Source: Bradyrhizobium sp. 195
GTDB lineage: Bacteria > Pseudomonadota > Alphaproteobacteria > Rhizobiales > Xanthobacteraceae
NCBI RefSeq assembly: GCF_023101665.1
Contig: NZ_CP082161.1
Span: 1,674,001 to 1,738,000 of the forward strand
Length of the DNA stretch: 64,000 nucleotides
Direction of reading: 5' to 3'
A model generated the notes under the pieces. It saw only the letters and a program-made list of their open reading frames with translations, searched no databases and was not told the DNA's origin. The position numbers were made by a program, and so were the translations under genes. Shown piece by piece: positions 1-64,000 of this stretch. Position 1 is the first letter of the stretch. Each line of letters begins with the position of its first letter.

Positions 1-662
1 TGTTCGATCTGCTTGTGAGCTGTTCGAGCGAACAGGGCTTCAGTCAAGTCGCTTACGTGGCGCTGACGGACGCGGAGCCAACCCGCCGGCCAGAGTATCT
101 GCCAGCCGCGGTGACAGCGAACTGTCCTTCCGCGTGGTGCGAGCGCTATGCTGAACGCCGATACAATGCCATCGATCCCGTGGTTCGGCGTACGACGATG
201 CAGTCGGCGCCGTTTCTATGGGATCAACTCGCTCACAAATATCAATTGCAGCCAAGCGAAATGCGTGTGTTGAACGAGGCCAAAGAGGCCGGTCTGAAGC
301 ATGGCCCACTGTTCGGACCATTTGGACAGCTATCTGTCGCATCCTTTGCATCCAGGTTCGACGATGACGACCCTGAGTATCGTCTCAGTCGTCTCAACGC
401 ATTGGCTTGGCAGGTTCATCATGCATTTGCAGAGATCGCGCCGTCATCGGAGGACAGATGCCATATGCAAGTGGCGCTATCAGAACGAGAAAAGGATTGC
501 CTCCGCTGGGTGGAAGAGGGGAAATCATCCTGGGAAATCGGAGTCATCCTGACAGTCAGCGAGAATACGGTGAACTTTCACCTGAAGAACGCAATGCGAA
601 AGCTAGAGACGAACAGCCGTACCCATTGCGTTGCTAAGGCGATTCGCCTCGGTCTTATCTGA
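1..662 (+). CDS. LuxR-family regulator, 5' end outside window
   Basis: Transcriptional regulator with an N-terminal autoinducer-binding-type domain and a C-terminal LuxR helix-turn-helix. The frame is open to the first base of the window, and residues before the first GTG (position 15) look like family sequence, so the start lies upstream. In the N-terminal part the stretch YNAIDPVV and the following W resemble the acyl-homoserine-lactone pocket. The last 65 residues carry LSEREKDCLRW, GKSSWEIGVIL and ENTVNFHLKNAMRKL, the classic LuxR recognition helix. No luxI-like synthase lies downstream, so it may be a LuxR solo or the synthase may be upstream of the window. Family assignment is firm; ligand and targets are unknown. 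Confidence 0.85.
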   Translation, partial: FDLLVSCSSEQGFSQVAYVALTDAEPTRRPEYLPAAVTANCPSAWCERYAERRYNAIDPVVRRTTMQSAPFLWDQLAHKYQLQPSEMRVLNEAKEAGLKHGPLFGPFGQLSVASFASRFDDDDPEYRLSRLNALAWQVHHAFAEIAPSSEDRCHMQVALSEREKDCLRWVEEGKSSWEIGVILTVSENTVNFHLKNAMRKLETNSRTHCVAKAIRLGLI

Positions 663-1095
663 CGTTCGTCGCCGCTGCCGCGTATTGGCCTATGCCGAAG
701 TCACGAGCGAGCGATCTGATCAGCGTGACAACATGACAACAGCAGCGAGGACACGTTCAGCCCAAGGTGCAGAAGATGCTGTTGCCGCGAATAGCTGACA
801 AGCCTGTCATCTCGATCGTCTTCGGGAGCATAGATGCGCATCCCGCCGAGGGTTGGTCGTGTTTTCGATGCGGGAGAGGTTCGCACGATTGCCTAAATCC
901 GACGTGGACTGGCCATGACGGAAGACCATTCGCCGCATTGCTGACGCGCGTGCGATGACAGTGATCTTCAGCGCAACCGTGGTCGATTGTGGATGGCGCC
1001 ACTCTTCCAATATGGGAGCGGTTTTTGGGTTTGGATTGCGACGACCTAGTCGCCTGGGATAACAGTATTGCCTGATGCAGCAATCCCGCCCTCGC
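663..1095. other. Intergenic stretch without a convincing gene
   Basis: Between the LuxR-type gene and the terminator of the outer-membrane gene I see only short, overlapping frames on both strands without family motifs or ribosome-binding sites. Confidence 0.5.
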
Positions 1096-1127
1096 AAAAA
1101 CAAGCCCCGGCCATGGGCCGGGGCTTT
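1096..1127 (-). terminator. Rho-independent terminator of the outer-membrane protein gene
   Basis: An 11-bp perfect GC-rich stem (AAGCCCCGGCC / GGCCGGGGCTT, loop of 3) is followed on the minus strand by a T-rich run (TTGTTTTTG). It lies 24 bases beyond the stop codon of the minus-strand outer-membrane protein gene. Confidence 0.85.
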
Positions 1128-1150
1128 CGATCCGCGGTTCGTACTGCGGA

Positions 1151-1888
1151 TCAGTATTTCAGAAGAAACGGGCCGCCGAACTTATAGTTGAGCCGTGCAG
1201 TCAGAAGATCGAAATCCTGGCGGACGCGATCGGTTCCGCCTGCGGGCGCGGGGAAGTGCACCGCTCCGGGCTGCATGAATAGGTGGTCGTACTCGAGGCT
1301 GACCGACCAGCTCGGCGTGAAACCGTACTCAATCCCAGCTCCCAATGCACCACCCCAAAGAATGTGGTCGCTCTTCCCAAGCTGCGCGCCCGTGAGGGTC
1401 GAGCTAATCTGATAGGTATTGCTCGTCACTGCGGCACCACCTTTGGCGTAAAATAATACGTTGTCCACGGCATAACCGATCTGCCCCGTTACCACGCCGA
1501 ACGCATCAATCTTGGTCTGGTTGATATCCGCAAACGCTATGCTGTCATTCGAGCCAGTCAAATCAGCCCAGTTCCCCTGGCCTTCAACACCAAGCACGAT
1601 CTGGCCCATCTGCCTTCGATAGCCGATCTGGCCACCCACAGTACCGCCGGTCGCATCATGGCAGCCCTCAGGCGTGCCGCCATTGAAGTCCCAGCAATTC
1701 GAGCTTGAGCCCAAGCCGCCGTTCATGCCGATGTAGTAGCCGCTCCAGTCGTGGATCGTAGCTGCAACAGGCTGCGGAGCTTTGGTATAGAGAGGCTGGA
1801 CGGGCTGCGCAGCCAGATCCGCGCCGAATGCGGGCGCCACCGCGCCAAGCGCCACAATGCTTACAGTCGCAAGCAACAAGTTCTTCAT
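1151..1888 (-). CDS. Outer-membrane beta-barrel protein (Omp25/RopB-like)
   Basis: Small porin-like outer-membrane protein of about 245 residues. It starts with a signal peptide (MKNLLLATVSIVALGAVAP, then AFGAD cleavage region), then the linker YTKAP...WSGYYIGMNGG typical of the rhizobial Omp25/OmpA-like 8-stranded barrels. The C-terminus has LTARLNYKFGG and ends in aromatic beta-strands. I chose the ATG at 1888 because the signal peptide begins there; an ATG four codons earlier is possible. It is monocistronic with its own terminator. Such proteins are abundant in rhizobial outer membranes; no specific symbiotic role can be read from the sequence. Confidence 0.85.
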   Translation of the reverse strand: MKNLLLATVSIVALGAVAPAFGADLAAQPVQPLYTKAPQPVAATIHDWSGYYIGMNGGLGSSSNCWDFNGGTPEGCHDATGGTVGGQIGYRRQMGQIVLGVEGQGNWADLTGSNDSIAFADINQTKIDAFGVVTGQIGYAVDNVLFYAKGGAAVTSNTYQISSTLTGAQLGKSDHILWGGALGAGIEYGFTPSWSVSLEYDHLFMQPGAVHFPAPAGGTDRVRQDFDLLTARLNYKFGGPFLLKY

Positions 1889-2105
1889 TTCTACTCTCAT
1901 GTCTTGAGTGCCCCGAGCCTCGCGCGTCTTAACAACATCCGCGCGAATAGCTGTAACTGCATCGCAACATTTGGGCCGAAAGGAATGCTTGAACCGAACC
2001 CTGCGTTAGGTTGCGGCGTTGCGGATCATGTTCAACTGCCTCGCAATGCTCCTTCGCGCGCGAACGTAGATTGCGTAGGGGTGGGCAAAAAGCGGGCTGC
2101 TGATC

Positions 2106-2420
2106 TCAGCGGATGAAGCGCACCGCAAGCCAGATGACGCCAAGCCACACCGCAACCGAAAAGAGCAAAGCGCTTTGCAACGTCCTTGCTCTTATCCTGT
2201 GACGCCATCGAAGGAGCTGCGATGAGCAACCGGTGAAGCGCCGACCTCGTACAACAGCTATCACTTCATCGTAATCTGCGAACCGGAAGTGAGAGCGATG
2301 CTTGCGAATATACGCCAGCCGCTCAGTGGGTGAGAGGCACTGTGCCCACACCTCCCATGCCTCATCATCAAAACACGCGCTATTCTCAAGGACCTCGGCG
2401 AGGCGCTCGTCAGGTTTCAT
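2106..2420 (-). CDS. Small hypothetical membrane-anchored protein
   Basis: About 104 residues: an acidic, soluble N-terminal part (MKPDERLAEVLENSACFDD, then PTERLAYIRKHRSHFRFADYDEV), a basic linker and one C-terminal membrane helix (LQSALLFSVAVWLGVIWLAVRFI). The layout, a cytoplasmic domain tied to a single terminal transmembrane segment, looks coding. I recognise no family. It stands alone between two decayed regions. Confidence 0.5.
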   Translation of the reverse strand: MKPDERLAEVLENSACFDDEAWEVWAQCLSPTERLAYIRKHRSHFRFADYDEVIAVVRGRRFTGCSSQLLRWRHRIRARTLQSALLFSVAVWLGVIWLAVRFIR

Positions 2421-3220
2421 GATGCATCCGCTGTACTGACTATCGCGGATCGAGTTCTAGGAGGGAAGCCTCACCTTCGAAACCTCTCAGTTTAGGTAGG
2501 CGAGTTCAGCGAATCGAACTCGGCCAGGAAGCATTTGTCACGGTCAATGCGGCGCTGATCCTGCGCGAGACGAAATGCGAAGTCGTGCGATGGCTCTGGA
2601 TCGCTCTTCTCACCCAGTGCAGATCGCCACGGGCATCGAATCGGTATAGATGCCGCAGGAGAGTGAAGGTGCTCCTTGTCGATGCTGTCCGCAATCGTGC
2701 TCGCCGTCGCATTCAGTTCAAGCGCTAACTCGCGTGCCAGACATATCTTCTCCGCGGTGCCTCAGTCTTCACCGTCAGTGTCTCGGGCCAAATCGGCCAT
2801 CAGTCACACGTTACACCGCGCTGTTGGACTGACTCAACGCGAGCACGCGCGTGCCCTCCACGCCGCCTTCCGATTCTGTGCTCGACGAACTGACGGCGGT
2901 CAGCGTTCGCTCTCGTGTGGCATATCGGCAATTTCCTTGCTTGAGCAAGGCCGAATGCAGCATTAGGAACTCGGAGCGGCGGCGGAGCAGAACTGCCGGA
3001 ATGAAAGTAAGCGCCATAGAGCCGGGCGTGCTCACGTCGGTTGGGAACGCCAGCTGCGCATAGCGTATCCTCATCCAAAGCCGCCGAAGAAGTTCATAGT
3101 GAGAAAAGAAGCGGTGTCGTCATCTCGATGTCTAATCCGGAGGATTGCTTTGATGTGTTACGTCACACCCCCGCCATCGGTCGTTGACTAGTTGGTCGGC
3201 GCGAGGCGGCGGATGCCTGG
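2421..3220. other. Decayed region
   Basis: No gene with family motifs is visible. A minus-strand frame around 2811-3074 is of protein-like composition and lies downstream of the MerR-type promoter at 3221-3251, but I cannot assign it. Confidence 0.4.
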
Positions 3221-3251
3221 TTCCTACAACGTGACGCTACGTACGAGTCAA
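3221..3251 (-). promoter_or_regulatory. MerR-type promoter repeat, copy A
   Basis: Minus strand: -35 TTGACT (3251-3246), 19-bp spacer containing the core GTAGCGTCA, then -10 TAGGAA (3226-3221). It is one of eight related copies in the window; the copy at 13059-13089 is the nolA promoter. This copy has the best dyad: TGAC on the left arm and GTCA on the right arm. It faces the decayed region to its left. Confidence 0.6.
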
Positions 3252-3870
3252 ATCCCTTCGGCGACTATAGCGCGACAATCTGGCTGGGACGCACTTCCAT
3301 CCTGATTGCCGCGCCGCAAGCTACTCCCTGCCACTTGAGATGGCCTGCAGCAGCAGTGTGCGTGGAGCCAGGCATGGTATGCTGATCCGCGGAGTGGCCC
3401 ACGCCGTGATCGTTGCAGGAATGCGACATTCGTGATGGCTGATACCTTTGGTTTGGTCAGAGTGCTGCGCTTCTCTGGGCGGCATTGCCCCACCCGCCGG
3501 GGGCAACGAGGAAGACGTTCGGTCGCAGCTGAAACGTGGACGTGACTAGCCGTCTCGCGGCGCACTCGGAGTGCCGTTAGGACCTGGACTATTTGCGCGC
3601 CGCGGCGGCCGGCGGGCGGTCGCATTGCAGTGCAAGGGGTACCGTACTCATGCTCTGAGACCGAGCGCTTGAATACACGGTTCTTGCCTTGACGATGCCG
3701 AAGAAGTGGTCCTGCCACCTGTCCCGCGGCACGCCTGCTGACGAGACGAAACTGTTAGGGAAAAGCAGGCTGCCTGTATACCCATCGCTGGGCGATCTCG
3801 AAAGGACCGCCGGCTCTCAAAACCAGGACGATGTCTTCTTATTACCCGATCGAGCGATCTAACCTTCGCC
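3252..3870. other. Decayed region, no gene seen
   Basis: Frames on both strands are short, compositionally biased and overlapping; I find nothing that I can call a gene. Confidence 0.4.
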
Positions 3871-5619
3871 TTATGCAGAATTCCGCCAGGTGCTAGGCGG
3901 AGCCTCGATTTGATTAGACGAGTAAGAGTTGATCGTCTGATCGAGCAAATCGCCAAGAGCGCAGGCGCCATGGGTCGGGTCGGACTTGGCTTCACGTGTC
4001 GTTCCCCGAGCTAGAACAAGTTTGGCGATTTGCGTACGATTGGCGATAGTACGGCGATCTGGCGGTAAAGCTGCGACTGCCTGGTCGAAAATGTCAGCTA
4101 GGATGCGGAGGTCTTCTGGATAGAAGAGGTCACCGTATTGTTTCGCCGGGACTGTTCGCCTGCTGGGTCCGCTGGCGCTCGCCTCGCCTATTGCGCCGAG
4201 GTCAAGCTTCGCCGCGACCAGTTCGCTTGTGAGTTCGTCGAGCAGCTTGACCGCTCGGAGCGCGAATTTGTCCTGGCAGATCAGTTGAGCAACGACCTCC
4301 AATTGTAGAGCAATGCGGTGCTGAAGGTGCTCAATGCGCGACGTGCAAACAATCTCCTTCGGCTTGTCGGTTGTCGGGCCCGGGCACAAAAGCTTGCCAT
4401 GCGTTCCATTTCCGTCAGGCAAATCGGCTGGTCTGCGCGAGAGCCAGTCGCTGTTGCTCAAGGTACAGAGCGCATAGGCTTTCATCGGGAGCAGGAGGAA
4501 GATGTTGATCGGGGTGTGGAGCGAGAAGCCGATAAATCGAAGCTCGCCGGCACGAAGGGCCGCCACGCTGCATCGAATCATGGTCATCGCGACGATGGTC
4601 AGACCGGTCCACCAGGGCACGGTGCCGGTGAGCGCGAGCTGAGCGAGCGCGGCAATCGATGAGATGGCGAGCAGCAGCGGCCCGAGGTTCTGTCCGAGCA
4701 CGTCGAGCGTAAGGTACCGGTCCAGGCCGGGCAACAGGTGCAAACCCAGCAGCGTGTCGCGGTAAGTGCTCCGCGCCCAGCGGAGCTGTTGCCGCAGATA
4801 GGGCAAGAGCCTGTCCGGGACCACCGTGGCGGCGATGGCGTCCGGAACGTACTCGGTTCGAAACCCTGCCTTGAGCATGAGGATCGTCAGATGACGGTCC
4901 TCACCGAAGTCGCTCGGCTTTCCCCGGAAGAACTGCGTCTCGTACTGGTCCAGCAGCAACAGCAGCGCGGAGCGGCGGTACATGGCACACGGCCCGCAGC
5001 AGCACATGACGGCACCAAAGCGCGTCTGCGCCGCGCGCTCCTCGTTGCAAGCCAACCAGTACTCCATGTCGATCAATCGGGTCAGCCAGCTGTCGTTCCG
5101 GTTGCTGGCCGTCAATTGCCCCATGGCCGCGCCGACGGCTGGATCCTGCATCTTGCGTACGAGTTTGCTGACCACGTCGCTGGCGATTTCCGTGTCGGAA
5201 TCGACATTGAGCACGAGATCGCCGAACGACCGGCGTATCGCTGCGATCTGCGCCTTGCGCTTTCCAACGTTGCTTGGCAGCAGAATGACGTTGAACCTCG
5301 GGTCATATGCGTAGCTCCCATGGACCGGGGCCACTGCAGCGACATTTGCAGAGCCGTCATCGACCACATAGACCTGCAATCGCCCTGGGTAGTCCTGGCT
5401 TGCGAGAGACTTCAGGCAGGCCGCCAGCGTGCGCGGGTCCTCGTTGAAGCAGGGCACGATGACATCCACGCTAGGCAGAGCATCGGTGTCGACCGGATCG
5501 TACGGCGGCAGTGAGGCGTCGGTTCGCAGCGCATAAAGCGCCTGCGCGCTCTTATGGACGCTGGAGAGCAACGCGTAGGAGGCAACAGCAACGGTGCTGA
5601 TGGTGGCAAGCAGGCTCAT
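3871..5619 (-). CDS. Chimeric NodC: duplicated chitooligosaccharide synthase fused to a foreign C-terminal domain
   Basis: The first 395 or so residues repeat NodC of the main operon, with all catalytic motifs (VPCFNEDP, VVDDGS, DSDT, GEDRH, QQLRW) and the C-terminal membrane helices. Identity breaks right after the residues SDWLSR (position 4434). The native tail is replaced in frame by about 185 unrelated residues: a helical segment (IEHLQHRIALQLEVVAQLI...LLDELTSELVAAK) and a module YPEDLRILADIFDQA...LPPDRRT that resembles the small protein encoded at 13159-13362. Upstream lies a truncated nodB and, at 6432-6479, a nod box on the same strand, so NodD-dependent transcription is plausible. 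NodC makes the N-acetylglucosamine backbone of Nod factors at the inner membrane. Whether the fusion is active is unknown. Confidence 0.75.
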   Translation of the reverse strand: MSLLATISTVAVASYALLSSVHKSAQALYALRTDASLPPYDPVDTDALPSVDVIVPCFNEDPRTLAACLKSLASQDYPGRLQVYVVDDGSANVAAVAPVHGSYAYDPRFNVILLPSNVGKRKAQIAAIRRSFGDLVLNVDSDTEIASDVVSKLVRKMQDPAVGAAMGQLTASNRNDSWLTRLIDMEYWLACNEERAAQTRFGAVMCCCGPCAMYRRSALLLLLDQYETQFFRGKPSDFGEDRHLTILMLKAGFRTEYVPDAIAATVVPDRLLPYLRQQLRWARSTYRDTLLGLHLLPGLDRYLTLDVLGQNLGPLLLAISSIAALAQLALTGTVPWWTGLTIVAMTMIRCSVAALRAGELRFIGFSLHTPINIFLLLPMKAYALCTLSNSDWLSRRPADLPDGNGTHGKLLCPGPTTDKPKEIVCTSRIEHLQHRIALQLEVVAQLICQDKFALRAVKLLDELTSELVAAKLDLGAIGEASASGPSRRTVPAKQYGDLFYPEDLRILADIFDQAVAALPPDRRTIANRTQIAKLVLARGTTREAKSDPTHGACALGDLLDQTINSYSSNQIEAPPSTWRNSA

Positions 5620-5952
5620 GGGAATTGATCTATTCAGTGAGTTTGAGGAAGCGACCGGATTGCGAATCCACGGTCATGCAGTGCTGGAATGAGCTGGGCG
5701 AGCGCCGTCACAGTCTGGTCGCGCCGACCAGAGTGAGGGCAGCGTTCCAACTCGTCGGGAGGGCACCCGTCGTGCAGGAGCACGATGGCCCCCGGCCGGA
5801 CCGAGGCCAGCACCGCGGCAACAATCGCCTCGGCGCCAGGACGAGACCAGTCTTGCGGGTCGACTGACCAGTGCAGGGCTGCCAGTTCGGCCTTCGCCGA
5901 CGCAGCGTGGGCCTCCTTGGTCCAAGTCCCATACGGCGCACGCATGTGCCGC
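4434..5952 (-). repeat. Inverted duplication of nodB 3' half and nodC (copy 2)
   Basis: Reading the minus strand from 5952 to 4434 reproduces 17894-19412 of the main operon (1,519 bp; the two coordinates always sum to 23846). The nodC part shows no difference that I could find. A few substitutions sit near the nodB end (for example GGGACTTGG here against GGGATATGG). Homology stops abruptly at both ends. Confidence 0.9.
5634..5952 (-). pseudogene. nodB: Truncated nodB copy (C-terminal half)
   Basis: C-terminal 103 residues of NodB, from MRAPYG to the normal end LPQTH. The N-terminal half with the deacetylase motifs TFDDGP and HTMTH is missing, so it cannot be an active chitooligosaccharide deacetylase. 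It precedes the chimeric nodC with the same 14-base spacing as in the functional operon. One substitution changes the residue after APYG from I to T. Confidence 0.85.
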
Positions 5953-6431
5953 GGCCACGAGCCCGCATCGAAAACACTCCAGTTCCTTGTTGACTCGCAA
6001 AGGGCTCACCGCGCGCCACCGGACAGATGCGCGTCAAGCGCGGCCATCCGGGATCAGCCTGCCAGAGCGCTGCACCCAGCGACGCTAGATCGCCCTTGTC
6101 GCTATTGGCTTGGGCTGCGCCGTTCTCGCTAAGGCCGGCCAGAGATCCGAGGGCGAGCTGCCCATGCTGCCTCATGGCTGATGTTCGGGCCAGATTGATG
6201 CATCCAAGCAGCTCCCGCGCGCCAGTGGCTCGCTGATGCAATAGAACACGTTGCACTGCGCCCTAGTCCGATAGCGCGACCAAGACGGGCCTCGATCTGG
6301 GCGCAAGAGCTGATCACGTGCTGGCGCTTGCACGTTATCCGCCAATTGCATTGAAAATGGCGAATACGTCATCACGCGCCTTTTCCTCAATCATCCTTGA
6401 TAGCCGGCGGTTAGCTATGCGGATTTGGAGA
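5953..6431. other. Leader between the second nod box and the nodB fragment
   Basis: About 480 bases of minus-strand leader. Several frames are open on the minus strand (for example 6172-6390) but none resembles NodY or NodA, so the parts that precede nodB in the main operon were not duplicated here. Confidence 0.4.
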
Positions 6432-6479
6432 ATATTGGTAAAATCTATTGTTTTGATGCGAGGTATCCATGCTGCGGAT
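6432..6479 (-). promoter_or_regulatory. nod box upstream of the nodB'-nodC duplication
   Basis: Minus strand, 48 bp. It starts ATCCGCAGC, has GGATA in the middle, then ATCAAAACAAT and ends AGATTTTACCAAT. This matches the 47-49-bp rhizobial nod box (ATCCA-N-GATG-N-ATCNAAACAATCRATTTTACCAAT) at nearly every conserved position and aligns base for base in length with the nod box at 16079-16126. It faces the nodB fragment and chimeric nodC, 0.5 and 0.8 kb downstream. It should be bound by NodD in the presence of flavonoids. Confidence 0.85.
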
Positions 6480-7063
6480 GGGTCAAGAGGGATTCATCAA
6501 CATTGAGTGCGTGAGCCGATCCTCTTGATTCAATTGATCAGGCGCATGCGGAAGAATGGCTCACCATGCGACCATCCATTCGGTGAAGGTCCTAGCCAGG
6601 CATCGAAGCCATCTCGGGAACGCGAATCATGATGCTTGAGCTGGATCAACTCAAGCGCTGCTTCCCCAGAGCAGAGTCCAGCCTACGCCGCCGCCTAATG
6701 ACGAGACCTGGCCGGTCCTTTCGATGATCAAGTTACAGAGCTGAGGGGCACTCGCCCATTGGCTCGACGCAGCGGACCGCTAAAGGTGGCCAGAGAAGCC
6801 TGGTTCGGGATGCTCGAGAAAAACAGAGCCTGCAGCGTTTCGGCAGGTGCCCACCCAAGCCTGCAGGCCATCAGGATAGATTAGATTGATCAACTAGCGA
6901 GGTGCTGTCGCTCCATTCCCATCAGCTTCATAGCTGCTCAGGAGCTCAATCGAAGCCCCCCGGCTAACATCAACGCTGCACAGCAAAGTGTTCGGGCAAG
7001 CGCTCGCTGGAGCGGGGCATGGATCAATGCATTTTGGGATGAGCGCTGCAGATACCGACTTCG
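6480..7063. other. No gene seen
   Basis: Only very short frames on both strands. No RNA gene or IS signature recognised. Confidence 0.4.
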
Positions 7064-7366
7064 TTAAAAGGATTCTGAGGGGGGCACGGTTCTGGTCATG
7101 AACATTTTCATTGCAAAGTCGAGCGACCTGTATGCTCGATCGCGGACCGCCCGCGGCAAACCAGGAGTTGCGTCAATCGCAGCGCGCGCATCGCTCATAA
7201 TCTTATCTTTTGCGGAAAGAAGCTTTGCATCTAACATTGCATGAAGCGTCTCTCGAACTTCAGGTGAGATCGAGCTGTCGCCATCGATCAATTCTCGAAG
7301 TTTCCAAAACATACGCTCGACTGCTACCATCGACCCGAGGACTGACATCAGTCTTGGTGACATCAT
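7064..7366 (-). CDS. Hypothetical helical protein, possibly a remnant
   Basis: A frame of about 100 residues predicted to be helical and charged (VERMFWKLRELIDGD, then SPEVRETLHAMLDAKLLSAKD and DRAYRSLDFAMKMF). The ATG at 7366 fits the protein-like part better than earlier starts. I recognise no family, and the neighbourhood is decayed, so this may be the tail of a broken gene. Confidence 0.35.
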   Translation of the reverse strand: MMSPRLMSVLGSMVAVERMFWKLRELIDGDSSISPEVRETLHAMLDAKLLSAKDKIMSDARAAIDATPGLPRAVRDRAYRSLDFAMKMFMTRTVPPSESF

Positions 7367-7435
7367 TGGCCATCTCCTTCTCCAGCCAGATTCTGGCGAC
7401 CATCCCAGCGAAATCAGACCTGTTCCCTTTGACAC

Positions 7436-8040
7436 CGGCGCGCGAGGCGACCCTGAACAGGCGAATGACTGCGATACATGTCCGCTGCTACGCCCCAGCG
7501 GGCGTGAGACGGACGTTCAAGATATGCTCAGGGGAACTCACAAACTGTGCGATTTGCGAGCAAGGCATTTATCTTTCCTGTGCTCCAGGCTGTAACCCGG
7601 TAGCGTGCGGTGGCTCACGTGCAAAACTGACATGGAGGGTGTGCGCCGCTTTCCATTTGCCACAACCATGCAGCGGCATCGGAGTTGGACTTCTGCCACG
7701 TCCGTGCTCTTTCGCTTTCACACTCGGATCGCTCTGTTGACGAGGCCGGATCGACTGAGTGATCCCGGTCACGCAAAGAAAGGGGTCATCCGATATCCAG
7801 GTGCTCGGGGCGCCCACCCGTTTTGTGATTGCGTGGGTGCATCGACATCGAGCCTCCCGATCTGGAATGGTGTGTTGGTCGTGCGCCACGTCGACCTCGA
7901 TCGATCTCTTGAGTCTCCATCGGCCGTCCGGTCGAGCTCAGAAAAGCTAGCAACTTAAACGCGCAGATCATTTCCATGTGCTGGATTCCCTATCTCGGAT
8001 CGTTCATTTCGTCTGTCTTACTGTCCTCGCCACTGCACGG
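7436..8040. other. No gene seen
   Basis: Overlapping short frames on both strands, none with motifs or a ribosome-binding site. Confidence 0.35.
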
Positions 8041-8316
8041 CTATGCTGTGCAAACCGTGCATTTCACCCACCAGCGGCCACCGCGCTTCTCCGCGCGCAA
8101 CTTGCCGCGGCGGATCCGAGAGAGCACGCCTTCGGGACTTATGTGGTTCATCGCTGCGAATCGCTGAACAGTGAGGTAGTCCTCATGCAGAGGTGGAGGG
8201 GTGCTAATTCCGTGCGCAGCCAGCAGAATGCGCAGCGAGGCCAACTCCGCCAGCACGATCTCGAGCTTACGCGCGATCTCCTCCGTCTGGTCGGAGCGCT
8301 GCCGGGACCGCGTCAC
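8041..8316 (-). CDS. Small helix-turn-helix DNA-binding protein
   Basis: 91 residues. After a helical N-terminal segment (EEIARKLEIVLAELASLRILL) comes LTVQRFAAMNHISPEGVLSRIRRGKLRAEKRGGRWWV, which has the shape of a MerR/excisionase-type winged helix (helix-turn-helix, then a basic beta-wing with RWWV). It starts with GTG and overlaps the stop of the upstream frame by 4 bases, suggesting coupled translation. It could be a control protein left from a mobile element. Family call is moderate; function unknown. Confidence 0.6.
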   Translation of the reverse strand: MTRSRQRSDQTEEIARKLEIVLAELASLRILLAAHGISTPPPLHEDYLTVQRFAAMNHISPEGVLSRIRRGKLRAEKRGGRWWVKCTVCTA

Positions 8317-8603
8317 GACAGGCCCGCCCGTGCGATAAGCCGCATCTTGGATTCGTGTGGAATGCGATCGACGAACTGGCGCGCCAAAGCGGGATGAGCG
8401 TGAGCCAACTCATCTGTCCAAGCAAACCACTGCTTGGGCAATGTCAACGCACGCAAAATGAGAGACAGGGCATTTATTGCCGTTGAGACTAGTGTTTGGT
8501 GATGTAGTCGAAAGGGTCTCATGCGCGTAAGAGCCATTTGAACCATAAGAGCGGCCTGACAAATGCATCCGGCTGCGGTGCTCATGGGCCTCGGTGTTGC
8601 CAT
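8313..8603 (-). CDS. Hypothetical protein coupled to the small HTH protein
   Basis: Open frame ending LPKQWFAWTDELAHAHPALARQFVDRIPHESKMRLIARAGLS, whose last 40 residues look coding. Its TGA overlaps the GTG of the downstream HTH gene (GTGA), which supports a two-gene unit. The start is uncertain; the first 30 residues look unlike protein and the real start may be internal. No family recognised. Confidence 0.35.
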   Translation of the reverse strand: MATPRPMSTAAGCICQAALMVQMALTRMRPFRLHHQTLVSTAINALSLILRALTLPKQWFAWTDELAHAHPALARQFVDRIPHESKMRLIARAGLS

Positions 8604-8646
8604 TTATCGCCTGGTCAAGGACGAACTTATTGCTGTTGGCTCACCG

Positions 8647-9675
8647 TCAGTGCTCTGCCGCTATGAGATCGGAGTGAATCGCAGTTGCTGTGTTGAGGCA
8701 GGCATCCAGTGACAGAGATCCAAAGGCGAGCTGGCAAAGGAGATAGTTGGCGCCTGCCTCTTCCACGTGATCGAGAAGAGTCTGGCGCACCGAAGCGCGC
8801 GTTCCGACAACGCACAGTTCACTCTCAATTGCGGCATCCAAGGTTAGGGGCAGGTTGGATGGAGGCGGGATGTCATTGAGCTCGTACAGGAACTTAAAGC
8901 TCTTGAGCCATGTTTCGTAGGCTGGCGCGGCGAGGGCGCGGGCGGCTGCTTCAGAGCTTGCAATTACGACCATGCGGAGTAATGCGAGAAATGGTGCTGA
9001 ACCGTTGGCGTCATGCTTGGCGTTTCGATGAGCGCGATAGCGATCTGTTACCTTGCGAACGGCAGAAGAGGGCCCCATGCACGCCAGATTAGCGCCATTC
9101 GCCGCCGCCCAATGCGCGGACTCTGGCCGATTTGTAGCAATCCATGTCGGGGGACAAGGACGCTGGTGAGGTGAAAGCGTCAAAGGAACGTCGCTCAGCG
9201 CAAAATGTTGCCCTTCGTACGAGAGCGGGCCGCCATTCATCGCGTTAACGAAGATTTGGGAAGCTTCCTCGTAACGGCTTGAGGCAACATCGGCTCCAAC
9301 CCCAAAATAACTCAGTTCGATCGGTAGGGAGCCGCGACCAAGACCGACCTCGACCCTGCCGCTGCTCAGGTGATCCAACATGCAGATCTCCTCGAATGCC
9401 CGCAACGGGTGGTAGAGGTTGAGCAGCATGACCAATGGACAAACGCGAAGTCGCCGTGTGCGTTGTATGACGCTTGACAGAAACACGTTCGGCGATGGAC
9501 CGCGTCCATGGGGGGTGCAATGATGCTCCGCCAGATGATAGGCATAGAAACCGAGCCGGTCGTAGGCCTCCGCCAGCGCGAGGCGGTCCGCGTATTGCCG
9601 GGCGATATCGGGGCCGTCCTCGTCAAGATGATCAAAGATGCCGCAGGTCAGGTTTGAGGGAAGAACGTTTCTCAC
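8647..9675 (-). CDS. Luciferase-like flavin-dependent monooxygenase
   Basis: 342 residues of the bacterial luciferase-like (LLM) TIM-barrel family that uses reduced FMN and oxygen. Visible family features: GIFDHLDE near the start, EAYDRLGFYAYHLAEHH, the segment LSSGRVEVGLGRGSLPIE, and RYEEASQIFVNAM. It starts with GTG behind a good ribosome-binding site (TAGGAG, 9 bases away). It lies downstream of, and in the same direction as, the hisC-like gene with a 215-base gap, so the two may be co-transcribed and act on one pathway. The substrate cannot be read from sequence. Confidence 0.85.
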   Translation of the reverse strand: MRNVLPSNLTCGIFDHLDEDGPDIARQYADRLALAEAYDRLGFYAYHLAEHHCTPHGRGPSPNVFLSSVIQRTRRLRVCPLVMLLNLYHPLRAFEEICMLDHLSSGRVEVGLGRGSLPIELSYFGVGADVASSRYEEASQIFVNAMNGGPLSYEGQHFALSDVPLTLSPHQRPCPPTWIATNRPESAHWAAANGANLACMGPSSAVRKVTDRYRAHRNAKHDANGSAPFLALLRMVVIASSEAAARALAAPAYETWLKSFKFLYELNDIPPPSNLPLTLDAAIESELCVVGTRASVRQTLLDHVEEAGANYLLCQLAFGSLSLDACLNTATAIHSDLIAAEH

Positions 9676-9890
9676 TCAGTTATCTCCTATAGAGAGGACC
9701 GGAGTCCGCCGGGTTTTGGGGTGCAAGAGGCGCTCGCTGGCACTGCGGTGCATATGCTTCGAAGCCGTTCTCAACAGCTCGCAATGCGCTGATCGGACAA
9801 AAACTGACTCCGGCTGCGTCGCGAAGCTGCATCATGTGTGGGTCCGGATCGATGACGAACGGGAATCTGTGACCTGAGTGGAAGGGGTCA

Positions 9891-10988
9891 CTAGCCACCG
9901 CATCCCACTTTCTTAAGAATGCTGCCGACAGCCGCAAGAAACGCATCCATCTGGCGCGTTGTACCGATGCTAACCCGAATGCACTCTTGCAGGCCGGCAT
10001 CCGGAAAGAAGGCAACGAGAACGCTCTGGTCTTGCAACGCCGCCTGCCACCATCTGCCACCCTGGCCTACCGGCACACGGGCGAGGAGGAAGTTCGCGTG
10101 GGAAGGCGTTACGGAGAACCCAAGTTCCGAGAGGGCGGCCGCTACGCGCTGACGCTCAAGCCTGACGTGGCGATGGTTCTCCTCGTAGGCGTCGCGATGC
10201 GCAAGGACGCTCATGCCAACGGCATGAGCGACCACATTCATGTTGAAAACATTCTGGATGTTGCGAAGCCGCCCAATCAGCTCGGGATGGCCGAAACCGA
10301 AGCCGACGCGAATGCCAGCGGCGGAATAACTCTTGGAAAACGTGCGCAGGACCAGAAGATTCGAATGGCGCTCAACGAGGCGTAGGCCGTCCTCAGGTGC
10401 GAAATCGACATAAGCTTCGTCCAATACGATCAATCGGTCAGATCGTATAATGAGGCGCTCGATCTCAGCGAGCGGAACAAAGGTTCCGGTCGGATTGTTC
10501 GGATTGGCCAGCAGAATGAACTTGGCATCTTTAGCCCGACCGAAAAGCAGCTCGTCCATCGGCAAGCAGTCGGGTTCAGACCAGGGAATTTCAATGAACC
10601 GGGCCCCTTGCAACAGGGCAAGCTTGCGATTGAATGAGAAGCCGGGCGACATCATTGCGACGCCGTCGCCCGGGGCAAGAAAGGCTCTGTAAATGAGACT
10701 GAGGAGTTCAGACGATCCATTGCCAGCCATCACGCGATCAGTGGCAATCCCATAGGCCGCTGCGGCCGCTTGTCTCAAGCTGACATTATCGTCTTCTGGA
10801 TAGCGGTATTGCACCTCAAGAGCTGCAATTGCGCTTCGCATCACGATGGCTGGCAAAGGAAATGGGTTCTCATTCGTGTTCAGTTTCACGCAAGCATTAT
10901 CCAGGGTGGGTCGCCCGGACGGCAAAGCATCCAATTCGCGAGCCACCGGCGAGAGCGAGGAAAGCATAGTTTGCAGTTTTGCATCCAA
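9891..10988 (-). CDS. hisC: Histidinol-phosphate aminotransferase family protein (HisC-like)
   Basis: 365 residues, fold-type I PLP aminotransferase. Family motifs: KLNTNENPFP near residue 37, AGNGSSELL, ANPNNPTG, DEAYVDF, and the PLP lysine in TFSKSYSAAGIRVGF. The start is TTG, chosen because AGGGAGAA sits 8 bases upstream and the family N-terminus follows directly. A symbiosis-island location beside a flavin monooxygenase suggests a second copy, perhaps with a changed substrate (a related amino acid or phosphonate), rather than the housekeeping histidine enzyme. That is inference. Confidence 0.85.
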   Translation of the reverse strand: MDAKLQTMLSSLSPVARELDALPSGRPTLDNACVKLNTNENPFPLPAIVMRSAIAALEVQYRYPEDDNVSLRQAAAAAYGIATDRVMAGNGSSELLSLIYRAFLAPGDGVAMMSPGFSFNRKLALLQGARFIEIPWSEPDCLPMDELLFGRAKDAKFILLANPNNPTGTFVPLAEIERLIIRSDRLIVLDEAYVDFAPEDGLRLVERHSNLLVLRTFSKSYSAAGIRVGFGFGHPELIGRLRNIQNVFNMNVVAHAVGMSVLAHRDAYEENHRHVRLERQRVAAALSELGFSVTPSHANFLLARVPVGQGGRWWQAALQDQSVLVAFFPDAGLQECIRVSIGTTRQMDAFLAAVGSILKKVGCGG

Positions 10989-10999
10989 TTTGGTGTTCT

Positions 11000-11453
11000 C
11001 CCTTTTGTCGGCGAGAGCAGTTGACGCCCTTCATCGAGCCTACGTGATGCGCGCGCTGTGTTAGGAGCCGGGAAGCGCAAGGCGTGCATGAATGTGAGGG
11101 GTGGGGTGGGGTGCCATAGGCGGGCTCAGAGCTAAGCGCCGCACCGGATCAGAGCCCGTCTCAAAGTCCGGCAGCGATCAGCACGGATCAGGCGGCGCGC
11201 GGCGTTATTCCAGCGAATACCTGTTTCACGAGGGGAGGCAACGTCACGTCCACTCGGCCGAACAGCGCTGCTAACGCTTGGCTTGAACTCGCGTAATCCG
11301 CAGACAGACTGCGCACGACTGACATCTTGCCACAAGCTACGTTCCTTCTAAAGAGGTCCTGGCAGCTCACTCCCGAGAGCGAGGTGCGCATCAGTTTCAC
11401 TAGCTGGAAGAAGTCACCGATGTTCGTCGGCCTTACGAATGTGGAAGTGATGC
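11000..11453. other. No gene seen
   Basis: Region upstream of the hisC-like gene. Short overlapping frames only; no nod box or RpoN site recognised in front of hisC. Confidence 0.35.
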
Positions 11454-11618
11454 TCACTCTAGTGGCACCAGGCGAATGGGAACGTACTCTTCGGGCGGCC
11501 GTTCGGGCGTACACGACAGCTTTGATAGCATTGCCGCGAGGGCGAGAAATGCTGCGACTGCGGCGACTGCGACGCACGTGAGCAGCGCGTAATCGCTATG
11601 TCGAGGATGGTTCATCAT
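11454..11618 (-). CDS. Possible small single-pass membrane protein
   Basis: A 54-residue frame starting MMNHPRHSDYA, with one strongly hydrophobic helix (LLTCVAVAAVAAFLALAAML) and a polar tail (PERPPEEYVPIRLVPLE). The composition is plausible for a membrane microprotein, but the frame extends upstream into repetitive sequence and no family is recognised. It lies in the direction of the MerR-type promoter at 12105-12135, nearly 500 bases away. Confidence 0.3.
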   Translation of the reverse strand: MMNHPRHSDYALLTCVAVAAVAAFLALAAMLSKLSCTPERPPEEYVPIRLVPLE

Positions 11619-12104
11619 TCGAACGCTCCGTGCGGTGTTGGTGCGGGCGGTCAGGTCTGCGCGACCGCTTCGACGGTATTGTCGCGCCAGCGGTAACGAT
11701 GAACCCAGAAGCGGCATTGTCTCCCTTGGAGTCGGATCGAACCGTGGCAATGGCCGTGTCGATTGAGCCCGAAGTAGGACCGCAGCGACCCGCGTGGCAT
11801 CGAAGGTGCCCGTTTGACCGAGCCTGCCCATGCTTGAACTGCGGCATCTAGAGCGTGCAACCTGCGGCAGATGGGCTCGTACCCTTGAGCTTGGCGACAG
11901 CGGCTGCCCCTGCAGCATTCGTCGTCGAGTCAGGCATAAAGGTAAAGAGCGTGCCGTTTGCGCAGTCGCCGGCAATGACCAAAGACGATCATCCACCGAC
12001 TTGTTCTCGCCCGGCGCTCTCACCGGGAATTTCCGAAAGTGATGCCGATCATTGGAGTCTCCGTCGGCCTGGCCGGCGCTCTGCCGCTGCGTCGATGCTT
12101 TTAG

Positions 12105-12135
12105 AAGGTACAATGTGACGCTACGTGCGAATCAA
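12105..12135 (-). promoter_or_regulatory. MerR-type promoter repeat, copy B
   Basis: Minus strand: -35 TTGATT (12135-12130), 19-bp spacer with core GTAGCGTCA, -10 TACCTT (12110-12105). It lies just upstream (on the far side) of the nolA 3' end and points away from it toward 11.6 kb. Confidence 0.6.
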
Positions 12136-12323
12136 GTACTTCGAAGGGTGCTCGTCGAGGTTGATTGCCAAAATCCACAGAGCGAAGAACCCCAAAGAGT
12201 GCCGACAACGCAGATTCGCAGGCGAATTGCTACGGGCCAACGATCCTCAGTCAGACAAGAATCAGCATCACTTCATTGGGTCTAGAGACATTGCAGTAAC
12301 CGCGTCGCGGGCAACCGCGTGCG

Positions 12324-13043
12324 TCAACTCTTTCCCAGCTGGTCCTCCAGCGCGGCGAGGGCGAGATCCAGGTATCGCATGAGGCTCGCATCCCAGCCGG
12401 CGAGATTGTGTGGTTCGGTCAATCGCGTCAGCACCTTAAGTATCATCGAGACAGTCGAGTCAACTCCTGCGATCTCAGTCAGCAGCGAACGGGCCTGACG
12501 CGCGACCGCATTTGCCCGCTCACTGCATGGAGGCTCGCCCCGATCCATGCAGCTACGTAGCTCGTCCCGAATCTTCCGCCACCGATCTTCGCGGCTAGCG
12601 TTAGAGGCGCACGTGCAGATGGCCGAGGGGGTACGCTCCTCAATCCGCGACATTGCATCTAACGTGGCCGGCAGCTCGTCGACACTGACTTCTGTCTCAC
12701 CTTGCGTCGTCATATTGCGCAATCGATCCCGTAATAGTGTCGCCCGCGCGACTTGAACTTCAATTCGCTCCAGATGGTTGCGCAATAGGTCCGTGAGAGA
12801 TGTTCGCCCCTCGATGGCTTTGCGGATCTCAGGAAGCGAGAAGCCGAGCTCACGTAGCGCGCGAATCTGAGAGACGCGTTGTAGGCTTTCACGATCGTAC
12901 ATGCGGTGACCGCCATCGGTACGTTCCGAGACCGTCAACAACCCGGTATGTTCGTAGTGATGCAGAGTGCGTACCGTTACGCCGGTCGCCTCTGCAAGTT
13001 CTCCAATGCGCCATCGGCGCCGTCGTGGTGTGGCGTTTGTCAT
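12324..13043 (-). CDS. nolA: NolA, MerR-family nodulation regulator
   Basis: 239 residues. The N-terminal MerR winged helix-turn-helix is clear (WRIGELAEATGVTVRTLHHYE, GLL, GGHRMYD, QIRALRELGFSLPEIRKAIEG). It is followed by a coiled-coil dimerisation helix (LLRNHLERIEVQVARATLLRDRL) and a Cys-containing effector part (ICTCASN, PPCSERANAV). This matches Bradyrhizobium NolA, the genotype-specific nodulation regulator that acts through nodD2. ATG at 13043 follows GAGGACC at a good distance; a TTG three codons earlier is less likely. The promoter at 13059-13089 is MerR-type, suggesting autoregulation. Known NolA is also translated from internal starts; Met codons exist downstream. Note that its classical target nodD2 is broken here. 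Confidence 0.95.
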   Translation of the reverse strand: MTNATPRRRRWRIGELAEATGVTVRTLHHYEHTGLLTVSERTDGGHRMYDRESLQRVSQIRALRELGFSLPEIRKAIEGRTSLTDLLRNHLERIEVQVARATLLRDRLRNMTTQGETEVSVDELPATLDAMSRIEERTPSAICTCASNASREDRWRKIRDELRSCMDRGEPPCSERANAVARQARSLLTEIAGVDSTVSMILKVLTRLTEPHNLAGWDASLMRYLDLALAALEDQLGKS

Positions 13044-13058
13044 GGTCCTCAATTTGCA

Positions 13059-13089
13059 AGCCTACAACCTGACGTCACGTGAGAATCAA
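13059..13089 (-). promoter_or_regulatory. nolA promoter, MerR-type repeat copy C
   Basis: Minus strand: -35 TTGATT (13089-13084), 19-bp spacer with CACGTGACGTCAGG, -10 TAGGCT (13064-13059). The expected transcript start is about 10 bases before the nolA ATG. A 19-bp spacer is too long for unassisted RNA polymerase and is the hallmark of promoters twisted open by MerR-family activators. Confidence 0.7.
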
Positions 13090-13158
13090 GTTATTTCAAT
13101 GATCTAGATGATGGTCTCTTGCTGCGAACCCCCGGAAGGACTGAGCGCATGCTGTTGA

Positions 13159-13362
13159 TCAAGCGGCCGAGACAAGTGCAAGCATCAAGTTCGCCAGCGA
13201 CGCCAATTCGTCCCTCGCTGCGCGTTGCATCACAAGTCTGGCGATCGCCACGCGATTCTCGCTGGTTCGCATGCATGTCGGTAAAGACGCGATTGCTCTA
13301 TCAAAAAGGTTTCCCAAGCTCGCGAGATCCTCCGGATCGTAGACTCCGCTCGGCTTATCCAA
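13159..13362 (-). CDS. Small PEDL-motif protein of unknown function
   Basis: 67 residues starting at TTG, with AAAGGAG eight bases upstream as the deciding ribosome-binding site. The sequence YDPEDLASLGNLFDRAIASLP, then RTSENRVAIARLVMQRA, resembles short hypothetical proteins common in Bradyrhizobium. It is also clearly related to the C-terminal tail of the chimeric NodC (YPEDL...FDQAVAALP...RTIANRTQIAKLVLARG). It lies upstream of nolA on the same strand but before the nolA promoter. Function unknown. Confidence 0.55.
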   Translation of the reverse strand: MDKPSGVYDPEDLASLGNLFDRAIASLPTCMRTSENRVAIARLVMQRAARDELASLANLMLALVSAA

Positions 13363-13369
13363 GAGTAAG

Positions 13370-13860
13370 CTCCTTTGATTGTCGCACCCGCGCCGCACGT
13401 GACGAAGCCGTTTGGCTGTGGTGGGGCAAAAAGGAGACGGAGCGGCGACGTGCGCGAAAGAATGTGACGGGACGTTCGTGTGGTGCCGTTGTGCAACACG
13501 GCGTTTGCTTCCCTTTTGTCCAACACTGCCCTGACCGAAACTGTGCAATTTCTGCTGGATGCTGCCGCAGCAGTGGCCATCTGCTGTCTGATCGCCACGC
13601 GAAGCGAAAGCAGATACATGCAGCCCCGCTTGCTCTTGAGACACAGCTTCACGAACGGGGGGCCAGACACACTACTGATCTGATCAGATGGGCCTCTTTC
13701 GGTCGAATCCTTGCTGTGATGTCTATCGTCGAGCCGGCGTTGATTGGTCAATCATCGCAGATTAGTCGTACCACCACATCGTGGCGCGGCCGCCCGTTCG
13801 GCGCCTAACAGCATTTTCGACACGCTGGCCCCGGGCGCCGCGCGGCCGCGCCCGGCAACA
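13370..13860. other. Decayed DNA between the PEDL gene and the nodD2 remnant
   Basis: No gene recognised; the frames present are shadows or short. Confidence 0.35.
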
Positions 13861-13864
13861 CAAC

Positions 13865-14440
13865 GACGTGCCATAGCTCCTGCAGCAATAACTCGCATAT
13901 CCAGACGTGAGCCGGATCAGTGTTGCGCAGCACAGTCCAGCTGTCGCGGGTAATGGCTTGCTCGTCCAGAAGCTCACTCACTTTCATCCTCGAACAGTAT
14001 CGCTTTGGTGTGCGAGCGCTGGACATAGATGCTTTGGGTAAGATAGGCAAATCATGTTACCGCACCGAAGTAGCTCTTCGGGGACAGCGGTGAGGGGCCG
14101 CAACTCGGGGCTAACGGCGGCGGCATCCCGCGCGCCACTACACTTTCGAAAAGAACACGACTGTCGCGAGATCCGAAAGGATGACCCTGCACCCACGATC
14201 CGATGTGGCTGGATTGACCCGCCCGAAACGATCAAAAGCTGTAGGTGGAGCAGGGCTTGGCGAATGGGAGCGGCGAGCCCTTCCGTGCGCCGGACATTGG
14301 CACAGTTGCCGTCCTCTCATCATAAACACTCATCCCCCAAGCACGCGCGCAGCGGGACAATGCCGCGAGCTCACGGCGGGTGGATCCAGGTTGATCCTGC
14401 GGCCAGCGAGTTTGCGGTTGCGCTCCGTCATGCGGGATTG
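13865..14440 (-). pseudogene. nodD2: Decayed nodD2-like LysR regulator
   Basis: Pieces of a NodD protein in different minus-strand frames and in the right order. Near 14.40 kb: MTERNRKLAGRRINL...PAVSS (the LysR HTH). Near 14.32-14.14 kb: MMRGRQL, then PATSDRGCRVILSDLATVVFF. Near 14.06 kb: LLRCGNMICLSYPKHL. Near 13.90 kb: LRNTDPAHVWICELLLQE (C-terminus). Frameshifts separate the pieces, and the span is too short for a full 314-codon gene, so there is at least one internal deletion. In other bradyrhizobia an intact nodD2 sits at this place and represses nod genes under NolA control. Confidence 0.8.
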
Positions 14441-14788
14441 AGTATAAGAGTAAGACAAGCCGTTGAGATGACGTGTCCAAACCTCCATGCCAACCTTGCG
14501 CAGACCTCTCACTTGCAGGTTTCGCTCTCCCGAGTTACGCCAGCTCGCGTTGCGCTTTCCGGACGCGACTGTGGACAGCGTTGGCGTTCGGCAGAACAAG
14601 TTGGTTCGACGCGAACGAGCCGGCATCGACCCTGTGGGGCGGCCCGCCAAGAGGCGTCTCTGGCGTGCTTCGGCATTACTGCTGCGATCGCCGGGACAGT
14701 AGACGGCAAGGAGAATGCCCACCGGCAGGCGAAGAGCGGTGCGGGTGCGCTAGCAGCGTCCACGTTTGCAGCCTCGATCGCAGGTCTT

Positions 14789-14819
14789 GGTCTACAACCT
14801 GACGCGGTGTGCGATTCAA
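14789..14819 (-). promoter_or_regulatory. MerR-type promoter repeat, copy D
   Basis: Minus strand: -35 TTGAAT (14819-14814), 19-bp spacer ending GCGTCAGGTTG, -10 TAGACC (14794-14789). It points toward the nodD2 remnant, about 350 bases upstream of its HTH part. This is a plausible former NolA-controlled promoter of nodD2. Confidence 0.6.
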
Positions 14820-15122
14820 GGGATTTTAGTGCCGAGGCCGGATCTCGTTCACCTGACTGGCCGGATCATTTCGCGAGCTCTAAGCTCAGCTCATATAGAA
14901 CAGTGCGATGCAGCCCCGTCGGATCAGCGGAAAGTCATTGCGGAGCGTCGCCGAACGAGCTGTATGACGCGCAAGATCGTCACGCCAGCGCGAGATCAAT
15001 AGCGCCGCCGACCCGATCAAACTACGCTCAAGCGCGCCAATCCGAACACCAGCAAGGACCGGAGCTTCGAGCCTGGCGTAGATCTGGTTAATGAAGAGTA
15101 GGTCGCAAACGGCCGAACAATC

Positions 15123-16067
15123 CTAGAACGGGCCGTGACATTGGTTGGTCTCGGACGGAGAGACCATCATGGATGCCTCTTGCAAGAACATGTTGCGCAT
15201 CCAAATGCTTGCAGGATCAGTATTATGAATGGCCGGCCACTGGACGGCCTCGGTGAATGTGAGAAGTCGCAGCGGAGGTTCGATGACCCGCAGGGGCATC
15301 GTGTTTGCGAAATGGCTGACCAATCTTGAGGGCATGCTCGCTATACGGTTGGTGCCCAATAACATAGGCGGAATCATACCAAAACCCTGCACAGCGACCT
15401 CGGTGCGTATCTTGAAACCATGCTCGAGCAAGAGCCATTCGTGGAAGGAGGGCCTCAGGGAGCGCCCGAACTGGGCTTCCACGTGCCCGATCGACATGTA
15501 CTTCTCGAACGTAAGTCGCGGCGCCAGCTGCTTGTTCATCGGGCAGCCCACGCAAACGAAAGTGTCGTCGAACAGTGCCGCCTTGGGATGCGCACTCGAC
15601 ATGAACATCTCCGGATACATGAGAAAATCGACTTCACCGCGCCGGAGAAGTTCATCGGGTTCCTCTCCGGGCGGCAGCAACTCGAAATTGATTGTCGGAG
15701 CTTCCCGCGCGACGCGGTCCACGATTCTTCGAAGAAACACGACAGTCATGAAGTCGGACAGGATGATCCTGAATCGCCGGTTCGATTGAGACGGAGTGAA
15801 GCCGTCCGGAGAAATGATGGAGAGCTGAATGTGAGCGAGAGCCTCGCGAATCGGGACTGCGAGCGCTTGAGCCCGCGGCGTTGGGACAAGCTTCCGGCCC
15901 CTCATCGTGAATAGCTCATCGCGAAAGTAAGTGCGAAGCCGCGCGACGGCAGCGCTCATGGCAGGTTGACTGAGGTTGATGCTTCTTGCTGCCGCAGTGA
16001 GATTGCCTTGCGTCACCAGGGCGTCGAACGCGACTAGGAGATTCAGATCGAGGCCCTTGAAACGCAT
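15123..16067 (-). CDS. nodD1: NodD1, LysR-type flavonoid-responsive activator
   Basis: 314 residues. The start [18 protein letters not shown] is the conserved NodD N-terminus; longer upstream frames would overlap the nod box and are not used. The HTH is [24 protein letters not shown] (residues about 23-46). The effector domain carries [13 protein letters not shown] and [18 protein letters not shown], as in family members. It is divergent from nodY-nodABC, with the nod box only 12 bases from its start codon. NodD1 binds that box and activates the operon with isoflavones, and may repress itself from the same site. Intact. Confidence 0.95.
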
Positions 16068-16078
16068 AATCTTGAGTG

Positions 16079-16126
16079 ATCCACCGTATGAATGTGTTCT
16101 ATCGATACAATCGATTTTACCATTTG
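16079..16126 (+). promoter_or_regulatory. nod box of the nodY/K-ABCSUIJ-nolO-nodZ operon
   Basis: Plus strand: starts ATCCACC, then GAATG, then ATCGATACAATCG and ATTTTACCATTT. This is a near-consensus nod box with both halves, in the intergenic region between nodD1 and the first operon gene. It is the NodD1 binding site. It lies 385 bases before the first start codon chosen for nodY/K. Confidence 0.9.
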
Positions 16127-16510
16127 TACCGAATGAGGATAGCAAAGGATAGTTTAGCGAGATGTCAGATCTATCAGAATGGTTACAAATCGTACCGCGT
16201 CTCAGCCCAGCGCCAGGGATCGATCAAGACATCTGGAGCGTGCGGTCGCAGTTTCGCGCGTGTTGCGCAAGTCATATCTCGGCGAGCTAGCACGGTGGGA
16301 ATCCGCAAATGTGCGTGGGCGTATAGGACGAGCAAACCATTGTATGGCTTCGCCAACCCATTCTATACCGGCCGTGTACCGCCGTAGAATTGAGCGAACG
16401 CTCAACCTGGCCGTAGATTTCCCTCCAGTTGGACCCCTTCGGTTGCGGGTGCCAAATGTGTTTTTGGTCGCATCCGATTGCGTCCTTGCTGCGGAGAAAT
16501 CGTGCGGAAC
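16127..16510. other. Leader of the nod operon, no gene seen
   Basis: About 380 bases between the nod box and the first operon gene. The frames here overlap on both strands without motifs. Confidence 0.4.
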
Positions 16511-16927
16511 ATGCAAGCGAAGGCGTCCTTGGCGAATCTGATGCGAGTTGCGCACACGCTCGACGTCGTATCCATTGTGAATGCAGATCGGTCAGTGCGT
16601 GAAACTCTGACAGATATGGTGTTTTCCGCGGGTTACGTACCCGAACCCTTCGAGAGCGCAGACGAGTTCTTGAAATCGGGCCGCCGTTTGATCACGTCGT
16701 GCTTGATCGCGGACATGCAGTCGAGCGTGATGAGTGGCTTTGAGCTTTTCCATCATCTGGCTGCATCCGGAGGCGCGATTCCGACCGTTCTGCTCATAGA
16801 CAACTCCGAAGACGATATGAGGCGAGTTCTGCAAGCTGGACTCCAGTTCTTGAGAAAGCCTTTCCAGCGTAGCGAACTGCTGGCCTGCGTCAGGAGTCAG
16901 ATAATGAATAGGAATTACTCTCTATGA
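16511..16927 (+). CDS. nodY: NodY/NodK: first gene of the nod operon, degenerate receiver-like protein
   Basis: 138 residues from the ATG at 16511 (GGAGAAAT upstream); a TTG eleven codons earlier is an alternative. Bradyrhizobium nod operons carry a gene of unknown function here, called nodY or, in B. elkanii, nodK; which name applies cannot be settled by eye. The protein folds as a CheY-type receiver by motif: [12 protein letters not shown], then [16 protein letters not shown] with D68 at the phosphoacceptor position, and LRKPF with the conserved lysine (K116). The acidic pocket is reduced to one Asp (D26), and the conserved Thr/Ser is replaced (LLIDN). It overlaps nodA by 4 bases (ATGA). 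Confidence 0.8.
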
Positions 16928-17556
16928 AAATGATCGCGCCCGGATCCACACGAGGTGTTTCGGCGCGCCCTCCAGTTCGTTGGAGGCTGTGCTGGGAGAA
17001 TGAGCTTCAACTTGCTGACCATATTGAATTGTCCGACTTCTTCCGGAAGACCTATGGTCCGACCGGGGCATTCAATGCAAAGCCCTTTGAAGGTCATCGA
17101 AGCTGGGCCGGCGCAAGGCCTGAGATTCGGGCAATCGGCTACGATGATCGTGGCGTCGCGATTCACATCGGCGCACTGCGCCGCTTCATAAAAGTTGGTG
17201 AGGTCGATCTGCTTGTGGCTGAACTCGGATTGTACGGGGTGCGCCCGGATCTCGAGGGGCTCGGCATCAGCCACTCCATCCGCGTGATGTATCCGGTATT
17301 GCGAGATCTTGGGGTGCCGTTCGGCTTTGGCACGGTCCGATCCGCCCTGCAGAAACATATTACCAGGCTGCTCGGGCGACAGGGATTGGCGACTGTTCTG
17401 CCAGGGCTCCGTGTCCGGTCCGCTCGTCCGGATATCTATCTCACTGTGCCTCCGACGCGCGTGGAGGACGTGGTCGTCCTCGTTCTGCCGATTGCGAGGC
17501 CAATGAGCGAATGGCCGGACGGTGAGATGATTGAACGAAACGGGCCAGAACTGTGA
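16924..17556 (+). CDS. nodA: NodA, Nod-factor N-acyltransferase
   Basis: 210 residues. NodA transfers a fatty acyl chain to the free amino group at the non-reducing end of the chitooligosaccharide in the cytoplasm. Conserved features: [23 protein letters not shown] near the start, [31 protein letters not shown], and PFGFGTVR. The start overlaps the nodY/K stop (ATGA), and the nodB GTG overlaps its stop (GTGA), so the three are translationally coupled. Length equals that of other Bradyrhizobium NodA proteins. Confidence 0.97.
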
Positions 17557-18212
17557 CGTCCTCAGACGACGAAACGAAAGCGCGGAGCGACTACGCCGAC
17601 CCCGGCGGAGAGCACTGCGTCTATCTGACATTTGATGATGGGCCCAACCCGCATTGCACGCCGGCTATCCTAGATGTGCTGGCGCAGCATCGGGCCCCCG
17701 CCACCTTCTGCGTGATCGGTGCTTATGCAGCGGGTCAGCCGGAGCTGATCCAACGCATCATCGCAGAAGGGCACGAAATCGCAAACCACACAATGACGCA
17801 CCCGGATTTATCCAAATGCATGCCGGATGAGGTGGAATACGAGATCGTCACGACGAACAAGGTCATCGGAATGGCCTGCCCCCGAGCCTCTGTGCGGCAC
17901 ATGCGTGCGCCGTATGGGATATGGACCAAGGAGGCCCACGCCGCGTCGGCGAAGGCCGAACTGGCAGCCCTGCACTGGTCAGTCGACCCGCAAGACTGGT
18001 CTCGTCCTGGCGCCGAGGCGATTGTTGCCGCGGTGCTGGCCTCGGTCCGGCCGGGGGCCATCGTGCTCCTGCACGACGGGTGCCCTCCCGACGAGTTGGA
18101 ACGCTGCCCTCACTCTGGTCGGCGCGACCAGACTGTGACGGCGCTCGCCCAGCTCATTCCAGCACTGCATGACCGTGGATTCGCAATCCGGTCGCTTCCT
18201 CAAACTCACTGA
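17553..18212 (+). CDS. nodB: NodB, chitooligosaccharide N-deacetylase
   Basis: 219 residues with the polysaccharide deacetylase (NodB homology) domain. TFDDGPNP holds the catalytic base and metal-binding Asp, HTMTH the two metal-binding His, and RAPYG the next motif; HWSVDPQDW and LLHDG complete the set. It removes the acetyl group from the non-reducing terminal GlcNAc so that NodA can acylate it. GTG start overlapping the nodA stop. Its 3' half (from 17894) is part of the inverted duplication with 4434-5952. Confidence 0.97.
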
Positions 18213-19412
18213 ATAGATCAATTCCCATGAGCCTGCTTGCCACCATCAGCACCGTTGCTGTTGCCTCCTACGCGTTGCTCTCCAGCGTCCATAAGAGCGC
18301 GCAGGCGCTTTATGCGCTGCGAACCGACGCCTCACTGCCGCCGTACGATCCGGTCGACACCGATGCTCTGCCTAGCGTGGATGTCATCGTGCCCTGCTTC
18401 AACGAGGACCCGCGCACGCTGGCGGCCTGCCTGAAGTCTCTCGCAAGCCAGGACTACCCAGGGCGATTGCAGGTCTATGTGGTCGATGACGGCTCTGCAA
18501 ATGTCGCTGCAGTGGCCCCGGTCCATGGGAGCTACGCATATGACCCGAGGTTCAACGTCATTCTGCTGCCAAGCAACGTTGGAAAGCGCAAGGCGCAGAT
18601 CGCAGCGATACGCCGGTCGTTCGGCGATCTCGTGCTCAATGTCGATTCCGACACGGAAATCGCCAGCGACGTGGTCAGCAAACTCGTACGCAAGATGCAG
18701 GATCCAGCCGTCGGCGCGGCCATGGGGCAATTGACGGCCAGCAACCGGAACGACAGCTGGCTGACCCGATTGATCGACATGGAGTACTGGTTGGCTTGCA
18801 ACGAGGAGCGCGCGGCGCAGACGCGCTTTGGTGCCGTCATGTGCTGCTGCGGGCCGTGTGCCATGTACCGCCGCTCCGCGCTGCTGTTGCTGCTGGACCA
18901 GTACGAGACGCAGTTCTTCCGGGGAAAGCCGAGCGACTTCGGTGAGGACCGTCATCTGACGATCCTCATGCTCAAGGCAGGGTTTCGAACCGAGTACGTT
19001 CCGGACGCCATCGCCGCCACGGTGGTCCCGGACAGGCTCTTGCCCTATCTGCGGCAACAGCTCCGCTGGGCGCGGAGCACTTACCGCGACACGCTGCTGG
19101 GTTTGCACCTGTTGCCCGGCCTGGACCGGTACCTTACGCTCGACGTGCTCGGACAGAACCTCGGGCCGCTGCTGCTCGCCATCTCATCGATTGCCGCGCT
19201 CGCTCAGCTCGCGCTCACCGGCACCGTGCCCTGGTGGACCGGTCTGACCATCGTCGCGATGACCATGATTCGATGCAGCGTGGCGGCCCTTCGTGCCGGC
19301 GAGCTTCGATTTATCGGCTTCTCGCTCCACACCCCGATCAACATCTTCCTCCTGCTCCCGATGAAAGCCTATGCGCTCTGTACCTTGAGCAACAGCGACT
19401 GGCTCTCGCGCA
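17894..19412 (+). repeat. Inverted duplication of nodB 3' half and nodC (copy 1, in the operon)
   Basis: Partner of 4434-5952 on the opposite strand. It starts at GCGGCAC in nodB and ends at CTCTCGCGCA in nodC. Beyond 19412 the native NodC tail continues, whereas the other copy switches to foreign sequence. Confidence 0.9.
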
Positions 19413-19585
19413 AAGTGGCGAAATCATCAGAGGTCGATGAATCGAAGGCCTCGATCGAAGACGCCACAACTGGACCAAGCCTTAACCCGGCATCGGAAAC
19501 GCCTGGCTCAATTCGCGGGGCAGGTCTTTCGCGCGCTCCCTCGCAGCTGATCGCGTCTGGTGGCATTGCGGCCGAGACTGACTGA
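18227..19585 (+). CDS. nodC: NodC, N-acetylglucosaminyltransferase (chitooligosaccharide synthase)
   Basis: 452 residues, processive family 2 glycosyltransferase of the inner membrane that joins UDP-GlcNAc into the tetra/pentameric Nod-factor backbone. An N-terminal membrane helix is followed by the cytoplasmic catalytic domain with VPCFNEDP, VVDDGS, DSDT, GEDRH and QQLRW, then C-terminal membrane helices up to about residue 390. The polar tail after SDWLSR is the native one (KVAKSSEVDES...). The gene begins 14 bases after nodB. An almost identical inverted copy with another tail lies at 3871-5619. Confidence 0.97.
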   Translation: MSLLATISTVAVASYALLSSVHKSAQALYALRTDASLPPYDPVDTDALPSVDVIVPCFNEDPRTLAACLKSLASQDYPGRLQVYVVDDGSANVAAVAPVHGSYAYDPRFNVILLPSNVGKRKAQIAAIRRSFGDLVLNVDSDTEIASDVVSKLVRKMQDPAVGAAMGQLTASNRNDSWLTRLIDMEYWLACNEERAAQTRFGAVMCCCGPCAMYRRSALLLLLDQYETQFFRGKPSDFGEDRHLTILMLKAGFRTEYVPDAIAATVVPDRLLPYLRQQLRWARSTYRDTLLGLHLLPGLDRYLTLDVLGQNLGPLLLAISSIAALAQLALTGTVPWWTGLTIVAMTMIRCSVAALRAGELRFIGFSLHTPINIFLLLPMKAYALCTLSNSDWLSRKVAKSSEVDESKASIEDATTGPSLNPASETPGSIRGAGLSRAPSQLIASGGIAAETD

Positions 19586-19605
19586 GAGCTTTGTAGGGGG
19601 ACTTA

Positions 19606-20238
19606 GTGGTGAGCCTGGACAAGACATATCAATCGTTGCAACGGGAGCTGACCAATGATGACCCGTGGCGGCTTGACGACAATCCGTTCGAACGTGAGCG
19701 TCACACCCAATTGCTACGGCTATCGCTATCAAACGGCACCGTCTCAACCGGCCTCGAAATCGGGTGCGCGGCCGGTGCATTCACAGAGAAGCTTGCTCCT
19801 CACTGCAAACGGCTCACGGTCATCGATGTTATGCCGCGAGCGATCGGTCGAGCGGTCCAGCGGACCAAGAGGTGGTCGCATATCAGCTGGGCGGCGACCG
19901 ATATTCTGCAGTTCTCGACCGAAGAGCTGTTCGATCTGATCGTGGTCGCCGAAGTTCTCTACTATCTCGAAGACATGACACGGATGCGTACCGCAATCGA
20001 CAAGATGGTGAAGATGCTTGCTCCAGGTGGGCATCTGGTCTTCGGATCTGCACGTGATGCCACCTGCAGGCGATGGGGGCATGTCGCTGGCGCCGAGACA
20101 GTCATCACGATGTTGACTGAAGCGCTCATTGAGGTCGAACGCGTGCAGTGCCAGGGGCAGTCGGCTGACGAAGACTGCTTGTTGGTCCGCTTTCGCAATC
20201 CGGAGCGATCTTCGATCCCTCCGGACGGCCGAGCTTGA
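19606..20238 (+). CDS. nodS: NodS, Nod-factor N-methyltransferase
   Basis: About 210 residues, class I SAM-dependent methyltransferase. SAM-binding motif I is GLEIGCAAGAFTEKL; VIDVMPRAI, DLIVVAEVLYYLED and LAPGGHLVFG follow in order. It methylates the deacetylated amino group of the non-reducing residue. Start: two GTG codons in a row (19606 and 19609) behind TAGGGGG; either is possible and the family protein begins at SLDKTYQSL. It follows nodC by 20 bases. Confidence 0.95.
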   Translation: MVSLDKTYQSLQRELTNDDPWRLDDNPFERERHTQLLRLSLSNGTVSTGLEIGCAAGAFTEKLAPHCKRLTVIDVMPRAIGRAVQRTKRWSHISWAATDILQFSTEELFDLIVVAEVLYYLEDMTRMRTAIDKMVKMLAPGGHLVFGSARDATCRRWGHVAGAETVITMLTEALIEVERVQCQGQSADEDCLLVRFRNPERSSIPPDGRA

Positions 20239-20249
20239 AAGGAGCCACT

Positions 20250-21962
20250 ATGCGAATCTGCGGTATCAAGTTGACGCATGACGGGGCAGTCGCTCTGATC
20301 GAGGACGGCCGGGTGGTGTTTTGTGTCGAACAGGAGAAGCTGAACAACAATCCGCGTTATCAAACCATTGACAACCTGGATGCCGTTGTTAGCGCCTTGG
20401 CGGAGCACGGGCTGGATCCGAGCGATGTTGATCAGTTCGTTATTGATGGCTGGGATGGAGAGTTCGAGTCGCAGTTTGAAGTCCTTAGTGGGACGACGAT
20501 CATCAAGCTCAAGGGCGCGCCGTATGTCGAACGGCAAGGCGATAGCCCCCTGACCTCCCGCGATGGCATCGGCCTCATGCTTGATGGGAAGCTATATCCC
20601 TATCAAAGCTATCCCCATGTCACCGGGCACGTAGCATCCGCATACTGCGCCAGCTCGTTTGCCAAATCCGCGCAATCTGCTTTCTGCTTGGTGTGGGACG
20701 GCTGCATGTTTCCACGCCTCTACTACGTCGAGCCCCATGGCATCCGGTTCATCGAGTGCCTGTTTCCGATGATAGGTCACGCCTATGCGACGGCAGGACA
20801 TCACTTTGGACCTTACAGGCGGGCAGACCGCACCAGCTGGGATCTCGGTATTGCCGGCAAGCTGATGGCCTATATCGCGCTGGGATCGCCCGACGAGGAC
20901 TGTATTAAGACGTTTCATGAGCTTTATGAGGCGCACTTTGCCACGGATGCTGAGGGCGCTTGTCCTGAGCTTGGAGAGATCAACAGCTCACAATCGCCGC
21001 TTGAAGCTCTGCACGACTTCTTCGATGCGTGCGCAATGCGATTGAAGGAAAAGCAAGCCGAAGACGTCCTTGCGTCATTTCACGTGTTTCTAGAGCGTCT
21101 GCTGGTTCGCACCATTGCTGATGTTGTGGAGCGGCATTCGGATCTTGCGGGGGTGCGTAACCTCTGCATAGCCGGCGGCTGTGGCCTGAATATCAAGTGG
21201 AATAGTGCATTTCGTGCGACCGGCTTGTTCGATGTCGTGTGGGTGCCGCCCTTTCCGAACGACAGCGGCTCAGCCATTGGTGCTGCTTGCTCTGCATTGG
21301 CGGCACAGCAAGGCTTTAGAGCTCTGGAATGGTCGGTCTACAGCGGACCGGCCGTGCGTCCCAGCGAAGTCCCACCCGAATGGGAGGGCGCGCCCTGCAC
21401 TATGGGCGAACTTGCGGCAATCCTCGCTTGCGACAAGCCCGTGGTCTTCCTTGCCGGGCGTGCCGAGCTCGGACCGCGAGCCTTGGGTGGCAGAAGCATT
21501 CTCGCGGCTGCGAGCTGGGAAGGAATGAAAGATCATCTCAACGACATCAAACTTCGTGAGCATTTCAGGCCGGTAGCGCCGATATGCCTGGAGGATCGTG
21601 CGGCGGAGATTTTTAGCCCTGGAATACCCGATCCGTACATGCTGTTCGATCACCAGACGCGACCAGAATGGCGGGAGAAGATTCCCGCCGTCGTGCATCT
21701 CGATGGATCTGCTCGTCTACAGACCGTTTCCAGAACCTCTCAGCATAAAGTGGCCGAGCTTCTCGTCGAATACGAGAAGCTGACAGCCATTCCGCTGCTT
21801 TGCAATACCAGCGCCAATCTGCATGGACGCGGCTTTTTCCCGGATGCTGCCGCCGCGTGCCAGTGGGGACGCGTCGATCACGTATGGTGTGACGGCCTGC
21901 TTTGGACAAAAAAGCGCGCAAGCGAGGAAGCGGCGCGAACAACGGCCGTCGCGATGGCGTAA
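20250..21962 (+). CDS. nodU: NodU, Nod-factor 6-O-carbamoyltransferase
   Basis: 570 residues, NodU/CmcH family carbamoyltransferase. An ASKHA-like N-terminal part ([42 protein letters not shown]) and the C-terminal half ([53 protein letters not shown]) are all present. It uses carbamoyl phosphate to carbamoylate the non-reducing sugar. I chose ATG 20250 (AAAGGAG upstream) over the TTG at 20235. Second carbamoyltransferase in the operon is nolO. Confidence 0.95.
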
Positions 21963-21966
21963 GCAA

Positions 21967-22881
21967 ATGTCAACCGCGGCAGTCGACCTTTTCCAGGTGA
22001 GCAAGTTCTACGACGACAGGGTCGTCGTGGACGCTCTTTCGTTTACGGTCTCGCCGGGAGAGTGCTTCGGTCTGCTGGGACCAAACGGCGCGGGTAAAAG
22101 CACGCTCGCGCGTTTGATCCTGGGTGTTGCATCGCCCGACGCAGGTAAGATATGCGTGCTCGGCGAGCCAGTGCCGGCACGGGCGCGCTTGGCGCGGCGG
22201 GGGATCGGGGTTGTCCCACAGTTCGATAACCTTGATCTTCAGCTCACGGTGCGCGAAAATTTGCTCGTTTTCGGGCGCTACTTCGCCATGAGCGCGGCTG
22301 AGGTGAAAGCGGTCACGCCGTCACTGCTCGAATTCGCGCGCCTGGAGAACAAGGCGGATGCCCGCGTCGCCGAACTGTCCGGCGGCATGAGGCGACGCCT
22401 GACGTTGGCACGGGCCCTCATTAACGACCCGCAGCTCTTGGTGCTTGATGAGCCGACGACCGGCCTTGATCCGCACGGTCGTCACCTGATCTGGGAACGC
22501 TTGCGTTCGCTATTAGCGCGCGGCAAAACGATCCTTCTCACCACCCACTTCATGGAAGAGGCGGAGCGATTGTGCGACCGCCTGTGCGTGCTTGAGCACG
22601 GCCGTAAGATCGCCGAAGGTCAGCCTCACGCGCTGATCGAGCAGCAGATCGGCTCCCAAGTGATCGAGATTTACGGCGGTAATCCGCATGAACTGCTGCC
22701 GCTGGTCAGACCCCAAGTGCAGCGCGCTGAGGTGAGCGGGGAGACGCTCTTCTGCTATGTCACGGATCCAGAGCAGGTGCGCCTCCGGCTTGCCGACCGC
22801 ACGGATCTCCGCTTTCTGCAGCGTCCTCCAAATCTGGAGGATGTCTTCTTGCGGCTAACCGGGCGAGAGATAAAGGACTGA
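21967..22881 (+). CDS. nodI: NodI, ATP-binding protein of the Nod-factor exporter
   Basis: 304 residues. ABC ATPase with Walker [11 protein letters not shown]-loop VPQFDNLD, signature LSGGMRRRL, Walker [14 protein letters not shown] and the switch His in [10 protein letters not shown]. It pairs with NodJ to export lipochitooligosaccharides across the inner membrane. The start is the ATG at 21967, 4 bases after the nodU stop; longer in-frame starts run inside nodU and are not used. Confidence 0.97.
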
Positions 22882-22884
22882 ACG

Positions 22885-23673
22885 ATGTGGCAACGTTTTG
22901 CGCCGGCGCTCCCTGCTAATCCATGGAACTGGATCGCGGTATGGCGCCGCAATTTTCTGGTCTGGCGGAAAGTCGCTCTGGCATCGATTCTTGGGAATCT
23001 GGCCGAGCCGATGAGCTCTCTGTTCGGTCTCGGTTTTGGTCTTGGAATGATCATAGGTGGTGTTGAGGGGACCTCATACATCTCGTTTCTGGCGGCTGGC
23101 ATGGTCGCCACAAGCGCGATGGTCTCCGCAACCTTCGAAACGATCTACGCGGCTTACGCTCGCATGCAGACAAATTGCACGTGGGAGGCAGTGCTCTGTA
23201 CGCCCCTTACGCTCGGCGACATTGTTCTCGGTGAAGTGGCATGGGCAGCGAGCAAGGCCTTGCTCGCCGGGACCGCGATCACGATTGTCGCCGTCGCGCT
23301 GGGTTACGCACAGTGGTCATCCATCCCCTATGCATTACCAGCCATCGCTCTCACTGGCGTGACTTTCGCGAGCCTCGCAATGGTCGTTTCAGCACTTGCA
23401 CCGAGCCACGACTATTTCATCTTCTACCAGTCGCTCATTCTCACGCCCATGATGTATTTGAGCGGGACGATCTTCCCAATGAGCCAGTTGCCGGGTTCAT
23501 TTCAACGCATCGCGGCCTTATTGCCGCTGACTCATTCGGTCGATCTTATTCGTCCAGCAATGCTCGGTCGGCCGGTCGACAGCGTCGGATTGCATGTGGG
23601 CGCACTTTGCATCTACGCAGCGTTTCCCTTCCTCGTCTCGGCCGTGCTGCTTCGGCAGCGCCTGATGCGGTGA
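22885..23673 (+). CDS. nodJ: NodJ, membrane protein of the Nod-factor exporter
   Basis: 262 residues, ABC-2 type permease with six hydrophobic segments (for example [56 protein letters not shown]). The conserved loop [19 protein letters not shown] lies before the last helices. It forms the channel with NodI. It begins 3 bases after nodI. Confidence 0.96.
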
Positions 23674-23872
23674 GAGGAACAAGACCTAAAGCGAAGCATC
23701 GCGTGTGCGAGATGAGATATCGGGCGTAACGAACTTCCGATCGCGTGCGACGCTTACGTGAGTCTCGTCACGCTAGCGATGCCCGATCGGCCCCGCGGCG
23801 ACGTGCGGCCTACTCCCAAAGCAAGCGATACGAAATAGGCCAACAGGCCTCTCAGGATTAACGGAGAACAAG

Positions 23873-25885
23873 ATGCTGTGTCTAGGATTGAGTGGCGGCC
23901 TCGACAGGGTCTATGAAAACCCCCTTGGACTGCCGAACACGTTTCTGCACGACGGCGCCGCGGTACTTGTCAAGGACGGGCGCGTGATCGCTGCCGTGGA
24001 AGAGGAGCGCCTCAACCGGATCAAACATTCAAACAAGCTCCCGAGCAGTGCGATTGAATACTGTCTTGCAGCCGCGGGTGTGGAGCTTCGCGACGTCGAT
24101 CGTATTGCGTTCTACGCTACTGAAGCCTATTGCAATGCGATGCTCGAACGGTTGTTCATCTCACAACCGGAAATCTCAATTCCGCTAGATGCGAATCTGC
24201 TGTTACGGCACCTTCTAGCCACGGAGTTCGGTACCCAAGTTGATCCTTCGCGGGTATCATTCGTAGGCCACCATCAAGCCCACGCCGTGAGCGCTCTGGC
24301 GATGTCGGGTTTTGAAGAAAGCCTGGTCCTCGCGATCGATGGTTGTGGCGACTTCCTGTCGGGTCTCTTGGCGGTCGGGTCGGGCACCGAAATGACCGAG
24401 CTTATGACGTTTCCAGAGAATAACTCTCTCGGACTGTTCTATCTGGAGACGATCCGATATCTCGGCTACGGCCTGTTCGACGAGTATAAGGTTATGGGAC
24501 TGGCTCCTTACGGAGATCCCGCACGCTATCGCGAGCTCTTTTCCCAATTCTATGAGCTCTCCGCAAACGGTGGCTACCGCGTTCACCTCGAACGTATCGG
24601 CCCGGCATTGCTGCGCAATATCGAGGTTCGGCGAAAGGGAATGCCGTTCACGCAACAGCATCGAGATGTGAGCGCATCGTTGCAGGAGGCGCTGGAGCGG
24701 ATCGTGTTTCACATTCTTCGGCATTACCGTGAGTCGACCGGAATGAAACGGTTGTGCCTGGCTGGCGGGGTGGCCCACAACTGCACACTGAACGGAAAAC
24801 TCCTGTATTCAGGCCTATTCGAAGACATCTTCGTGCAGCCGGCTGCGCATGACGCCGGATGCGCATTGGGCGCGGCACTGATGGTGTCGAACGGGGCCGG
24901 GCAGCCCGCGCCCCGCGAGCGACTACAGGCGGTTTATTGGGGGCCAGATGTCGGCAGCGACGACAGCATCGAACAGGAACTGAAGGGATGGGCCGGACAC
25001 CTCCAGATTGAGCGGACCGCTGACGTCGCAACCAGAGCAGCCGAGTGGATCGCTGATGGCGCCGTGATCGGGTGGGTACAGGGCCGATCGGAGTTCGGCC
25101 CTCGCGCGCTCGGCAACCGCAGTATTCTTGCTGACCCGAGGCCCGCGGCGAACAAGGATCGGATCAATGCGATGGTCAAGAAGCGCGAGAGTTATCGACC
25201 ATTTGCGCCATCGGTTCTGGAGGAGGATGCGGGCGCCTTCTTTGAGTTGCCGGATGGTCGCGCAGAATATCCCTTCATGAATTTCGTCGTTCGCGTGCGC
25301 GAATCCAAGCGTGCTTTGCTGGGCGCGATCACGCATATCGATGGTACGGCTCGTCTGCAGACTGTCTCCCGCACGAACAATGCCGCCTATTGGGAACTCA
25401 TCAATGCGTTCAAGAGCCGGACAGGCGTCCCGATTCTGCTTAATACGTCGTTCAACAACAATGCCGAACCGATCGTGGATTCTGTTGCCGATGCGATTAC
25501 GGCGTTTTTGTCAACCGAGCTGGATGGCCTTGTGGTCGGTTCATTCCTCGTCAGGAAGCGGGCAACAACGCTCGAAAGCTGGACTGCACTCGCTGTATCA
25601 CTGCCGCCCCATGTATCTCTTTATCGGGTTCGCGCTCATGCGGGCCGAGAACGCCAGGAGACAGTCTGCGAGCTCCGCATGGGTCACTCCAGCCAGGACT
25701 GCGTGCGCGTCTCGCATGACCTGTTCGACATGCTGATGCAGATTGAGAAGGAAGCTGTTCTTGCCGATCTTCTCGCCAGGGTCACCTCTGACAGGACTAG
25801 GCGAGAAGCTCTCGTGAACGAACTGCGCGGGCTCTGGGATCTGCGCCGTATTCGGCTGCATCCGTCACAGACTGCGCGGTCGTAA
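23873..25885 (+). CDS. nolO: NolO, Nod-factor 3-O-carbamoyltransferase
   Basis: 670 residues, second NodU-family carbamoyltransferase. HDGAAVLVKDGRVIAAVEEERLNR, VGHHQAHAVSA, AIDGCGD, GGVAHNCTLNG, GRSEFGPRALGNRSILADPR, YRPFAPSVLEED and LLNTSFNNNAEPIVDS are all intact in one frame. In B. japonicum the region was first described as nolMNO and later recognised as one nolO gene; here it is one uninterrupted frame. A 200-base gap with no visible promoter separates it from nodJ. The C-terminal 100 residues after RKRATTLESW form an extension beyond NodU. Confidence 0.93.
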   Translation: MLCLGLSGGLDRVYENPLGLPNTFLHDGAAVLVKDGRVIAAVEEERLNRIKHSNKLPSSAIEYCLAAAGVELRDVDRIAFYATEAYCNAMLERLFISQPEISIPLDANLLLRHLLATEFGTQVDPSRVSFVGHHQAHAVSALAMSGFEESLVLAIDGCGDFLSGLLAVGSGTEMTELMTFPENNSLGLFYLETIRYLGYGLFDEYKVMGLAPYGDPARYRELFSQFYELSANGGYRVHLERIGPALLRNIEVRRKGMPFTQQHRDVSASLQEALERIVFHILRHYRESTGMKRLCLAGGVAHNCTLNGKLLYSGLFEDIFVQPAAHDAGCALGAALMVSNGAGQPAPRERLQAVYWGPDVGSDDSIEQELKGWAGHLQIERTADVATRAAEWIADGAVIGWVQGRSEFGPRALGNRSILADPRPAANKDRINAMVKKRESYRPFAPSVLEEDAGAFFELPDGRAEYPFMNFVVRVRESKRALLGAITHIDGTARLQTVSRTNNAAYWELINAFKSRTGVPILLNTSFNNNAEPIVDSVADAITAFLSTELDGLVVGSFLVRKRATTLESWTALAVSLPPHVSLYRVRAHAGRERQETVCELRMGHSSQDCVRVSHDLFDMLMQIEKEAVLADLLARVTSDRTRREALVNELRGLWDLRRIRLHPSQTARS

Positions 25886-26079
25886 AAGGTGAGCAATGCG
25901 GAAGAGGGCTCCTTGGACGCCTCTTGCATGACCTGCCAATCGCGGTGCCGTGGAGGAGGGCTTGCGGGTTGATTGCCTTGCGTTCAGGTGACTAGCCGCC
26001 CATTGGCGTGGATCGGAATCGCCGATGAGTAGGTGCGCCACACAAAACTGATCTTGCGCAACGAGAAGGGTTTGATAAC

Positions 26080-27054
26080 TTGACCAAGGAACGCTTTGTT
26101 ATTTCTCGGAGGCGTACCGGCTTTGGTGACTGCCTCTGGTCGCTGGCGTCAGCCTGGTCGTATGCGCAGCGGACCGGACGGACGCTCGTCGTTGACTGGC
26201 GCGGTTCCTGCTACATCGATCAACCGTTCAGCAACGCCTTTCCGGTGTTCTTCGAGCCGCTTGAGGACATCGCTGGGGTCCCGGTGATTTGCGATGACCG
26301 GGTCAACCAGCTCTCGTTTCCCGGACCGTTCTTCCCGCGGTGGTGGAATAGGCCATCGATCGACTGCATCAATCGTCCGGATGAGCAGATCTTCAAAGAA
26401 CGTGACGAACTGACCGAGCTGTTCCAGGCAAGAGAAGATAACGAAGCCAACACCATTGTCTGTGACGCTTGCCTGATGTGGCGTTGTGGCGAGGAAGCCG
26501 AACGACTGATCTTTCGGAACATCAAACTCAGGCCTGAGATTCAAGCGCGGATCGACGCCTTGTATGAGGAACACTTTAGCGGCCATAGCATCATTGGCGT
26601 TCATGTTCGGCACGGCAATGGCGAAGATATCATGGAGCATGCGCCGTACTGGGCCGATTCGGAGCTCGCCCTTCGTCAGGTCTGCATGGCAATCCGTAAA
26701 GCCAAGGCTTTGCCATATCCAAAGCCTGTAAAGGTCTTCCTTTGCACGGACAGTGCACAGGTGCTCGATCGCGTATTGGGTCTGTTTCCCGATGTCTTCG
26801 CCGTACCAAAACGTTTCCAGGCCGATCGGGCAGGGCCGTTGCATAGTGCGGAAATGGGAATTGAAGGTGGAGCTTCCGCTCTCATCGACATGTATCTTCT
26901 TGCGCGATGCGCTACCGTGATCCGCTTTCCCCCCACCAGCGCCTTCACGCGCTATGCCCGTCTGCTCGTGCCACGGATTATTGAATTCGACCAGAAAAAT
27001 CCGGAGCATTTGACCATGATCGATAACCCATACGAGCATTTCGCGGCTTCATGA
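26080..27054 (+). CDS. nodZ: NodZ, Nod-factor alpha-1,6-fucosyltransferase
   Basis: 324 residues, GT23 family. Motifs: RRTGFGDCLWSL near the start, GVHVRHGNGEDIMEHAPYWAD (catalytic HxRxGD-like region with the key Arg), VFLCTDS and AEMGIEGGASALIDMYLLARC. It adds fucose from GDP-fucose to the reducing-end GlcNAc; the donor is made by noeL and nolK at 37-39 kb. The start is TTG with GAGAAGGG upstream, as no ATG precedes the family N-terminus (TKERFVISRR). 195 bases after nolO. Confidence 0.95.
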   Translation: MTKERFVISRRRTGFGDCLWSLASAWSYAQRTGRTLVVDWRGSCYIDQPFSNAFPVFFEPLEDIAGVPVICDDRVNQLSFPGPFFPRWWNRPSIDCINRPDEQIFKERDELTELFQAREDNEANTIVCDACLMWRCGEEAERLIFRNIKLRPEIQARIDALYEEHFSGHSIIGVHVRHGNGEDIMEHAPYWADSELALRQVCMAIRKAKALPYPKPVKVFLCTDSAQVLDRVLGLFPDVFAVPKRFQADRAGPLHSAEMGIEGGASALIDMYLLARCATVIRFPPTSAFTRYARLLVPRIIEFDQKNPEHLTMIDNPYEHFAAS

Positions 27055-27887
27055 AGCGCCAGAATGTGAGCCCGAGCAATGGCGGGCTAAATCATCCGTC
27101 TGATACTGCTGGCTTCGACACCATCGAGTTTCGCAACGTCTCGCAGGAACGGTGGATGGCGACTTCCGTCCCGCAAGCGACGGCTGACCGGCGCACTACC
27201 ACGGATGCGGTGCGGTGGGAGGGCGAAGGCCTGCGAAGCGTAAGGCCAATGCCGGCGGGCGCCGGCGGCCTTGCCCCGCAATGCTTCGGGCCCTCCTGTG
27301 TAAGTCGAGTCGCGCGGAAAGGTTATGGTTCTGTCATCCTCCGGCCAAATCCGCCATCGCTGGCCAGACGGTGAAAAGCACGGCAATGGCGGTCCGGGTC
27401 GCCGAGGAAATCTGACGTAACAGACAGTCACGTCAGAATATAGCAAGGAGGCGCGTCCGGTAGATGGATCGCCTTTGCTGGGCAACCCTCTTGCGGTCAG
27501 CTCGTTTTCTGGACGACGGCCTTGTTCATGCGGCGCTCGCAGAGTCCTTTCGGACGGAGGTGTGATGAACCGCGCGGCCGGCGGCCCATCGATATTGCCC
27601 AAGAGCCGCATGTGCGGCCGCGCGTACCATGGCCGAGAGCAACTTGGACGAACTGGCCATTAAATCCTGATCTCCGCCAAAGGCAGCTAACCAATCTCGT
27701 CCAGCCCGCATGACCCACAGACCACTCGTGGAGGGCGACGCAGTCAGCTCGCCATGGAAACACCAGCCTCTCGGCTCGAAGGCTTAGCGCACGCAGTGGG
27801 CAGCACCCGGGAGCTCGACGACAGCCATTGCTGCGGCGTTGCTGGTGTCGAAAAGCAAACAGGCCAGATGTTCGGAACCTGCCATTT
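27055..27887. other. Gap between nodZ and the fixR promoter, no gene seen
   Basis: Roughly 830 bases without a convincing gene. A palindrome at 27411-27437 is listed separately; a GAGG-rich stretch and ATG after it lead only to a short frame. Confidence 0.4.
27411..27437. promoter_or_regulatory. Perfect 8-bp inverted repeat (possible operator)
   Basis: TCTGACGT and ACGTCAGA face each other across 11 bases, followed by the A/T-rich ATATAGC and AAGGAGG. It is not GC-rich and lacks a T tract, so it is unlike a terminator. A protein-binding dyad is possible. Confidence 0.35.
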
Positions 27888-27902
27888 GCGTCGTAAAAGC
27901 GC
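27888..27902 (+). promoter_or_regulatory. RegR-type upstream activating site of fixR-nifA
   Basis: GCGTCGTAAAAGCGC agrees with the published RegR consensus (GNGRCRTTNNGNCGC, recalled from family literature) at most fixed positions. Its distance, about 55-70 bases upstream of the expected RpoN start site, is that known for the B. japonicum fixR-nifA activating sequence. Confidence 0.55.
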
Positions 27903-27925
27903 GCCACCTGTGCCCTGCATCGCTC

Positions 27926-27941
27926 TGGCCCGGATCCTGCA
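27926..27941 (+). promoter_or_regulatory. RpoN (-24/-12) promoter of fixR-nifA
   Basis: TGGCCCGGATCCTGCA fits TGGCACG-N4-TTGCA with invariant GG and GC twelve bases apart. It lies 39 bases before the fixR start codon. NifA would autoactivate here at low oxygen. Confidence 0.8.
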
Positions 27942-27979
27942 CCAGGTGCACAGGCGAGGGGAGCGGAAGGGAGTCGCGT

Positions 27980-28816
27980 GTGAATCTAGGTCTACCAGAT
28001 GGCAATGCGGTCGCAGCTCAATCATCGGAAACGGTGCCTCGCGGTCCAATTCACGCCGATGGAGCCGGCCGTCCGCTGCGTGAGCGGAAAACGCTGGTAT
28101 TGACCGGGGCATCGCGCGGTATCGGTCGCGCCACCGGAAGTTTGTTTTCGCAAGCCGGTTGGCGCATCATTTCTTGCGCGCGCCAACCATTCGACGCGGT
28201 CCGCTGCCCATGGGACTCAGAGGGGGATAGCTATATCGAAGTCGACCTGAGCGATCATCGAACGCTGCCGCGCGTGATTGCCCAGATAAAGGAGCGCCTT
28301 GCCGGCGCACCGCTGCAGGGACTGATAAACAATGCCGGAAACTCACCAAAAACGCCAAACGGTGCCCGGCTGACGTCGCTGGCGACCTCAGTCGATACCT
28401 GGATGAGCGTGTTCCACCTCAATCTGGTGGCGCCGATCCTGCTCGCTCAAGGTCTGTTCGATGAGCTAAAAGCGGCTTCAGGCTCGATCGTCAATGTGAC
28501 TTCGATCGCCGGCGCGCGGGTGCATCCATTTGCGGGCACGGCATATGCGACGTCGAAAGCTGCGCTCGCTTGTCTCACGCGCGAAATGGCGCACGATTAC
28601 GCCTCACATGGCATTCGCGTCAATGCGATCGCGCCCGGCGAAATCAAGACGGACATTTTGTCGCCTGACACGGAAGCGCATCTTGTGCCAAAGATCCCAC
28701 TTCGCCGGGTGGGTACACCCGAAGAGGTCGCCAAGGTCATTTTCTTCCTATGTTCAGATGCGGCAAGTTATGTCACTGGCGCCGAAGTGCCGATCAATGG
28801 CGGGCAACACTTGTGA
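27980..28816 (+). CDS. fixR: FixR, short-chain dehydrogenase/reductase upstream of nifA
   Basis: 278 residues from GTG 27980 (GGAAGGGAG seven bases before), which gives the known FixR length; the longer open frame runs into the promoter. Rossmann NAD(P) motif TGASRGIGRATG, NNAGN, catalytic YATSK and the C-terminal INGGQ are intact, so it should be an active oxidoreductase. Its substrate is unknown, and in B. japonicum fixR is dispensable for fixation. Cotranscribed with nifA 190 bases downstream. Confidence 0.93.
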   Translation: MNLGLPDGNAVAAQSSETVPRGPIHADGAGRPLRERKTLVLTGASRGIGRATGSLFSQAGWRIISCARQPFDAVRCPWDSEGDSYIEVDLSDHRTLPRVIAQIKERLAGAPLQGLINNAGNSPKTPNGARLTSLATSVDTWMSVFHLNLVAPILLAQGLFDELKAASGSIVNVTSIAGARVHPFAGTAYATSKAALACLTREMAHDYASHGIRVNAIAPGEIKTDILSPDTEAHLVPKIPLRRVGTPEEVAKVIFFLCSDAASYVTGAEVPINGGQHL

Positions 28817-29007
28817 GTGAATCCGTCCCTGGCGAACCCGGCTAACTGAGCTTCATCGATGGAAGCCATGTTGGCCGGGGCGAATCCGCGCAGCGAGTTG
28901 GAAAGAATAAAGCGGCAAATCTAGCCACTGTAAGTGCTGCCGGCGTGCCATGAAGAGGCGTCATCTCTCGCCCCGCCCTGAGAACTGGATGTCAGATCGA
29001 GGCAGGC

Positions 29008-30831
29008 ATGCAACACGAGTTCAACAAGTCCGATCGAGGTGATGGGGAGGATCAAGAAAGGAACGGAGAAGACATTATGCTGGACAGCGTTTCCCTGCGC
29101 GAAAAACCAAACTCAACCTCCGACGCGGACCCTTCCGCTTCTATTCTGCGGTCGCAAGAGAAATCGCTAAGCACGATCTTTGAAATAGCGCACGCGCTCA
29201 CCGGCCTATGCCGGCTCGAAGCCAAGCTGGCGAGCGTCATCGAGCGTCTGCCATCGCTCGTGCAGATGCGGCGCGGCATCGTATGTCTGTTCGATCATGA
29301 CGGGGTGCCCGAGATCATCGTAGACGACGGCCGGAGCGAAGGGCGCGACGCGCGTTGCGGGGTGCGCTTGCCGCAAGGAGCAATTGATCAAATTGTGGCG
29401 ACGGGGCGGCCGCTCATCGTCGAGAACGTAGCGCTGCATTCGATCTTCAGTTCTTCGGACGTCGAGATGCTGGACGCCGCCGGTAATACGCGTGTTGCGT
29501 TCATCGGCGTTCCCATAGACATTGACGAGAAAGTTGTGGGTACGCTGAGCATCGACCGCATCGCAGACAACGGGACGCATGCGCAGCTCGAGGACGACCT
29601 CCGCCTGCTAACGATGGTCGCAAGCCTTCTGGGCCAGACGGCGAAGCTGCATTGCGTTTTTGTGCGCGATCGCGGGCGGCTTATGGACGAGGAGTTCCGG
29701 CTGCAGAAGCAGCTGTCCGAGCTCAAGCCTCATGGGCGGGAGCGTAAGAGGGTCCAAGTCGATGGAATGATCGGCGAGAGCCCGGCGCTGCGCGCGTTGC
29801 TTGAGAAGATCGAGCTGATCGCTAAATCGAATAGCACCGTTCTGTTGCGCGGCGAATCGGGTACCGGCAAAGAGCTGGTCGCGAAGGCTATTCACGAGCG
29901 TTCAGCGCGCGCCAAACGCCCCTTTATCAAGCTGAATTGCGCAGCCCTCACCGAGACGGTGCTGGAATCCGAATTGTTCGGTCACGAGAAGGGGGCGTTT
30001 ACGGGCGCATTCAACGCGCGCAAGGGTCGCTTCGAGCTCGCCGACAAGGGAACGTTGTTTCTGGACGAGATTGGAGAGATCTCGGCGTCGTTCCAGGCGA
30101 AGCTCCTGCGCGTGCTTCAGGAGCAGGAGTTCGAGCGGGTCGGCGGCAATCAGACGATCAAAGTCGACGTCCGCGTGATTGCAGCCACGAATAAGAATCT
30201 TGAAGAGGCGGTGGCAAGGAAGGAGTTTCGTGCCGATCTCTATTATCGCATCAGCGTGGTTCCTCTGCTACTGCCGCCGCTGCGCGAAAGACGCACTGAT
30301 ATTCCGCTTCTCGCCGCTCGATTCTTGAAGAACTTCAACAATGAGAACGGCCGTGCTCTGGTCTTCGATTCAAGTGCGATTGACGTTCTTATGAATTGCG
30401 GATTTCCCGGTAATGTCCGCGAGCTGGAGAACTGTGTGCAGCGGACCGCGACCCTGGCGCACGGATCGTCGATCGTAAGAGACAATTTTGCCTGCTGCCA
30501 CGGGCAATGCCTGTCGGCCACGCTATGGAAGTGCGGGCCGGAGCAAGTGGCGCGACAGCCGAGCCCGGTGATCTCACTCCCCGCGAGGCTGAGCATGCCG
30601 CCAACACAAGCTGTGGCACACGTTCAGCCGGTCGGTAGCGAACTGACGCCGCTAGAGCCACCCGGCCGACCTGTCATAGGTGCCGCCAAGGTCACAGATC
30701 GCGAGCGCGTAGTCGCGGCGATGGAAAGGTCCGGGTGGGTACAGGCCAAGGCGGCGCGCCTGCTTGGACTGACGCCTCGCCAGATTGGCTATGCCTTGAG
30801 AAGGCACGGTATCGAGATCAAGCGCTTCTGA
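29008..30831 (+). CDS. nifA: NifA, oxygen-sensitive activator of RpoN nif/fix promoters
   Basis: 607 residues. N-terminal GAF domain ([17 protein letters not shown]...), AAA+ domain with GESGTGKE (Walker A), GAFTGA loop for sigma-54 contact, TLFLDEIGE (Walker B) and a C-terminal Fis-type HTH ([22 protein letters not shown]). After the AAA+ domain the cysteines are spaced C-X11-C-X19-C-X4-C, the redox/metal motif that makes rhizobial NifA oxygen-labile. ATG 29008 has GAGGCAGG upstream; ATG 29077 with GGAGAAG is a good alternative. Activates fixA and other nif genes with RpoN. Confidence 0.96.
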
Positions 30832-31198
30832 ATAAAAAGTCGGGCTCGCGTCTCTCTCGCTCGCCCGGGCGCGGTAGGAGAACGTGCGCAAGAGGCGGTA
30901 CTCTGGTCCATGAAGCGGATACGAAACCGATGTGCTCTGGTTGGGGGTGGCCATGCCGGGAAGCGTAAGCCCTCTTCGCGTTAGCCGGGTGCTGGTCATC
31001 GTCTGCTTGCAATGTATTCGCCCTATGAGAAATGACTAGGTGTCGAACTAGCGCAAGATCGCGGCCGCGCCGTTTCTGCCGCGACTCAGATCAGAGAGAG
31101 ATCACGTCCGCTTTGCGCAGCCCGTCGCAGTCCCGACAACGGTCTCACCGTCAGTTGCCAGCCATTGCATTCGTCCCTCATCGGCGAAATGCCTGGGG

Positions 31199-31214
31199 TG
31201 GTATGACAGTTGCT
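31199..31214 (+). promoter_or_regulatory. RpoN (-24/-12) promoter of fixA
   Basis: TGGTATGACAGTTGCT matches TGGCACG-N4-TTGCT with invariant GG and GC correctly spaced, 38 bases before the fixA start. I did not find a clean TGT-N10-ACA NifA site upstream. Confidence 0.8.
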
Positions 31215-31252
31215 ATTCGTGAGGAGCCTGCTCAACATCTTAGGAGAAGCAT

Positions 31253-32119
31253 ATGCACAGCATCGTCTGCATCAAACAGGTCCCCGACTCCGCACAAATC
31301 CGCGTGCATCCTGTCACGAATACGATCATGCGTCAGGGCGTGCCGACAATCATCAATCCATATGATCTGTTCGCACTGGAAGCTGCGCTCGAGCTACGAG
31401 ACAAGTTCGGCGGCGAAATCACTGTTCTGACAATGGGGCCGCCGTCGGCCGAAGAATCTCTCCGAAAGGCGCTGACATTTGGTGCCGATCGTGCTGTCCT
31501 GCTCACTGATCGTAGTTTCGCGGGCTCCGATACGCTGGCGACGAGTTACGCGCTGGCGTGCGCGATTCGCAATATAGGGAAGGAATATGGCCCACCAGAC
31601 GTCATATTCACTGGCAAGCAGACTATCGACGGCGATACGGCGCAGGTGGGACCTGGCATTGCGAAGAGGCTCGGGGTCCAGCAGCTTACTTATGTTTCCA
31701 CAATCAAAGCGTTGGACTTCAAAGCACGTACGATCGATGCGGAACGGCGCTGCGAAGGAGGAGTCCAGGTGCTGCGTTCCAAGCTTCCTTGTCTCGTCAG
31801 CATGTTAGAGGCAAGCAATCAAATTCGCCGCGGTGCAATGATCGATGCCTTGCGTGCGGCCCGTGCCTCAATCGTAAAATGGAGCGCTCAAACTGCCGGC
31901 GTGGATGACATGGCCAAATGCGGTCTGAGGGGGTCGCCGACCGTCGTCAAGCGTGTCTTCGCGCCCTCCGCACGAGCAGAGAAGGCGACGTGGGTGGAAG
32001 CGGCCGAGCAGCCGGCGCAAGCGTTGATCGACGCCATGTTCAAGCGCAATCCTACGCTCGAGACGGAGCTCGCACAGCTTGCGCGCGGTACCTTATCCGC
32101 GCAAACTAGCGGTGCGTGA
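31253..32119 (+). CDS. fixA: FixA, electron-transfer flavoprotein beta-type subunit
   Basis: 288 residues, ETF-beta family. VCIKQVPDS at the start, VLTMGPPSAEESLRKALTFGADRAVLLTD, FTGKQTIDGDTAQVGPGIAKRLG and ASNQIRRG mark the AMP/FAD-binding fold. With FixB, FixC and FixX it forms a bifurcating complex that feeds low-potential electrons to nitrogenase. fixBCX are not in this window, as in B. japonicum where fixA is separate. TAGGAGAA lies upstream of the ATG. Confidence 0.95.
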   Translation: MHSIVCIKQVPDSAQIRVHPVTNTIMRQGVPTIINPYDLFALEAALELRDKFGGEITVLTMGPPSAEESLRKALTFGADRAVLLTDRSFAGSDTLATSYALACAIRNIGKEYGPPDVIFTGKQTIDGDTAQVGPGIAKRLGVQQLTYVSTIKALDFKARTIDAERRCEGGVQVLRSKLPCLVSMLEASNQIRRGAMIDALRAARASIVKWSAQTAGVDDMAKCGLRGSPTVVKRVFAPSARAEKATWVEAAEQPAQALIDAMFKRNPTLETELAQLARGTLSAQTSGA

Positions 32120-32602
32120 AATCGCGGCTGATCGAGCGGAGCCAGCGCTAGCCTGGGTCGTGGTCATGCATTGGCCCGTCGCTCGGTGCACCAGGCACGA
32201 TTCAAGCTTTTCGACCGCTCGCTAAGGTTTGGCGAACTGCGATACCCGGTCCACTGGGGAATTCATGCAGCCTCAAGACGTGCCCGTTAGGTTTGCTTGG
32301 CAGCGCACGTGGAGCTCGCGCGAGGGATGTATCTCCCTCGCGCGAGCTCGGCCGTGTTTCACGTCACCGCAAAGTGCGAGCATTATCATCGCGCCGCTCG
32401 ACCACAGAACGAATCGAGCGTGGCGGTAGTGCTCAGCCATTCCCGGTCAACATCAGCGACGGCTCGTCCCGATACTGCTCGATATTGCATAGGAAGAACC
32501 GTGACCCGCAGAGTGGCACGCGAACCACCGCGCGATCACCGCAAGGACCGCCACGCACCCGTTCAGTTAGTCTTGGACGTGAAGGTCCCCGTGGGCGCGC
32601 TG
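32120..32602. other. Convergent intergenic region between fixA and the MFS gene
   Basis: No gene recognised; it contains the strong hairpin at 32312-32349. Confidence 0.4.
32312..32349. terminator. Perfect 16-bp hairpin between convergent genes
   Basis: Arms 32312-32327 and 32334-32349 (GAGCTCGCGCGAGGGA and its complement) with a 6-base loop. It sits between the stops of fixA (+) and the MFS permease (-). It lacks a clean T tract, so it may act as a bidirectional or RNA-stabilising hairpin rather than a textbook terminator. Confidence 0.5.
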
Positions 32603-33952
32603 CTAATGCGTGGTAAATTGCGCGCTTACGGCCCGGTTAGACCGCTCGGGTCGCGACAGCTTCGCAACTCTCTTGGTGTTTCCTGGATAAATCGTGAGTG
32701 CGGCGATAATGCCGAGCAAAGCTGCAAACATCAACCAGAAACCCGGCGAAGCCTTGTCGTCGGTCCGATCGATCAGCCAAGTCGATGCGAGCGGCGTAAA
32801 GGTGCCAAAGAGAGCTGCGGCGAGTGCGAAGGCCAAAGAAAAGCAGGTTGTGCGAACGTGCTTCGGCACGATTTCGACCAGAGCGCCCAACATGGCGCCG
32901 CTATAGGTGCCAAAGTAGAACGAGAACATCATCTCCACTATCAGCATCTTGCCAAAGCTTGGGTCGGTCACAAGCCAAGACAACGCCGGATATACAGTCA
33001 CCAAGGCAAGGCCGGCAATGGTCAGCAAGACCGGCTTCCGGCCGATTCTGTCAGAAATCGCGCCGCCAATTGGGTTCCAGATGAAGTTCGTCACGGCGAC
33101 CAAAAGCGTTACCAAGAGCGTGTTCTGCGAGGACAGCTGCAATACGTGCTTTCCGAACGTAGGCGTGTACACCGTGACGAAATAGAAGGTCGTGGTCGTC
33201 AGCATCGCCATCATCATGCCAAGAATGACAATGCGCCAGTTCGCAACTGTGGAGGCAAATACCTCGCGGGCCGTTGGGTGGGTCTTCATGACCAGAAACT
33301 CCGGAGTTTCCTCCAGCGTCCGGCGCAGGAAGAAGATGAGCGGAACGATCAAGCAGCCAAGGAAGAATGGGATCCGCCAGCCCCAGGCGGCAACCATTTC
33401 GGCCGGAAGTGCTTCGCTCAAAAAATATCCGATAAGAGCCGCGACAAAGATCGCAACCTGCTGGCTCGAGGACTGAAACGATGTGTAAAAGCCGCGGTTG
33501 CCCGGAGTGGCAATCTCGGAGAGGTAGACGGAAACGCCGCCAACCTCAACGCCGGCAGAAAAGCCCTGCAACAGCCGTCCGAACAGCACGATCGCGGGTG
33601 CGGCAATGCCGATTGTTGCATAGCCGGGACAAAAGGCGATGATGACGGTGCCAATAGCCATGATCGAAAGCGTGATGATCAGGCCTTGCCGACGGCCAAT
33701 CTGGTCAATATAGGCTCCAAGCACAATCGCGCCAACAGGTCGCATCAAGGCCCCCAGCCAGAACACACCGAAAGTGTTAAGCAGTGAAGCGGTTTCGCTT
33801 CCTGATGGAAAGAACGCGTTTCCGATGGCACTGGCGTAGAACCCGAACAAGAAGAAGTCGAACTGCTCGAGGAAGTTGCCGCTCGTCGCACGTAAGATGG
33901 CGCCAATGCGCGATTTGGCATTTGACGCTTGCGCGATGGACGCTGGTGACAT
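32603..33952 (-). CDS. MFS transporter, citrate/tricarballylate:proton symporter type
   Basis: 449 residues with about 12 membrane helices. MHS-family marks: [20 protein letters not shown] at helix 1, [12 protein letters not shown] in loop 2-3, [28 protein letters not shown], and [10 protein letters not shown] in the second half. These resemble CitA/TcuC-type permeases for tri- or dicarboxylates. It could take up plant organic acids; the exact substrate is inferred from family only. It is transcribed toward fixA. A weak -24/-12-like sequence upstream lacks the GC and was not accepted. Confidence 0.88.
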
Positions 33953-34230
33953 GGCGAGTTTCCTCTCGGTTTGAAATGGCCGGTTCCGGAGAAAATCTCA
34001 CGCCAGCCGAGTGCAGTTTCATGGCCGCGAATCTGCCATCAGGGCACTATCGACCAACCCGTAAGCGCCTGACGTTTCCGGCATATTTTCGGCAATTGCC
34101 GCAAACTCGCACAGTTTTTCGGGCGTTATTCCGCTCGCGCCGCAGGAGTGACTCTCAAGCTACTGAAACCTCGGGAAGTTCTCGGCGACAAGGTTGTTGT
34201 CTGTGGGGTGGCCGAATTTCTCGTTGAGCG

Positions 34231-34282
34231 GTGGAAGCCAGATGAACCTGTTCGATTGATCCAAACGAATGCTCGGTTATCG
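34231..34282 (+). repeat. 52-bp inverted repeat, left copy
   Basis: Starts GTGGAAGCCAGATG and ends GCTCGGTTATCG. It is identical, in reverse complement, to 34612-34663, 329 bases away. Both copies are read in the same frame inside open frames (WKPDEPVRLIQTNARLS), which suggests pieces of one former coding sequence. Confidence 0.85.
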
Positions 34283-34611
34283 GATGCATGGCATACGAGC
34301 GGCAGGGAAGAGCTCCGTGAGATGTCGTGCTAGAACAGCTCGCGAGCCTGCGATTGGCGCCGAGGTGCGTTAGCATCTCACCCGATGTCCAGCGATTTGG
34401 CCTCGAGTTGCTCAAGTTAACCTGAGATTTGATGGAAAAGATTTGGTGAGCGTGCTGGCGATCGAGCCCGTCCGATAGCGCCGATCGCCATGCTCGGCAA
34501 GTGCCACGTTGTCCTTCGAAGCGAGGCGCGCCTCGTACTTCGAGGGGCGCTGCGGTCCGAATGCGGTCCAAAACCCGTGCTGAGGGGGAGGAACATAGCG
34601 GGCCTCCTCAG

Positions 34612-34663
34612 CGATAACCGAGCATTCGTTTGGATCAATCGAACAGGTTCATCTGGCTTCCAC
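34612..34663 (-). repeat. 52-bp inverted repeat, right copy
   Basis: Exact reverse complement of 34231-34282; identity ends sharply on both sides. Confidence 0.85.
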
Positions 34664-34960
34664 GCCGTATGAAAAACCTGGTATTCGTCACGAATTATGA
34701 CCAGGTCCAAGCAATCGGAATGCCGTGATAAGCCATACGCGACTCCTTTCTTGCCGGAGGCAACGCCACGCCAGCCTCGCAACCTGATTGGCCGTAGATT
34801 TTGCACATCAGTCTCAGCCCGTAAGCAAGGGCTATGAACCGGCACAAACCATGCGGTGGCATCGGGCCAGGAGCTGGGCGGCACATCGCAATTCTTTCTG
34901 ATCGAGGCTTGTGCGCATTCGGAATCTGACCACGACAATTCCAGGTCGCATCACCCTGCC

Positions 34961-36787
34961 TTATTCGACGGTTACCGATTTCGCGAGATTTCGGGGTTGG
35001 TCGACGTCCGTGCCCATCAGGATGGCCGTGTGGTAGGCCAGAAGCTGCACCGGAATCGCATAGACAATCGACGTAAATGTCGTACCCATCTCCGGCAGCA
35101 CAATCGTCGCGAGTGAATCCATGGATACCTCTGCGGCTCCCCGAGCGTCCGTTATCAAGATAATCTTGCCGCCGCGTGCGGCGACCTCCTGCATGTTCGA
35201 GATGGTCTTTTCGAACACCCGGTCGCAGGGAGCAATGACGATTACGGGAACGCTCTCGTCGATCAAGGCTATCGGGCCGTGCTTGAGCTCTCCGGCCGCA
35301 TAGCCCTCGGCGTGAATATAGGAGATCTCCTTCAGCTTCAGTGCCCCCTCCAGGGCCAGTGGAAACGACGTGCCGCGACCAAGATATAGCACGTCACGCG
35401 ATTTGGCGATGTCGCGTGCGAGCTTCTCGATCTGCGGCTCGCTGGCGAGCGCCGCTGTAACTAGCCGCGGAATTTCGATCAGCGCTCGCACGAGATCGAC
35501 CTCGTCGCTCTCCGGCAATTCACCGCGCGCCTTGCCAGCAGCGACGGCAAGCGCCGCCAGGACGACCAGCTGGCATGTGAACGCCTTGGTCGAGGCAACG
35601 CCGATTTCAGGTCCGGCGAGTGTCTGCAACACTGTCCCGCTTTCGCGCGCAATGGTCGAACTCAGTACGTTCACGATCGAGAGGGTATGCAGGCCTTGCG
35701 ATTTGGCATAGCGGAGCGCGGCCAGCGTATCGGCCGTCTCGCCGGACTGCGAGATGAAGATAGCAAGATCTCCCTTGCGCATCGGCGCCTCACGATACCG
35801 AAATTCGGAGGCGACATCGAGCTCGACCGGAATACGAGCCAGCCGCTCGAACCAGTATTTGCCGATATGGCCGGCGTAGCCTGCCGTACCGCAAGCCGTG
35901 ATCGAGATATGTCCGATCTCGTTGAAGTCGAACGGAAGCTCCTGCGGCAGTGCCACGCTCTCGGTAGCGATATCGACGTAATGCGCCAGCGTCTGCCCGA
36001 TCACCTCTGGCTGTTCGTGGATTTCCTTCGCCATGAAGTGGCGGTAGTTTGCTTTCTCGACGAGAAACGACGACGCGCCAGATCTCATCACCTCCCGGCG
36101 GACAACTGTGCCTTGTGCGTCGTAGACCACGCTGAAGTTGCGGTTGAGCACAGCCCAATCGCCGTCCTCAAGGTAGGTGATCAAGCCGGTAAGGGGCGCG
36201 AGCGCGATAGCATCCGATCCGAGATACATTTCGCCTTCGCCATGCCCGATCGCGAGTGGTGAGCCCTTGCGCGCACCGATCATGAGGTCGTGTTGACCCT
36301 TGAACAGGATTGCAAGCGCAAACGCGCCGACTAGCCGCGGTAGCGACGCTTTTACTGCCTCCTGCGGCGAGCAGCCATCTTTCAGATAAAAGTCGATGAG
36401 ATGCGTCACCACCTCGGTGTCTGTTTCAGAGGCGAAGCAGGCGCCATGCTGTTTTAGCTCCGCTCGCAGCTCGCGGAAATTCTCGATTATGCCGTTATGG
36501 ACGACTGCAACATTGTCCGTTGCATGCGGATGAGCATTGTGCTCCGTCGGCTTGCCATGAGTAGCCCAGCGCGTGTGCCCAATCCCGACATGGCCGGAGA
36601 GCGGATGGCAGCGAACGCGTGTCTCAAGGTTCCTCAGCTTGCCCTCGGCGCGTCGAAGCTCGATATGGTTTCCTTTGAGCGTTCCGATGCCCGCGGAGTC
36701 ATAGCCGCGATATTCCAGTCGCTTCAGTGAATCGATGAGACGATCCGCGACCGGACCGCGCCCCAAGATGCCGACAATTCCGCACAT
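34961..36787 (-). CDS. nodM: NodM, glucosamine-6-phosphate synthase
   Basis: 608 residues, full-length GlmS type. N-terminal glutaminase with the nucleophile Cys2 (MCGIVGILG), HTRWATHG and HNGIIEN; C-terminal two SIS domains (SQSGETADT, GRGTSFPLALEGALKLKEISYIHAEGY) and the closing DQPRNLAKSVTVE. It makes glucosamine-6-phosphate from fructose-6-phosphate and glutamine, the precursor of UDP-GlcNAc for NodC. Because it sits in the nodulation region it is likely the symbiotic copy (nodM) beside a housekeeping glmS. No nod box is visible upstream; the start follows GAGGT. Confidence 0.93.
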   Translation of the reverse strand: MCGIVGILGRGPVADRLIDSLKRLEYRGYDSAGIGTLKGNHIELRRAEGKLRNLETRVRCHPLSGHVGIGHTRWATHGKPTEHNAHPHATDNVAVVHNGIIENFRELRAELKQHGACFASETDTEVVTHLIDFYLKDGCSPQEAVKASLPRLVGAFALAILFKGQHDLMIGARKGSPLAIGHGEGEMYLGSDAIALAPLTGLITYLEDGDWAVLNRNFSVVYDAQGTVVRREVMRSGASSFLVEKANYRHFMAKEIHEQPEVIGQTLAHYVDIATESVALPQELPFDFNEIGHISITACGTAGYAGHIGKYWFERLARIPVELDVASEFRYREAPMRKGDLAIFISQSGETADTLAALRYAKSQGLHTLSIVNVLSSTIARESGTVLQTLAGPEIGVASTKAFTCQLVVLAALAVAAGKARGELPESDEVDLVRALIEIPRLVTAALASEPQIEKLARDIAKSRDVLYLGRGTSFPLALEGALKLKEISYIHAEGYAAGELKHGPIALIDESVPVIVIAPCDRVFEKTISNMQEVAARGGKIILITDARGAAEVSMDSLATIVLPEMGTTFTSIVYAIPVQLLAYHTAILMGTDVDQPRNLAKSVTVE

Positions 36788-37006
36788 TTAATCAGTTTAC
36801 CTCAAGTTCAAAACGGAGCGTCCCGCAAGGCGCGCCTGACCAATTCGCTCGCTATAGTTATCGGCCAATCTGGCCGTTCCTGCCCTCCATCGGGCACGCG
36901 GCACCCGGAGGTGCGCGAGCTCCAAGCAACACGTGGAGCCCAGTCGAATTCGCCGGAAGATCCTAAAGCAACTTTCTGGCAATCGGACAATGAGCGCCGT
37001 CAGCAG

Positions 37007-37984
37007 TTACCAGCTGCATGAGTCTCTCGTTTTGTCCGATGTACCCGATACCGCCAAGAAGGCCTGGTAGGTCTGCCGCATTCCATCTACAAGCCATGTC
37101 CTCGCGCGCCAGCCGAGGCGTGCGAGATGGCTGACGTCGAGCAGCTTGCGCGGCGTGCCGTCGGGGCGCGAGGTGTCGAAATTGATCTCGCCGCGGTAGC
37201 CGACGACCTCAGCCACGATCCGCGCGAACTCGGCGATTGTGATGTCCTCGCCAGTGCCGATATTGACAAGATCCGCGCTCGAATAGCTCTTCATCAGGTG
37301 CACGCAGGCATCCGCCATGTCGTCGACATACAGGAACTCGCGCCGTGGCGTGCCGGTGCCCCACACGGCGACACTCTTTGCGCCCGCGACCTTCGCCTCG
37401 TGGAAGCGGCGGATCAGCGCGGCAACGACATGGCTCAATTCGGGATGATAATTGTCGCCGGGGCCATAGAGATTGGTCGGCATCACGCTGATGAAGTCGC
37501 TGCCATACTGGCTGCGATAGGCTTCCGCCATCTTGATGCCGGCGATCTTGGCGATCGCATAGGGCTCGTTGGTCGGCTCGAGCGAGCCTGATAGCACCGA
37601 ATCCTCGCGCAGCGGCTGTGGGGCCAGCTTCGGATAGATGCAGGACGAGCCCAAAAACATCAGCTTTTCAGCGCCGTTTTGATGCGCGGCCTGGATCACA
37701 TTCGCGGCGATCGCGATGTTGTCGTAGATGAACTCGGCGCGCAGCGTGTCGTTGGCGACGATGCCGCCGACTTTTGCGGCGGCGAGGAAGATCACTTGCG
37801 GCCGCATTTTCGCGAACCAGTCGAACACGGCGGCCTGGTTGCAGAGATCGACCTCGCGCCGGTCCACGGTGACGAGCTGCACGTCCTCCCGCGCGAGCCG
37901 GCGCGCAATCGCGCTGCCGACCATGCCGCGATGACCTGCGACGTAGACGCTTTTGCCTGTCAGCTCAAACGGTGCGTTTGCCAT
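37007..37984 (-). CDS. nolK: NolK, GDP-L-fucose synthase (epimerase/reductase)
   Basis: 325 residues, extended SDR family. [10 protein letters not shown] (NADP motif), [15 protein letters not shown] (catalytic Ser), the YAIAK catalytic Tyr/Lys, and [27 protein letters not shown] and [10 protein letters not shown] of the GMER branch. It converts GDP-4-keto-6-deoxymannose to GDP-fucose for NodZ. It overlaps the end of noeL by 20 bases, so the two form an operon. The base composition is richer in GC at third positions than the nod operon, more like core genome. Confidence 0.93.
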
Positions 37985-39050
37985 GGGCCGCCTCCCGTTT
38001 TGCGTCCGCCAGATCGCTTGCCATCATCTCCTCGACGAGCTGGGCAAAGGTTCGCTTCGGCTTCCAGCCGAGCAGCTGTTGCGCCTTGCTGGCGTCGCCG
38101 ACGAGGAGATCGACTTCAGTCGGACGGAAATAGGTCGGGTCGATCTTCACCACCGTCTTGCCGCTCTTGGCATCGATGCCGGTCTCGGCGACACCCGCGC
38201 CGCCCCATTCGATGCGGCGGCCGACTTGCGCAAAGGACAGCTCGACCATCTCGCGCACCGAGCGCATCTCGCCGGTCGCCAGCACGAAGTCGTCGGGCTT
38301 GTCGGCCTGGAGGATCATGTGCATGCCCTCGACATAGTCCTTGGCATGGCCCCAGTCGCGCTTGGCCGAGAGATTGCCGAGATAGAGCGTCTGTTCGAGC
38401 CCGACCTCGATACGCGCGACGCCGCGCGTGATCTTGCGGGTGACGAAGGTCTCGCCGCGGATCGGGCTCTCATGGTTGAACAGGATGCCGTTGCTGGCGA
38501 ACATGCCGTAGGCTTCGCGGTAGTTCACCGTGATCCAGTAGCCGTAGAGCTTGGCGACGCCGTAAGGCGAGCGCGGATAGAACGGCGTCGTCTCCTTCTG
38601 GGGGATCTCCTGCACGAGGCCGTAGAGCTCGGAGGTCGAGGCCTGGTAGAACCGGGTTTCCTTCTCCATGCCGAGGATGCGGATCGCCTCGAGCAGCCGC
38701 AGTACGCCAATCCCATCGGCATTGGCGGTGTATTCGGGGCTCTCGAAACTGACGGCGACGTGGCTTTGGGCGGCGAGATTATAGATCTCGGTCGGCCGGA
38801 TCTGCTGCACCAGGCGGATCAGGTTGGTTGAGTCCGTCATGTCGCCGTAGTGCATCAGGAACGGCACGTCCCCGAGATGCGGGTCCTGGTAGAGATGGTC
38901 GACCCGCGCAGTGTTGAACGAGGACGAGCGCCGCTTGATGCCGTGCACGACATAGCCGAGCGACAGCAGATGTTCGGCGAGATAGGCGCCGTCCTGTCCA
39001 GTCACGCCGGTGATTAGAGCGACCCGCCGTTTGCTCTCTTGGTTTGACAA
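37965..39050 (-). CDS. noeL: NoeL, GDP-mannose 4,6-dehydratase
   Basis: 361 residues, full-length [35 protein letters not shown]-type segment [20 protein letters not shown] with the catalytic Thr/Ser/Glu, and [12 protein letters not shown] (Tyr/Lys). It makes GDP-4-keto-6-deoxymannose, the substrate of NolK. The start seems to be TTG at 39050, directly before [14 protein letters not shown]; no ATG fits. No nod box is visible upstream. Confidence 0.92.
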
Positions 39051-40149
39051 ATCGTTGCTCTGCGCAGGCTAATGTCGGTCCCCGATCGACGACGTCAATC
39101 GCGTTTGGCCTCTTCGAATGCGGAAGCGTCACGCTCTCGAACTGCCGAGTTCTGGACTCTGTATAGGCATTGCATCAATCGCTCAACTGTACGGAGGTAA
39201 CCTTCCACATCGAAAGGGTTTTGAAGGACTATACGAAAGTTTGTAGTCCGGAAGATTTCGTTCCGCCTTCGTCAGGCGTTTCTCTATTGCGTGGGTGCGA
39301 CTAATGAAATTGCGGCGCGGATGGGAGGTAAGCAGACCCGTTTGGCCGAGAAGCGTTCCACAGTCCCTGCGTGGTCAACTCGCGCGTTGAGCCAGCGAGT
39401 TTCCCTCATTTCGTGTCCTTGCCTAAGAGTTTTCCAGTCTGCTGTTCATCCAGTGCAACCGCGAGCAAGCCGGGCAAACAAAACATTGAAATTCGTTCTC
39501 TGTCGCGCAGTACTTATCATCATCGATCCATTTCTGGACAATCAAGTTGGTGATCTGGCAAGCAAAAGTGAAGGCGCGCATATTGACTCTGTGCTGTTTG
39601 AGTTCACAGAAAAACGCTGCATGAATGAGGCCAGTGCTAATGGGACCTCAGGGGTTTATCGCGACGATCAGTGTGCCCTGCGCCTCCGAATGACGAATTC
39701 AGTAGCGAAAAGCATCTGGCGGTTCATTGCTCGCGAGTGGCCACGGAATCAACAACAATGGTGCGTTTAGCGCGCGGACGATATGGCTCAGAAGGTCAGT
39801 GCTCGGTTCGGCGACCATTCGGCCGGGGGTGTTTTCCGCGCTCGCAAGCATGTCTTTGGGCCGGCCGTAGTATGACTAGGCAAAGCCCGCATGTGCGTGA
39901 ATAAGCCGCCTTGAGCAGGTGCCGCTGCCATTGAAACTGGCGGTTTGCTGGTCCCGAGCGCCCCTTCTCTCATCGATGCCCGCGGCAAAGTCCCGGTTCT
40001 TGAGCAAGCATTCTGCGGACAGCAGCCTGAGCTGACGGATCAACTGCGTTCTACCTCAATTATCGCATTTGATTTGCAGCCCCTCGGCAGAAGGAAGTCG
40101 GAGGAGCTGCTCGTGGAGAGGTCGACCCGGGCCTTTAAACCACGTGCCC
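39051..40149. other. No gene seen
   Basis: About 1.1 kb upstream of noeL. Frames are short or lack motifs; no nod box, RpoN site or RNA gene recognised. Confidence 0.35.
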
Positions 40150-40290
40150 CCCGCTCGCATGCGCCGAAAGCAGCGTAAGCTTTAGAGGCGCGCCCTCGAA
40201 ATGGATCGCCGGCTTATCGGGTTCGAACGCGGTGTTGCCCTCAATCAAGGTGCCGAGATCAGTCTTCAGTCCCTCGCGGGTATAAATTTC
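40150..40290 (-). pseudogene. Fragment resembling the N-terminus of an AMP-dependent acyl-CoA synthetase
   Basis: Minus-strand peptide LGTLIEGNTAFEPDKPAIHFEGAPLKLTLL resembles the first 30 residues of acyl-CoA ligases (LGxLIExNAxxxPDKPAIxFEG). The adenylation motifs do not follow; the frame ends soon after. A short relic, called with caution. Confidence 0.4.
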
Positions 40291-40510
40291 CACATCATTT
40301 CTGATCCAAGGCCTCACATGAGCTTCTCAATACTCGTTCATCAGGTCTTGATGGGCCTCATTGCCTGGATCGGCGTTCGGCCCTGGGGCAATCGTGAGGC
40401 CTGCACGTCGCGCAGATCCAGCTCGCGGATCTATCGGCAGCTCTCTTGCTCCCGCGATGACCGCTGTCCATGCCCAGCAATTGCGCGCGCTCGTCTCGGA
40501 TTACTGTTGG

Positions 40511-40747
40511 TCATCTAGTCTGCTTTCCTTCAACGACGCTGCGTCCGTCCGACCATGGCATGACGTGCATTCGGGAATGGTGATAAGCGCACCATGATGA
40601 GAGCTTTTGGCGAGGTCCCATCACAACGGGTTCGCCGCACATATATGCGGTTCCAGGATCGCCATTCTTCAAGCCAACAATGGCCCGGCATTGGCCCTCA
40701 CAGTGATCGACGAGCAAGACCCTGTTGGATCCATCGGGTCCTCTCAC
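40511..40747 (-). pseudogene. Small GcrA-like zinc-motif protein or fragment
   Basis: Frame of 78 residues containing CRAIVG...YMCGEPV...SSWCAYHHSRMH. The order C-x-C-G-x-C-x-x-H is like the C-terminal zinc-binding motif of GcrA-type proteins (C...FCG...YCxxH). The N-terminal HTH of GcrA is missing. It could be a small free-standing protein or a relic. Confidence 0.4.
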
Positions 40748-41914
40748 ATGACCGCTCCGGGATAACGCATCAATCTCGCGGCGGCTGGTTGGGCACTCAG
40801 TGCCCGCAAACGTATTTCGAAGCCGCCAAGGCTGGATTGGTCCTTCTTACATGTGGGCGATCTTGTCTTCATACGGGCCGGCGATCTGCGTGGACAGGAC
40901 AGAAACAGCGTTCTTCGGACTGAGCGCGATCCTCAGCCGCTTTGGCAGAAGACCTCTCATCGCAAGCGACCGGCCTGCTCCGCTTTAGCACAGGAATTCT
41001 GAAGCGACCGAACATTGGTGCTCCCTAGGGGGGCACTTTACAATCTGACGCTACGTACGATTCAATCCCCCTGCGGGCTTATCGCGTGAATATGTCGAAC
41101 TCGTATTCGTTTGCCAGGTGCCAGCCGCAAGGCGAGGAGGGCGGGAGGCGCTTCACCAAGGCAGTTGGCTTTCGGTATTCGTCGTCTGCGGAACGCGCAG
41201 CTCGGGTCCGCTCGAGTGTGCGCGCATAGCTACGCCCAGCTGTGAGGCTGCTCGTCGCTGGCCAAGTGACCACGCGAATCAGTCAAGCTTACTTGAATGT
41301 GTGGATAGGAGCTGCCTCGGCGCCGGAATCAATCGTCCATGGCTGAATGCTAACTCGAGTCTGTGCGAATTGGCTTTGTCTATCCAGCCGAGCTCTCCCG
41401 CTGTCACCATCATAATGGGGCTGCTTTCCGGGAGTTGTCGGTGCCGCGGCGGCTGAGCAGAATAGGAAACGAGATCAATCGAGAGCGCGTTAATCTGGTC
41501 AATGAGCCAAACTCCCGTCAGGGCACCCAACAGTGACTTCGCCGTTCTAGGTAACTTTGAACTATCGACCTCGAAAGGCGCCGTCAGGTGCAGGCCACGC
41601 CGGGTCAACGATCATCGCGGGTTCGATACTTGTGGGGAGATCTGCCGGGCGTCGTCCGTTGGAAGGCCGCGCCTAAGCGGTACTCAGCGCCCTGGTCCCG
41701 TTGAGAGCATCGCGACTTCGGTCCAGATTGGCGCGTTTGCTACAATCGTTGTTGGTATCAAAGAGTTGCTATGGCGACTTCAACTCCAGGTCGGCCGGGG
41801 GAGAGACGGCGGTTTTGCAGGCAATCAAATGGCTGTTGGAACGAGCGGCGCAGTTGGCCATGCGCTCTGATGGGCGGGCGGGGCCTTGTAGCGGCGCCGA
41901 TCGGCGTCCTCCAT
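40748..41914. other. Decayed region with MerR-type promoter copy E
   Basis: No gene recognised apart from the promoter-like repeat at 41035-41065. Confidence 0.35.
41035..41065 (-). promoter_or_regulatory. MerR-type promoter repeat, copy E
   Basis: Minus strand: -35 TTGAAT (41065-41060), 19-bp spacer with CGTACGTAGCGTCAG, -10 TAAAGT (41040-41035). Identical in the spacer core to copy F. Confidence 0.65.
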
Positions 41915-42181
41915 TCATCTTGAGGCGCGAGCGATTGTTAGGCCGGCATTCTCCAGCACATCCAAAATCCTGTCAGCCACCGCCCGCGGATCGCACTGGT
42001 CCTCTTTGCTCACGTTACAGGCCAAGGTAGCTGCGATGATCGCGTGCGCTGTTTTGCGCTGGAGGCAATCGTACTCGGCATACTCACCGCAAGTATTGCA
42101 GTTGATCACTGGTCGGCCGCTCCAGGGATCGTGCATTGCGATCTCGCACCAGTTATCTGCGTGACATTTCGGACAGAGCAT
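41915..42181 (-). CDS. Small zinc-ribbon protein
   Basis: 88 residues with two CxxC knuckles: MLCPKCHADNWCE at the start and CNTCGEYAEYDCLQ near residue 28. A helical tail follows (AVADRILDVLENAGLTIA). AAGGAAA lies before the ATG. This looks like an intact small zinc-binding protein of unknown role in an otherwise decayed region. Confidence 0.6.
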   Translation of the reverse strand: MLCPKCHADNWCEIAMHDPWSGRPVINCNTCGEYAEYDCLQRKTAHAIIAATLACNVSKEDQCDPRAVADRILDVLENAGLTIARASR

Positions 42182-42567
42182 AGATCGAGATTTCCTTGTG
42201 GTCTGAGCTCGCGCGCTCCATGGCCATCAGTTGAACGACTGCTTGGTCGCCAAAGCTGCAGAAGTCATTGCTACTCCGGAGGCCGTGTTGCCCGTCTTTG
42301 GATACGAAAAACATGATGGACGCGGCGGCGGAGGCAATCCAGGCGCCCGAAGGGGGGCTCCGGCATGAGCGACCAGTCGACGCATCTCTGACGAGAATGC
42401 TGGCAACCGTGTATGCCTACAGCTACCTGTTTCGGCGTGAGCAAGCTATTGCAGGTTCGCCGCGGCCGCATCACGGCTACGTAAGATGAGTATGGCCTCC
42501 AACTTCCATTCCACTCTGAGTTGCGAGGCCCCGATCTCCGGACGGCGACCTCTGCGTGAGCAATCTG
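42182..42567. other. No gene seen
   Basis: Short frames without motifs. Confidence 0.35.
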
Positions 42568-42861
42568 TCAAATCGGGCAATCGCCACGAGGCGATGCTGC
42601 TCCGATCTTAGCATCCGGTCCTCCTGCAGCTTCATCGCGACACGTTGCAATGATTCGCCGAGGCGGCCTCACTGCGGCGTCCGGGACAACGCGGGCGTTC
42701 TGCAATCTGGGAGCCAAATGACAGTCCACCACGATCCGGCGGCCCGATTGCACGTATGACTGCGCCGCGAGGACGGCGTCATGCGCACCTCGGCCCGGCC
42801 GGAAGCCGTAGCTGTGCGACTCGAAATTGTGTCGCCCGGAAGCTGTTGTACGGCCAAGCAC
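42568..42861 (-). pseudogene. Group II intron reverse transcriptase fragment
   Basis: The minus-strand peptide SHSYGFRPGRGAHDAVLAAQSYVQ, followed by GRRIVVD, is the hallmark block of group II intron maturases (F/YGFRPGR, then VVDxDL and FFD). After VVDCHL the frame is lost, and neither the YADD active site nor the intron RNA domains are seen. Only a degenerate fragment remains. Confidence 0.8.
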
Positions 42862-42880
42862 ACTCGCCAGCTGTAAGAAG

Positions 42881-42911
42881 ACCCTACAATCTGACGCTAC
42901 GTACGATTCAA
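42881..42911 (-). promoter_or_regulatory. MerR-type promoter repeat, copy F
   Basis: Minus strand: -35 TTGAAT (42911-42906), 19-bp spacer with CGTACGTAGCGTCAG, -10 TAGGGT (42886-42881). It faces the reverse transcriptase fragment 20 bases further. Confidence 0.65.
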
Positions 42912-43103
42912 GCCCTAATGTCGAGAGTCGCGCATTTCGCGCCCCTCGCCGCGCTTGCTGCGAGCGGCTTGTCGCATCTCAGACATTAAAAGAGCGGTCG
43001 GCAGATAACGGCAAATGAGGTGCTTTTGCGAAAGCCAACCTACGGGATCTTACGTAGGGCATGTGTCGCATTTTCTTGATCTAAAAATTGCATCGTCTTC
43101 CGC

Positions 43104-43292
43104 ATGAAGCAAAAAAACCTGTTCTCAGACGCCAAACATTGGCGAAGCCGTGCTGAAGCGACCCGAAGAAAAGCGGAGTCGCTCGAGGACGACACATCCA
43201 GATGCAGGCTCATCAAGGTCGCTGAGGAATATGATAAGCTGGCTCGCCTCGCGGAGGGGCGGCAAAGAAATGAGGTTGACGGGCAGTTCTGA
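43104..43292 (+). CDS. Small conserved rhizobial helical protein
   Basis: 62 residues, charged and helical: AKHWRSRAEATRRKAESLEDD, then RLIKVAEEYDKLARLAEGR. This pattern (HWRxRAEE...A...D...R...L...IAEDYERLA) is shared by many small Bradyrhizobium proteins of unknown function. It appears intact, in an otherwise empty stretch. No strong ribosome-binding site. Confidence 0.65.
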   Translation: MKQKNLFSDAKHWRSRAEATRRKAESLEDDTSRCRLIKVAEEYDKLARLAEGRQRNEVDGQF

Positions 43293-44135
43293 TCGCCACC
43301 GGGCGGACGGTTGCACCGATCGTCAACGCGTTGTGACCACGGCGCGGGTGTCTCTCCGTTGGAGCTCACAGCCCGCTAGGGCTGAACTGCGAAACTGCGT
43401 CATGCGATAAGGCCAATGAGCGAGGCTGCTGAACGAGTGCGGTCCGCGCGTGCGAGCCTCTGACCATGAATCCATTCTGAGTCACGGTGGCCGGCCACAT
43501 AGATGACGCATTGACGGTGTCTCAGGCGGCAAGCCGGCTAACCGCTAGACATGAGAAGGAATGAGATGAAGCCCACCGTCAGATCGTCGAATTAGAAGCC
43601 TCTCGCTCGATGAATTGCCGAGGCATTGGCGTCGCTTTGCATCATGTGCTGAAGCCAGCGACGTATGTTTGGGTGGCAAAGTAGCGGGTTCGCCGGATCA
43701 TGCCACGCGAATTGGCTTCCGCCGCCATTAAGCGTTTCAGTCGAATTCTGGCATCTTGCACCAAGCACGGCTATCCCAACGCCATACGTTGCGGACTTGT
43801 TCAGGCGACGAGGCGAGCAGAAGCTCCTGCTGGCACGGCTTGCCAAGACAAGCCATCATAGATGTCTGCGCAGATTGTCTGCATGAGGCCGAGTTCGCAA
43901 CGAAGGCGCGAATGACAAGAGAATTGAAGAGACGATCAGATGTCGAAAGACAAACCCAAGAGAACTCCCCGGTCAACGATGCGGATAGAACTGATGTTCT
44001 TCTCCAAGTAGGTTCGGTGCAGATGATCAGCGGTAGCTGGGGCTGCCCATGCCGGGGTGCCAGCCCTTCGATGTACGAGTCGGACAACACGAGTGGTGCC
44101 GGATGCAACTCTATCGGCCAAAAGAAGGAGGACGC
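43293..44135. other. No convincing gene
   Basis: Several overlapping frames on both strands, none with a recognisable domain. Confidence 0.35.
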
Positions 44136-44555
44136 ATGAGGAAGGACAGTGTAGAAAGACTCGAAGCGGGGCGCGTCCGCGAGGGCCGATTCGCCACTGC
44201 ACCGGGGTCTGGTCCTTCCGGTCTCTTCTTCGTGCAGGGGCCTTGTGGCTGCCAACTCAAGATCGTCGGCTTCGTCCGTCCGGGATGGGAACATGTCTCT
44301 GTGTCGACGCCACGGCGATCTCCAAACTGGGAGGAGATGTGCTTCGCCAAAGATATGTTTTGGGATGAAGAGGAATGCGTGATGCAGCTGCATCCTCCTC
44401 ACTCGCAGTATGTGAATAATAGTCGCTACTGCCTGCATCTCTGGAGGCCGACCCGTCAGGTCATTCCGATGCCTCCGGCAGCCTTCGTGGGCATCGTCGG
44501 GCTCGGGCCGTCTGAAGCGGCAATTCTGTTTGCGCAGATGAGTGCGACGTCTTAG
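44136..44555 (+). CDS. DUF7694-like protein
   Basis: 139 residues starting at ATG 44136, chosen for the excellent AAGGAGG five bases upstream. The core WEHVSVSTPRR...PNWEEMCFAKDMFWDEEE, then CVMQLHPPHSQYVNN and CLHLWRP, is typical of a family of uncharacterised proteins in phage and rhizobial accessory DNA (WEHVSVS...WEEM...KDLFW...E...V.Q.HP..S.YVN....CLHLW). Intact. Function unknown; often linked to mobile DNA. Confidence 0.75.
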   Translation: MRKDSVERLEAGRVREGRFATAPGSGPSGLFFVQGPCGCQLKIVGFVRPGWEHVSVSTPRRSPNWEEMCFAKDMFWDEEECVMQLHPPHSQYVNNSRYCLHLWRPTRQVIPMPPAAFVGIVGLGPSEAAILFAQMSATS

Positions 44556-45045
44556 CGGATCTCGCCGCGTCGATGCCAAGTCGGGCGGCGACGACGTGAT
44601 CGAGAGTCCAGCGGAGTTGCTCACCACAGCCAGTGGCGACGAGCGCAGCGGCGGGCAAGCCTAGGTGGCCCGCCAAGGCGCGCGGGCCGCTAGTCTGCGC
44701 CCCAGAGTCCAACCCGCTGCGCTTCTGGAGGCGGCGGGAGGCAACGCTCGCAGATCGGCTCGTCCGTTGTGCGGAATGTGACGCGCATAACCACACCATC
44801 GAGGAATCGGCCAGGTGAGCAGATTCGTCGATCCTACACGGCGCGCGGCCAAATACATTTGTATCAGGAGAGGCTCCCACGGGGCGCAACTACCGTACGC
44901 ATCGGCTAGTTACCTGACTGAGGCGCGTCGAGGAGCGTTGTTGCGCTTGCCTCGGCCCTGCGAGGAAATCCTGCATGAGGGGCCGGCGATTAGCCTGATA
45001 TGAGCGCCATGCCCACGCAACTCGGCGATATTTCTCTTCAATACC
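44556..45045. other. Upstream region of the biotin operon, no gene seen
   Basis: Short frames only. The RpoN-like promoter at its right end is listed separately. Confidence 0.4.
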
Positions 45046-45061
45046 GGGCAAGAGTGTTGCT
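45046..45061 (+). promoter_or_regulatory. RpoN-like (-24/-12) promoter of the bio operon
   Basis: GGGCAAGAGTGTTGCT agrees with TGGCACG-N4-TTGCT except at two positions; GG and GC are exactly twelve bases apart. It lies about 60 bases before the bioB start. No NifA site (TGT-N10-ACA) was found upstream. Confidence 0.6.
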
Positions 45062-45121
45062 TTGAGGAGCTACGCGACGACGGTGTCGTCTGTATGATCG
45101 AGCGAAAATCTTGGGGGTGCT

Positions 45122-46105
45122 GTGGAAGTCGAAGGCAATAGCGGCCGCAACGGCGCGCCGGTCCGCCGCGACTGGGAACGTGCCGAGGCGGAAGGGGTTT
45201 ACGCGCAGCCATTTGCCGAGCTCCTGTTTCAGGCCCAGACAGTTCATCGCGGCAATTTTGACCCAAACCACGTCGAAACCGCAAGCCTGCTCAGCATCAA
45301 GACCGGCGGCTGTCCTGAAGATTGCGCCTACTGCGCACAGAGCGTGCATTACGACACTGGCCTGAAGCCGACCCGCTTGATGGATCGCGCTGATGTGGTC
45401 GCCGCCGCGCAGCGCGCCAAGGCGGCCGGGGCGAGTCGCTTCTGCATGGCCGCGGCGTGGCGCAGTCCAAAGGACCGCGACCTCGATCAGGTCTGCGACA
45501 TGATTGCTGCCGTTAAACGTGTTGGCATGGAGACGTGCGTAACGCTCGGCATGCTCACGCCAAAGCAAGCCGCACGGCTCGCCGACGCCGGCCTCGACTT
45601 CTACAATCATAACGTGGACACTTCGCCGGAGTTCTACCGCAGCATCATCACTACCCGGACCTTGCAAGATCGGATCGACACTCTTACGCGCGTGCGCGAG
45701 GTGGGGGTCAAAGTCTGCTGCGGCGGCATTCTTGGCATGGGTGAGCACGTCGACGACCGTCTCGGCATGCTGGTACTGCTCGCCAATCTTCCCAACCATC
45801 CGGAAAGTGTACCGATCAACGTGTGGAACGAGGTGAATGGCGTGCCGGTGAAGGTCACGGCGGAGCGTCCCGATCCGATTGCACTGGTGCGCCTGGTGGC
45901 GACTGCGCGGATCATGATGCCCAAGAGCGTCGTACGGTTAGCCGCCGGGCGCCAGTACATGACTGATGAACTCCAAGCCCTATGCTTCTTGGCGGGTGCG
46001 AATTCCATCTTTGTCGGCGATATGTTGCTGACTACTAAAAACCCGCAACTTGACCGTGATGCAAGTTTGTTAGCCCGGCTCGGCATTACGTCTGGACTCG
46101 CTTAA
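45122..46105 (+). CDS. bioB: BioB, biotin synthase
   Basis: 327 residues, radical SAM enzyme that inserts sulfur into dethiobiotin. The [13 protein letters not shown] segment holds the CxxxCxxC 4Fe-4S motif; [19 protein letters not shown] and VNGVPV (YNxxxG-like) follow, with the Arg of RLAAGRQ that binds the 2Fe-2S cluster. GTG start at 45122 with TTGGGGG upstream. First gene of a five-gene operon bioB-panD-bioF-bioD-bioA. Confidence 0.96.
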
Positions 46106-46155
46106 GCCATCAGAACAACGGCGTGCTGCGCGCAAGCCATCAGCATAGGTAAGAA

Positions 46156-46509
46156 ATGCAGATTGTCCTAATGAAGGGAAAAATTCATTGCGCCTCGGTA
46201 ACTGAATCCGACCTGCACTTTGAAGGCTCGATCTCGATTGATCGCGCACTGCTGGACGCGGCCGGTATCCTGATTAACGAACGCGTCGAACTCTACAACC
46301 TCGAGACGGGGGCACGCTTTGCAACGTTTGTGACAGAAGCGCCACAAGGGTCCGGCACGGTAGACGTGAATGGTGCGGCCGCGCGACTGGCGATGCCCGG
46401 AGATAAGATAAGTATCGTTGCATACGCCTCACTTGACGAGGCGGATGCAAGAATCTTCAGGCCGCGCATTGTGCTGGTTGATCGACAAAATCGCATCGTT
46501 CCGGTTTGA
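46156..46509 (+). CDS. panD: PanD, aspartate 1-decarboxylase
   Basis: 117 residues. The family N-terminus [23 protein letters not shown] includes the Gly-Ser (EGS) self-cleavage site that makes the pyruvoyl cofactor, and YNLETG and [17 protein letters not shown] follow. It makes beta-alanine for pantothenate and coenzyme A. Set between bioB and bioF, it links CoA precursor and biotin synthesis; the panB relic at 54.7 kb suggests a fuller pan set once existed here. Confidence 0.95.
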
Positions 46510-46595
46510 ATCCAACAAGCTAACCGCCGTAAGACTCTGTCGTTGGCGGCCAGTTGGGAGTTTTCCGGCGTCCATCCTTGCTCAGCGAGTGAAGA

Positions 46596-47750
46596 ATGAA
46601 TTCCATCGTTGCGGGTAAAGTCGCCAGCTATGCGGCAGACTTAGATGCGCTTAAAGACGACGACCGCCTGCGGAGTCTCAGACCGCGCACCGGGATTGAC
46701 TTTTCATCAAACGATTATCTGGCCCTGGCGAGCGCGCCGCGCATGAAAAAAGCCATCGTCACCGCGCTCGAAGCCGGTACTCCGATCGGAGCCGGCGGAT
46801 CACGGCTTCTGCGCGGCAACTGCGAGGAGCACGAACGCCTCGAAGCAGCAGCGGCGCGGTTCTTCGGCGCGCAGACCGCGCTCTTCTTCGGCGGTGGTTA
46901 TGTCGCAAATTTTGCGGTGCTGACAACGTTGCCGCGACAGGACGACCTGCTCGTCCTTGATTCCCTGGTTCATGCCAGCATTCACGAAGGAGCACGAGCT
47001 GGCCGAGCCGCGTTTCGAATCAGCGCCCATAACGACCCGCAGGTTATCGAAAGCGCAATTTGCGACTGGCGTGCCGCGGGCGGAGCGGGGCGGGTCTGGA
47101 TCGTAGTCGAGAGCCTCTACAGCATGGATGGCGATTTCGCACCGCTTGAAGACCTGCTCGCGATCGCGGACCGGCACGATGCGTTCTTGGTTGTGGACGA
47201 AGCTCATGCCACCGGCGTTTACGGCGAGCAGGGGCGAGGGCTCACAGCGGCCTATGAAGGACGCGAAAATCTCCTGGTTATTCATACCTGCGGCAAGGCG
47301 CTGGGAGCTGCCGGCGCGCTTGTCACCGCCTCTGGCGTGCTGCGCGACTTCATAATCAATCGCTGTCGCCCGTTTATCTTCGCGACCGCCCCTTCGCCGT
47401 TAATGGCGGTAGCCGTACGGGAGGCTCTGTTGATCCTGCAGGAGGAGCCGGAGCGCCAACAGCGGCTGGCGAAGCTTGTCGCGTTCACGCATCGGGAGAT
47501 GGTTGCGCGAGGCGAGAGAAGTCCTTCGAACTCGCAGATCCTGCCCTATATCGTTGGCGAGAATGCCCGCGCCATGAGGCTAGCGTCCGCGCTACAGGCT
47601 CGCGGATTTGACATCCGAGGAATCAGACCGCCAACGGTGCCGGCCGGCACGGCCCGTTTACGAATTTCACTGACGCTCAACGTCGGAGAGGATGAGGTGC
47701 GTGCGATGCTCGATGCCCTCGCTGAGGAGACGAGGGGCGGATCTCGATGA
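46596..47750 (+). CDS. bioF: BioF, 8-amino-7-oxononanoate synthase
   Basis: 384 residues, alpha-oxoamine synthase. [31 protein letters not shown] and [14 protein letters not shown] (PLP lysine) are present. It condenses pimeloyl-thioester with alanine. Ends overlapping bioD by 4 bases (ATGA). Confidence 0.95.
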
Positions 47751-48379
47751 GTCGGCGGATCGTGGTGACCGGCACAGATACAGGGATCGGCAAAACTGTC
47801 TTTTCGGCAGGCCTTGCCCATCTTCTCGGCGCGAATTACTGGAAACCAATTCAGGCCGGTGTTGAAGGAGAGACCGATAGCCAGCAGGTCGCACGACTGA
47901 GCGGTCTTCCGGCCGATCGGATCATTCCGGAGCGTTACCGCCTTAAAACGCCGGCTTCTCCGCATCATGCCGCCGAAATAGACGGAATTCGCATCGACCC
48001 CGATTCGCTCGTCCTGCCGCATACCGGGGAGCGACCGCTCGTCATCGAAGGCGCTGGCGGGCTGATGGTGCCGCTGAACTCTAGCGCACTCTACATCGAT
48101 ATCTTCCAGCGGTGGCGACTTCCCGTCGTGCTTTGCGCGGGCACGCTACTCGGGACCATCAATCACTCCCTGCTCTCGATAGAGGCCCTGCGAAGGCGCC
48201 AGATCGACATTCTTGGGATCGCATTCATCGGGGAAAGAAATTCTGAAACTGAGAGCGCAATTTGTGACATCGCGCGGGTGCGTTGGTTAGGACGGCTGCC
48301 CTGGATTTCTCCTTTGACGGCAGACAGCCTACGGGATGTCTTCAAAGGCTCGTTTGTTCCCGGCGATTTCAAGCCATGA
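47747..48379 (+). CDS. bioD: BioD, dethiobiotin synthetase
   Basis: 210 residues. P-loop [26 protein letters not shown] and [11 protein letters not shown] identify it. It closes the ureido ring of dethiobiotin with CO2 and ATP. The start overlaps bioF (ATGA), and the stop overlaps the bioA start (ATGA). Confidence 0.95.
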
Positions 48380-49641
48380 AGCCAAACAAGAGGTGGCCAA
48401 TTTGGCATCCATTCACGCAGCATGCTCTTCACAACGAGATGACAAAGGTTGTGCGTGGCGACGGTGCTTATCTCTACACTGCGGATGATCATCGAATCAT
48501 AGATGCAATCTCATCCTGGTGGGTCGTCACTCACGGCCATTGCCATCCGCAGATCGTGAGCGCGATTCAGGAACAGGCCGGCAAGCTGAACCAAATCATT
48601 TTCGCCGGCTACACGCATGATCCGGCCGAGGAGGTCGCTCGGCTCCTTTTGAAACTCACACCCCGAGGCTTGGACCACGTGTTCTACTCGGACAGTGGCT
48701 CAGCCAGCGTGGAAGTCGCCTTGAAGATGGCGCTCGGTTATTGGCACAATATAGGCGAACAGCGAACACGCATCGTTGTCATGCAGCACTCCTATCACGG
48801 GGACACGTTCGGTGCGATGTCAGTTGGTGCCCGCGGTGTCTTCAACGTGGCGTACGGGCCTCTCCTGTTCGACGTGACCTCAATCCCGTTCCCTGCGAGC
48901 GGTCGTGAGCGGGCGACGCTTGATGCGCTTGAGTCAGCATGTCGGAACGAAAATCCCGCAGCCTTTATTGTCGAGCCTCTGGTGTTAGGGGCAGGCGGAA
49001 TGCTGATGTACCCAGCTTGGGTGCTAAGAGAGATGAAGCGGATCTGCGAGGCGTCGGACGTCCTGTTCATTGCCGATGAGGTCATGACGGGCTGGGGCCG
49101 CACCGGAACAATCTTCGCCTGTGAGCAGGCCAATGTTGTGCCAGATATAGCGTGCTATTCGAAGGGTCTCACGGGAGGGGCGCTGCCGCTCGCGGTGACA
49201 CTCTGCCGGGCGGAGATTTTCGATGCCCATTATTCAAAAGACCGTACGCGCACATTCTTTCACTCGAGTTCGTATACGGCAAATCCGGTGGCCTGTGCCG
49301 CCGCCAAGGCTAACCTGGATCTGTGGAAAGACCAGGAATGTCACCGGCGCATCGCTGCGGTCGCAACCATGCAGGAGCACGCAATTGAAGCATTCCGCGC
49401 CGATCCGCGCTTTGCAAACGTTCGCCGTAGCGGCACCATCACAGCACTCGATCTGAAGACGAGAGATACCGGCTATCTCGCAGGCGTCGGCCCGAGGCTT
49501 CACGCCTTCTTTAAAGACCGTAATCTCTTGCTGCGTCCACTCGGTAATACGATTTATGTGATGCCGCCATATTGTGTAACAGCAGGTGACCTGGACGAAA
49601 TATATGCAGGCATCTGTGACGCTGCCGATGCGCTGGCCTGA
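48376..49641 (+). CDS. bioA: BioA, adenosylmethionine-8-amino-7-oxononanoate aminotransferase
   Basis: 421 residues, class III PLP aminotransferase. WHPFTQH near the start, [51 protein letters not shown] and [15 protein letters not shown] (PLP lysine) all match BioA. ATG 48376 overlaps the bioD stop; the longer open frame runs inside bioD. The operon lacks the early pimeloyl genes (bioC/H/W), so pimeloyl-thioester must come from elsewhere. Confidence 0.95.
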
Positions 49642-49866
49642 AGACGCGCGCGGCAGCGCAAGATCAAGGATCCTGAGCTGTCGTCGGCTTCCCGAACGAC
49701 TTGAGAGAGCCTTGCCATAGACCTACGAAATGGACGATTGTGACCTCGCATCTGCAATGTGGGTGCTGCCGGCCGGGCGAGATCGCGGGCTTCGCCAGGC
49801 CGGTCCACAGTGTCATCGCGCGTTCGGTTTCAGTCCGATCGCGTTATCGCGATTGGTTGCGTGTTC

Positions 49867-49874
49867 ATCTGTGT
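49867..49874. repeat. Target-site duplication of the IS66 element, left
   Basis: ATCTGTGT, repeated exactly at 52509-52516. Confidence 0.85.
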
Positions 49875-49951
49875 GTACGCATACGACGAGGACCGCCTGA
49901 TTGACGCATGCGCGCGGGCACGGCGAGCTCTATGATGGCGTTGCGTGAAGG

Positions 49952-51688
49952 TCAGGCGGCCTGCTGAGCGGCGGGCTTGTCGGCTTGGCGCAGGAGCTTC
50001 CATTCCCAGGGCAGCAGTTCGTGCAGACGCGACGCGGGAAGATCGGCGATACGGGCGAGGACGTCGGCGAGCCAGGCCTTGGGATCGACGTCGTTGAGGC
50101 GACAGGTCGTGATCATCGTCAGCATGATGGCGGCACGGTCGGCGCCACGCTGGCTGCCGGCGAAGGTCCAGTTGCGCCTTCCCAATGCGATGCCCCTCAA
50201 TGCGCGCTCAGCGCAATTGTTGGTCAAGCAGATCCTGCCATCGTCGAGGAAGCGGGCGAAGTCGTCCCAGCGCCTGAGCATGTAGTTCATAGGCTTCAGG
50301 ACCTCGGAGGAGCGCGAGAGGGTTTCGCGCTCACGCAGCAACCAGGCGTGCATGTCCTCGAGAAGCGGCTTGCTCTTTTCCTGGCGCACGGCGCGCCGCT
50401 CGTCGGCGCCGCGGCCGTTGATGGCGCGCTCGATCTCGAACAACGCATCGAGGCGTCTGACCGCCTCCAGCGCGATCGGAGAGACCGGTTTGCCCTTCTT
50501 ACCTTCCCGAGCATTTTTCTCGATGTCAGCCAGCTCGAAGAAGCCCCGCCGCGCATGGGCCAGGCAAAACGCCGGTGTGATCGGCATCGCTTTCTTTTGC
50601 GGGTCGAACAGCGGCTCGAAGCCGTTGTAGCAATCGGCTTGCAGGATACCGGCGAAGGCGGCCAGATGCTTCTGGGGGTGCTCGCCTCGTCGGTCGCTCG
50701 AGGCGTAATAGACCGCCGCCGGCGGCGCAGGCCCGGCAAAGGGCCGGTCATCCCGCACATAAGTCCAGATCCGCCCGGTCGTGCACTTGCCCTTCGCCAG
50801 GATACGGATGGTGGTGTCGTCGCCATGCAGGCGCTCGGCAGCGAGTACATGGCGTTCGATCAAGTGGAAGAGCGGCATGACGGCAAAGGTCCCGTGGCCG
50901 ACCTGGTGGGCCAGTGTCGACAACGGCAGGTCGATCCCCTCGGCCTTCAAGCGCGCGCTCTGGCGGTTGAGCGGGATATGCATGCCGAACTTGTCGAACA
51001 GGATCGTCGCCAGCAATTGTGGGCCGATGAAGCCGCGCGGCGTGGCATGGAACGGCGCGGGCGGCTGGCTGATCTTCTCGCAATCGCGGCAGGTGAACTT
51101 CTCGCGTACCGTCTCGATCAGCTTGAAGCGGCGCGGGATCTCCTCCAGCGTCTTGGTCACATCCTCACCGATCTTCGCCAGCCGCGATCCACCGCAGCAG
51201 GCGCAGGTCGTTGGAGCCTCAATGACGACGCGCTCGCGTTCGATGTCGTCCGGCCATGGCTTGCGCACCGGCCGCTTGCGCGTGAAGGCGCGTACGCTCT
51301 GCGCCTTTGCCGCCGCGGCCTGCGCGGCGAGCTCATCCTCGCTCGCCGTGGTGACGAGTTCTTCAAGTTCCAATTCCAACTGCTGGATCAGCCGCGCCGT
51401 GCGCTCGGAACGCGGCCCGTACAGTTCGCGTTTGAGCTTCTCGATCCGCAGCTCGAGATGCGCGATCAGCGCCTCATTGTCCGACAGCTTCGCCCGCGCG
51501 TTCGCCGCTTCGGCTTGCCAATTGATGGCTTCGGCCTGTATCCGGCTGACCTTCGCCGCGGCCGCATCGCGTTCGACCTCGACCCTCAGCCGCGCGTCGC
51601 GTTCAGCCCGCAGCGCCTCACGTTCGATCAACAGCGCCGCCTGGGCGCTGGCGAGATCCGAAGGAAGGTCATCCGGCTTCAAACTCAT
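49952..51688 (-). CDS. tnpC: IS66 TnpC transposase
   Basis: 578 residues, DDE transposase. N-terminal coiled coil (LERELEA-like helices with LELRIEKLKRELYGPRSER), a zinc-finger CACCGG, the core with HGDDTTIRIL and ADCYNGFEP, and the C-terminal TNNCAERALRGIALGRRNW and DRAAIMLTMI. Uninterrupted. 44 bases after tnpB. Confidence 0.95.
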   Translation of the reverse strand: MSLKPDDLPSDLASAQAALLIEREALRAERDARLRVEVERDAAAAKVSRIQAEAINWQAEAANARAKLSDNEALIAHLELRIEKLKRELYGPRSERTARLIQQLELELEELVTTASEDELAAQAAAAKAQSVRAFTRKRPVRKPWPDDIERERVVIEAPTTCACCGGSRLAKIGEDVTKTLEEIPRRFKLIETVREKFTCRDCEKISQPPAPFHATPRGFIGPQLLATILFDKFGMHIPLNRQSARLKAEGIDLPLSTLAHQVGHGTFAVMPLFHLIERHVLAAERLHGDDTTIRILAKGKCTTGRIWTYVRDDRPFAGPAPPAAVYYASSDRRGEHPQKHLAAFAGILQADCYNGFEPLFDPQKKAMPITPAFCLAHARRGFFELADIEKNAREGKKGKPVSPIALEAVRRLDALFEIERAINGRGADERRAVRQEKSKPLLEDMHAWLLRERETLSRSSEVLKPMNYMLRRWDDFARFLDDGRICLTNNCAERALRGIALGRRNWTFAGSQRGADRAAIMLTMITTCRLNDVDPKAWLADVLARIADLPASRLHELLPWEWKLLRQADKPAAQQAA

Positions 51689-51732
51689 GAAGCCAGTGAA
51701 TCAGATTTCCCGGTAGGTTCAATCGCAGAATG

Positions 51733-52080
51733 CTATCCAACTCGCGTTGGACGCACAGTTTCTTGAGGATTCCGCCAGTCGATCCCAGATAGCAGGTAAG
51801 AAAGCTGCGCCGGAGAGATCGTCACGGCTTCACCGGCAGCCGAAGGCCAGATGAATCTTCCTCTTTCGAGTCTTTTTGTAAACAGGCACGCTCCCTGAGA
51901 ATCGTGCCAGATGATTTTTATCAGATCTGAACGGCGCCCCCTGAAGCAAAACAAATGACCCCCCAGTGGGTCATGCTTCAAGACCTCCTGCACCTGCAAA
52001 GCCAGGCTCGGAAAGCCGCGCCGCATATCGGTATGGCCCGTCGCCAGCCATACCCGCACGCCAGAGGGGATCGGAATCAT
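51733..52080 (-). CDS. tnpB: IS66 TnpB accessory protein
   Basis: 115 residues from ATG 52080, matching IS66 Orf2: VRVWLATGHTDMRRGFPSLALQVQ, GHLFCFRGRRSDLIKIIWHD and RGRFIWP. Needed with TnpA and TnpC for transposition. Its start overlaps the tnpA stop. Confidence 0.95.
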   Translation of the reverse strand: MIPIPSGVRVWLATGHTDMRRGFPSLALQVQEVLKHDPLGGHLFCFRGRRSDLIKIIWHDSQGACLFTKRLERGRFIWPSAAGEAVTISPAQLSYLLSGIDWRNPQETVRPTRVG

Positions 52081-52424
52081 CGCAGCGCCTTCAACACCGC
52101 CGACACCAGCAAGGGCGGCGCCGACCCGCAAATCCTGATCCGTCCGCTCCCCGTCAATTCCACCACGATCACTTCACCGGACGGTGCCGCTTCCTTGATC
52201 GGCTCCGCTTCCATCGCCGCTTCCACAAAGCCCTGGTCAGCAAGGTCCTGGCGAAGCCGACGCCGCCAGGTGTAAATCAGCCCCGTTGAAATATCGTGAT
52301 CCCGCGCAACCTGCGCCACACACGATCCCGGCGCAAAGGCCTCCGCAACGATCCGGCACCGCTCATCCTCGCTCCAACGCCGCCGGCGTTCCGGACCCGT
52401 CAGCACCGAAATCTGACCCATCAA
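52077..52424 (-). CDS. tnpA: IS66 TnpA, HTH protein
   Basis: 115 residues. The HTH_8-type motif RRRWSEDERCRIVAEAF, then VAQVARDHDISTGLIYTWRRRL, binds the element ends. Intact. Confidence 0.92.
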   Translation of the reverse strand: MMGQISVLTGPERRRRWSEDERCRIVAEAFAPGSCVAQVARDHDISTGLIYTWRRRLRQDLADQGFVEAAMEAEPIKEAAPSGEVIVVELTGSGRIRICGSAPPLLVSAVLKALR

Positions 52425-52508
52425 TCGCTCTTAAGCTCGCTCTTAAACACGTGCTTATGAGTGCTCAATCCGCCTCTCAGAACAAGGCGGCCTTCATCGT
52501 GGGCGTAC

Positions 52509-52516
52509 ATCTGTGT
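52509..52516. repeat. Target-site duplication of the IS66 element, right
   Basis: ATCTGTGT, exact partner of 49867-49874. Confidence 0.85.
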
Positions 52517-52833
52517 GGATGCCTGCGCGAAGTTGTTACAAAATCATGAAGTTATGCGTCCATTGGTGACGGCCTGTTGCGGAAGTTCCGCCGTTATTTC
52601 GATTAGATGAGATTGCCTGGACGGCAGGTCTTATCAAGCCTCTACGGACGCGGAGATGCTGGACACGTCATCCGCATTCCGGAGTTTGCGGCAGCCGTGC
52701 GAGCGCTGGTGCATCTTTCCTATTTCCCTCGCCTGGGTCGCGGTCGTTTGCGGAGCCTGCAGTCCGCAGAAGCCGCGGCTTTAAGCGCCATAAGCCCATC
52801 CTTGTCAGCAGCGAGAGGTAATGGACAGACATG

Positions 52834-54254
52834 GGTCGTGTCCCCGGTGGTGGTGTAGCTCGGTAGAGCAAAGCCGCCCGGACGCGCGCCCCCAATAGTG
52901 CCGTAGCGGGCGGGCGGCTTTGCGGTGGTCACCGGCGGTTCTCCGGTAGGATCGGGTTGCGACACGCCAACGCAACCGAGGAACCACCGATGACCGACGA
53001 CATGATGAACCTGCGCACGCTCGTGGAGAAGACCCCTGATGCCGATCTGTTGCGCGAGATGATCGGCTTTGCCGCCCAGCGCCTGATGGAGTTAGAAATC
53101 GAAGGCCAGACCGGGCGGCCTACGGCGAGAAGAACCCCGAGCGACTGGCCCAGCGCAACGGCTACCGGGAGCGGATCTGGGAGACCCGCGCCGGCGCGGT
53201 CGAACTGCGCATTCCCAAGCTGCGCAAAGGCTCTTATTGCCCAGGCTTCCTGGAGCCGCGCCGCATGGCCGAGAAGGCGCTCACCGCCGTGGTGCAGGAG
53301 GCCTATGTGCAAGGCGTTTCGACCCGCTCGGTGGACGATCTGGTGCAGGCGATGGGCATGACCGGCATCTCCAGGAGCCAAGTCAGCCGGCTGTGCGGCG
53401 AGATCGACGACAAGGTGAAGGCCTTCCTCGCCCGTCCGATCGAGGGCGACTGGCCATATCTGTGGATCGACGCCACCTACGTGAAGGTGCGCCAGAACGG
53501 CCGTATCATATCTGTCGCGGTGATCGTCGCGGTCGGCGTCAACAGTGACGGCCGGCGCGAAGTGCTTGGGATGGACATCGGGCCCTCCGAGGCCGAGACG
53601 TTCTGGACCGCGTTCCTGCGCAAGCTCGCCCGCCGTGGCCTGCGCGGCGTCAAGCTGGTCGTCTCCGACGTCCATGAGGGCATCAAGGCCACCGTGGCCA
53701 AGGTGCTCAACGCCAGCTGGCAGCGCTGCCGCGTCCACTTCATGCGCAACGCACGGCGCATGCCGGTAAGAGCGGACGGCGCGTCGTCTCCGCCTTCATC
53801 GCCACCGCGTTTGCCCAGGATGATGCCGAGGCCGCGCGAACGCAGTGGCGCAAGGTCTCCGATCAGCTCCGTCCCAAGCTGCCCAAGCTTGCCGGCTTCC
53901 TCGACGAGGCCGAGACCGATGTCCTCGCCTACATGACCTTCCCGCCACAGCATCGGACCAAACTGCACTCCACCAATCCGATCGAGCGCCTCAACGGCGA
54001 GATCAAGCGGCGGACCGAGGTGGTCGGCATCTTCCCCAACGAAGATGCCATCGTCCGCCTCATCGGTGCGATCCTGCTCGAGCAAAACGATGAGTGGGCC
54101 GTCCAGCGTGCCCGCTACATGACGCTGGAAACCATCGCACCATTGAGCGATGATCCCACCGTCAGCCTTCCGGCAATCGCCAGCTGATCAACCCGGCCCC
54201 TGCCGGCGAACGCGGTGACCCGCCGCCAGCTACACCACGCCACGGGACACGATC
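52834..54254 (+). mobile_element. IS256-family insertion sequence with broken transposase
   Basis: Terminal inverted repeats of about 27 bp with two blocks in common (TCGTGTCCC and GTGGTGTAGCT) at 52834 and 54254. A GACATG repeat flanks the element (52828-52833, 54256-54261) and may be part of the target duplication. The transposase has two frameshifts. Confidence 0.75.
52990..54187 (+). pseudogene. IS256/Mutator-family transposase, frameshifted
   Basis: Pieces in order across three frames. [21 protein letters not shown]...ELEIEGQ runs until about 53110. [12 protein letters not shown]...[15 protein letters not shown]...[14 protein letters not shown] (first catalytic Asp) and [11 protein letters not shown] (second) run until about 53765. 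The rest, with [46 protein letters not shown] and the end at 54187, is in the last frames. Two frameshifts make it inactive unless they are sequencing errors. Confidence 0.9.
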
Positions 54255-54261
54255 GGACATG

Positions 54262-54668
54262 CCGCCTTAAGGGGCCGACAGCGGCTTTGACACGTAGATC
54301 GCAGCCTCATAAGCACATCCACTATCGCCGCTCGCGTGCCTCGTCTCCAGGCCGCCGTTTTTGACGCTCAGAATGTTCGGATGGTCAGTCCCTGGAACAC
54401 CGCGCAGAGGACATCTTGAAAGATCTTATTTGCTGACCGCCCAATCATTGGCGTGCTTCCGACTTCTCAGTGACGCGCCTTTTCGGCCTCCCCATTGACA
54501 GATACCTTTCGCTCTTCAAGGGGAAGGCCATTTCCAGAGACATGCGGGGCCGGATCAGATCGACATGAGCCACATTTCGCAGCTGTTGGTTGAACGCGTC
54601 AACGAGTCCAGTTCTGCAACGATGCAAGGAGGAAAGGCGCGCCATCGTGATGACCAGGCTATGATGCG
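54262..54668. other. No gene seen
   Basis: Short gap between the IS256 relic and panB without recognisable features. Confidence 0.35.
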
Positions 54669-54679
54669 GTGACGCACGT

Positions 54680-55193
54680 ATCGCCGATCCTGTCGTCGAC
54701 GTCATTCTTGTCGGCGATAGCGTCGGCAACGTATGCCGTGGGTTTCATGACCACTTTACCGGTCAGCATGGCGATGATGAATCACCACCTGGAGGTGGTC
54801 GCGCGAACAAGGCCTCGTGCCCTGCTTGTAGCTGACATGCCGTTTCTCAGCTTTCATCTCAGTCCCCACGACACGATACCCAACGCTGGAGGCGTCCTGC
54901 AGCGTGGCGCAGACGCCGTCAAGCTTGAGCGAGGGGGTAAGCGTGTCGAGATGATCCGAGCCTTGGTGAATTGCGAAATTCCCGTGATGGGTCATCTTTG
55001 TCTCACGCCACAAAGAGTCAACGCGATGGGTGGCTTCAAGGTACAAGGTCGGAACGCGGACGATGCCCTACGTCTGCTTGACGATGCGCACCAGCTACAG
55101 CAGGCCGGATGCTTTGCTCTTGTCCTCGAAGGCATCCCGGCCGAGCTCGCTGCGCGAGCGACTGAATCTCTGAGCACAACAGGCTCGCGATGA
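54680..55193 (+). pseudogene. panB: panB relic (ketopantoate hydroxymethyltransferase)
   Basis: A first frame gives RIADPVVDVILVGDSVGNV from about 54680, then a shift near 54750 leads to TLPVSMAMMNHHLEVVARTRPR and RALLVADMPFLSFHLS. GADAVKLERGGKRVEMIRALV, PVMGHLCLTPQRVNAMGGFKVQG and CFALVLEGIPAELAARATE follow, then a premature stop at 55193. The N-terminus and the C-terminal third are missing. The enzyme would make ketopantoate for pantothenate. Decay fits dispensability beside a chromosomal copy. Confidence 0.85.
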
Positions 55194-55639
55194 GCAATCG
55201 CCTCGCCACTTCATCGAACAAGAACCGCTTGTTCGTTGCCGAGGGCCTTTTACTTCGGGCAGCTGCGGGCCGAGACGGAGTGTCGAACGACTGAGCCGTC
55301 TCGGGTTCAGTACGGCACGCGAAGAAACATCTCGCCGAGTGTGATTGGATTAGGTTCGATCGCCAGATCCGGGTCGAAACCCGGCGGCTAGACGACTGGT
55401 GCAGCGAAGCTAATCTCACGACAGTCGATCTTATTTGGACGGACGCAATGGGCTGAGTTCGCCGGTGGCATACAAACCCTGAGCAATACACGCTTCGATG
55501 GGGTTGCTCTTATGCCGATCACCGGCTCGACCGGCGGACGCCGTCGCCGCCGGATCTGGGTTCGAACGCTATTCCCGCGGCGTCACAAGTCGATGCTATC
55601 GCCATACCCTGCCGTACTCAAACAATCAAATGCATACAG
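55194..55639. other. No gene seen
   Basis: May contain the eroded 3' part of panB; no clear motif. Confidence 0.35.
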
Positions 55640-56761
55640 CTAGTTCATTGCAGGTTTGGCTTGCGGAAGACCTGGGCGTGGCGGCATTCCAAGGACGAGC
55701 TGCGACAGATATGGAACGCCGCGGACAATCGAGCGCACCGTTAGCGCGATCGCAATAATCGCGGCCCCGAGCATACCCGCGATGATCAACCGGGTCGTGA
55801 GATCCCAAAGTTCTCCGAACTGTACGAAATCCATGAGACGGAACACGGTACCCTGGACCAGGTAGAGCAGCAGCGTGGTCTGGCCCAACTCCACAGCGAT
55901 AAAGCGGGCCATTCGATTTGAATGGCCAACGCTCCAGCATTGCAGCAGGAGTTCGATAGCGATTGCTGAGGCAGCTGCAGAGCCAACAAACATCAGAAGC
56001 ACGTTTTTAGCCGACCCAAAATCGTGAATTACCCCAAGATTATTGTAGACATAGGTATCCTTGCCCCAAGCTAGAAAGCATACGCAAGTCACTATCGAGA
56101 GAAATAAAATCAGGAGCGGCTTGTGATGTCGCGATGTGCGCGTCCATCGTTCTCCCGATTGAGCAAGCAAGAAGCCGAAGCAGAAGAACGGGTAAGTGAA
56201 TCGGATCAGGGGTGATATGGAGAATGTCAGAGGCGCGAGTGCGACCATTATGGCTAAGCCAGATATGACCCACGATTGGTGGTTTAGCCTGGTAGAAATC
56301 TTGAGGAGAAGGTAGGAAACAAACGTGGCCCAGATGAACCAGTATGTGCCAGCGAAATCGTCTACAAATTCCAAAAGTCCGCTCGTTAGGCTGGGCGCGC
56401 GCCACAATGCCGCCAGCTTAGCTGTCTCCATGAACGTCCACCAAAACAGCATCGGCAGCAAGAGCTGCTTCGCACGGTCGCTGGCGGCTCGAGTGAACGA
56501 CTTTTGCAGCAGCGATCGAGAAGAAAGATATCCGCTTATCGCCATAAAGAGTGGCATGTGAAACATATAGATCGATTTGTAGTACGGCGAATACCAAAAC
56601 CCGTCGTCTCGGTAGACGACATACTGAATCAGGTGCCCAACGATCACCAAAACAATGAGCGCACCTTTCGCGAAATCTAAGCTTAGATCTCGATCGTTTG
56701 TCTCTGTCGTGCGCGAGCTCGGGGCGATCGTTCCAGTCACGCGTAGCAATATATCAAACAT
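55640..56761 (-). CDS. nolL: Acyltransferase family 3 membrane protein, NolL/NodX type
   Basis: 373 residues with about ten membrane helices. The N-terminal block LSLDFAKGALIVLVIVGHLIQ (the conserved His), YKSIYMFHMPLFMAISGYL and WFIWATFVSYLLL are the hallmarks of O-acetyltransferases such as NodX, NolL and OafA. In bradyrhizobia the likely role is O-acetylation of the fucose that NodZ adds. The gene is provisional nolL: family is firm, acceptor inferred from context. No nod box is visible upstream. Confidence 0.75.
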   Translation of the reverse strand: MFDILLRVTGTIAPSSRTTETNDRDLSLDFAKGALIVLVIVGHLIQYVVYRDDGFWYSPYYKSIYMFHMPLFMAISGYLSSRSLLQKSFTRAASDRAKQLLLPMLFWWTFMETAKLAALWRAPSLTSGLLEFVDDFAGTYWFIWATFVSYLLLKISTRLNHQSWVISGLAIMVALAPLTFSISPLIRFTYPFFCFGFLLAQSGERWTRTSRHHKPLLILFLSIVTCVCFLAWGKDTYVYNNLGVIHDFGSAKNVLLMFVGSAAASAIAIELLLQCWSVGHSNRMARFIAVELGQTTLLLYLVQGTVFRLMDFVQFGELWDLTTRLIIAGMLGAAIIAIALTVRSIVRGVPYLSQLVLGMPPRPGLPQAKPAMN

Positions 56762-57828
56762 CTAGATATCTGTTGTTGATGAGCCGATGGCCGTTGTCCG
56801 CTTCTTCTGCCTCATTTTTGATCCAAACGAAAGGTGATGGCGGAAGTTTTTGGAAGGGGAATAAGTTCAGCTTGTTAGGCCTTGAAGATGGAGCTGGCCG
56901 AGCGTCTCTGAATGCCTCGCGGAACTTTGCGGCAGAGCAGATATCCAATTTGAGATATTGGTGTAGCAGTACGGGGCACGGCATACTACTTGCAGACGCG
57001 GTTCTAGGTGGAAGACTGTCGCGCTCAGTCTCCCACTCAGCCCGACGCATCTCAGACCCGGCAGATGCGTCGGGCTTCTTCGGTTGGCCCAGCATAGTTG
57101 ACATTTGGTCCGTCACCTTCGCTTGCCGTCGAGGCGCTCACGCCAAATAGGGGCCTCTGATAGCTGAACTCGGGCACTCGCCCGCACTTCCGCAAATGCT
57201 TCGTCCACAGCGCCGGTCGCCGGCCAACCAGCCGGTGTGATATCTCTCGTCATGGCATTTCTCCTTTGGAATCAGCACCCCGAGCCTACGGGCTCAAAAT
57301 GGCAACGCCGACCTCTTCAGAAATTCAACAGAACCCGGGACATCCCCACCGCTCGTTCCTTGACGGCTTTCGTCGCAAAGCCGGCCGCCGGAGTGATTGT
57401 TGCTGCACCTATGCTGTAAACGGCGCAGGCTGGATCGCTGCTGCACAATCTACGGTCCTAACAAAGTCCGCACCCGTGCGGCTGGGCACGTGGCGACCAA
57501 GAAGCCATACCACACCATTTGACTCCATTCCGCTGCGAGCTCACCTTCGGCAGACCTCAGACTGAAGGCTTAGATAAGCAAGCTCGACCAGAGTCGCTTG
57601 CGAATGCGAGGTTCTATGGTCAAAGGTGCTGCTCGCAATCACGTGCTGTGGACGAGGAGGGCAGCAGGCGTTCTCCGCGCATCAGCCGACTCGGCGGATC
57701 ACAGATAGCCTTGGCCTTCAGGCGTCACCTTCATGATCATGGCCTCAAAACGGCAAGCGAGGACTCACGCTAGTGACTTGTGCGGCGATGCGGTGGCTAG
57801 CAACAGTTTCTCTTGTGTGCCTACAAGT
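56762..57828. other. No gene seen, contains a hairpin
   Basis: Upstream of the acyltransferase; only the hairpin at 57039-57076 stands out. Confidence 0.35.
57039..57076 (+). terminator. 14-bp stem-loop (AGCCCGACGCATCT)
   Basis: Perfect arms 57039-57052 and 57063-57076 with a 10-base loop, followed by TCTTCGG on the plus strand. A related hairpin (CCCGACGCA...TGCGTCGGG) occurs near 62518-62552. It may be the terminator left from a lost gene. Confidence 0.55.
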
Positions 57829-59091
57829 TTAGCTTGCTCGGGCTGAATTCAACGTTTCGGTCAATGACCCCTCGAATATGTCTAGGCCTTGTCCCAACGT
57901 TTCTTGGTCGATCGTAAGTGCAGGCAAGAATTTTACAACCTGATCGGTCGGTCCGCATCGCTCGATAATCAATCCCTTTTCAAACGCTCTATGTGACGTC
58001 GCCTGTGCGATTTCGGTCGTTTTGCAATCGAATCCGCATACCATGCCCCGTCCACGAACAGCAAACTTGTTTCCGTGCTGGTGCGCGATAGCATCGAGTC
58101 GACGCCGCATAAATGCGCCCAAGCGTCGGACCTGTTGCGAGAACGTCTGGTTGCGCCAATACAGATTCAAAGCCGCTTTGCCAGCAACGAGTGCAAGGTT
58201 GTTTCCTCGAAACGTCCCCGTGTGCTCGCCTGGTTCCCATGCGTCAATCGCTTCTTTGATCAGGAGCATCGATAGTGGCAAACCGTACCCACTCAGCGAT
58301 TTCGACATTACAACAATGTCTGGCGACAACGCGGCGAACTCGAAACTGAAGAACTCGCCTGTACGGCCACAGCCCATTTGGATATCGTCAACTATGAAAA
58401 TAGCTCCGACCTCTTTTGCCAAAGCCTGAATTGACTGCAACCATTCCTCACCGGCGACGTTAATGCCTCCCTCTCCTTGCACGGTTTCGACGAGAATGGC
58501 GGCTGGAAGATCAGTGCCACTGCTCTCGTCCATTAATACCTTTCGCACGTAATCCGCCGCACTGTGAGCGGAGCCAAGATACCCATCATAGGGCATGAAC
58601 GTTGTGCCGGATAAGGGAATGCTGCTGCCTTAGCGGTAAAAGCGGTTACCGCTCGCGGCTATGGCTCCCAAGCTTTGGCCGTGATATCCATTCGTGAAAG
58701 AAATGACGTTGTGACGTCCTGTGATCTTACGCGAGAGCTTTAGAGCTGCTTCAATAGCGTTAGCTCCCGTAGGCCCCGTAAATTGAAAGCGGTAGGAAAG
58801 ATTCCGTTCACGAAGGATGACAGAGCTAAAGGTCTCCATGAATTCGACCTTTGCTGGAGTGGCCATGTCCAAGCCGTGAACGACCCCATCCGACTCCAGA
58901 TACTCGCTGATTGCCGCTTTGATCTCCTGATTGTTGTGGCCATAGTTTAGCGCTCCAGCGCCGGACAGAAAGTCAATGACCTTTCGGCCACCCTCTGCGA
59001 ACATAATCGAGCCGCGCGCCCTGCTGAACACAGCAGGAAAGGAACGTGAGTACGAGCGCACGTTGGACTCTAGCATTTCGACTGTCTTCAT
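57829..59091 (-). pseudogene. EctB-like diaminobutyrate aminotransferase with one in-frame stop
   Basis: Class III PLP aminotransferase close to diaminobutyrate-2-oxoglutarate transaminase (EctB). MKTVEMLESNVRSYSRSFPAVF, GAGALNYGHNN, FTGPTGANAIEAALKLSRK, FTNGYHGQSLGA, DDIQMGCGRTGEFF and MSKSLSGYGLPL (PLP lysine) are present, giving about 420 residues, the family length. A single TAA at 58630-58632 interrupts the frame after GNRFYR; the same frame continues directly with GSSIPLSGTTFMPYDGYLG. No ectA or ectC lies nearby. A restart at ATG 58596 would give only the C-terminal 255 residues. Confidence 0.85.
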
Positions 59092-60285
59092 TCTGCGCGC
59101 CCCGTGTCCTCCAACCATGTGGTCGTCTCCTCGACAAGAAAATCTGCCCGACGAACAAGCGCGCGGCCAATATCGTACAGGATTGGCAGATCATGAGCGC
59201 GCGGTTCCGGCGCCTCTCGGCGTCCTTTGGGCTATGCGTAGCGCGCCTGAAAATCAGTTCCAACGGCTTACCTGAGAACCAGGCGGAACAAAGCTACTAT
59301 GTCTAGTAGTGTCATCCCCATCCAGCGACGGCCCCCCGGCTAAGTCGTCTTTCGCGGGCAGGTTTGCTTAGCCGCGCGCGATCGAAGAATTTGCGCATAC
59401 TGCGCGGTTAGCTTGGAAACGGGGAAGTATGTGGGCCTAAAAAGTTCATCGCGACCAGAGGGGCCGATGCGCTCCCGGCGGGCGGAGCCAGCTGGACTTG
59501 GATGCTCACGCTCACGGCGAGTAGAAAGAGACACGGCCGCCGCGGATCTGGCCCGGCGCGCGGGCTATTCGGGCGTCCAGAGCCGCGTTTGGCCGGGACC
59601 GGCGCGGGAGAGTGGTCGGCGTGGATGCGTTCGGCAGCAAAGGCGTGGCTTGAGATCGCTTCGACCAGTGGCATCTGTGTTGCCCTGCAACGGATGCGTA
59701 GGTTTCGGGTGCTTCGGCCAGCCGAAGGGTTGCTGGGAGCGAACGCAAGTTGGCGAGTTTGGCGTACACCACTCGATCCTTCGAAAGCCCAACATCGCCA
59801 TAATGCGGTCTTTGTGGCTTTTGTGAATTCCGCAGCCAGCGATCGTCTCGACCGACTGCGTGATTTTGGCCGCGATCGCCGCGTCTTTTCTCCCACAAAC
59901 TTCGGTGCCCGACCTATCTGGAGCGGTCGCACAAGTTTCAGGTGAATTCTTTGCTCTAACGAGGTCCTGCCGACAAGCCGCTGCCGTGGCACTTTCGCGC
60001 TAAGCTCAGCAGGGATCGTGGCACTGAACGTAGGGCGCTCCTTCGTTAAAGCGAGGAGGGCCTCGCCTCGTCTGATTGCGCGATCATACCAGAGGCGCCT
60101 TGTCAGGAGCGCGACGTTGCAAGTGCTTCAACCAGATGCCGAAAGTGCAACAATAGCGACAGGAATGCGGCAAGATCCAAAGGCGAGGCTCGCCACTGGC
60201 ACGCGGTAAGCACGGGCAATCGCGGATTGATCGACATCGTAAGCGCCGCGCGGGTGCGGCTTGGTCCAGACTGCTTCCCCATCTT
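59092..60285. other. No gene seen
   Basis: About 1.2 kb with long but motif-free overlapping frames on both strands. Confidence 0.35.
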
Positions 60286-60675
60286 TCACGCGTTCTTTCC
60301 ACCACGGTGCTCGCGAAGCGCTTCATCGACGCAGGCGATCAACTCCAGACCGGCAAAGGGTTTGGCAAAAAAGCCGGTTACGCCGGCGCTCAACGCGCGG
60401 GCTCGCGTGCGATCATCTGCGAAGGCAGTCATCAGGATGAATGGCGCAGCGTGGCCCTGGGCCCGCATCTGTTCCAAAAGTTCAAAGCCGCTCATCATGG
60501 GCATCTGCACGTCTGCAATGACACAGGACGTATCCTTCAATTGAGACGACCGCAAGAATTCCTCAGCCGATGCAAACGTACGAACGATGTGGCCCTGCGA
60601 TTTCAGAAGGTTGTTCAGTGCGGCACGAATCGAAGGATCGTCGTCGACAACGGAAACAGTTGAATACCTAGACAA
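60286..60675 (-). CDS. Receiver-only response regulator (CheY-like)
   Basis: 129 residues, a single receiver domain: VSVVDDDPSIR (acidic pocket), CVIADVQMPMMSGFELL (phosphoacceptor Asp), PFILMTAFADD (conserved Thr) and FFAKPF (Lys) all intact. No output domain. It lies 91 bases downstream of the NodW/NwsB-type gene in the same direction, so it may act as a phosphate sink or partner of the same kinase. It is the closest relative within the window of the degenerate NodY/K receiver. Confidence 0.85.
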   Translation of the reverse strand: MSRYSTVSVVDDDPSIRAALNNLLKSQGHIVRTFASAEEFLRSSQLKDTSCVIADVQMPMMSGFELLEQMRAQGHAAPFILMTAFADDRTRARALSAGVTGFFAKPFAGLELIACVDEALREHRGGKNA

Positions 60676-60766
60676 GACGACCCGTTCTTAGTTGGGCGAA
60701 GGCGCTGGCCGACGCATGACGGCCAGCAGAAGGATGCGCGTGTACGACGAAATTGTAAAATCATAC

Positions 60767-61450
60767 CTAGGTTTGTACCCTGAAACGGTCGGTCCCAATT
60801 CCCAGCCTCTCAGCCATCCTGATCAAATCGGCCAGCGATCGAGCTCCCATCTTCTTCATCACGTGACCGCGATAGATTTTGACTGTAATCTCGGCGAGCC
60901 CGAGTTCCGCGGCTACCTGTTTGTTCAATAGGCCGGCGGCGACTAGTTTCAATACATCCTGCTCTCGTGGACTTAGGGCCTCAAACAAGGACTGCAGCCT
61001 CCTGACCACCTTGTCTACACCTCGTCTCTTCCGATCCTGTTCGATAGCTGCGACTACTCCATCGAGTAGTTCCTGATCGCGAAACGGCTTGCTGAGAAAA
61101 TCGATTGCTCCACTCTTCATGGCTTTGACAGTCATCGGAATATCGCCATGAGCGGTGATGAAAATAATAGGAATGTGAATCTTCAGTTTGGCTAACTCAC
61201 TCTGGAGCTCAAGGCCGCTCAATCCCGGCAGCCTGATGTCAAGCACAAGGCAGCTAGGAACATCAGGGAGCTCGCTCTGGAGCATTTCCCGGGCCGATCC
61301 GTAAGCAACGACATCCAGACCGATCGAGCGAAATAGGTTGACCAGCGATTCGCGCATTGAGAGGTCATCGTCGACGAGGAAGACGCTCGGCCTCACCTCC
61401 GGCCCTACGACATTTGCGGCTTCCTTCCGCGGTTCAGAGCGCTTGGTCAC
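60767..61450 (-). CDS. FixJ-family response regulator, NodW/NwsB type
   Basis: 227 residues. Receiver with VFLVDDDLSMRESL, LVLDIRLPGLSGLELQ, FITAHGDIPMTVKAMKSGAIDFLSKPF, and C-terminal LuxR/FixJ HTH LSPREQDVLKLVAAGLLNKQVAAELGLAEITVKIYRGHVMKKMG. The length and N-terminus (EAANVVGPEVRPSVFLVDDD) fit Bradyrhizobium NodW and NwsB, which control nod genes with host flavonoids or population density; I cannot tell which. The usual sensor kinase (NodV or NwsA) does not precede it in the window. Confidence 0.85.
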   Translation of the reverse strand: MTKRSEPRKEAANVVGPEVRPSVFLVDDDLSMRESLVNLFRSIGLDVVAYGSAREMLQSELPDVPSCLVLDIRLPGLSGLELQSELAKLKIHIPIIFITAHGDIPMTVKAMKSGAIDFLSKPFRDQELLDGVVAAIEQDRKRRGVDKVVRRLQSLFEALSPREQDVLKLVAAGLLNKQVAAELGLAEITVKIYRGHVMKKMGARSLADLIRMAERLGIGTDRFRVQT

Positions 61451-62075
61451 GATAAGAGCCTCACTTGTACGATTTACAGTAGAATCGCCGCCTCACTACG
61501 ACCTTTGATTGATCGCGTAGCCTTTCGAGGACTTTCGCGCAGTGCAAAGTTTGAGATTTTCCAGGTATGTGACGGGTCAGCCATTCGCGCCAGCGTGACG
61601 CATTACAGGAAAGTCTAGCAAAAACCGCCCGACCGGTCGAGAACTGCCTTTCGGGTCTCGTCCGCCGTCGCGTCGGATCGGCCCCGCGGCATCGATCAAA
61701 CGATCAGCAGCCGATCGAGAGGCACCGAATCCAGAACTTGAGGCGCTCGCTTTAGCATTGCGGCGCGTGTCGGCTGGCCTTCGCGAATGAGCCTGCAGCG
61801 GACGACCCATTATGCGGCTGAAGGATCAGAATGCCCGGCGCCTTGGTAGTTGAACGCGGGGCCGCGAACTGAGCGAATTGGCGCGATTGTGCCTGTGCAT
61901 GCGCCCATCCCGCCGGCGTTGAGATCGGCAAGCGGCGTAGACTATCGCACCCGTACTAAGGAAAATAGATATCAGAACGAGTAGCAGCGACATCAGCACA
62001 TGAACTCTTCTTTTCCGTCCTCAGAGCGCCTTTGAGTTGCTCTTTGCGAGGGTGGGGAAAGCACCTTGCACCGAC
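61451..62075. other. No gene seen
   Basis: A kinase gene would be expected upstream of the NodW/NwsB-type gene but none is visible. Confidence 0.4.
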
Positions 62076-62106
62076 TTCGTACAACCTGACGCAAGGTGCG
62101 ATTCAA
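62076..62106 (-). promoter_or_regulatory. MerR-type promoter repeat, copy G
   Basis: Minus strand: -35 TTGAAT (62106-62101), 19-bp spacer ending GCGTCAGGTTG, -10 TACGAA (62081-62076). The -35 half CGCACCTT is also partly repeated just downstream of the -10. Confidence 0.55.
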
Positions 62107-62517
62107 GTCCTTTCCGTCATGTTTGTAGGAAAGATGCTCGAACTCGAGCTGCTGCAGGGGCGCTCACGTGCGTTCGTGTCGTTGCTTCCTTCACGAGGCT
62201 CGCACCCCAAGGCGGCGTAATCTGAATGGAGAGGCGGGACACACTCCATTCGGTGTCCAGGTGCGGACCAGTTCGCCAAAAGGCAGTTGCATTTGCTCTC
62301 CATCAGCCAAACAACCGCTGATCCAGCGAAAGAATCATTCTCCTACCAGAATTGGCGGAAATCATAGGTCCGTGCCGGCACCTTGAAGGTTCGCTCTTTG
62401 ACCTACATAGGAACGACAAAACGCGCCCTGAGCGATCAACCTGAAGCTGTTGTCAGACCTGCCAGTAGCTCATTGATCCGCTAAGGGCCTACGGTCCAGG
62501 GGGGCGTTACAGATGGC

Positions 62518-62553
62518 CCGACGCATTCCGTTAAGCAGAAAGTGCGTCGGGTT
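62518..62553. repeat. Hairpin related to the one at 57039
   Basis: CCCGACGCA and TGCGTCGGG face each other across a loop of about 15 bases. The same arm sequence is found in the hairpin at 57039-57076. Confidence 0.45.
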
Positions 62554-62685
62554 CGCCCCACATCGCCAGTACATCCGTGGTGACGCTGCCTCCAATGAAG
62601 AAACCAGCGCGGCAAAACTGAGGCTCGCTCAGCAAGGCAGAGTAGGTAGTGACTCCCTGCTACTTCCGCACCGGCCAGGAAGGGC

Positions 62686-62716
62686 TTGAATCGTTGGTAG
62701 CGTCAGGTTGTACGAT
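62686..62716 (+). promoter_or_regulatory. MerR-type promoter repeat, copy H (plus strand)
   Basis: -35 TTGAAT (62686-62691), 19-bp spacer with GGTAGCGTCAGGTTG, -10 TACGAT (62711-62716), the best -10 of the set. It is the only copy on the plus strand and faces a gene-less stretch. Confidence 0.6.
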
Positions 62717-64000
62717 GCCGGTGTAGATCTATCGAATTGGCAAAGAAGGCGTTCCGCTGTTCTTCATATTAATTGCAATTCTCTTCACCGGTTTTGGGTA
62801 GCTTACGCCTTGCTTGAACAGCGGTTCAAGCAGCGATAACTCTCTCGGATCTATCGGCTTCGCATGGCCGGCACTCGCCCTCCTGCGAACCGCAGCGAGC
62901 GGCATTCCGATCAGCGAGGGCCTATACGGCGCTCGGTGAGCATCAGGGGTGCCTTTGTCGCGGGTCAGTTGCTCCATCAATGGGAGCAACAATGAAGAGA
63001 ATAGTTATGAGCGCGGTTTCGCTCACAGTGGCTCGCAGATCTGCCCTTGATGCTGTGGTTCAGAGTCGATCACTGCATGGCGCCTTCCAACAATGGAGCC
63101 AGGAGTGAACGTCGATCTCGAAAACGGCACCGCGCTTGTCGGCCGGATTTCTAGCCTGAGCGCCCTTGCGGCGTTTATGTTCAGGGACTCGACCGAGCAT
63201 CTTGCTTTTCCTCGGGCCTTAGAGGCACAACTTCATGGTCGATTGTGGAGCAAACTTCTTTGGCGGCAGTGCTGTTAAGCGTGGGCGAATTCTCGGGACC
63301 GGCTTCTGTGAGAAAGGGTCGTTCGACATGCCAGATATCAGCAAGGCGATCGCCGAGCTCACCTGATCGTCTGATCGCATTCAGAGCGGTTCGCACAATA
63401 GTCAACCAGGGAAGCGACATTCCGGTCAGCGTAAGTGCCCTGCCGTCCGGTATTCCTCGGCCGGCATCGACCTCAGATCTAGGGACTGCTCGGAGATCGA
63501 CAGCTTCGTGCGGGCCTCGAGGGGAATAGACTGAGCTGATACCGCGCCAGTGCGGTTTCAGCTCGAAAAAGCAATATCGGCCGCGCTTATGTCCGCGGGG
63601 TAGCCATCGAAGCGGCGGAAAGCCAGCTGTTCGATTTGCTGCAATGGACCGAGCGCTCCCAGTCCTAGTACATCCGATTTCGAGGGGCTCATGCTAACCA
63701 GGAAGCTGCTTCAGTTCTTTGGCTCAAGTCGCTCGATCAGGCGTTGTGGTTTATTGATCAGTCAATGTCCAAACGCGCCGCCGCATATTGGATGCGTCTC
63801 GTTGGAGTTAGGTCTCTGCTGCGATCGTGAATCAGCCTCGTGACTAGCGTCTGAGAGGCGTTGTCGAAGGGGCGGCCTTCCTCAAGTGCAATATTGTGTA
63901 CGGCGGGCTCCTTCAAATATCGCGTCGGATACACAAGCTCTGTGCTTCCTTAGCTCGGTACCGCGACCTCAGTGTCGCCGCGCTGCTTGCTTCATGGGGA
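62717..64000. other. No gene seen at the right end
   Basis: Short frames on both strands, none with family motifs. A minus-strand frame at 62729-62992 ends in a protein-like peptide (PIDPRELSLLEPLFKQGVSYPKPVKRI) but is not assignable. Confidence 0.35.

Follow-up and report, generated by a model that had tools for sequence, protein, structure and literature searches.

Does a promoter-like sequence that recurs in the symbiosis island of Bradyrhizobium sp. 195 belong to NolA? The window (the whole stretch of 64,000 nucleotides that was analysed) includes nolA, which encodes a genotype-specific nodulation regulator known since 1991. We found no NolA operator in the literature (open-licence PMC papers). 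A sequence-only reading had proposed that the window contains eight copies of a MerR-type promoter and that these form a NolA regulon, and all eight were found where it had placed them. Minus-strand sites are named by their low end (the end of the -10), and the TTG of the -35 begins 30 bases higher. The scores below are from a 38-bp matrix built from 166 sites.

3221..3258, minus strand: candidate NolA box, 48.9 bits; a 104-aa ORF (2106-2420) starts 804 nt downstream
12105..12142, minus strand: candidate NolA box, 48.9 bits; about 1.12 kb 5' of hisC-like and luciferase-like monooxygenase genes
13059..13096, minus strand: candidate NolA box of nolA, 44.0 bits; the ATG is 19 nt further on
14789..14826, minus strand: candidate NolA box, 37.4 bits; faces the nodD2 relic
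41035..41072, minus strand: candidate NolA box, 53.6 bits; a 48-aa ORF at +23 nt and a 78-aa ORF at +291 nt
42881..42918, minus strand: candidate NolA box, 58.2 bits; an 88-aa cysteine-rich ORF (41915-42181) lies 703 nt downstream
62076..62113, minus strand: candidate NolA box, 54.3 bits; divergent from the 62686 copy, with a 57-aa hydrophobic ORF at +80 nt
62679..62716, plus strand: candidate NolA box (the 62686 copy), 48.8 bits; no clear gene found downstream
60767..61450, minus strand: FixJ/LuxR-type response regulator gene, 629 nt behind the 62076 box, which we take to be NodW/NwsB-like

These eight sites (37.4–58.2 bits) score far above any other place in the window (15.5 bits at most), and nothing in the reversed window scores above 0. 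With a matrix from 151 sites, from which this genome's loci had been removed, the eight score 36.8–58.3 bits and the next best place scores 14.7. Every site has a -35 of the form TTGA[ACT]T, a spacer of exactly 19 bp, and an intact TTGTA, as claimed. The claimed core, TAGCGTCA, is exact in five of the eight and is looser than described in the nolA copy (GTGACGTCA), the 14789 copy (ACCGCGTCA), and the 62076 copy (CTTGCGTCA); similarly, the final T of the TANNNT-like -10 is present in five of the eight. Across the whole genome, 16 copies score at least 28 bits, all at 1.14–1.74 Mb. A search with a 20-base pattern (up to three mismatches) gave 16 matches, which span 1,144,323 to 1,736,705 of the 8.3-Mb contig, versus none for the same pattern read backwards.

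The consensus of the 166 sites is aaagggC-TTGAAT-CGYACGTAGCGTCASRTTG-TAsGnT, that is, a -35, a 19-bp spacer, and a -10. The spacer length is constant and information is high at both hexamers. The TTGTA and the -10 are well conserved even though they lie outside the 20 bases that were used as the search pattern, and the G immediately 5' of the -10 is 97% conserved. There is also a conserved aaagggC block with an A/T tract upstream of the -35. In MerR-activated promoters, the hexamers are expected to be 19–20 bp apart, with a dyad in the spacer whose distance from the -35 is fixed. The consensus and all eight window sites have this spacing, and the consensus has such a dyad: the best center tested was position 13, or 7 bp past the -35, with a mean complementarity of 0.51 (the average over centers was 0.245, with a standard deviation of 0.10), although this dyad is imperfect. 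PMC5045206 gives the same 7-bp spacing for 21-bp sites of the MerR family. We also considered whether the element could be a nod box. The palindrome ATC-N9-GAT, by which the nod box is defined in PMC5596368, is absent from the 166-site consensus.

The same register is found in promoters of related regulators. The element carries ACGnnnCGT in its 19-bp spacer, which is the TipA/Mta-type register. Seven of seven genes from other genera whose products match the NolA recognition helix (TVRTLHHY or close) show a TTGAC-type -35 and, in the same register, ACGnnnCGT; the motif is exact in five of them and has ACC for ACG in the other two, which were read by eye. No such combination was seen for three Streptomyces hits that lack the helix or for 12 other MerR-class genes. 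The mta operator of B. subtilis and the tipA operator of S. lividans presumably fit this register as well. The best PDB match of NolA is TipA, which shares TVRTLHHY, and the third is Mta, with SIRTLHHY. The claim that the architecture is of the MerR type was borne out in promoters of other genera.

The positions of the element also point to NolA.

12324..13043, minus strand: nolA, with a MerR DNA-binding domain and the helix TVRTLHHYE
13877..14431, minus strand: nodD2 relic, broken nodD-like fragments with 33–48% identity to NodD1
15126..16067, minus strand: nodD1, the reference gene, whose upstream 400 bp contain no box

The sequence-only reading saw no MerR gene in the window besides nolA, and of the five MerR_1 genes in the genome, the other four lie outside the island. 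A regulator of this kind is expected to adjoin its own operator, and a box lies 14–19 nt 5' of nolA in 30 of 30 loci. Among six further or repeated nolA loci that we inspected, five have the box; the exception is G289, in which nolA is intact and no box is found within 2 kb upstream.

The proposed link to nodD2 also held up. Among 21 nodD-nolA regions, a box lies 335–370 nt 5' of nodD2 in all 16 that have an intact nodD2, and it adjoins a relic or broken nodD2 in three more. No box lies within 400 bp of any of the 20 nodD1-side starts that were evaluated. In the 16 aligned nodD2 upstream regions, the box is the most conserved 27-bp stretch (0.935 versus a median of 0.597). A conserved small ORF in the nodD2 leader was considered and rejected, as there is little conservation between the box and the gene.

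What lies behind the other copies is more varied. Several had been described as facing gene-less DNA; this fits the 62686 copy, but most of them face short or distant ORFs. The 78-aa ORF behind the 41035 box belongs to a family (C5) with a third-position excess of 1.69, while the coding signal of the 88-aa cysteine-rich ORF is weak (1.22). The suggestion that some copies drive small RNAs found no backing in an Rfam scan of the window, which gave no RNA at gathering scores. In the test of coding signal, which left out the carboxylase, AMP-ligase, GMC, and response-regulator clusters, the downstream ORF clusters C1, C7, C8, C13, C23, and C34 showed little or no signal and were not counted as genes. 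A hemN-like cluster also failed (1.14), though one of its members strongly matches HemN.

For one target, there is a connection to a published nolA mutant.

9891..10988, minus strand: HisC-like aminotransferase gene (Aminotran_1_2), the first long gene downstream of the 12105 box that matches a protein family
8647..9675, minus strand: luciferase-like (LLM) flavin monooxygenase gene, the 64% identical counterpart of X268_RS37710

X268_RS37710, from B. guangxiense CCBAU53363, is altered in a nolA mutant of that strain (PMC9927474), and it is preceded by a box (25.9 bits) and a hisC-like gene. This is one of the four named genes that changed in the mutant. The other three (nopP, virK, and RS35990) are unexplained: in the 35 kb around virK and its neighbor RS35990, nothing scores above 2 bits, and GST-NolA gave no shift of the nopP promoter (PMC9927474). 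According to that paper, 10 of the 11 genes that changed go down; its authors saw neither nolA nor nodD1 regulate the other, and no regulation of nodC or ttsI. The distances from the box to nodD2, hisC, and others (335–1100 nt) are long for a promoter. At ttsI-like targets, there are 17 sequence-distinct sites at distances of 285–1113 nt, and because of these distances they are weak evidence of direct control. We call this regulator TtsI-like, a putative assignment from its 77% identity to one encoded close to T3SS genes on p53363, which itself carries six boxes.

We then surveyed 265 genomes, of which 139 are nodA-bearing Bradyrhizobium. The scan that the sequence-only reading had called for found the motif in all 139, besides the sites upstream of nodD2; nolA is present in 137 of the 139, a co-occurrence that is confounded because each of the three (nolA, nodA, and the motif) goes with the same island. 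The backwards-pattern control was positive in 2 of 100 genomes (G015 and G080) and in 3 of 265 (G015, G133, and G205), with four single or double matches at two mismatches. Pattern matches in G118, G145, and G216 all scored below 8 bits with the matrix and were treated as false. Plasmid p187_1 had no annotated features.

Overall, the element is very probably the operator and promoter of NolA. Its sequence, spacing, dyad, positions, and conservation are observed; we infer that NolA is the protein that binds it, that NolA activates, and which signal NolA answers. As far as sequence comparison can tell, the earlier interpretation as a set of NolA promoters of the MerR type is supported, by the nolA loci and the mutant gene behind a box among others. 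A NolA dimer would occupy the half-sites ACG and CGT within the over-long spacer and, by twisting the DNA, would allow sigma-70 RNA polymerase to use TTGAAT and TAsGnT together, in the fashion of MerR activators. NolA would then activate its own gene, nodD2, the adjoining hisC-like/LLM pair, and 13 further promoters across the symbiosis island of this genome.

It is improbable that the element serves some other factor (a dedicated sigma factor, a response regulator, or a MerR protein encoded elsewhere in the genome), and that nolA only travels with the element as one of that factor's targets. Boxes do persist without nolA: G152 has five strong ones (42–58 bits) and neither nolA nor nodA, and G037 and G196 each carry two boxes along with nodA. 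In each of these three genomes, one box lies about 1 kb 5' of an OmpR-type regulator gene. A MerR dimer alone also does not account for the aaagggC block and the upstream A/T tract. However, the register and dyad match the promoters of helix-matching MerR genes, the island's only MerR_1 gene is nolA, and a gene altered in the nolA mutant sits behind a box. An ordinary family of constitutive sigma-70 promoters, with a spacer conserved for other reasons, would have the recognizable -35 and -10 hexamers, but we consider this very unlikely: a 19-bp spacer is unfavorable for sigma-70 unaided, and 15 of the 19 spacer positions are at least 90% conserved across the 166 sites (12 within the searched pattern and three outside it). 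The end of a mobile repeat, which the sequence-only reading had itself raised and which the many copies in a region with insertion sequences (such as the IS66 transposase at 49952-51688) might bring to mind, can be dismissed, as information among the 166 sites falls to background past about -9 and +40, a comparison of 400-bp flanks among the 16 genomic copies shows no similarity beyond a stretch common to the divergent 62076/62686 pair, and the nolA and nodD2 positions of the element are conserved between species.

If the element is the NolA operator, then a defined box makes the question of NolA's operator directly testable and yields a list of possible NolA targets, several of them without a known symbiotic role. 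Boxes precede an aminotransferase with a flavin monooxygenase, radical-SAM enzymes, an anthranilate-phosphoribosyltransferase-like enzyme, an acyl-CoA ligase, carboxylase genes, small secreted and membrane proteins, nodD2, and two response regulators, one of which is beside type III secretion genes. It is a doubtful but conceivable extension that NolA, instead of forming a simple nod repressor loop, stands at the top of a pathway dispersed across the island, in which box-linked enzymes could produce or convert the small molecule sensed by NolA and so close a self-amplifying symbiotic signal circuit.

Control of nodD2 by NolA involves the same regulator and target gene that have been described before. 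PMC5596368 describes NolA as an activator of nodD2 and reports that no NolA site was found upstream of nodD2, where 250 bp were analysed. Here there is a concrete candidate site, 335–370 nt upstream, which is beyond that region.

The mer promoter of the metal-sensing MerR resembles the element in having a 19-bp spacer that holds a symmetrical sequence, and its half-sites differ from those of the NolA element. A G just before the -10 is reported as important in the mer promoter (PMC11049809), and the NolA element has the same G.

The closest likeness is to the promoters of TipA/Mta-type genes, which share the TTGA -35, the 19-bp spacer, ACGnnnCGT at spacer positions 4–6 and 10–12, the box ahead of the regulator's own gene, and the helix. 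In contrast to TipA, NolA has no match to the TipAS domain (at E ≤ 0.001, Pfam gives MerR domains only), and short NolA forms without the C-terminal part occur in several lineages. The NolA element also differs in its many dispersed copies and in its extra aaagggC and TTGTA blocks. This type of operator was already known, and its island-wide use is the unusual part, which suggests that an operator type seen here ahead of individual TipA/Mta-like genes has turned into a switch that serves an entire symbiosis island.

All eight of the MerR-type promoter sites proposed by the sequence-only reading were found, on the strands that it gave and each with a 19-bp spacer (3221, 12105, 13059, 14789, 41035, 42881, and 62076 on the minus strand and 62686 on the plus strand). 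Our best reading is that this element (the box) is a NolA-activated MerR-type promoter that serves an island-wide regulon: what is shown is the anatomy, placement, and conservation of the box and how it compares with other promoters, and NolA would bind it and activate transcription from it in answer to a signal. A 38-bp matrix built from 166 distinct sites selected exactly these eight in the window (37.4–58.2 bits), and no score was above zero in the reversed window. With a control matrix that left out the own-genome loci (151 sites), the eight scored 36.8–58.3 bits and the next match 14.7. Across the 9.14-Mb genome of strain 195, a search that tolerated no more than three mismatches to a 20-base pattern found 16 copies (28.0–58.2 bits with the full matrix), and the backwards control pattern found none. 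All 16 lie at 1.144–1.737 Mb of contig C1, of which the window is 1,674,001–1,738,000. The next-best match to the full matrix in the window (1989, plus strand) is a weak ninth at 15.5 bits, possibly a decayed copy.

Among the best 30 nolA matches, a box lies 14–19 nt before nolA at every locus (30/30), and at 28 of them a further box lies behind the gene, 820–1,382 nt past its start. The box had also been linked to nodD2. When we compared 21 nodD–nolA regions (the window and 20 fetched regions), this link held in each of the 16 regions whose two nodD genes are intact: there a box lies 335–370 nt before nodD2; in the alignment of these 16 upstream regions, the most conserved 27-bp stretch is the box. 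Where nodD2 is broken or a relic (the window and genomes G042 and G112), a box lies between nodD1 and the nodD2 remnant in all three. The single-nodD regions of genomes G009 and G017 have no box at the corresponding place, and none of the 20 nodD1-side starts evaluated has one within 400 bp (this count leaves out G017, whose single nodD is on the other strand). A published study describes nodD2 as activated by NolA and reports no NolA site in this region, of which it analysed 250 bp (PMC5596368). Nor did we find a NolA operator in the open-licence papers that we searched. In one genome (G289, locus L235), nolA is intact and divergent (64% identity), and the 2 kb upstream of it contain no box; the genome has five pattern matches.

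At up to two mismatches, the motif was present in 33 of 100 genomes (own included), all within the 60 Bradyrhizobium, and in none of the 40 genomes of other genera. Among 265 Bradyrhizobium genomes, we found nodA in 139, nolA in 137, and the pattern in 143, including all 139 that bear nodA. Matches to the backwards control occurred in 2 of the 100 genomes and 3 of the 265. For three of the four pattern-bearing genomes without nodA, the matches were not confirmed by the matrix. Genome G152, rated 100% complete, has five strong copies (loci L200, L205, L208, L210, and L211), and neither nodA nor nolA was found in it; G037 and G196 carry nodA and two copies of the motif apiece, with nolA not found. 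At least 120 stretches of named genomes carry the motif, and 80 of 80 among the matches listed are from Bradyrhizobium, as are 35 of the 37 plasmid records with a match. This distribution ties the motif to the nodulation island; taken alone, it does not tell nolA apart from the remainder of the island.

The 166 consensus sites come from strain 195, other genomes, and named Bradyrhizobium contigs, and were selected because they differ from the 20-base core at no more than three positions. Their consensus is aaagggC TTGAAT CGYACGTAGCGTCASRTTG TAsGnT; the searched core includes neither the block before the -35 nor TTGTA nor the -10. Conservation exceeds 90% for each of the TTG of the -35, ACG, CGT, the TTG ahead of the -10, and the TA with which the -10 begins; for the final T of the -10 it is 80%. 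Positions -31 to -22 relative to TTG, 22–31 bp upstream of the -35, form an A-then-T-rich tract, and more distant flanks hold next to no information. The aaagggC block is conserved directly upstream of the -35 (-7 to -1 relative to TTG). A MerR dimer explains neither this block nor the tract.

An independent published test of the NolA reading comes from B. guangxiense CCBAU53363. Deletion of nolA in this strain is reported to change 11 genes (10 down), four of them named, including X268_RS37710 (PMC9927474). Searched with a looser pattern, the 979,173-bp symbiosis plasmid showed six sites (18.0–57.7 bits); the next-best score was 4.3 bits in the five plasmid stretches scanned (~156 kb). One of the six (25.9 bits) is followed after 0.3 kb by a hisC-like gene and then by X268_RS37710, and the window has the same hisC-like and luciferase-like pair behind the 12105 box. 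The other named genes (nopP, virK, and RS35990) are not explained by boxes: no box above 2 bits was found in the 35 kb of plasmid around virK, which RS35990 should adjoin, judged by gene number; nopP itself was not located, and the nopP gel shift with NolA is reported as negative (PMC9927474). That paper also reports no NolA effect on ttsI or nodC. On the plasmid, the scanned stretch around the regulator gene that lies close to the T3SS genes contains no box for it.

We assigned the genes behind boxes to families with Pfam and NCBIfam. Third-position excess behind boxes was 2.9 for the hisC-like gene, 2.8 for a trpD-like gene, 2.5 for a SPASM radical-SAM gene, and 1.8 for a small secreted protein, and weaker (1.5–1.7) for short ORFs of 78, 59, and 104 aa. 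At 1.292–1.299 Mb of contig C1 (locus L261, 1,289,600–1,299,300), three boxes precede a trpD-like gene and genes of AMP-ligase (acyl-CoA ligase) and carboxylase type, the ORFs of these last two types apparently being split across frames. In other strains, a box lies 285–1,113 nt before the gene for an OmpR-type regulator that is 77% identical to the plasmid's T3SS-adjacent regulator and, judging by sequence, is possibly ttsI (loci L018, L019, L023, L025, L033, L036, L039, L069, L072, L073, L086, L116, L150, L152, L153, L164, and L211). Three genomes without nolA also have this arrangement. Downstream of the 62076 box are a 57-aa hydrophobic ORF and, further on, a FixJ/LuxR-type response regulator gene; only short ORFs were found between this gene and the box, so no sensor kinase gene is directly upstream. 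It is listed here with two genes inside the island:

60767–61450, minus strand, FixJ-type response regulator gene
34961–36787, minus strand, glmS-type gene
49952–51688, minus strand, IS66 transposase gene

nolA had been described as the only MerR gene seen, and among the five MerR_1 genes of the genome it is indeed the sole one in the island. The only domains in NolA are of MerR type. Among solved relatives, TipA ranks first and shares the helix TVRTLHHY with NolA, and Mta ranks third and has SIRTLHHY. Short NolA proteins (152 aa in genomes G017, G043, and G293; 138 aa in G036 and G182; loci L233, L234, L236, L237, and L238) retain the DNA-binding part, with a box of their own upstream, and lack the C-terminal part; CCBAU53363 has a truncated nolA, which reportedly matters for symbiosis (PMC9927474). 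When no more than two mismatches were allowed, genomes with a full-length nolA match (117) had 3–18 copies of the motif (median 7). There were 8–14 copies in the 12 genomes where the match stops near residue 130–174, one in each of seven G036-type genomes, and three in G182. The looser pattern gave seven matches in G036, of which six are on its second contig. Thus, motif number does not simply follow NolA length.

Outside Bradyrhizobium, seven MerR genes match the helix (two in other genera and five on plasmid-collection records). Their upstream promoters (for example, TTGACC-CTCACGCGGCGTGAGGGTG) share the -35 type, the spacer, and the ACGnnnCGT register with the NolA box; the register is exact in five of the seven and, read by eye, has ACC for ACG in the other two. 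Such a promoter was absent at 12 MerR genes of other classes and at three Streptomyces hits without the helix. The strongest dyad centre of the NolA box lies 7 bases past the -35, the distance that is reported for the 21-bp sites of the MerR family (PMC5045206).
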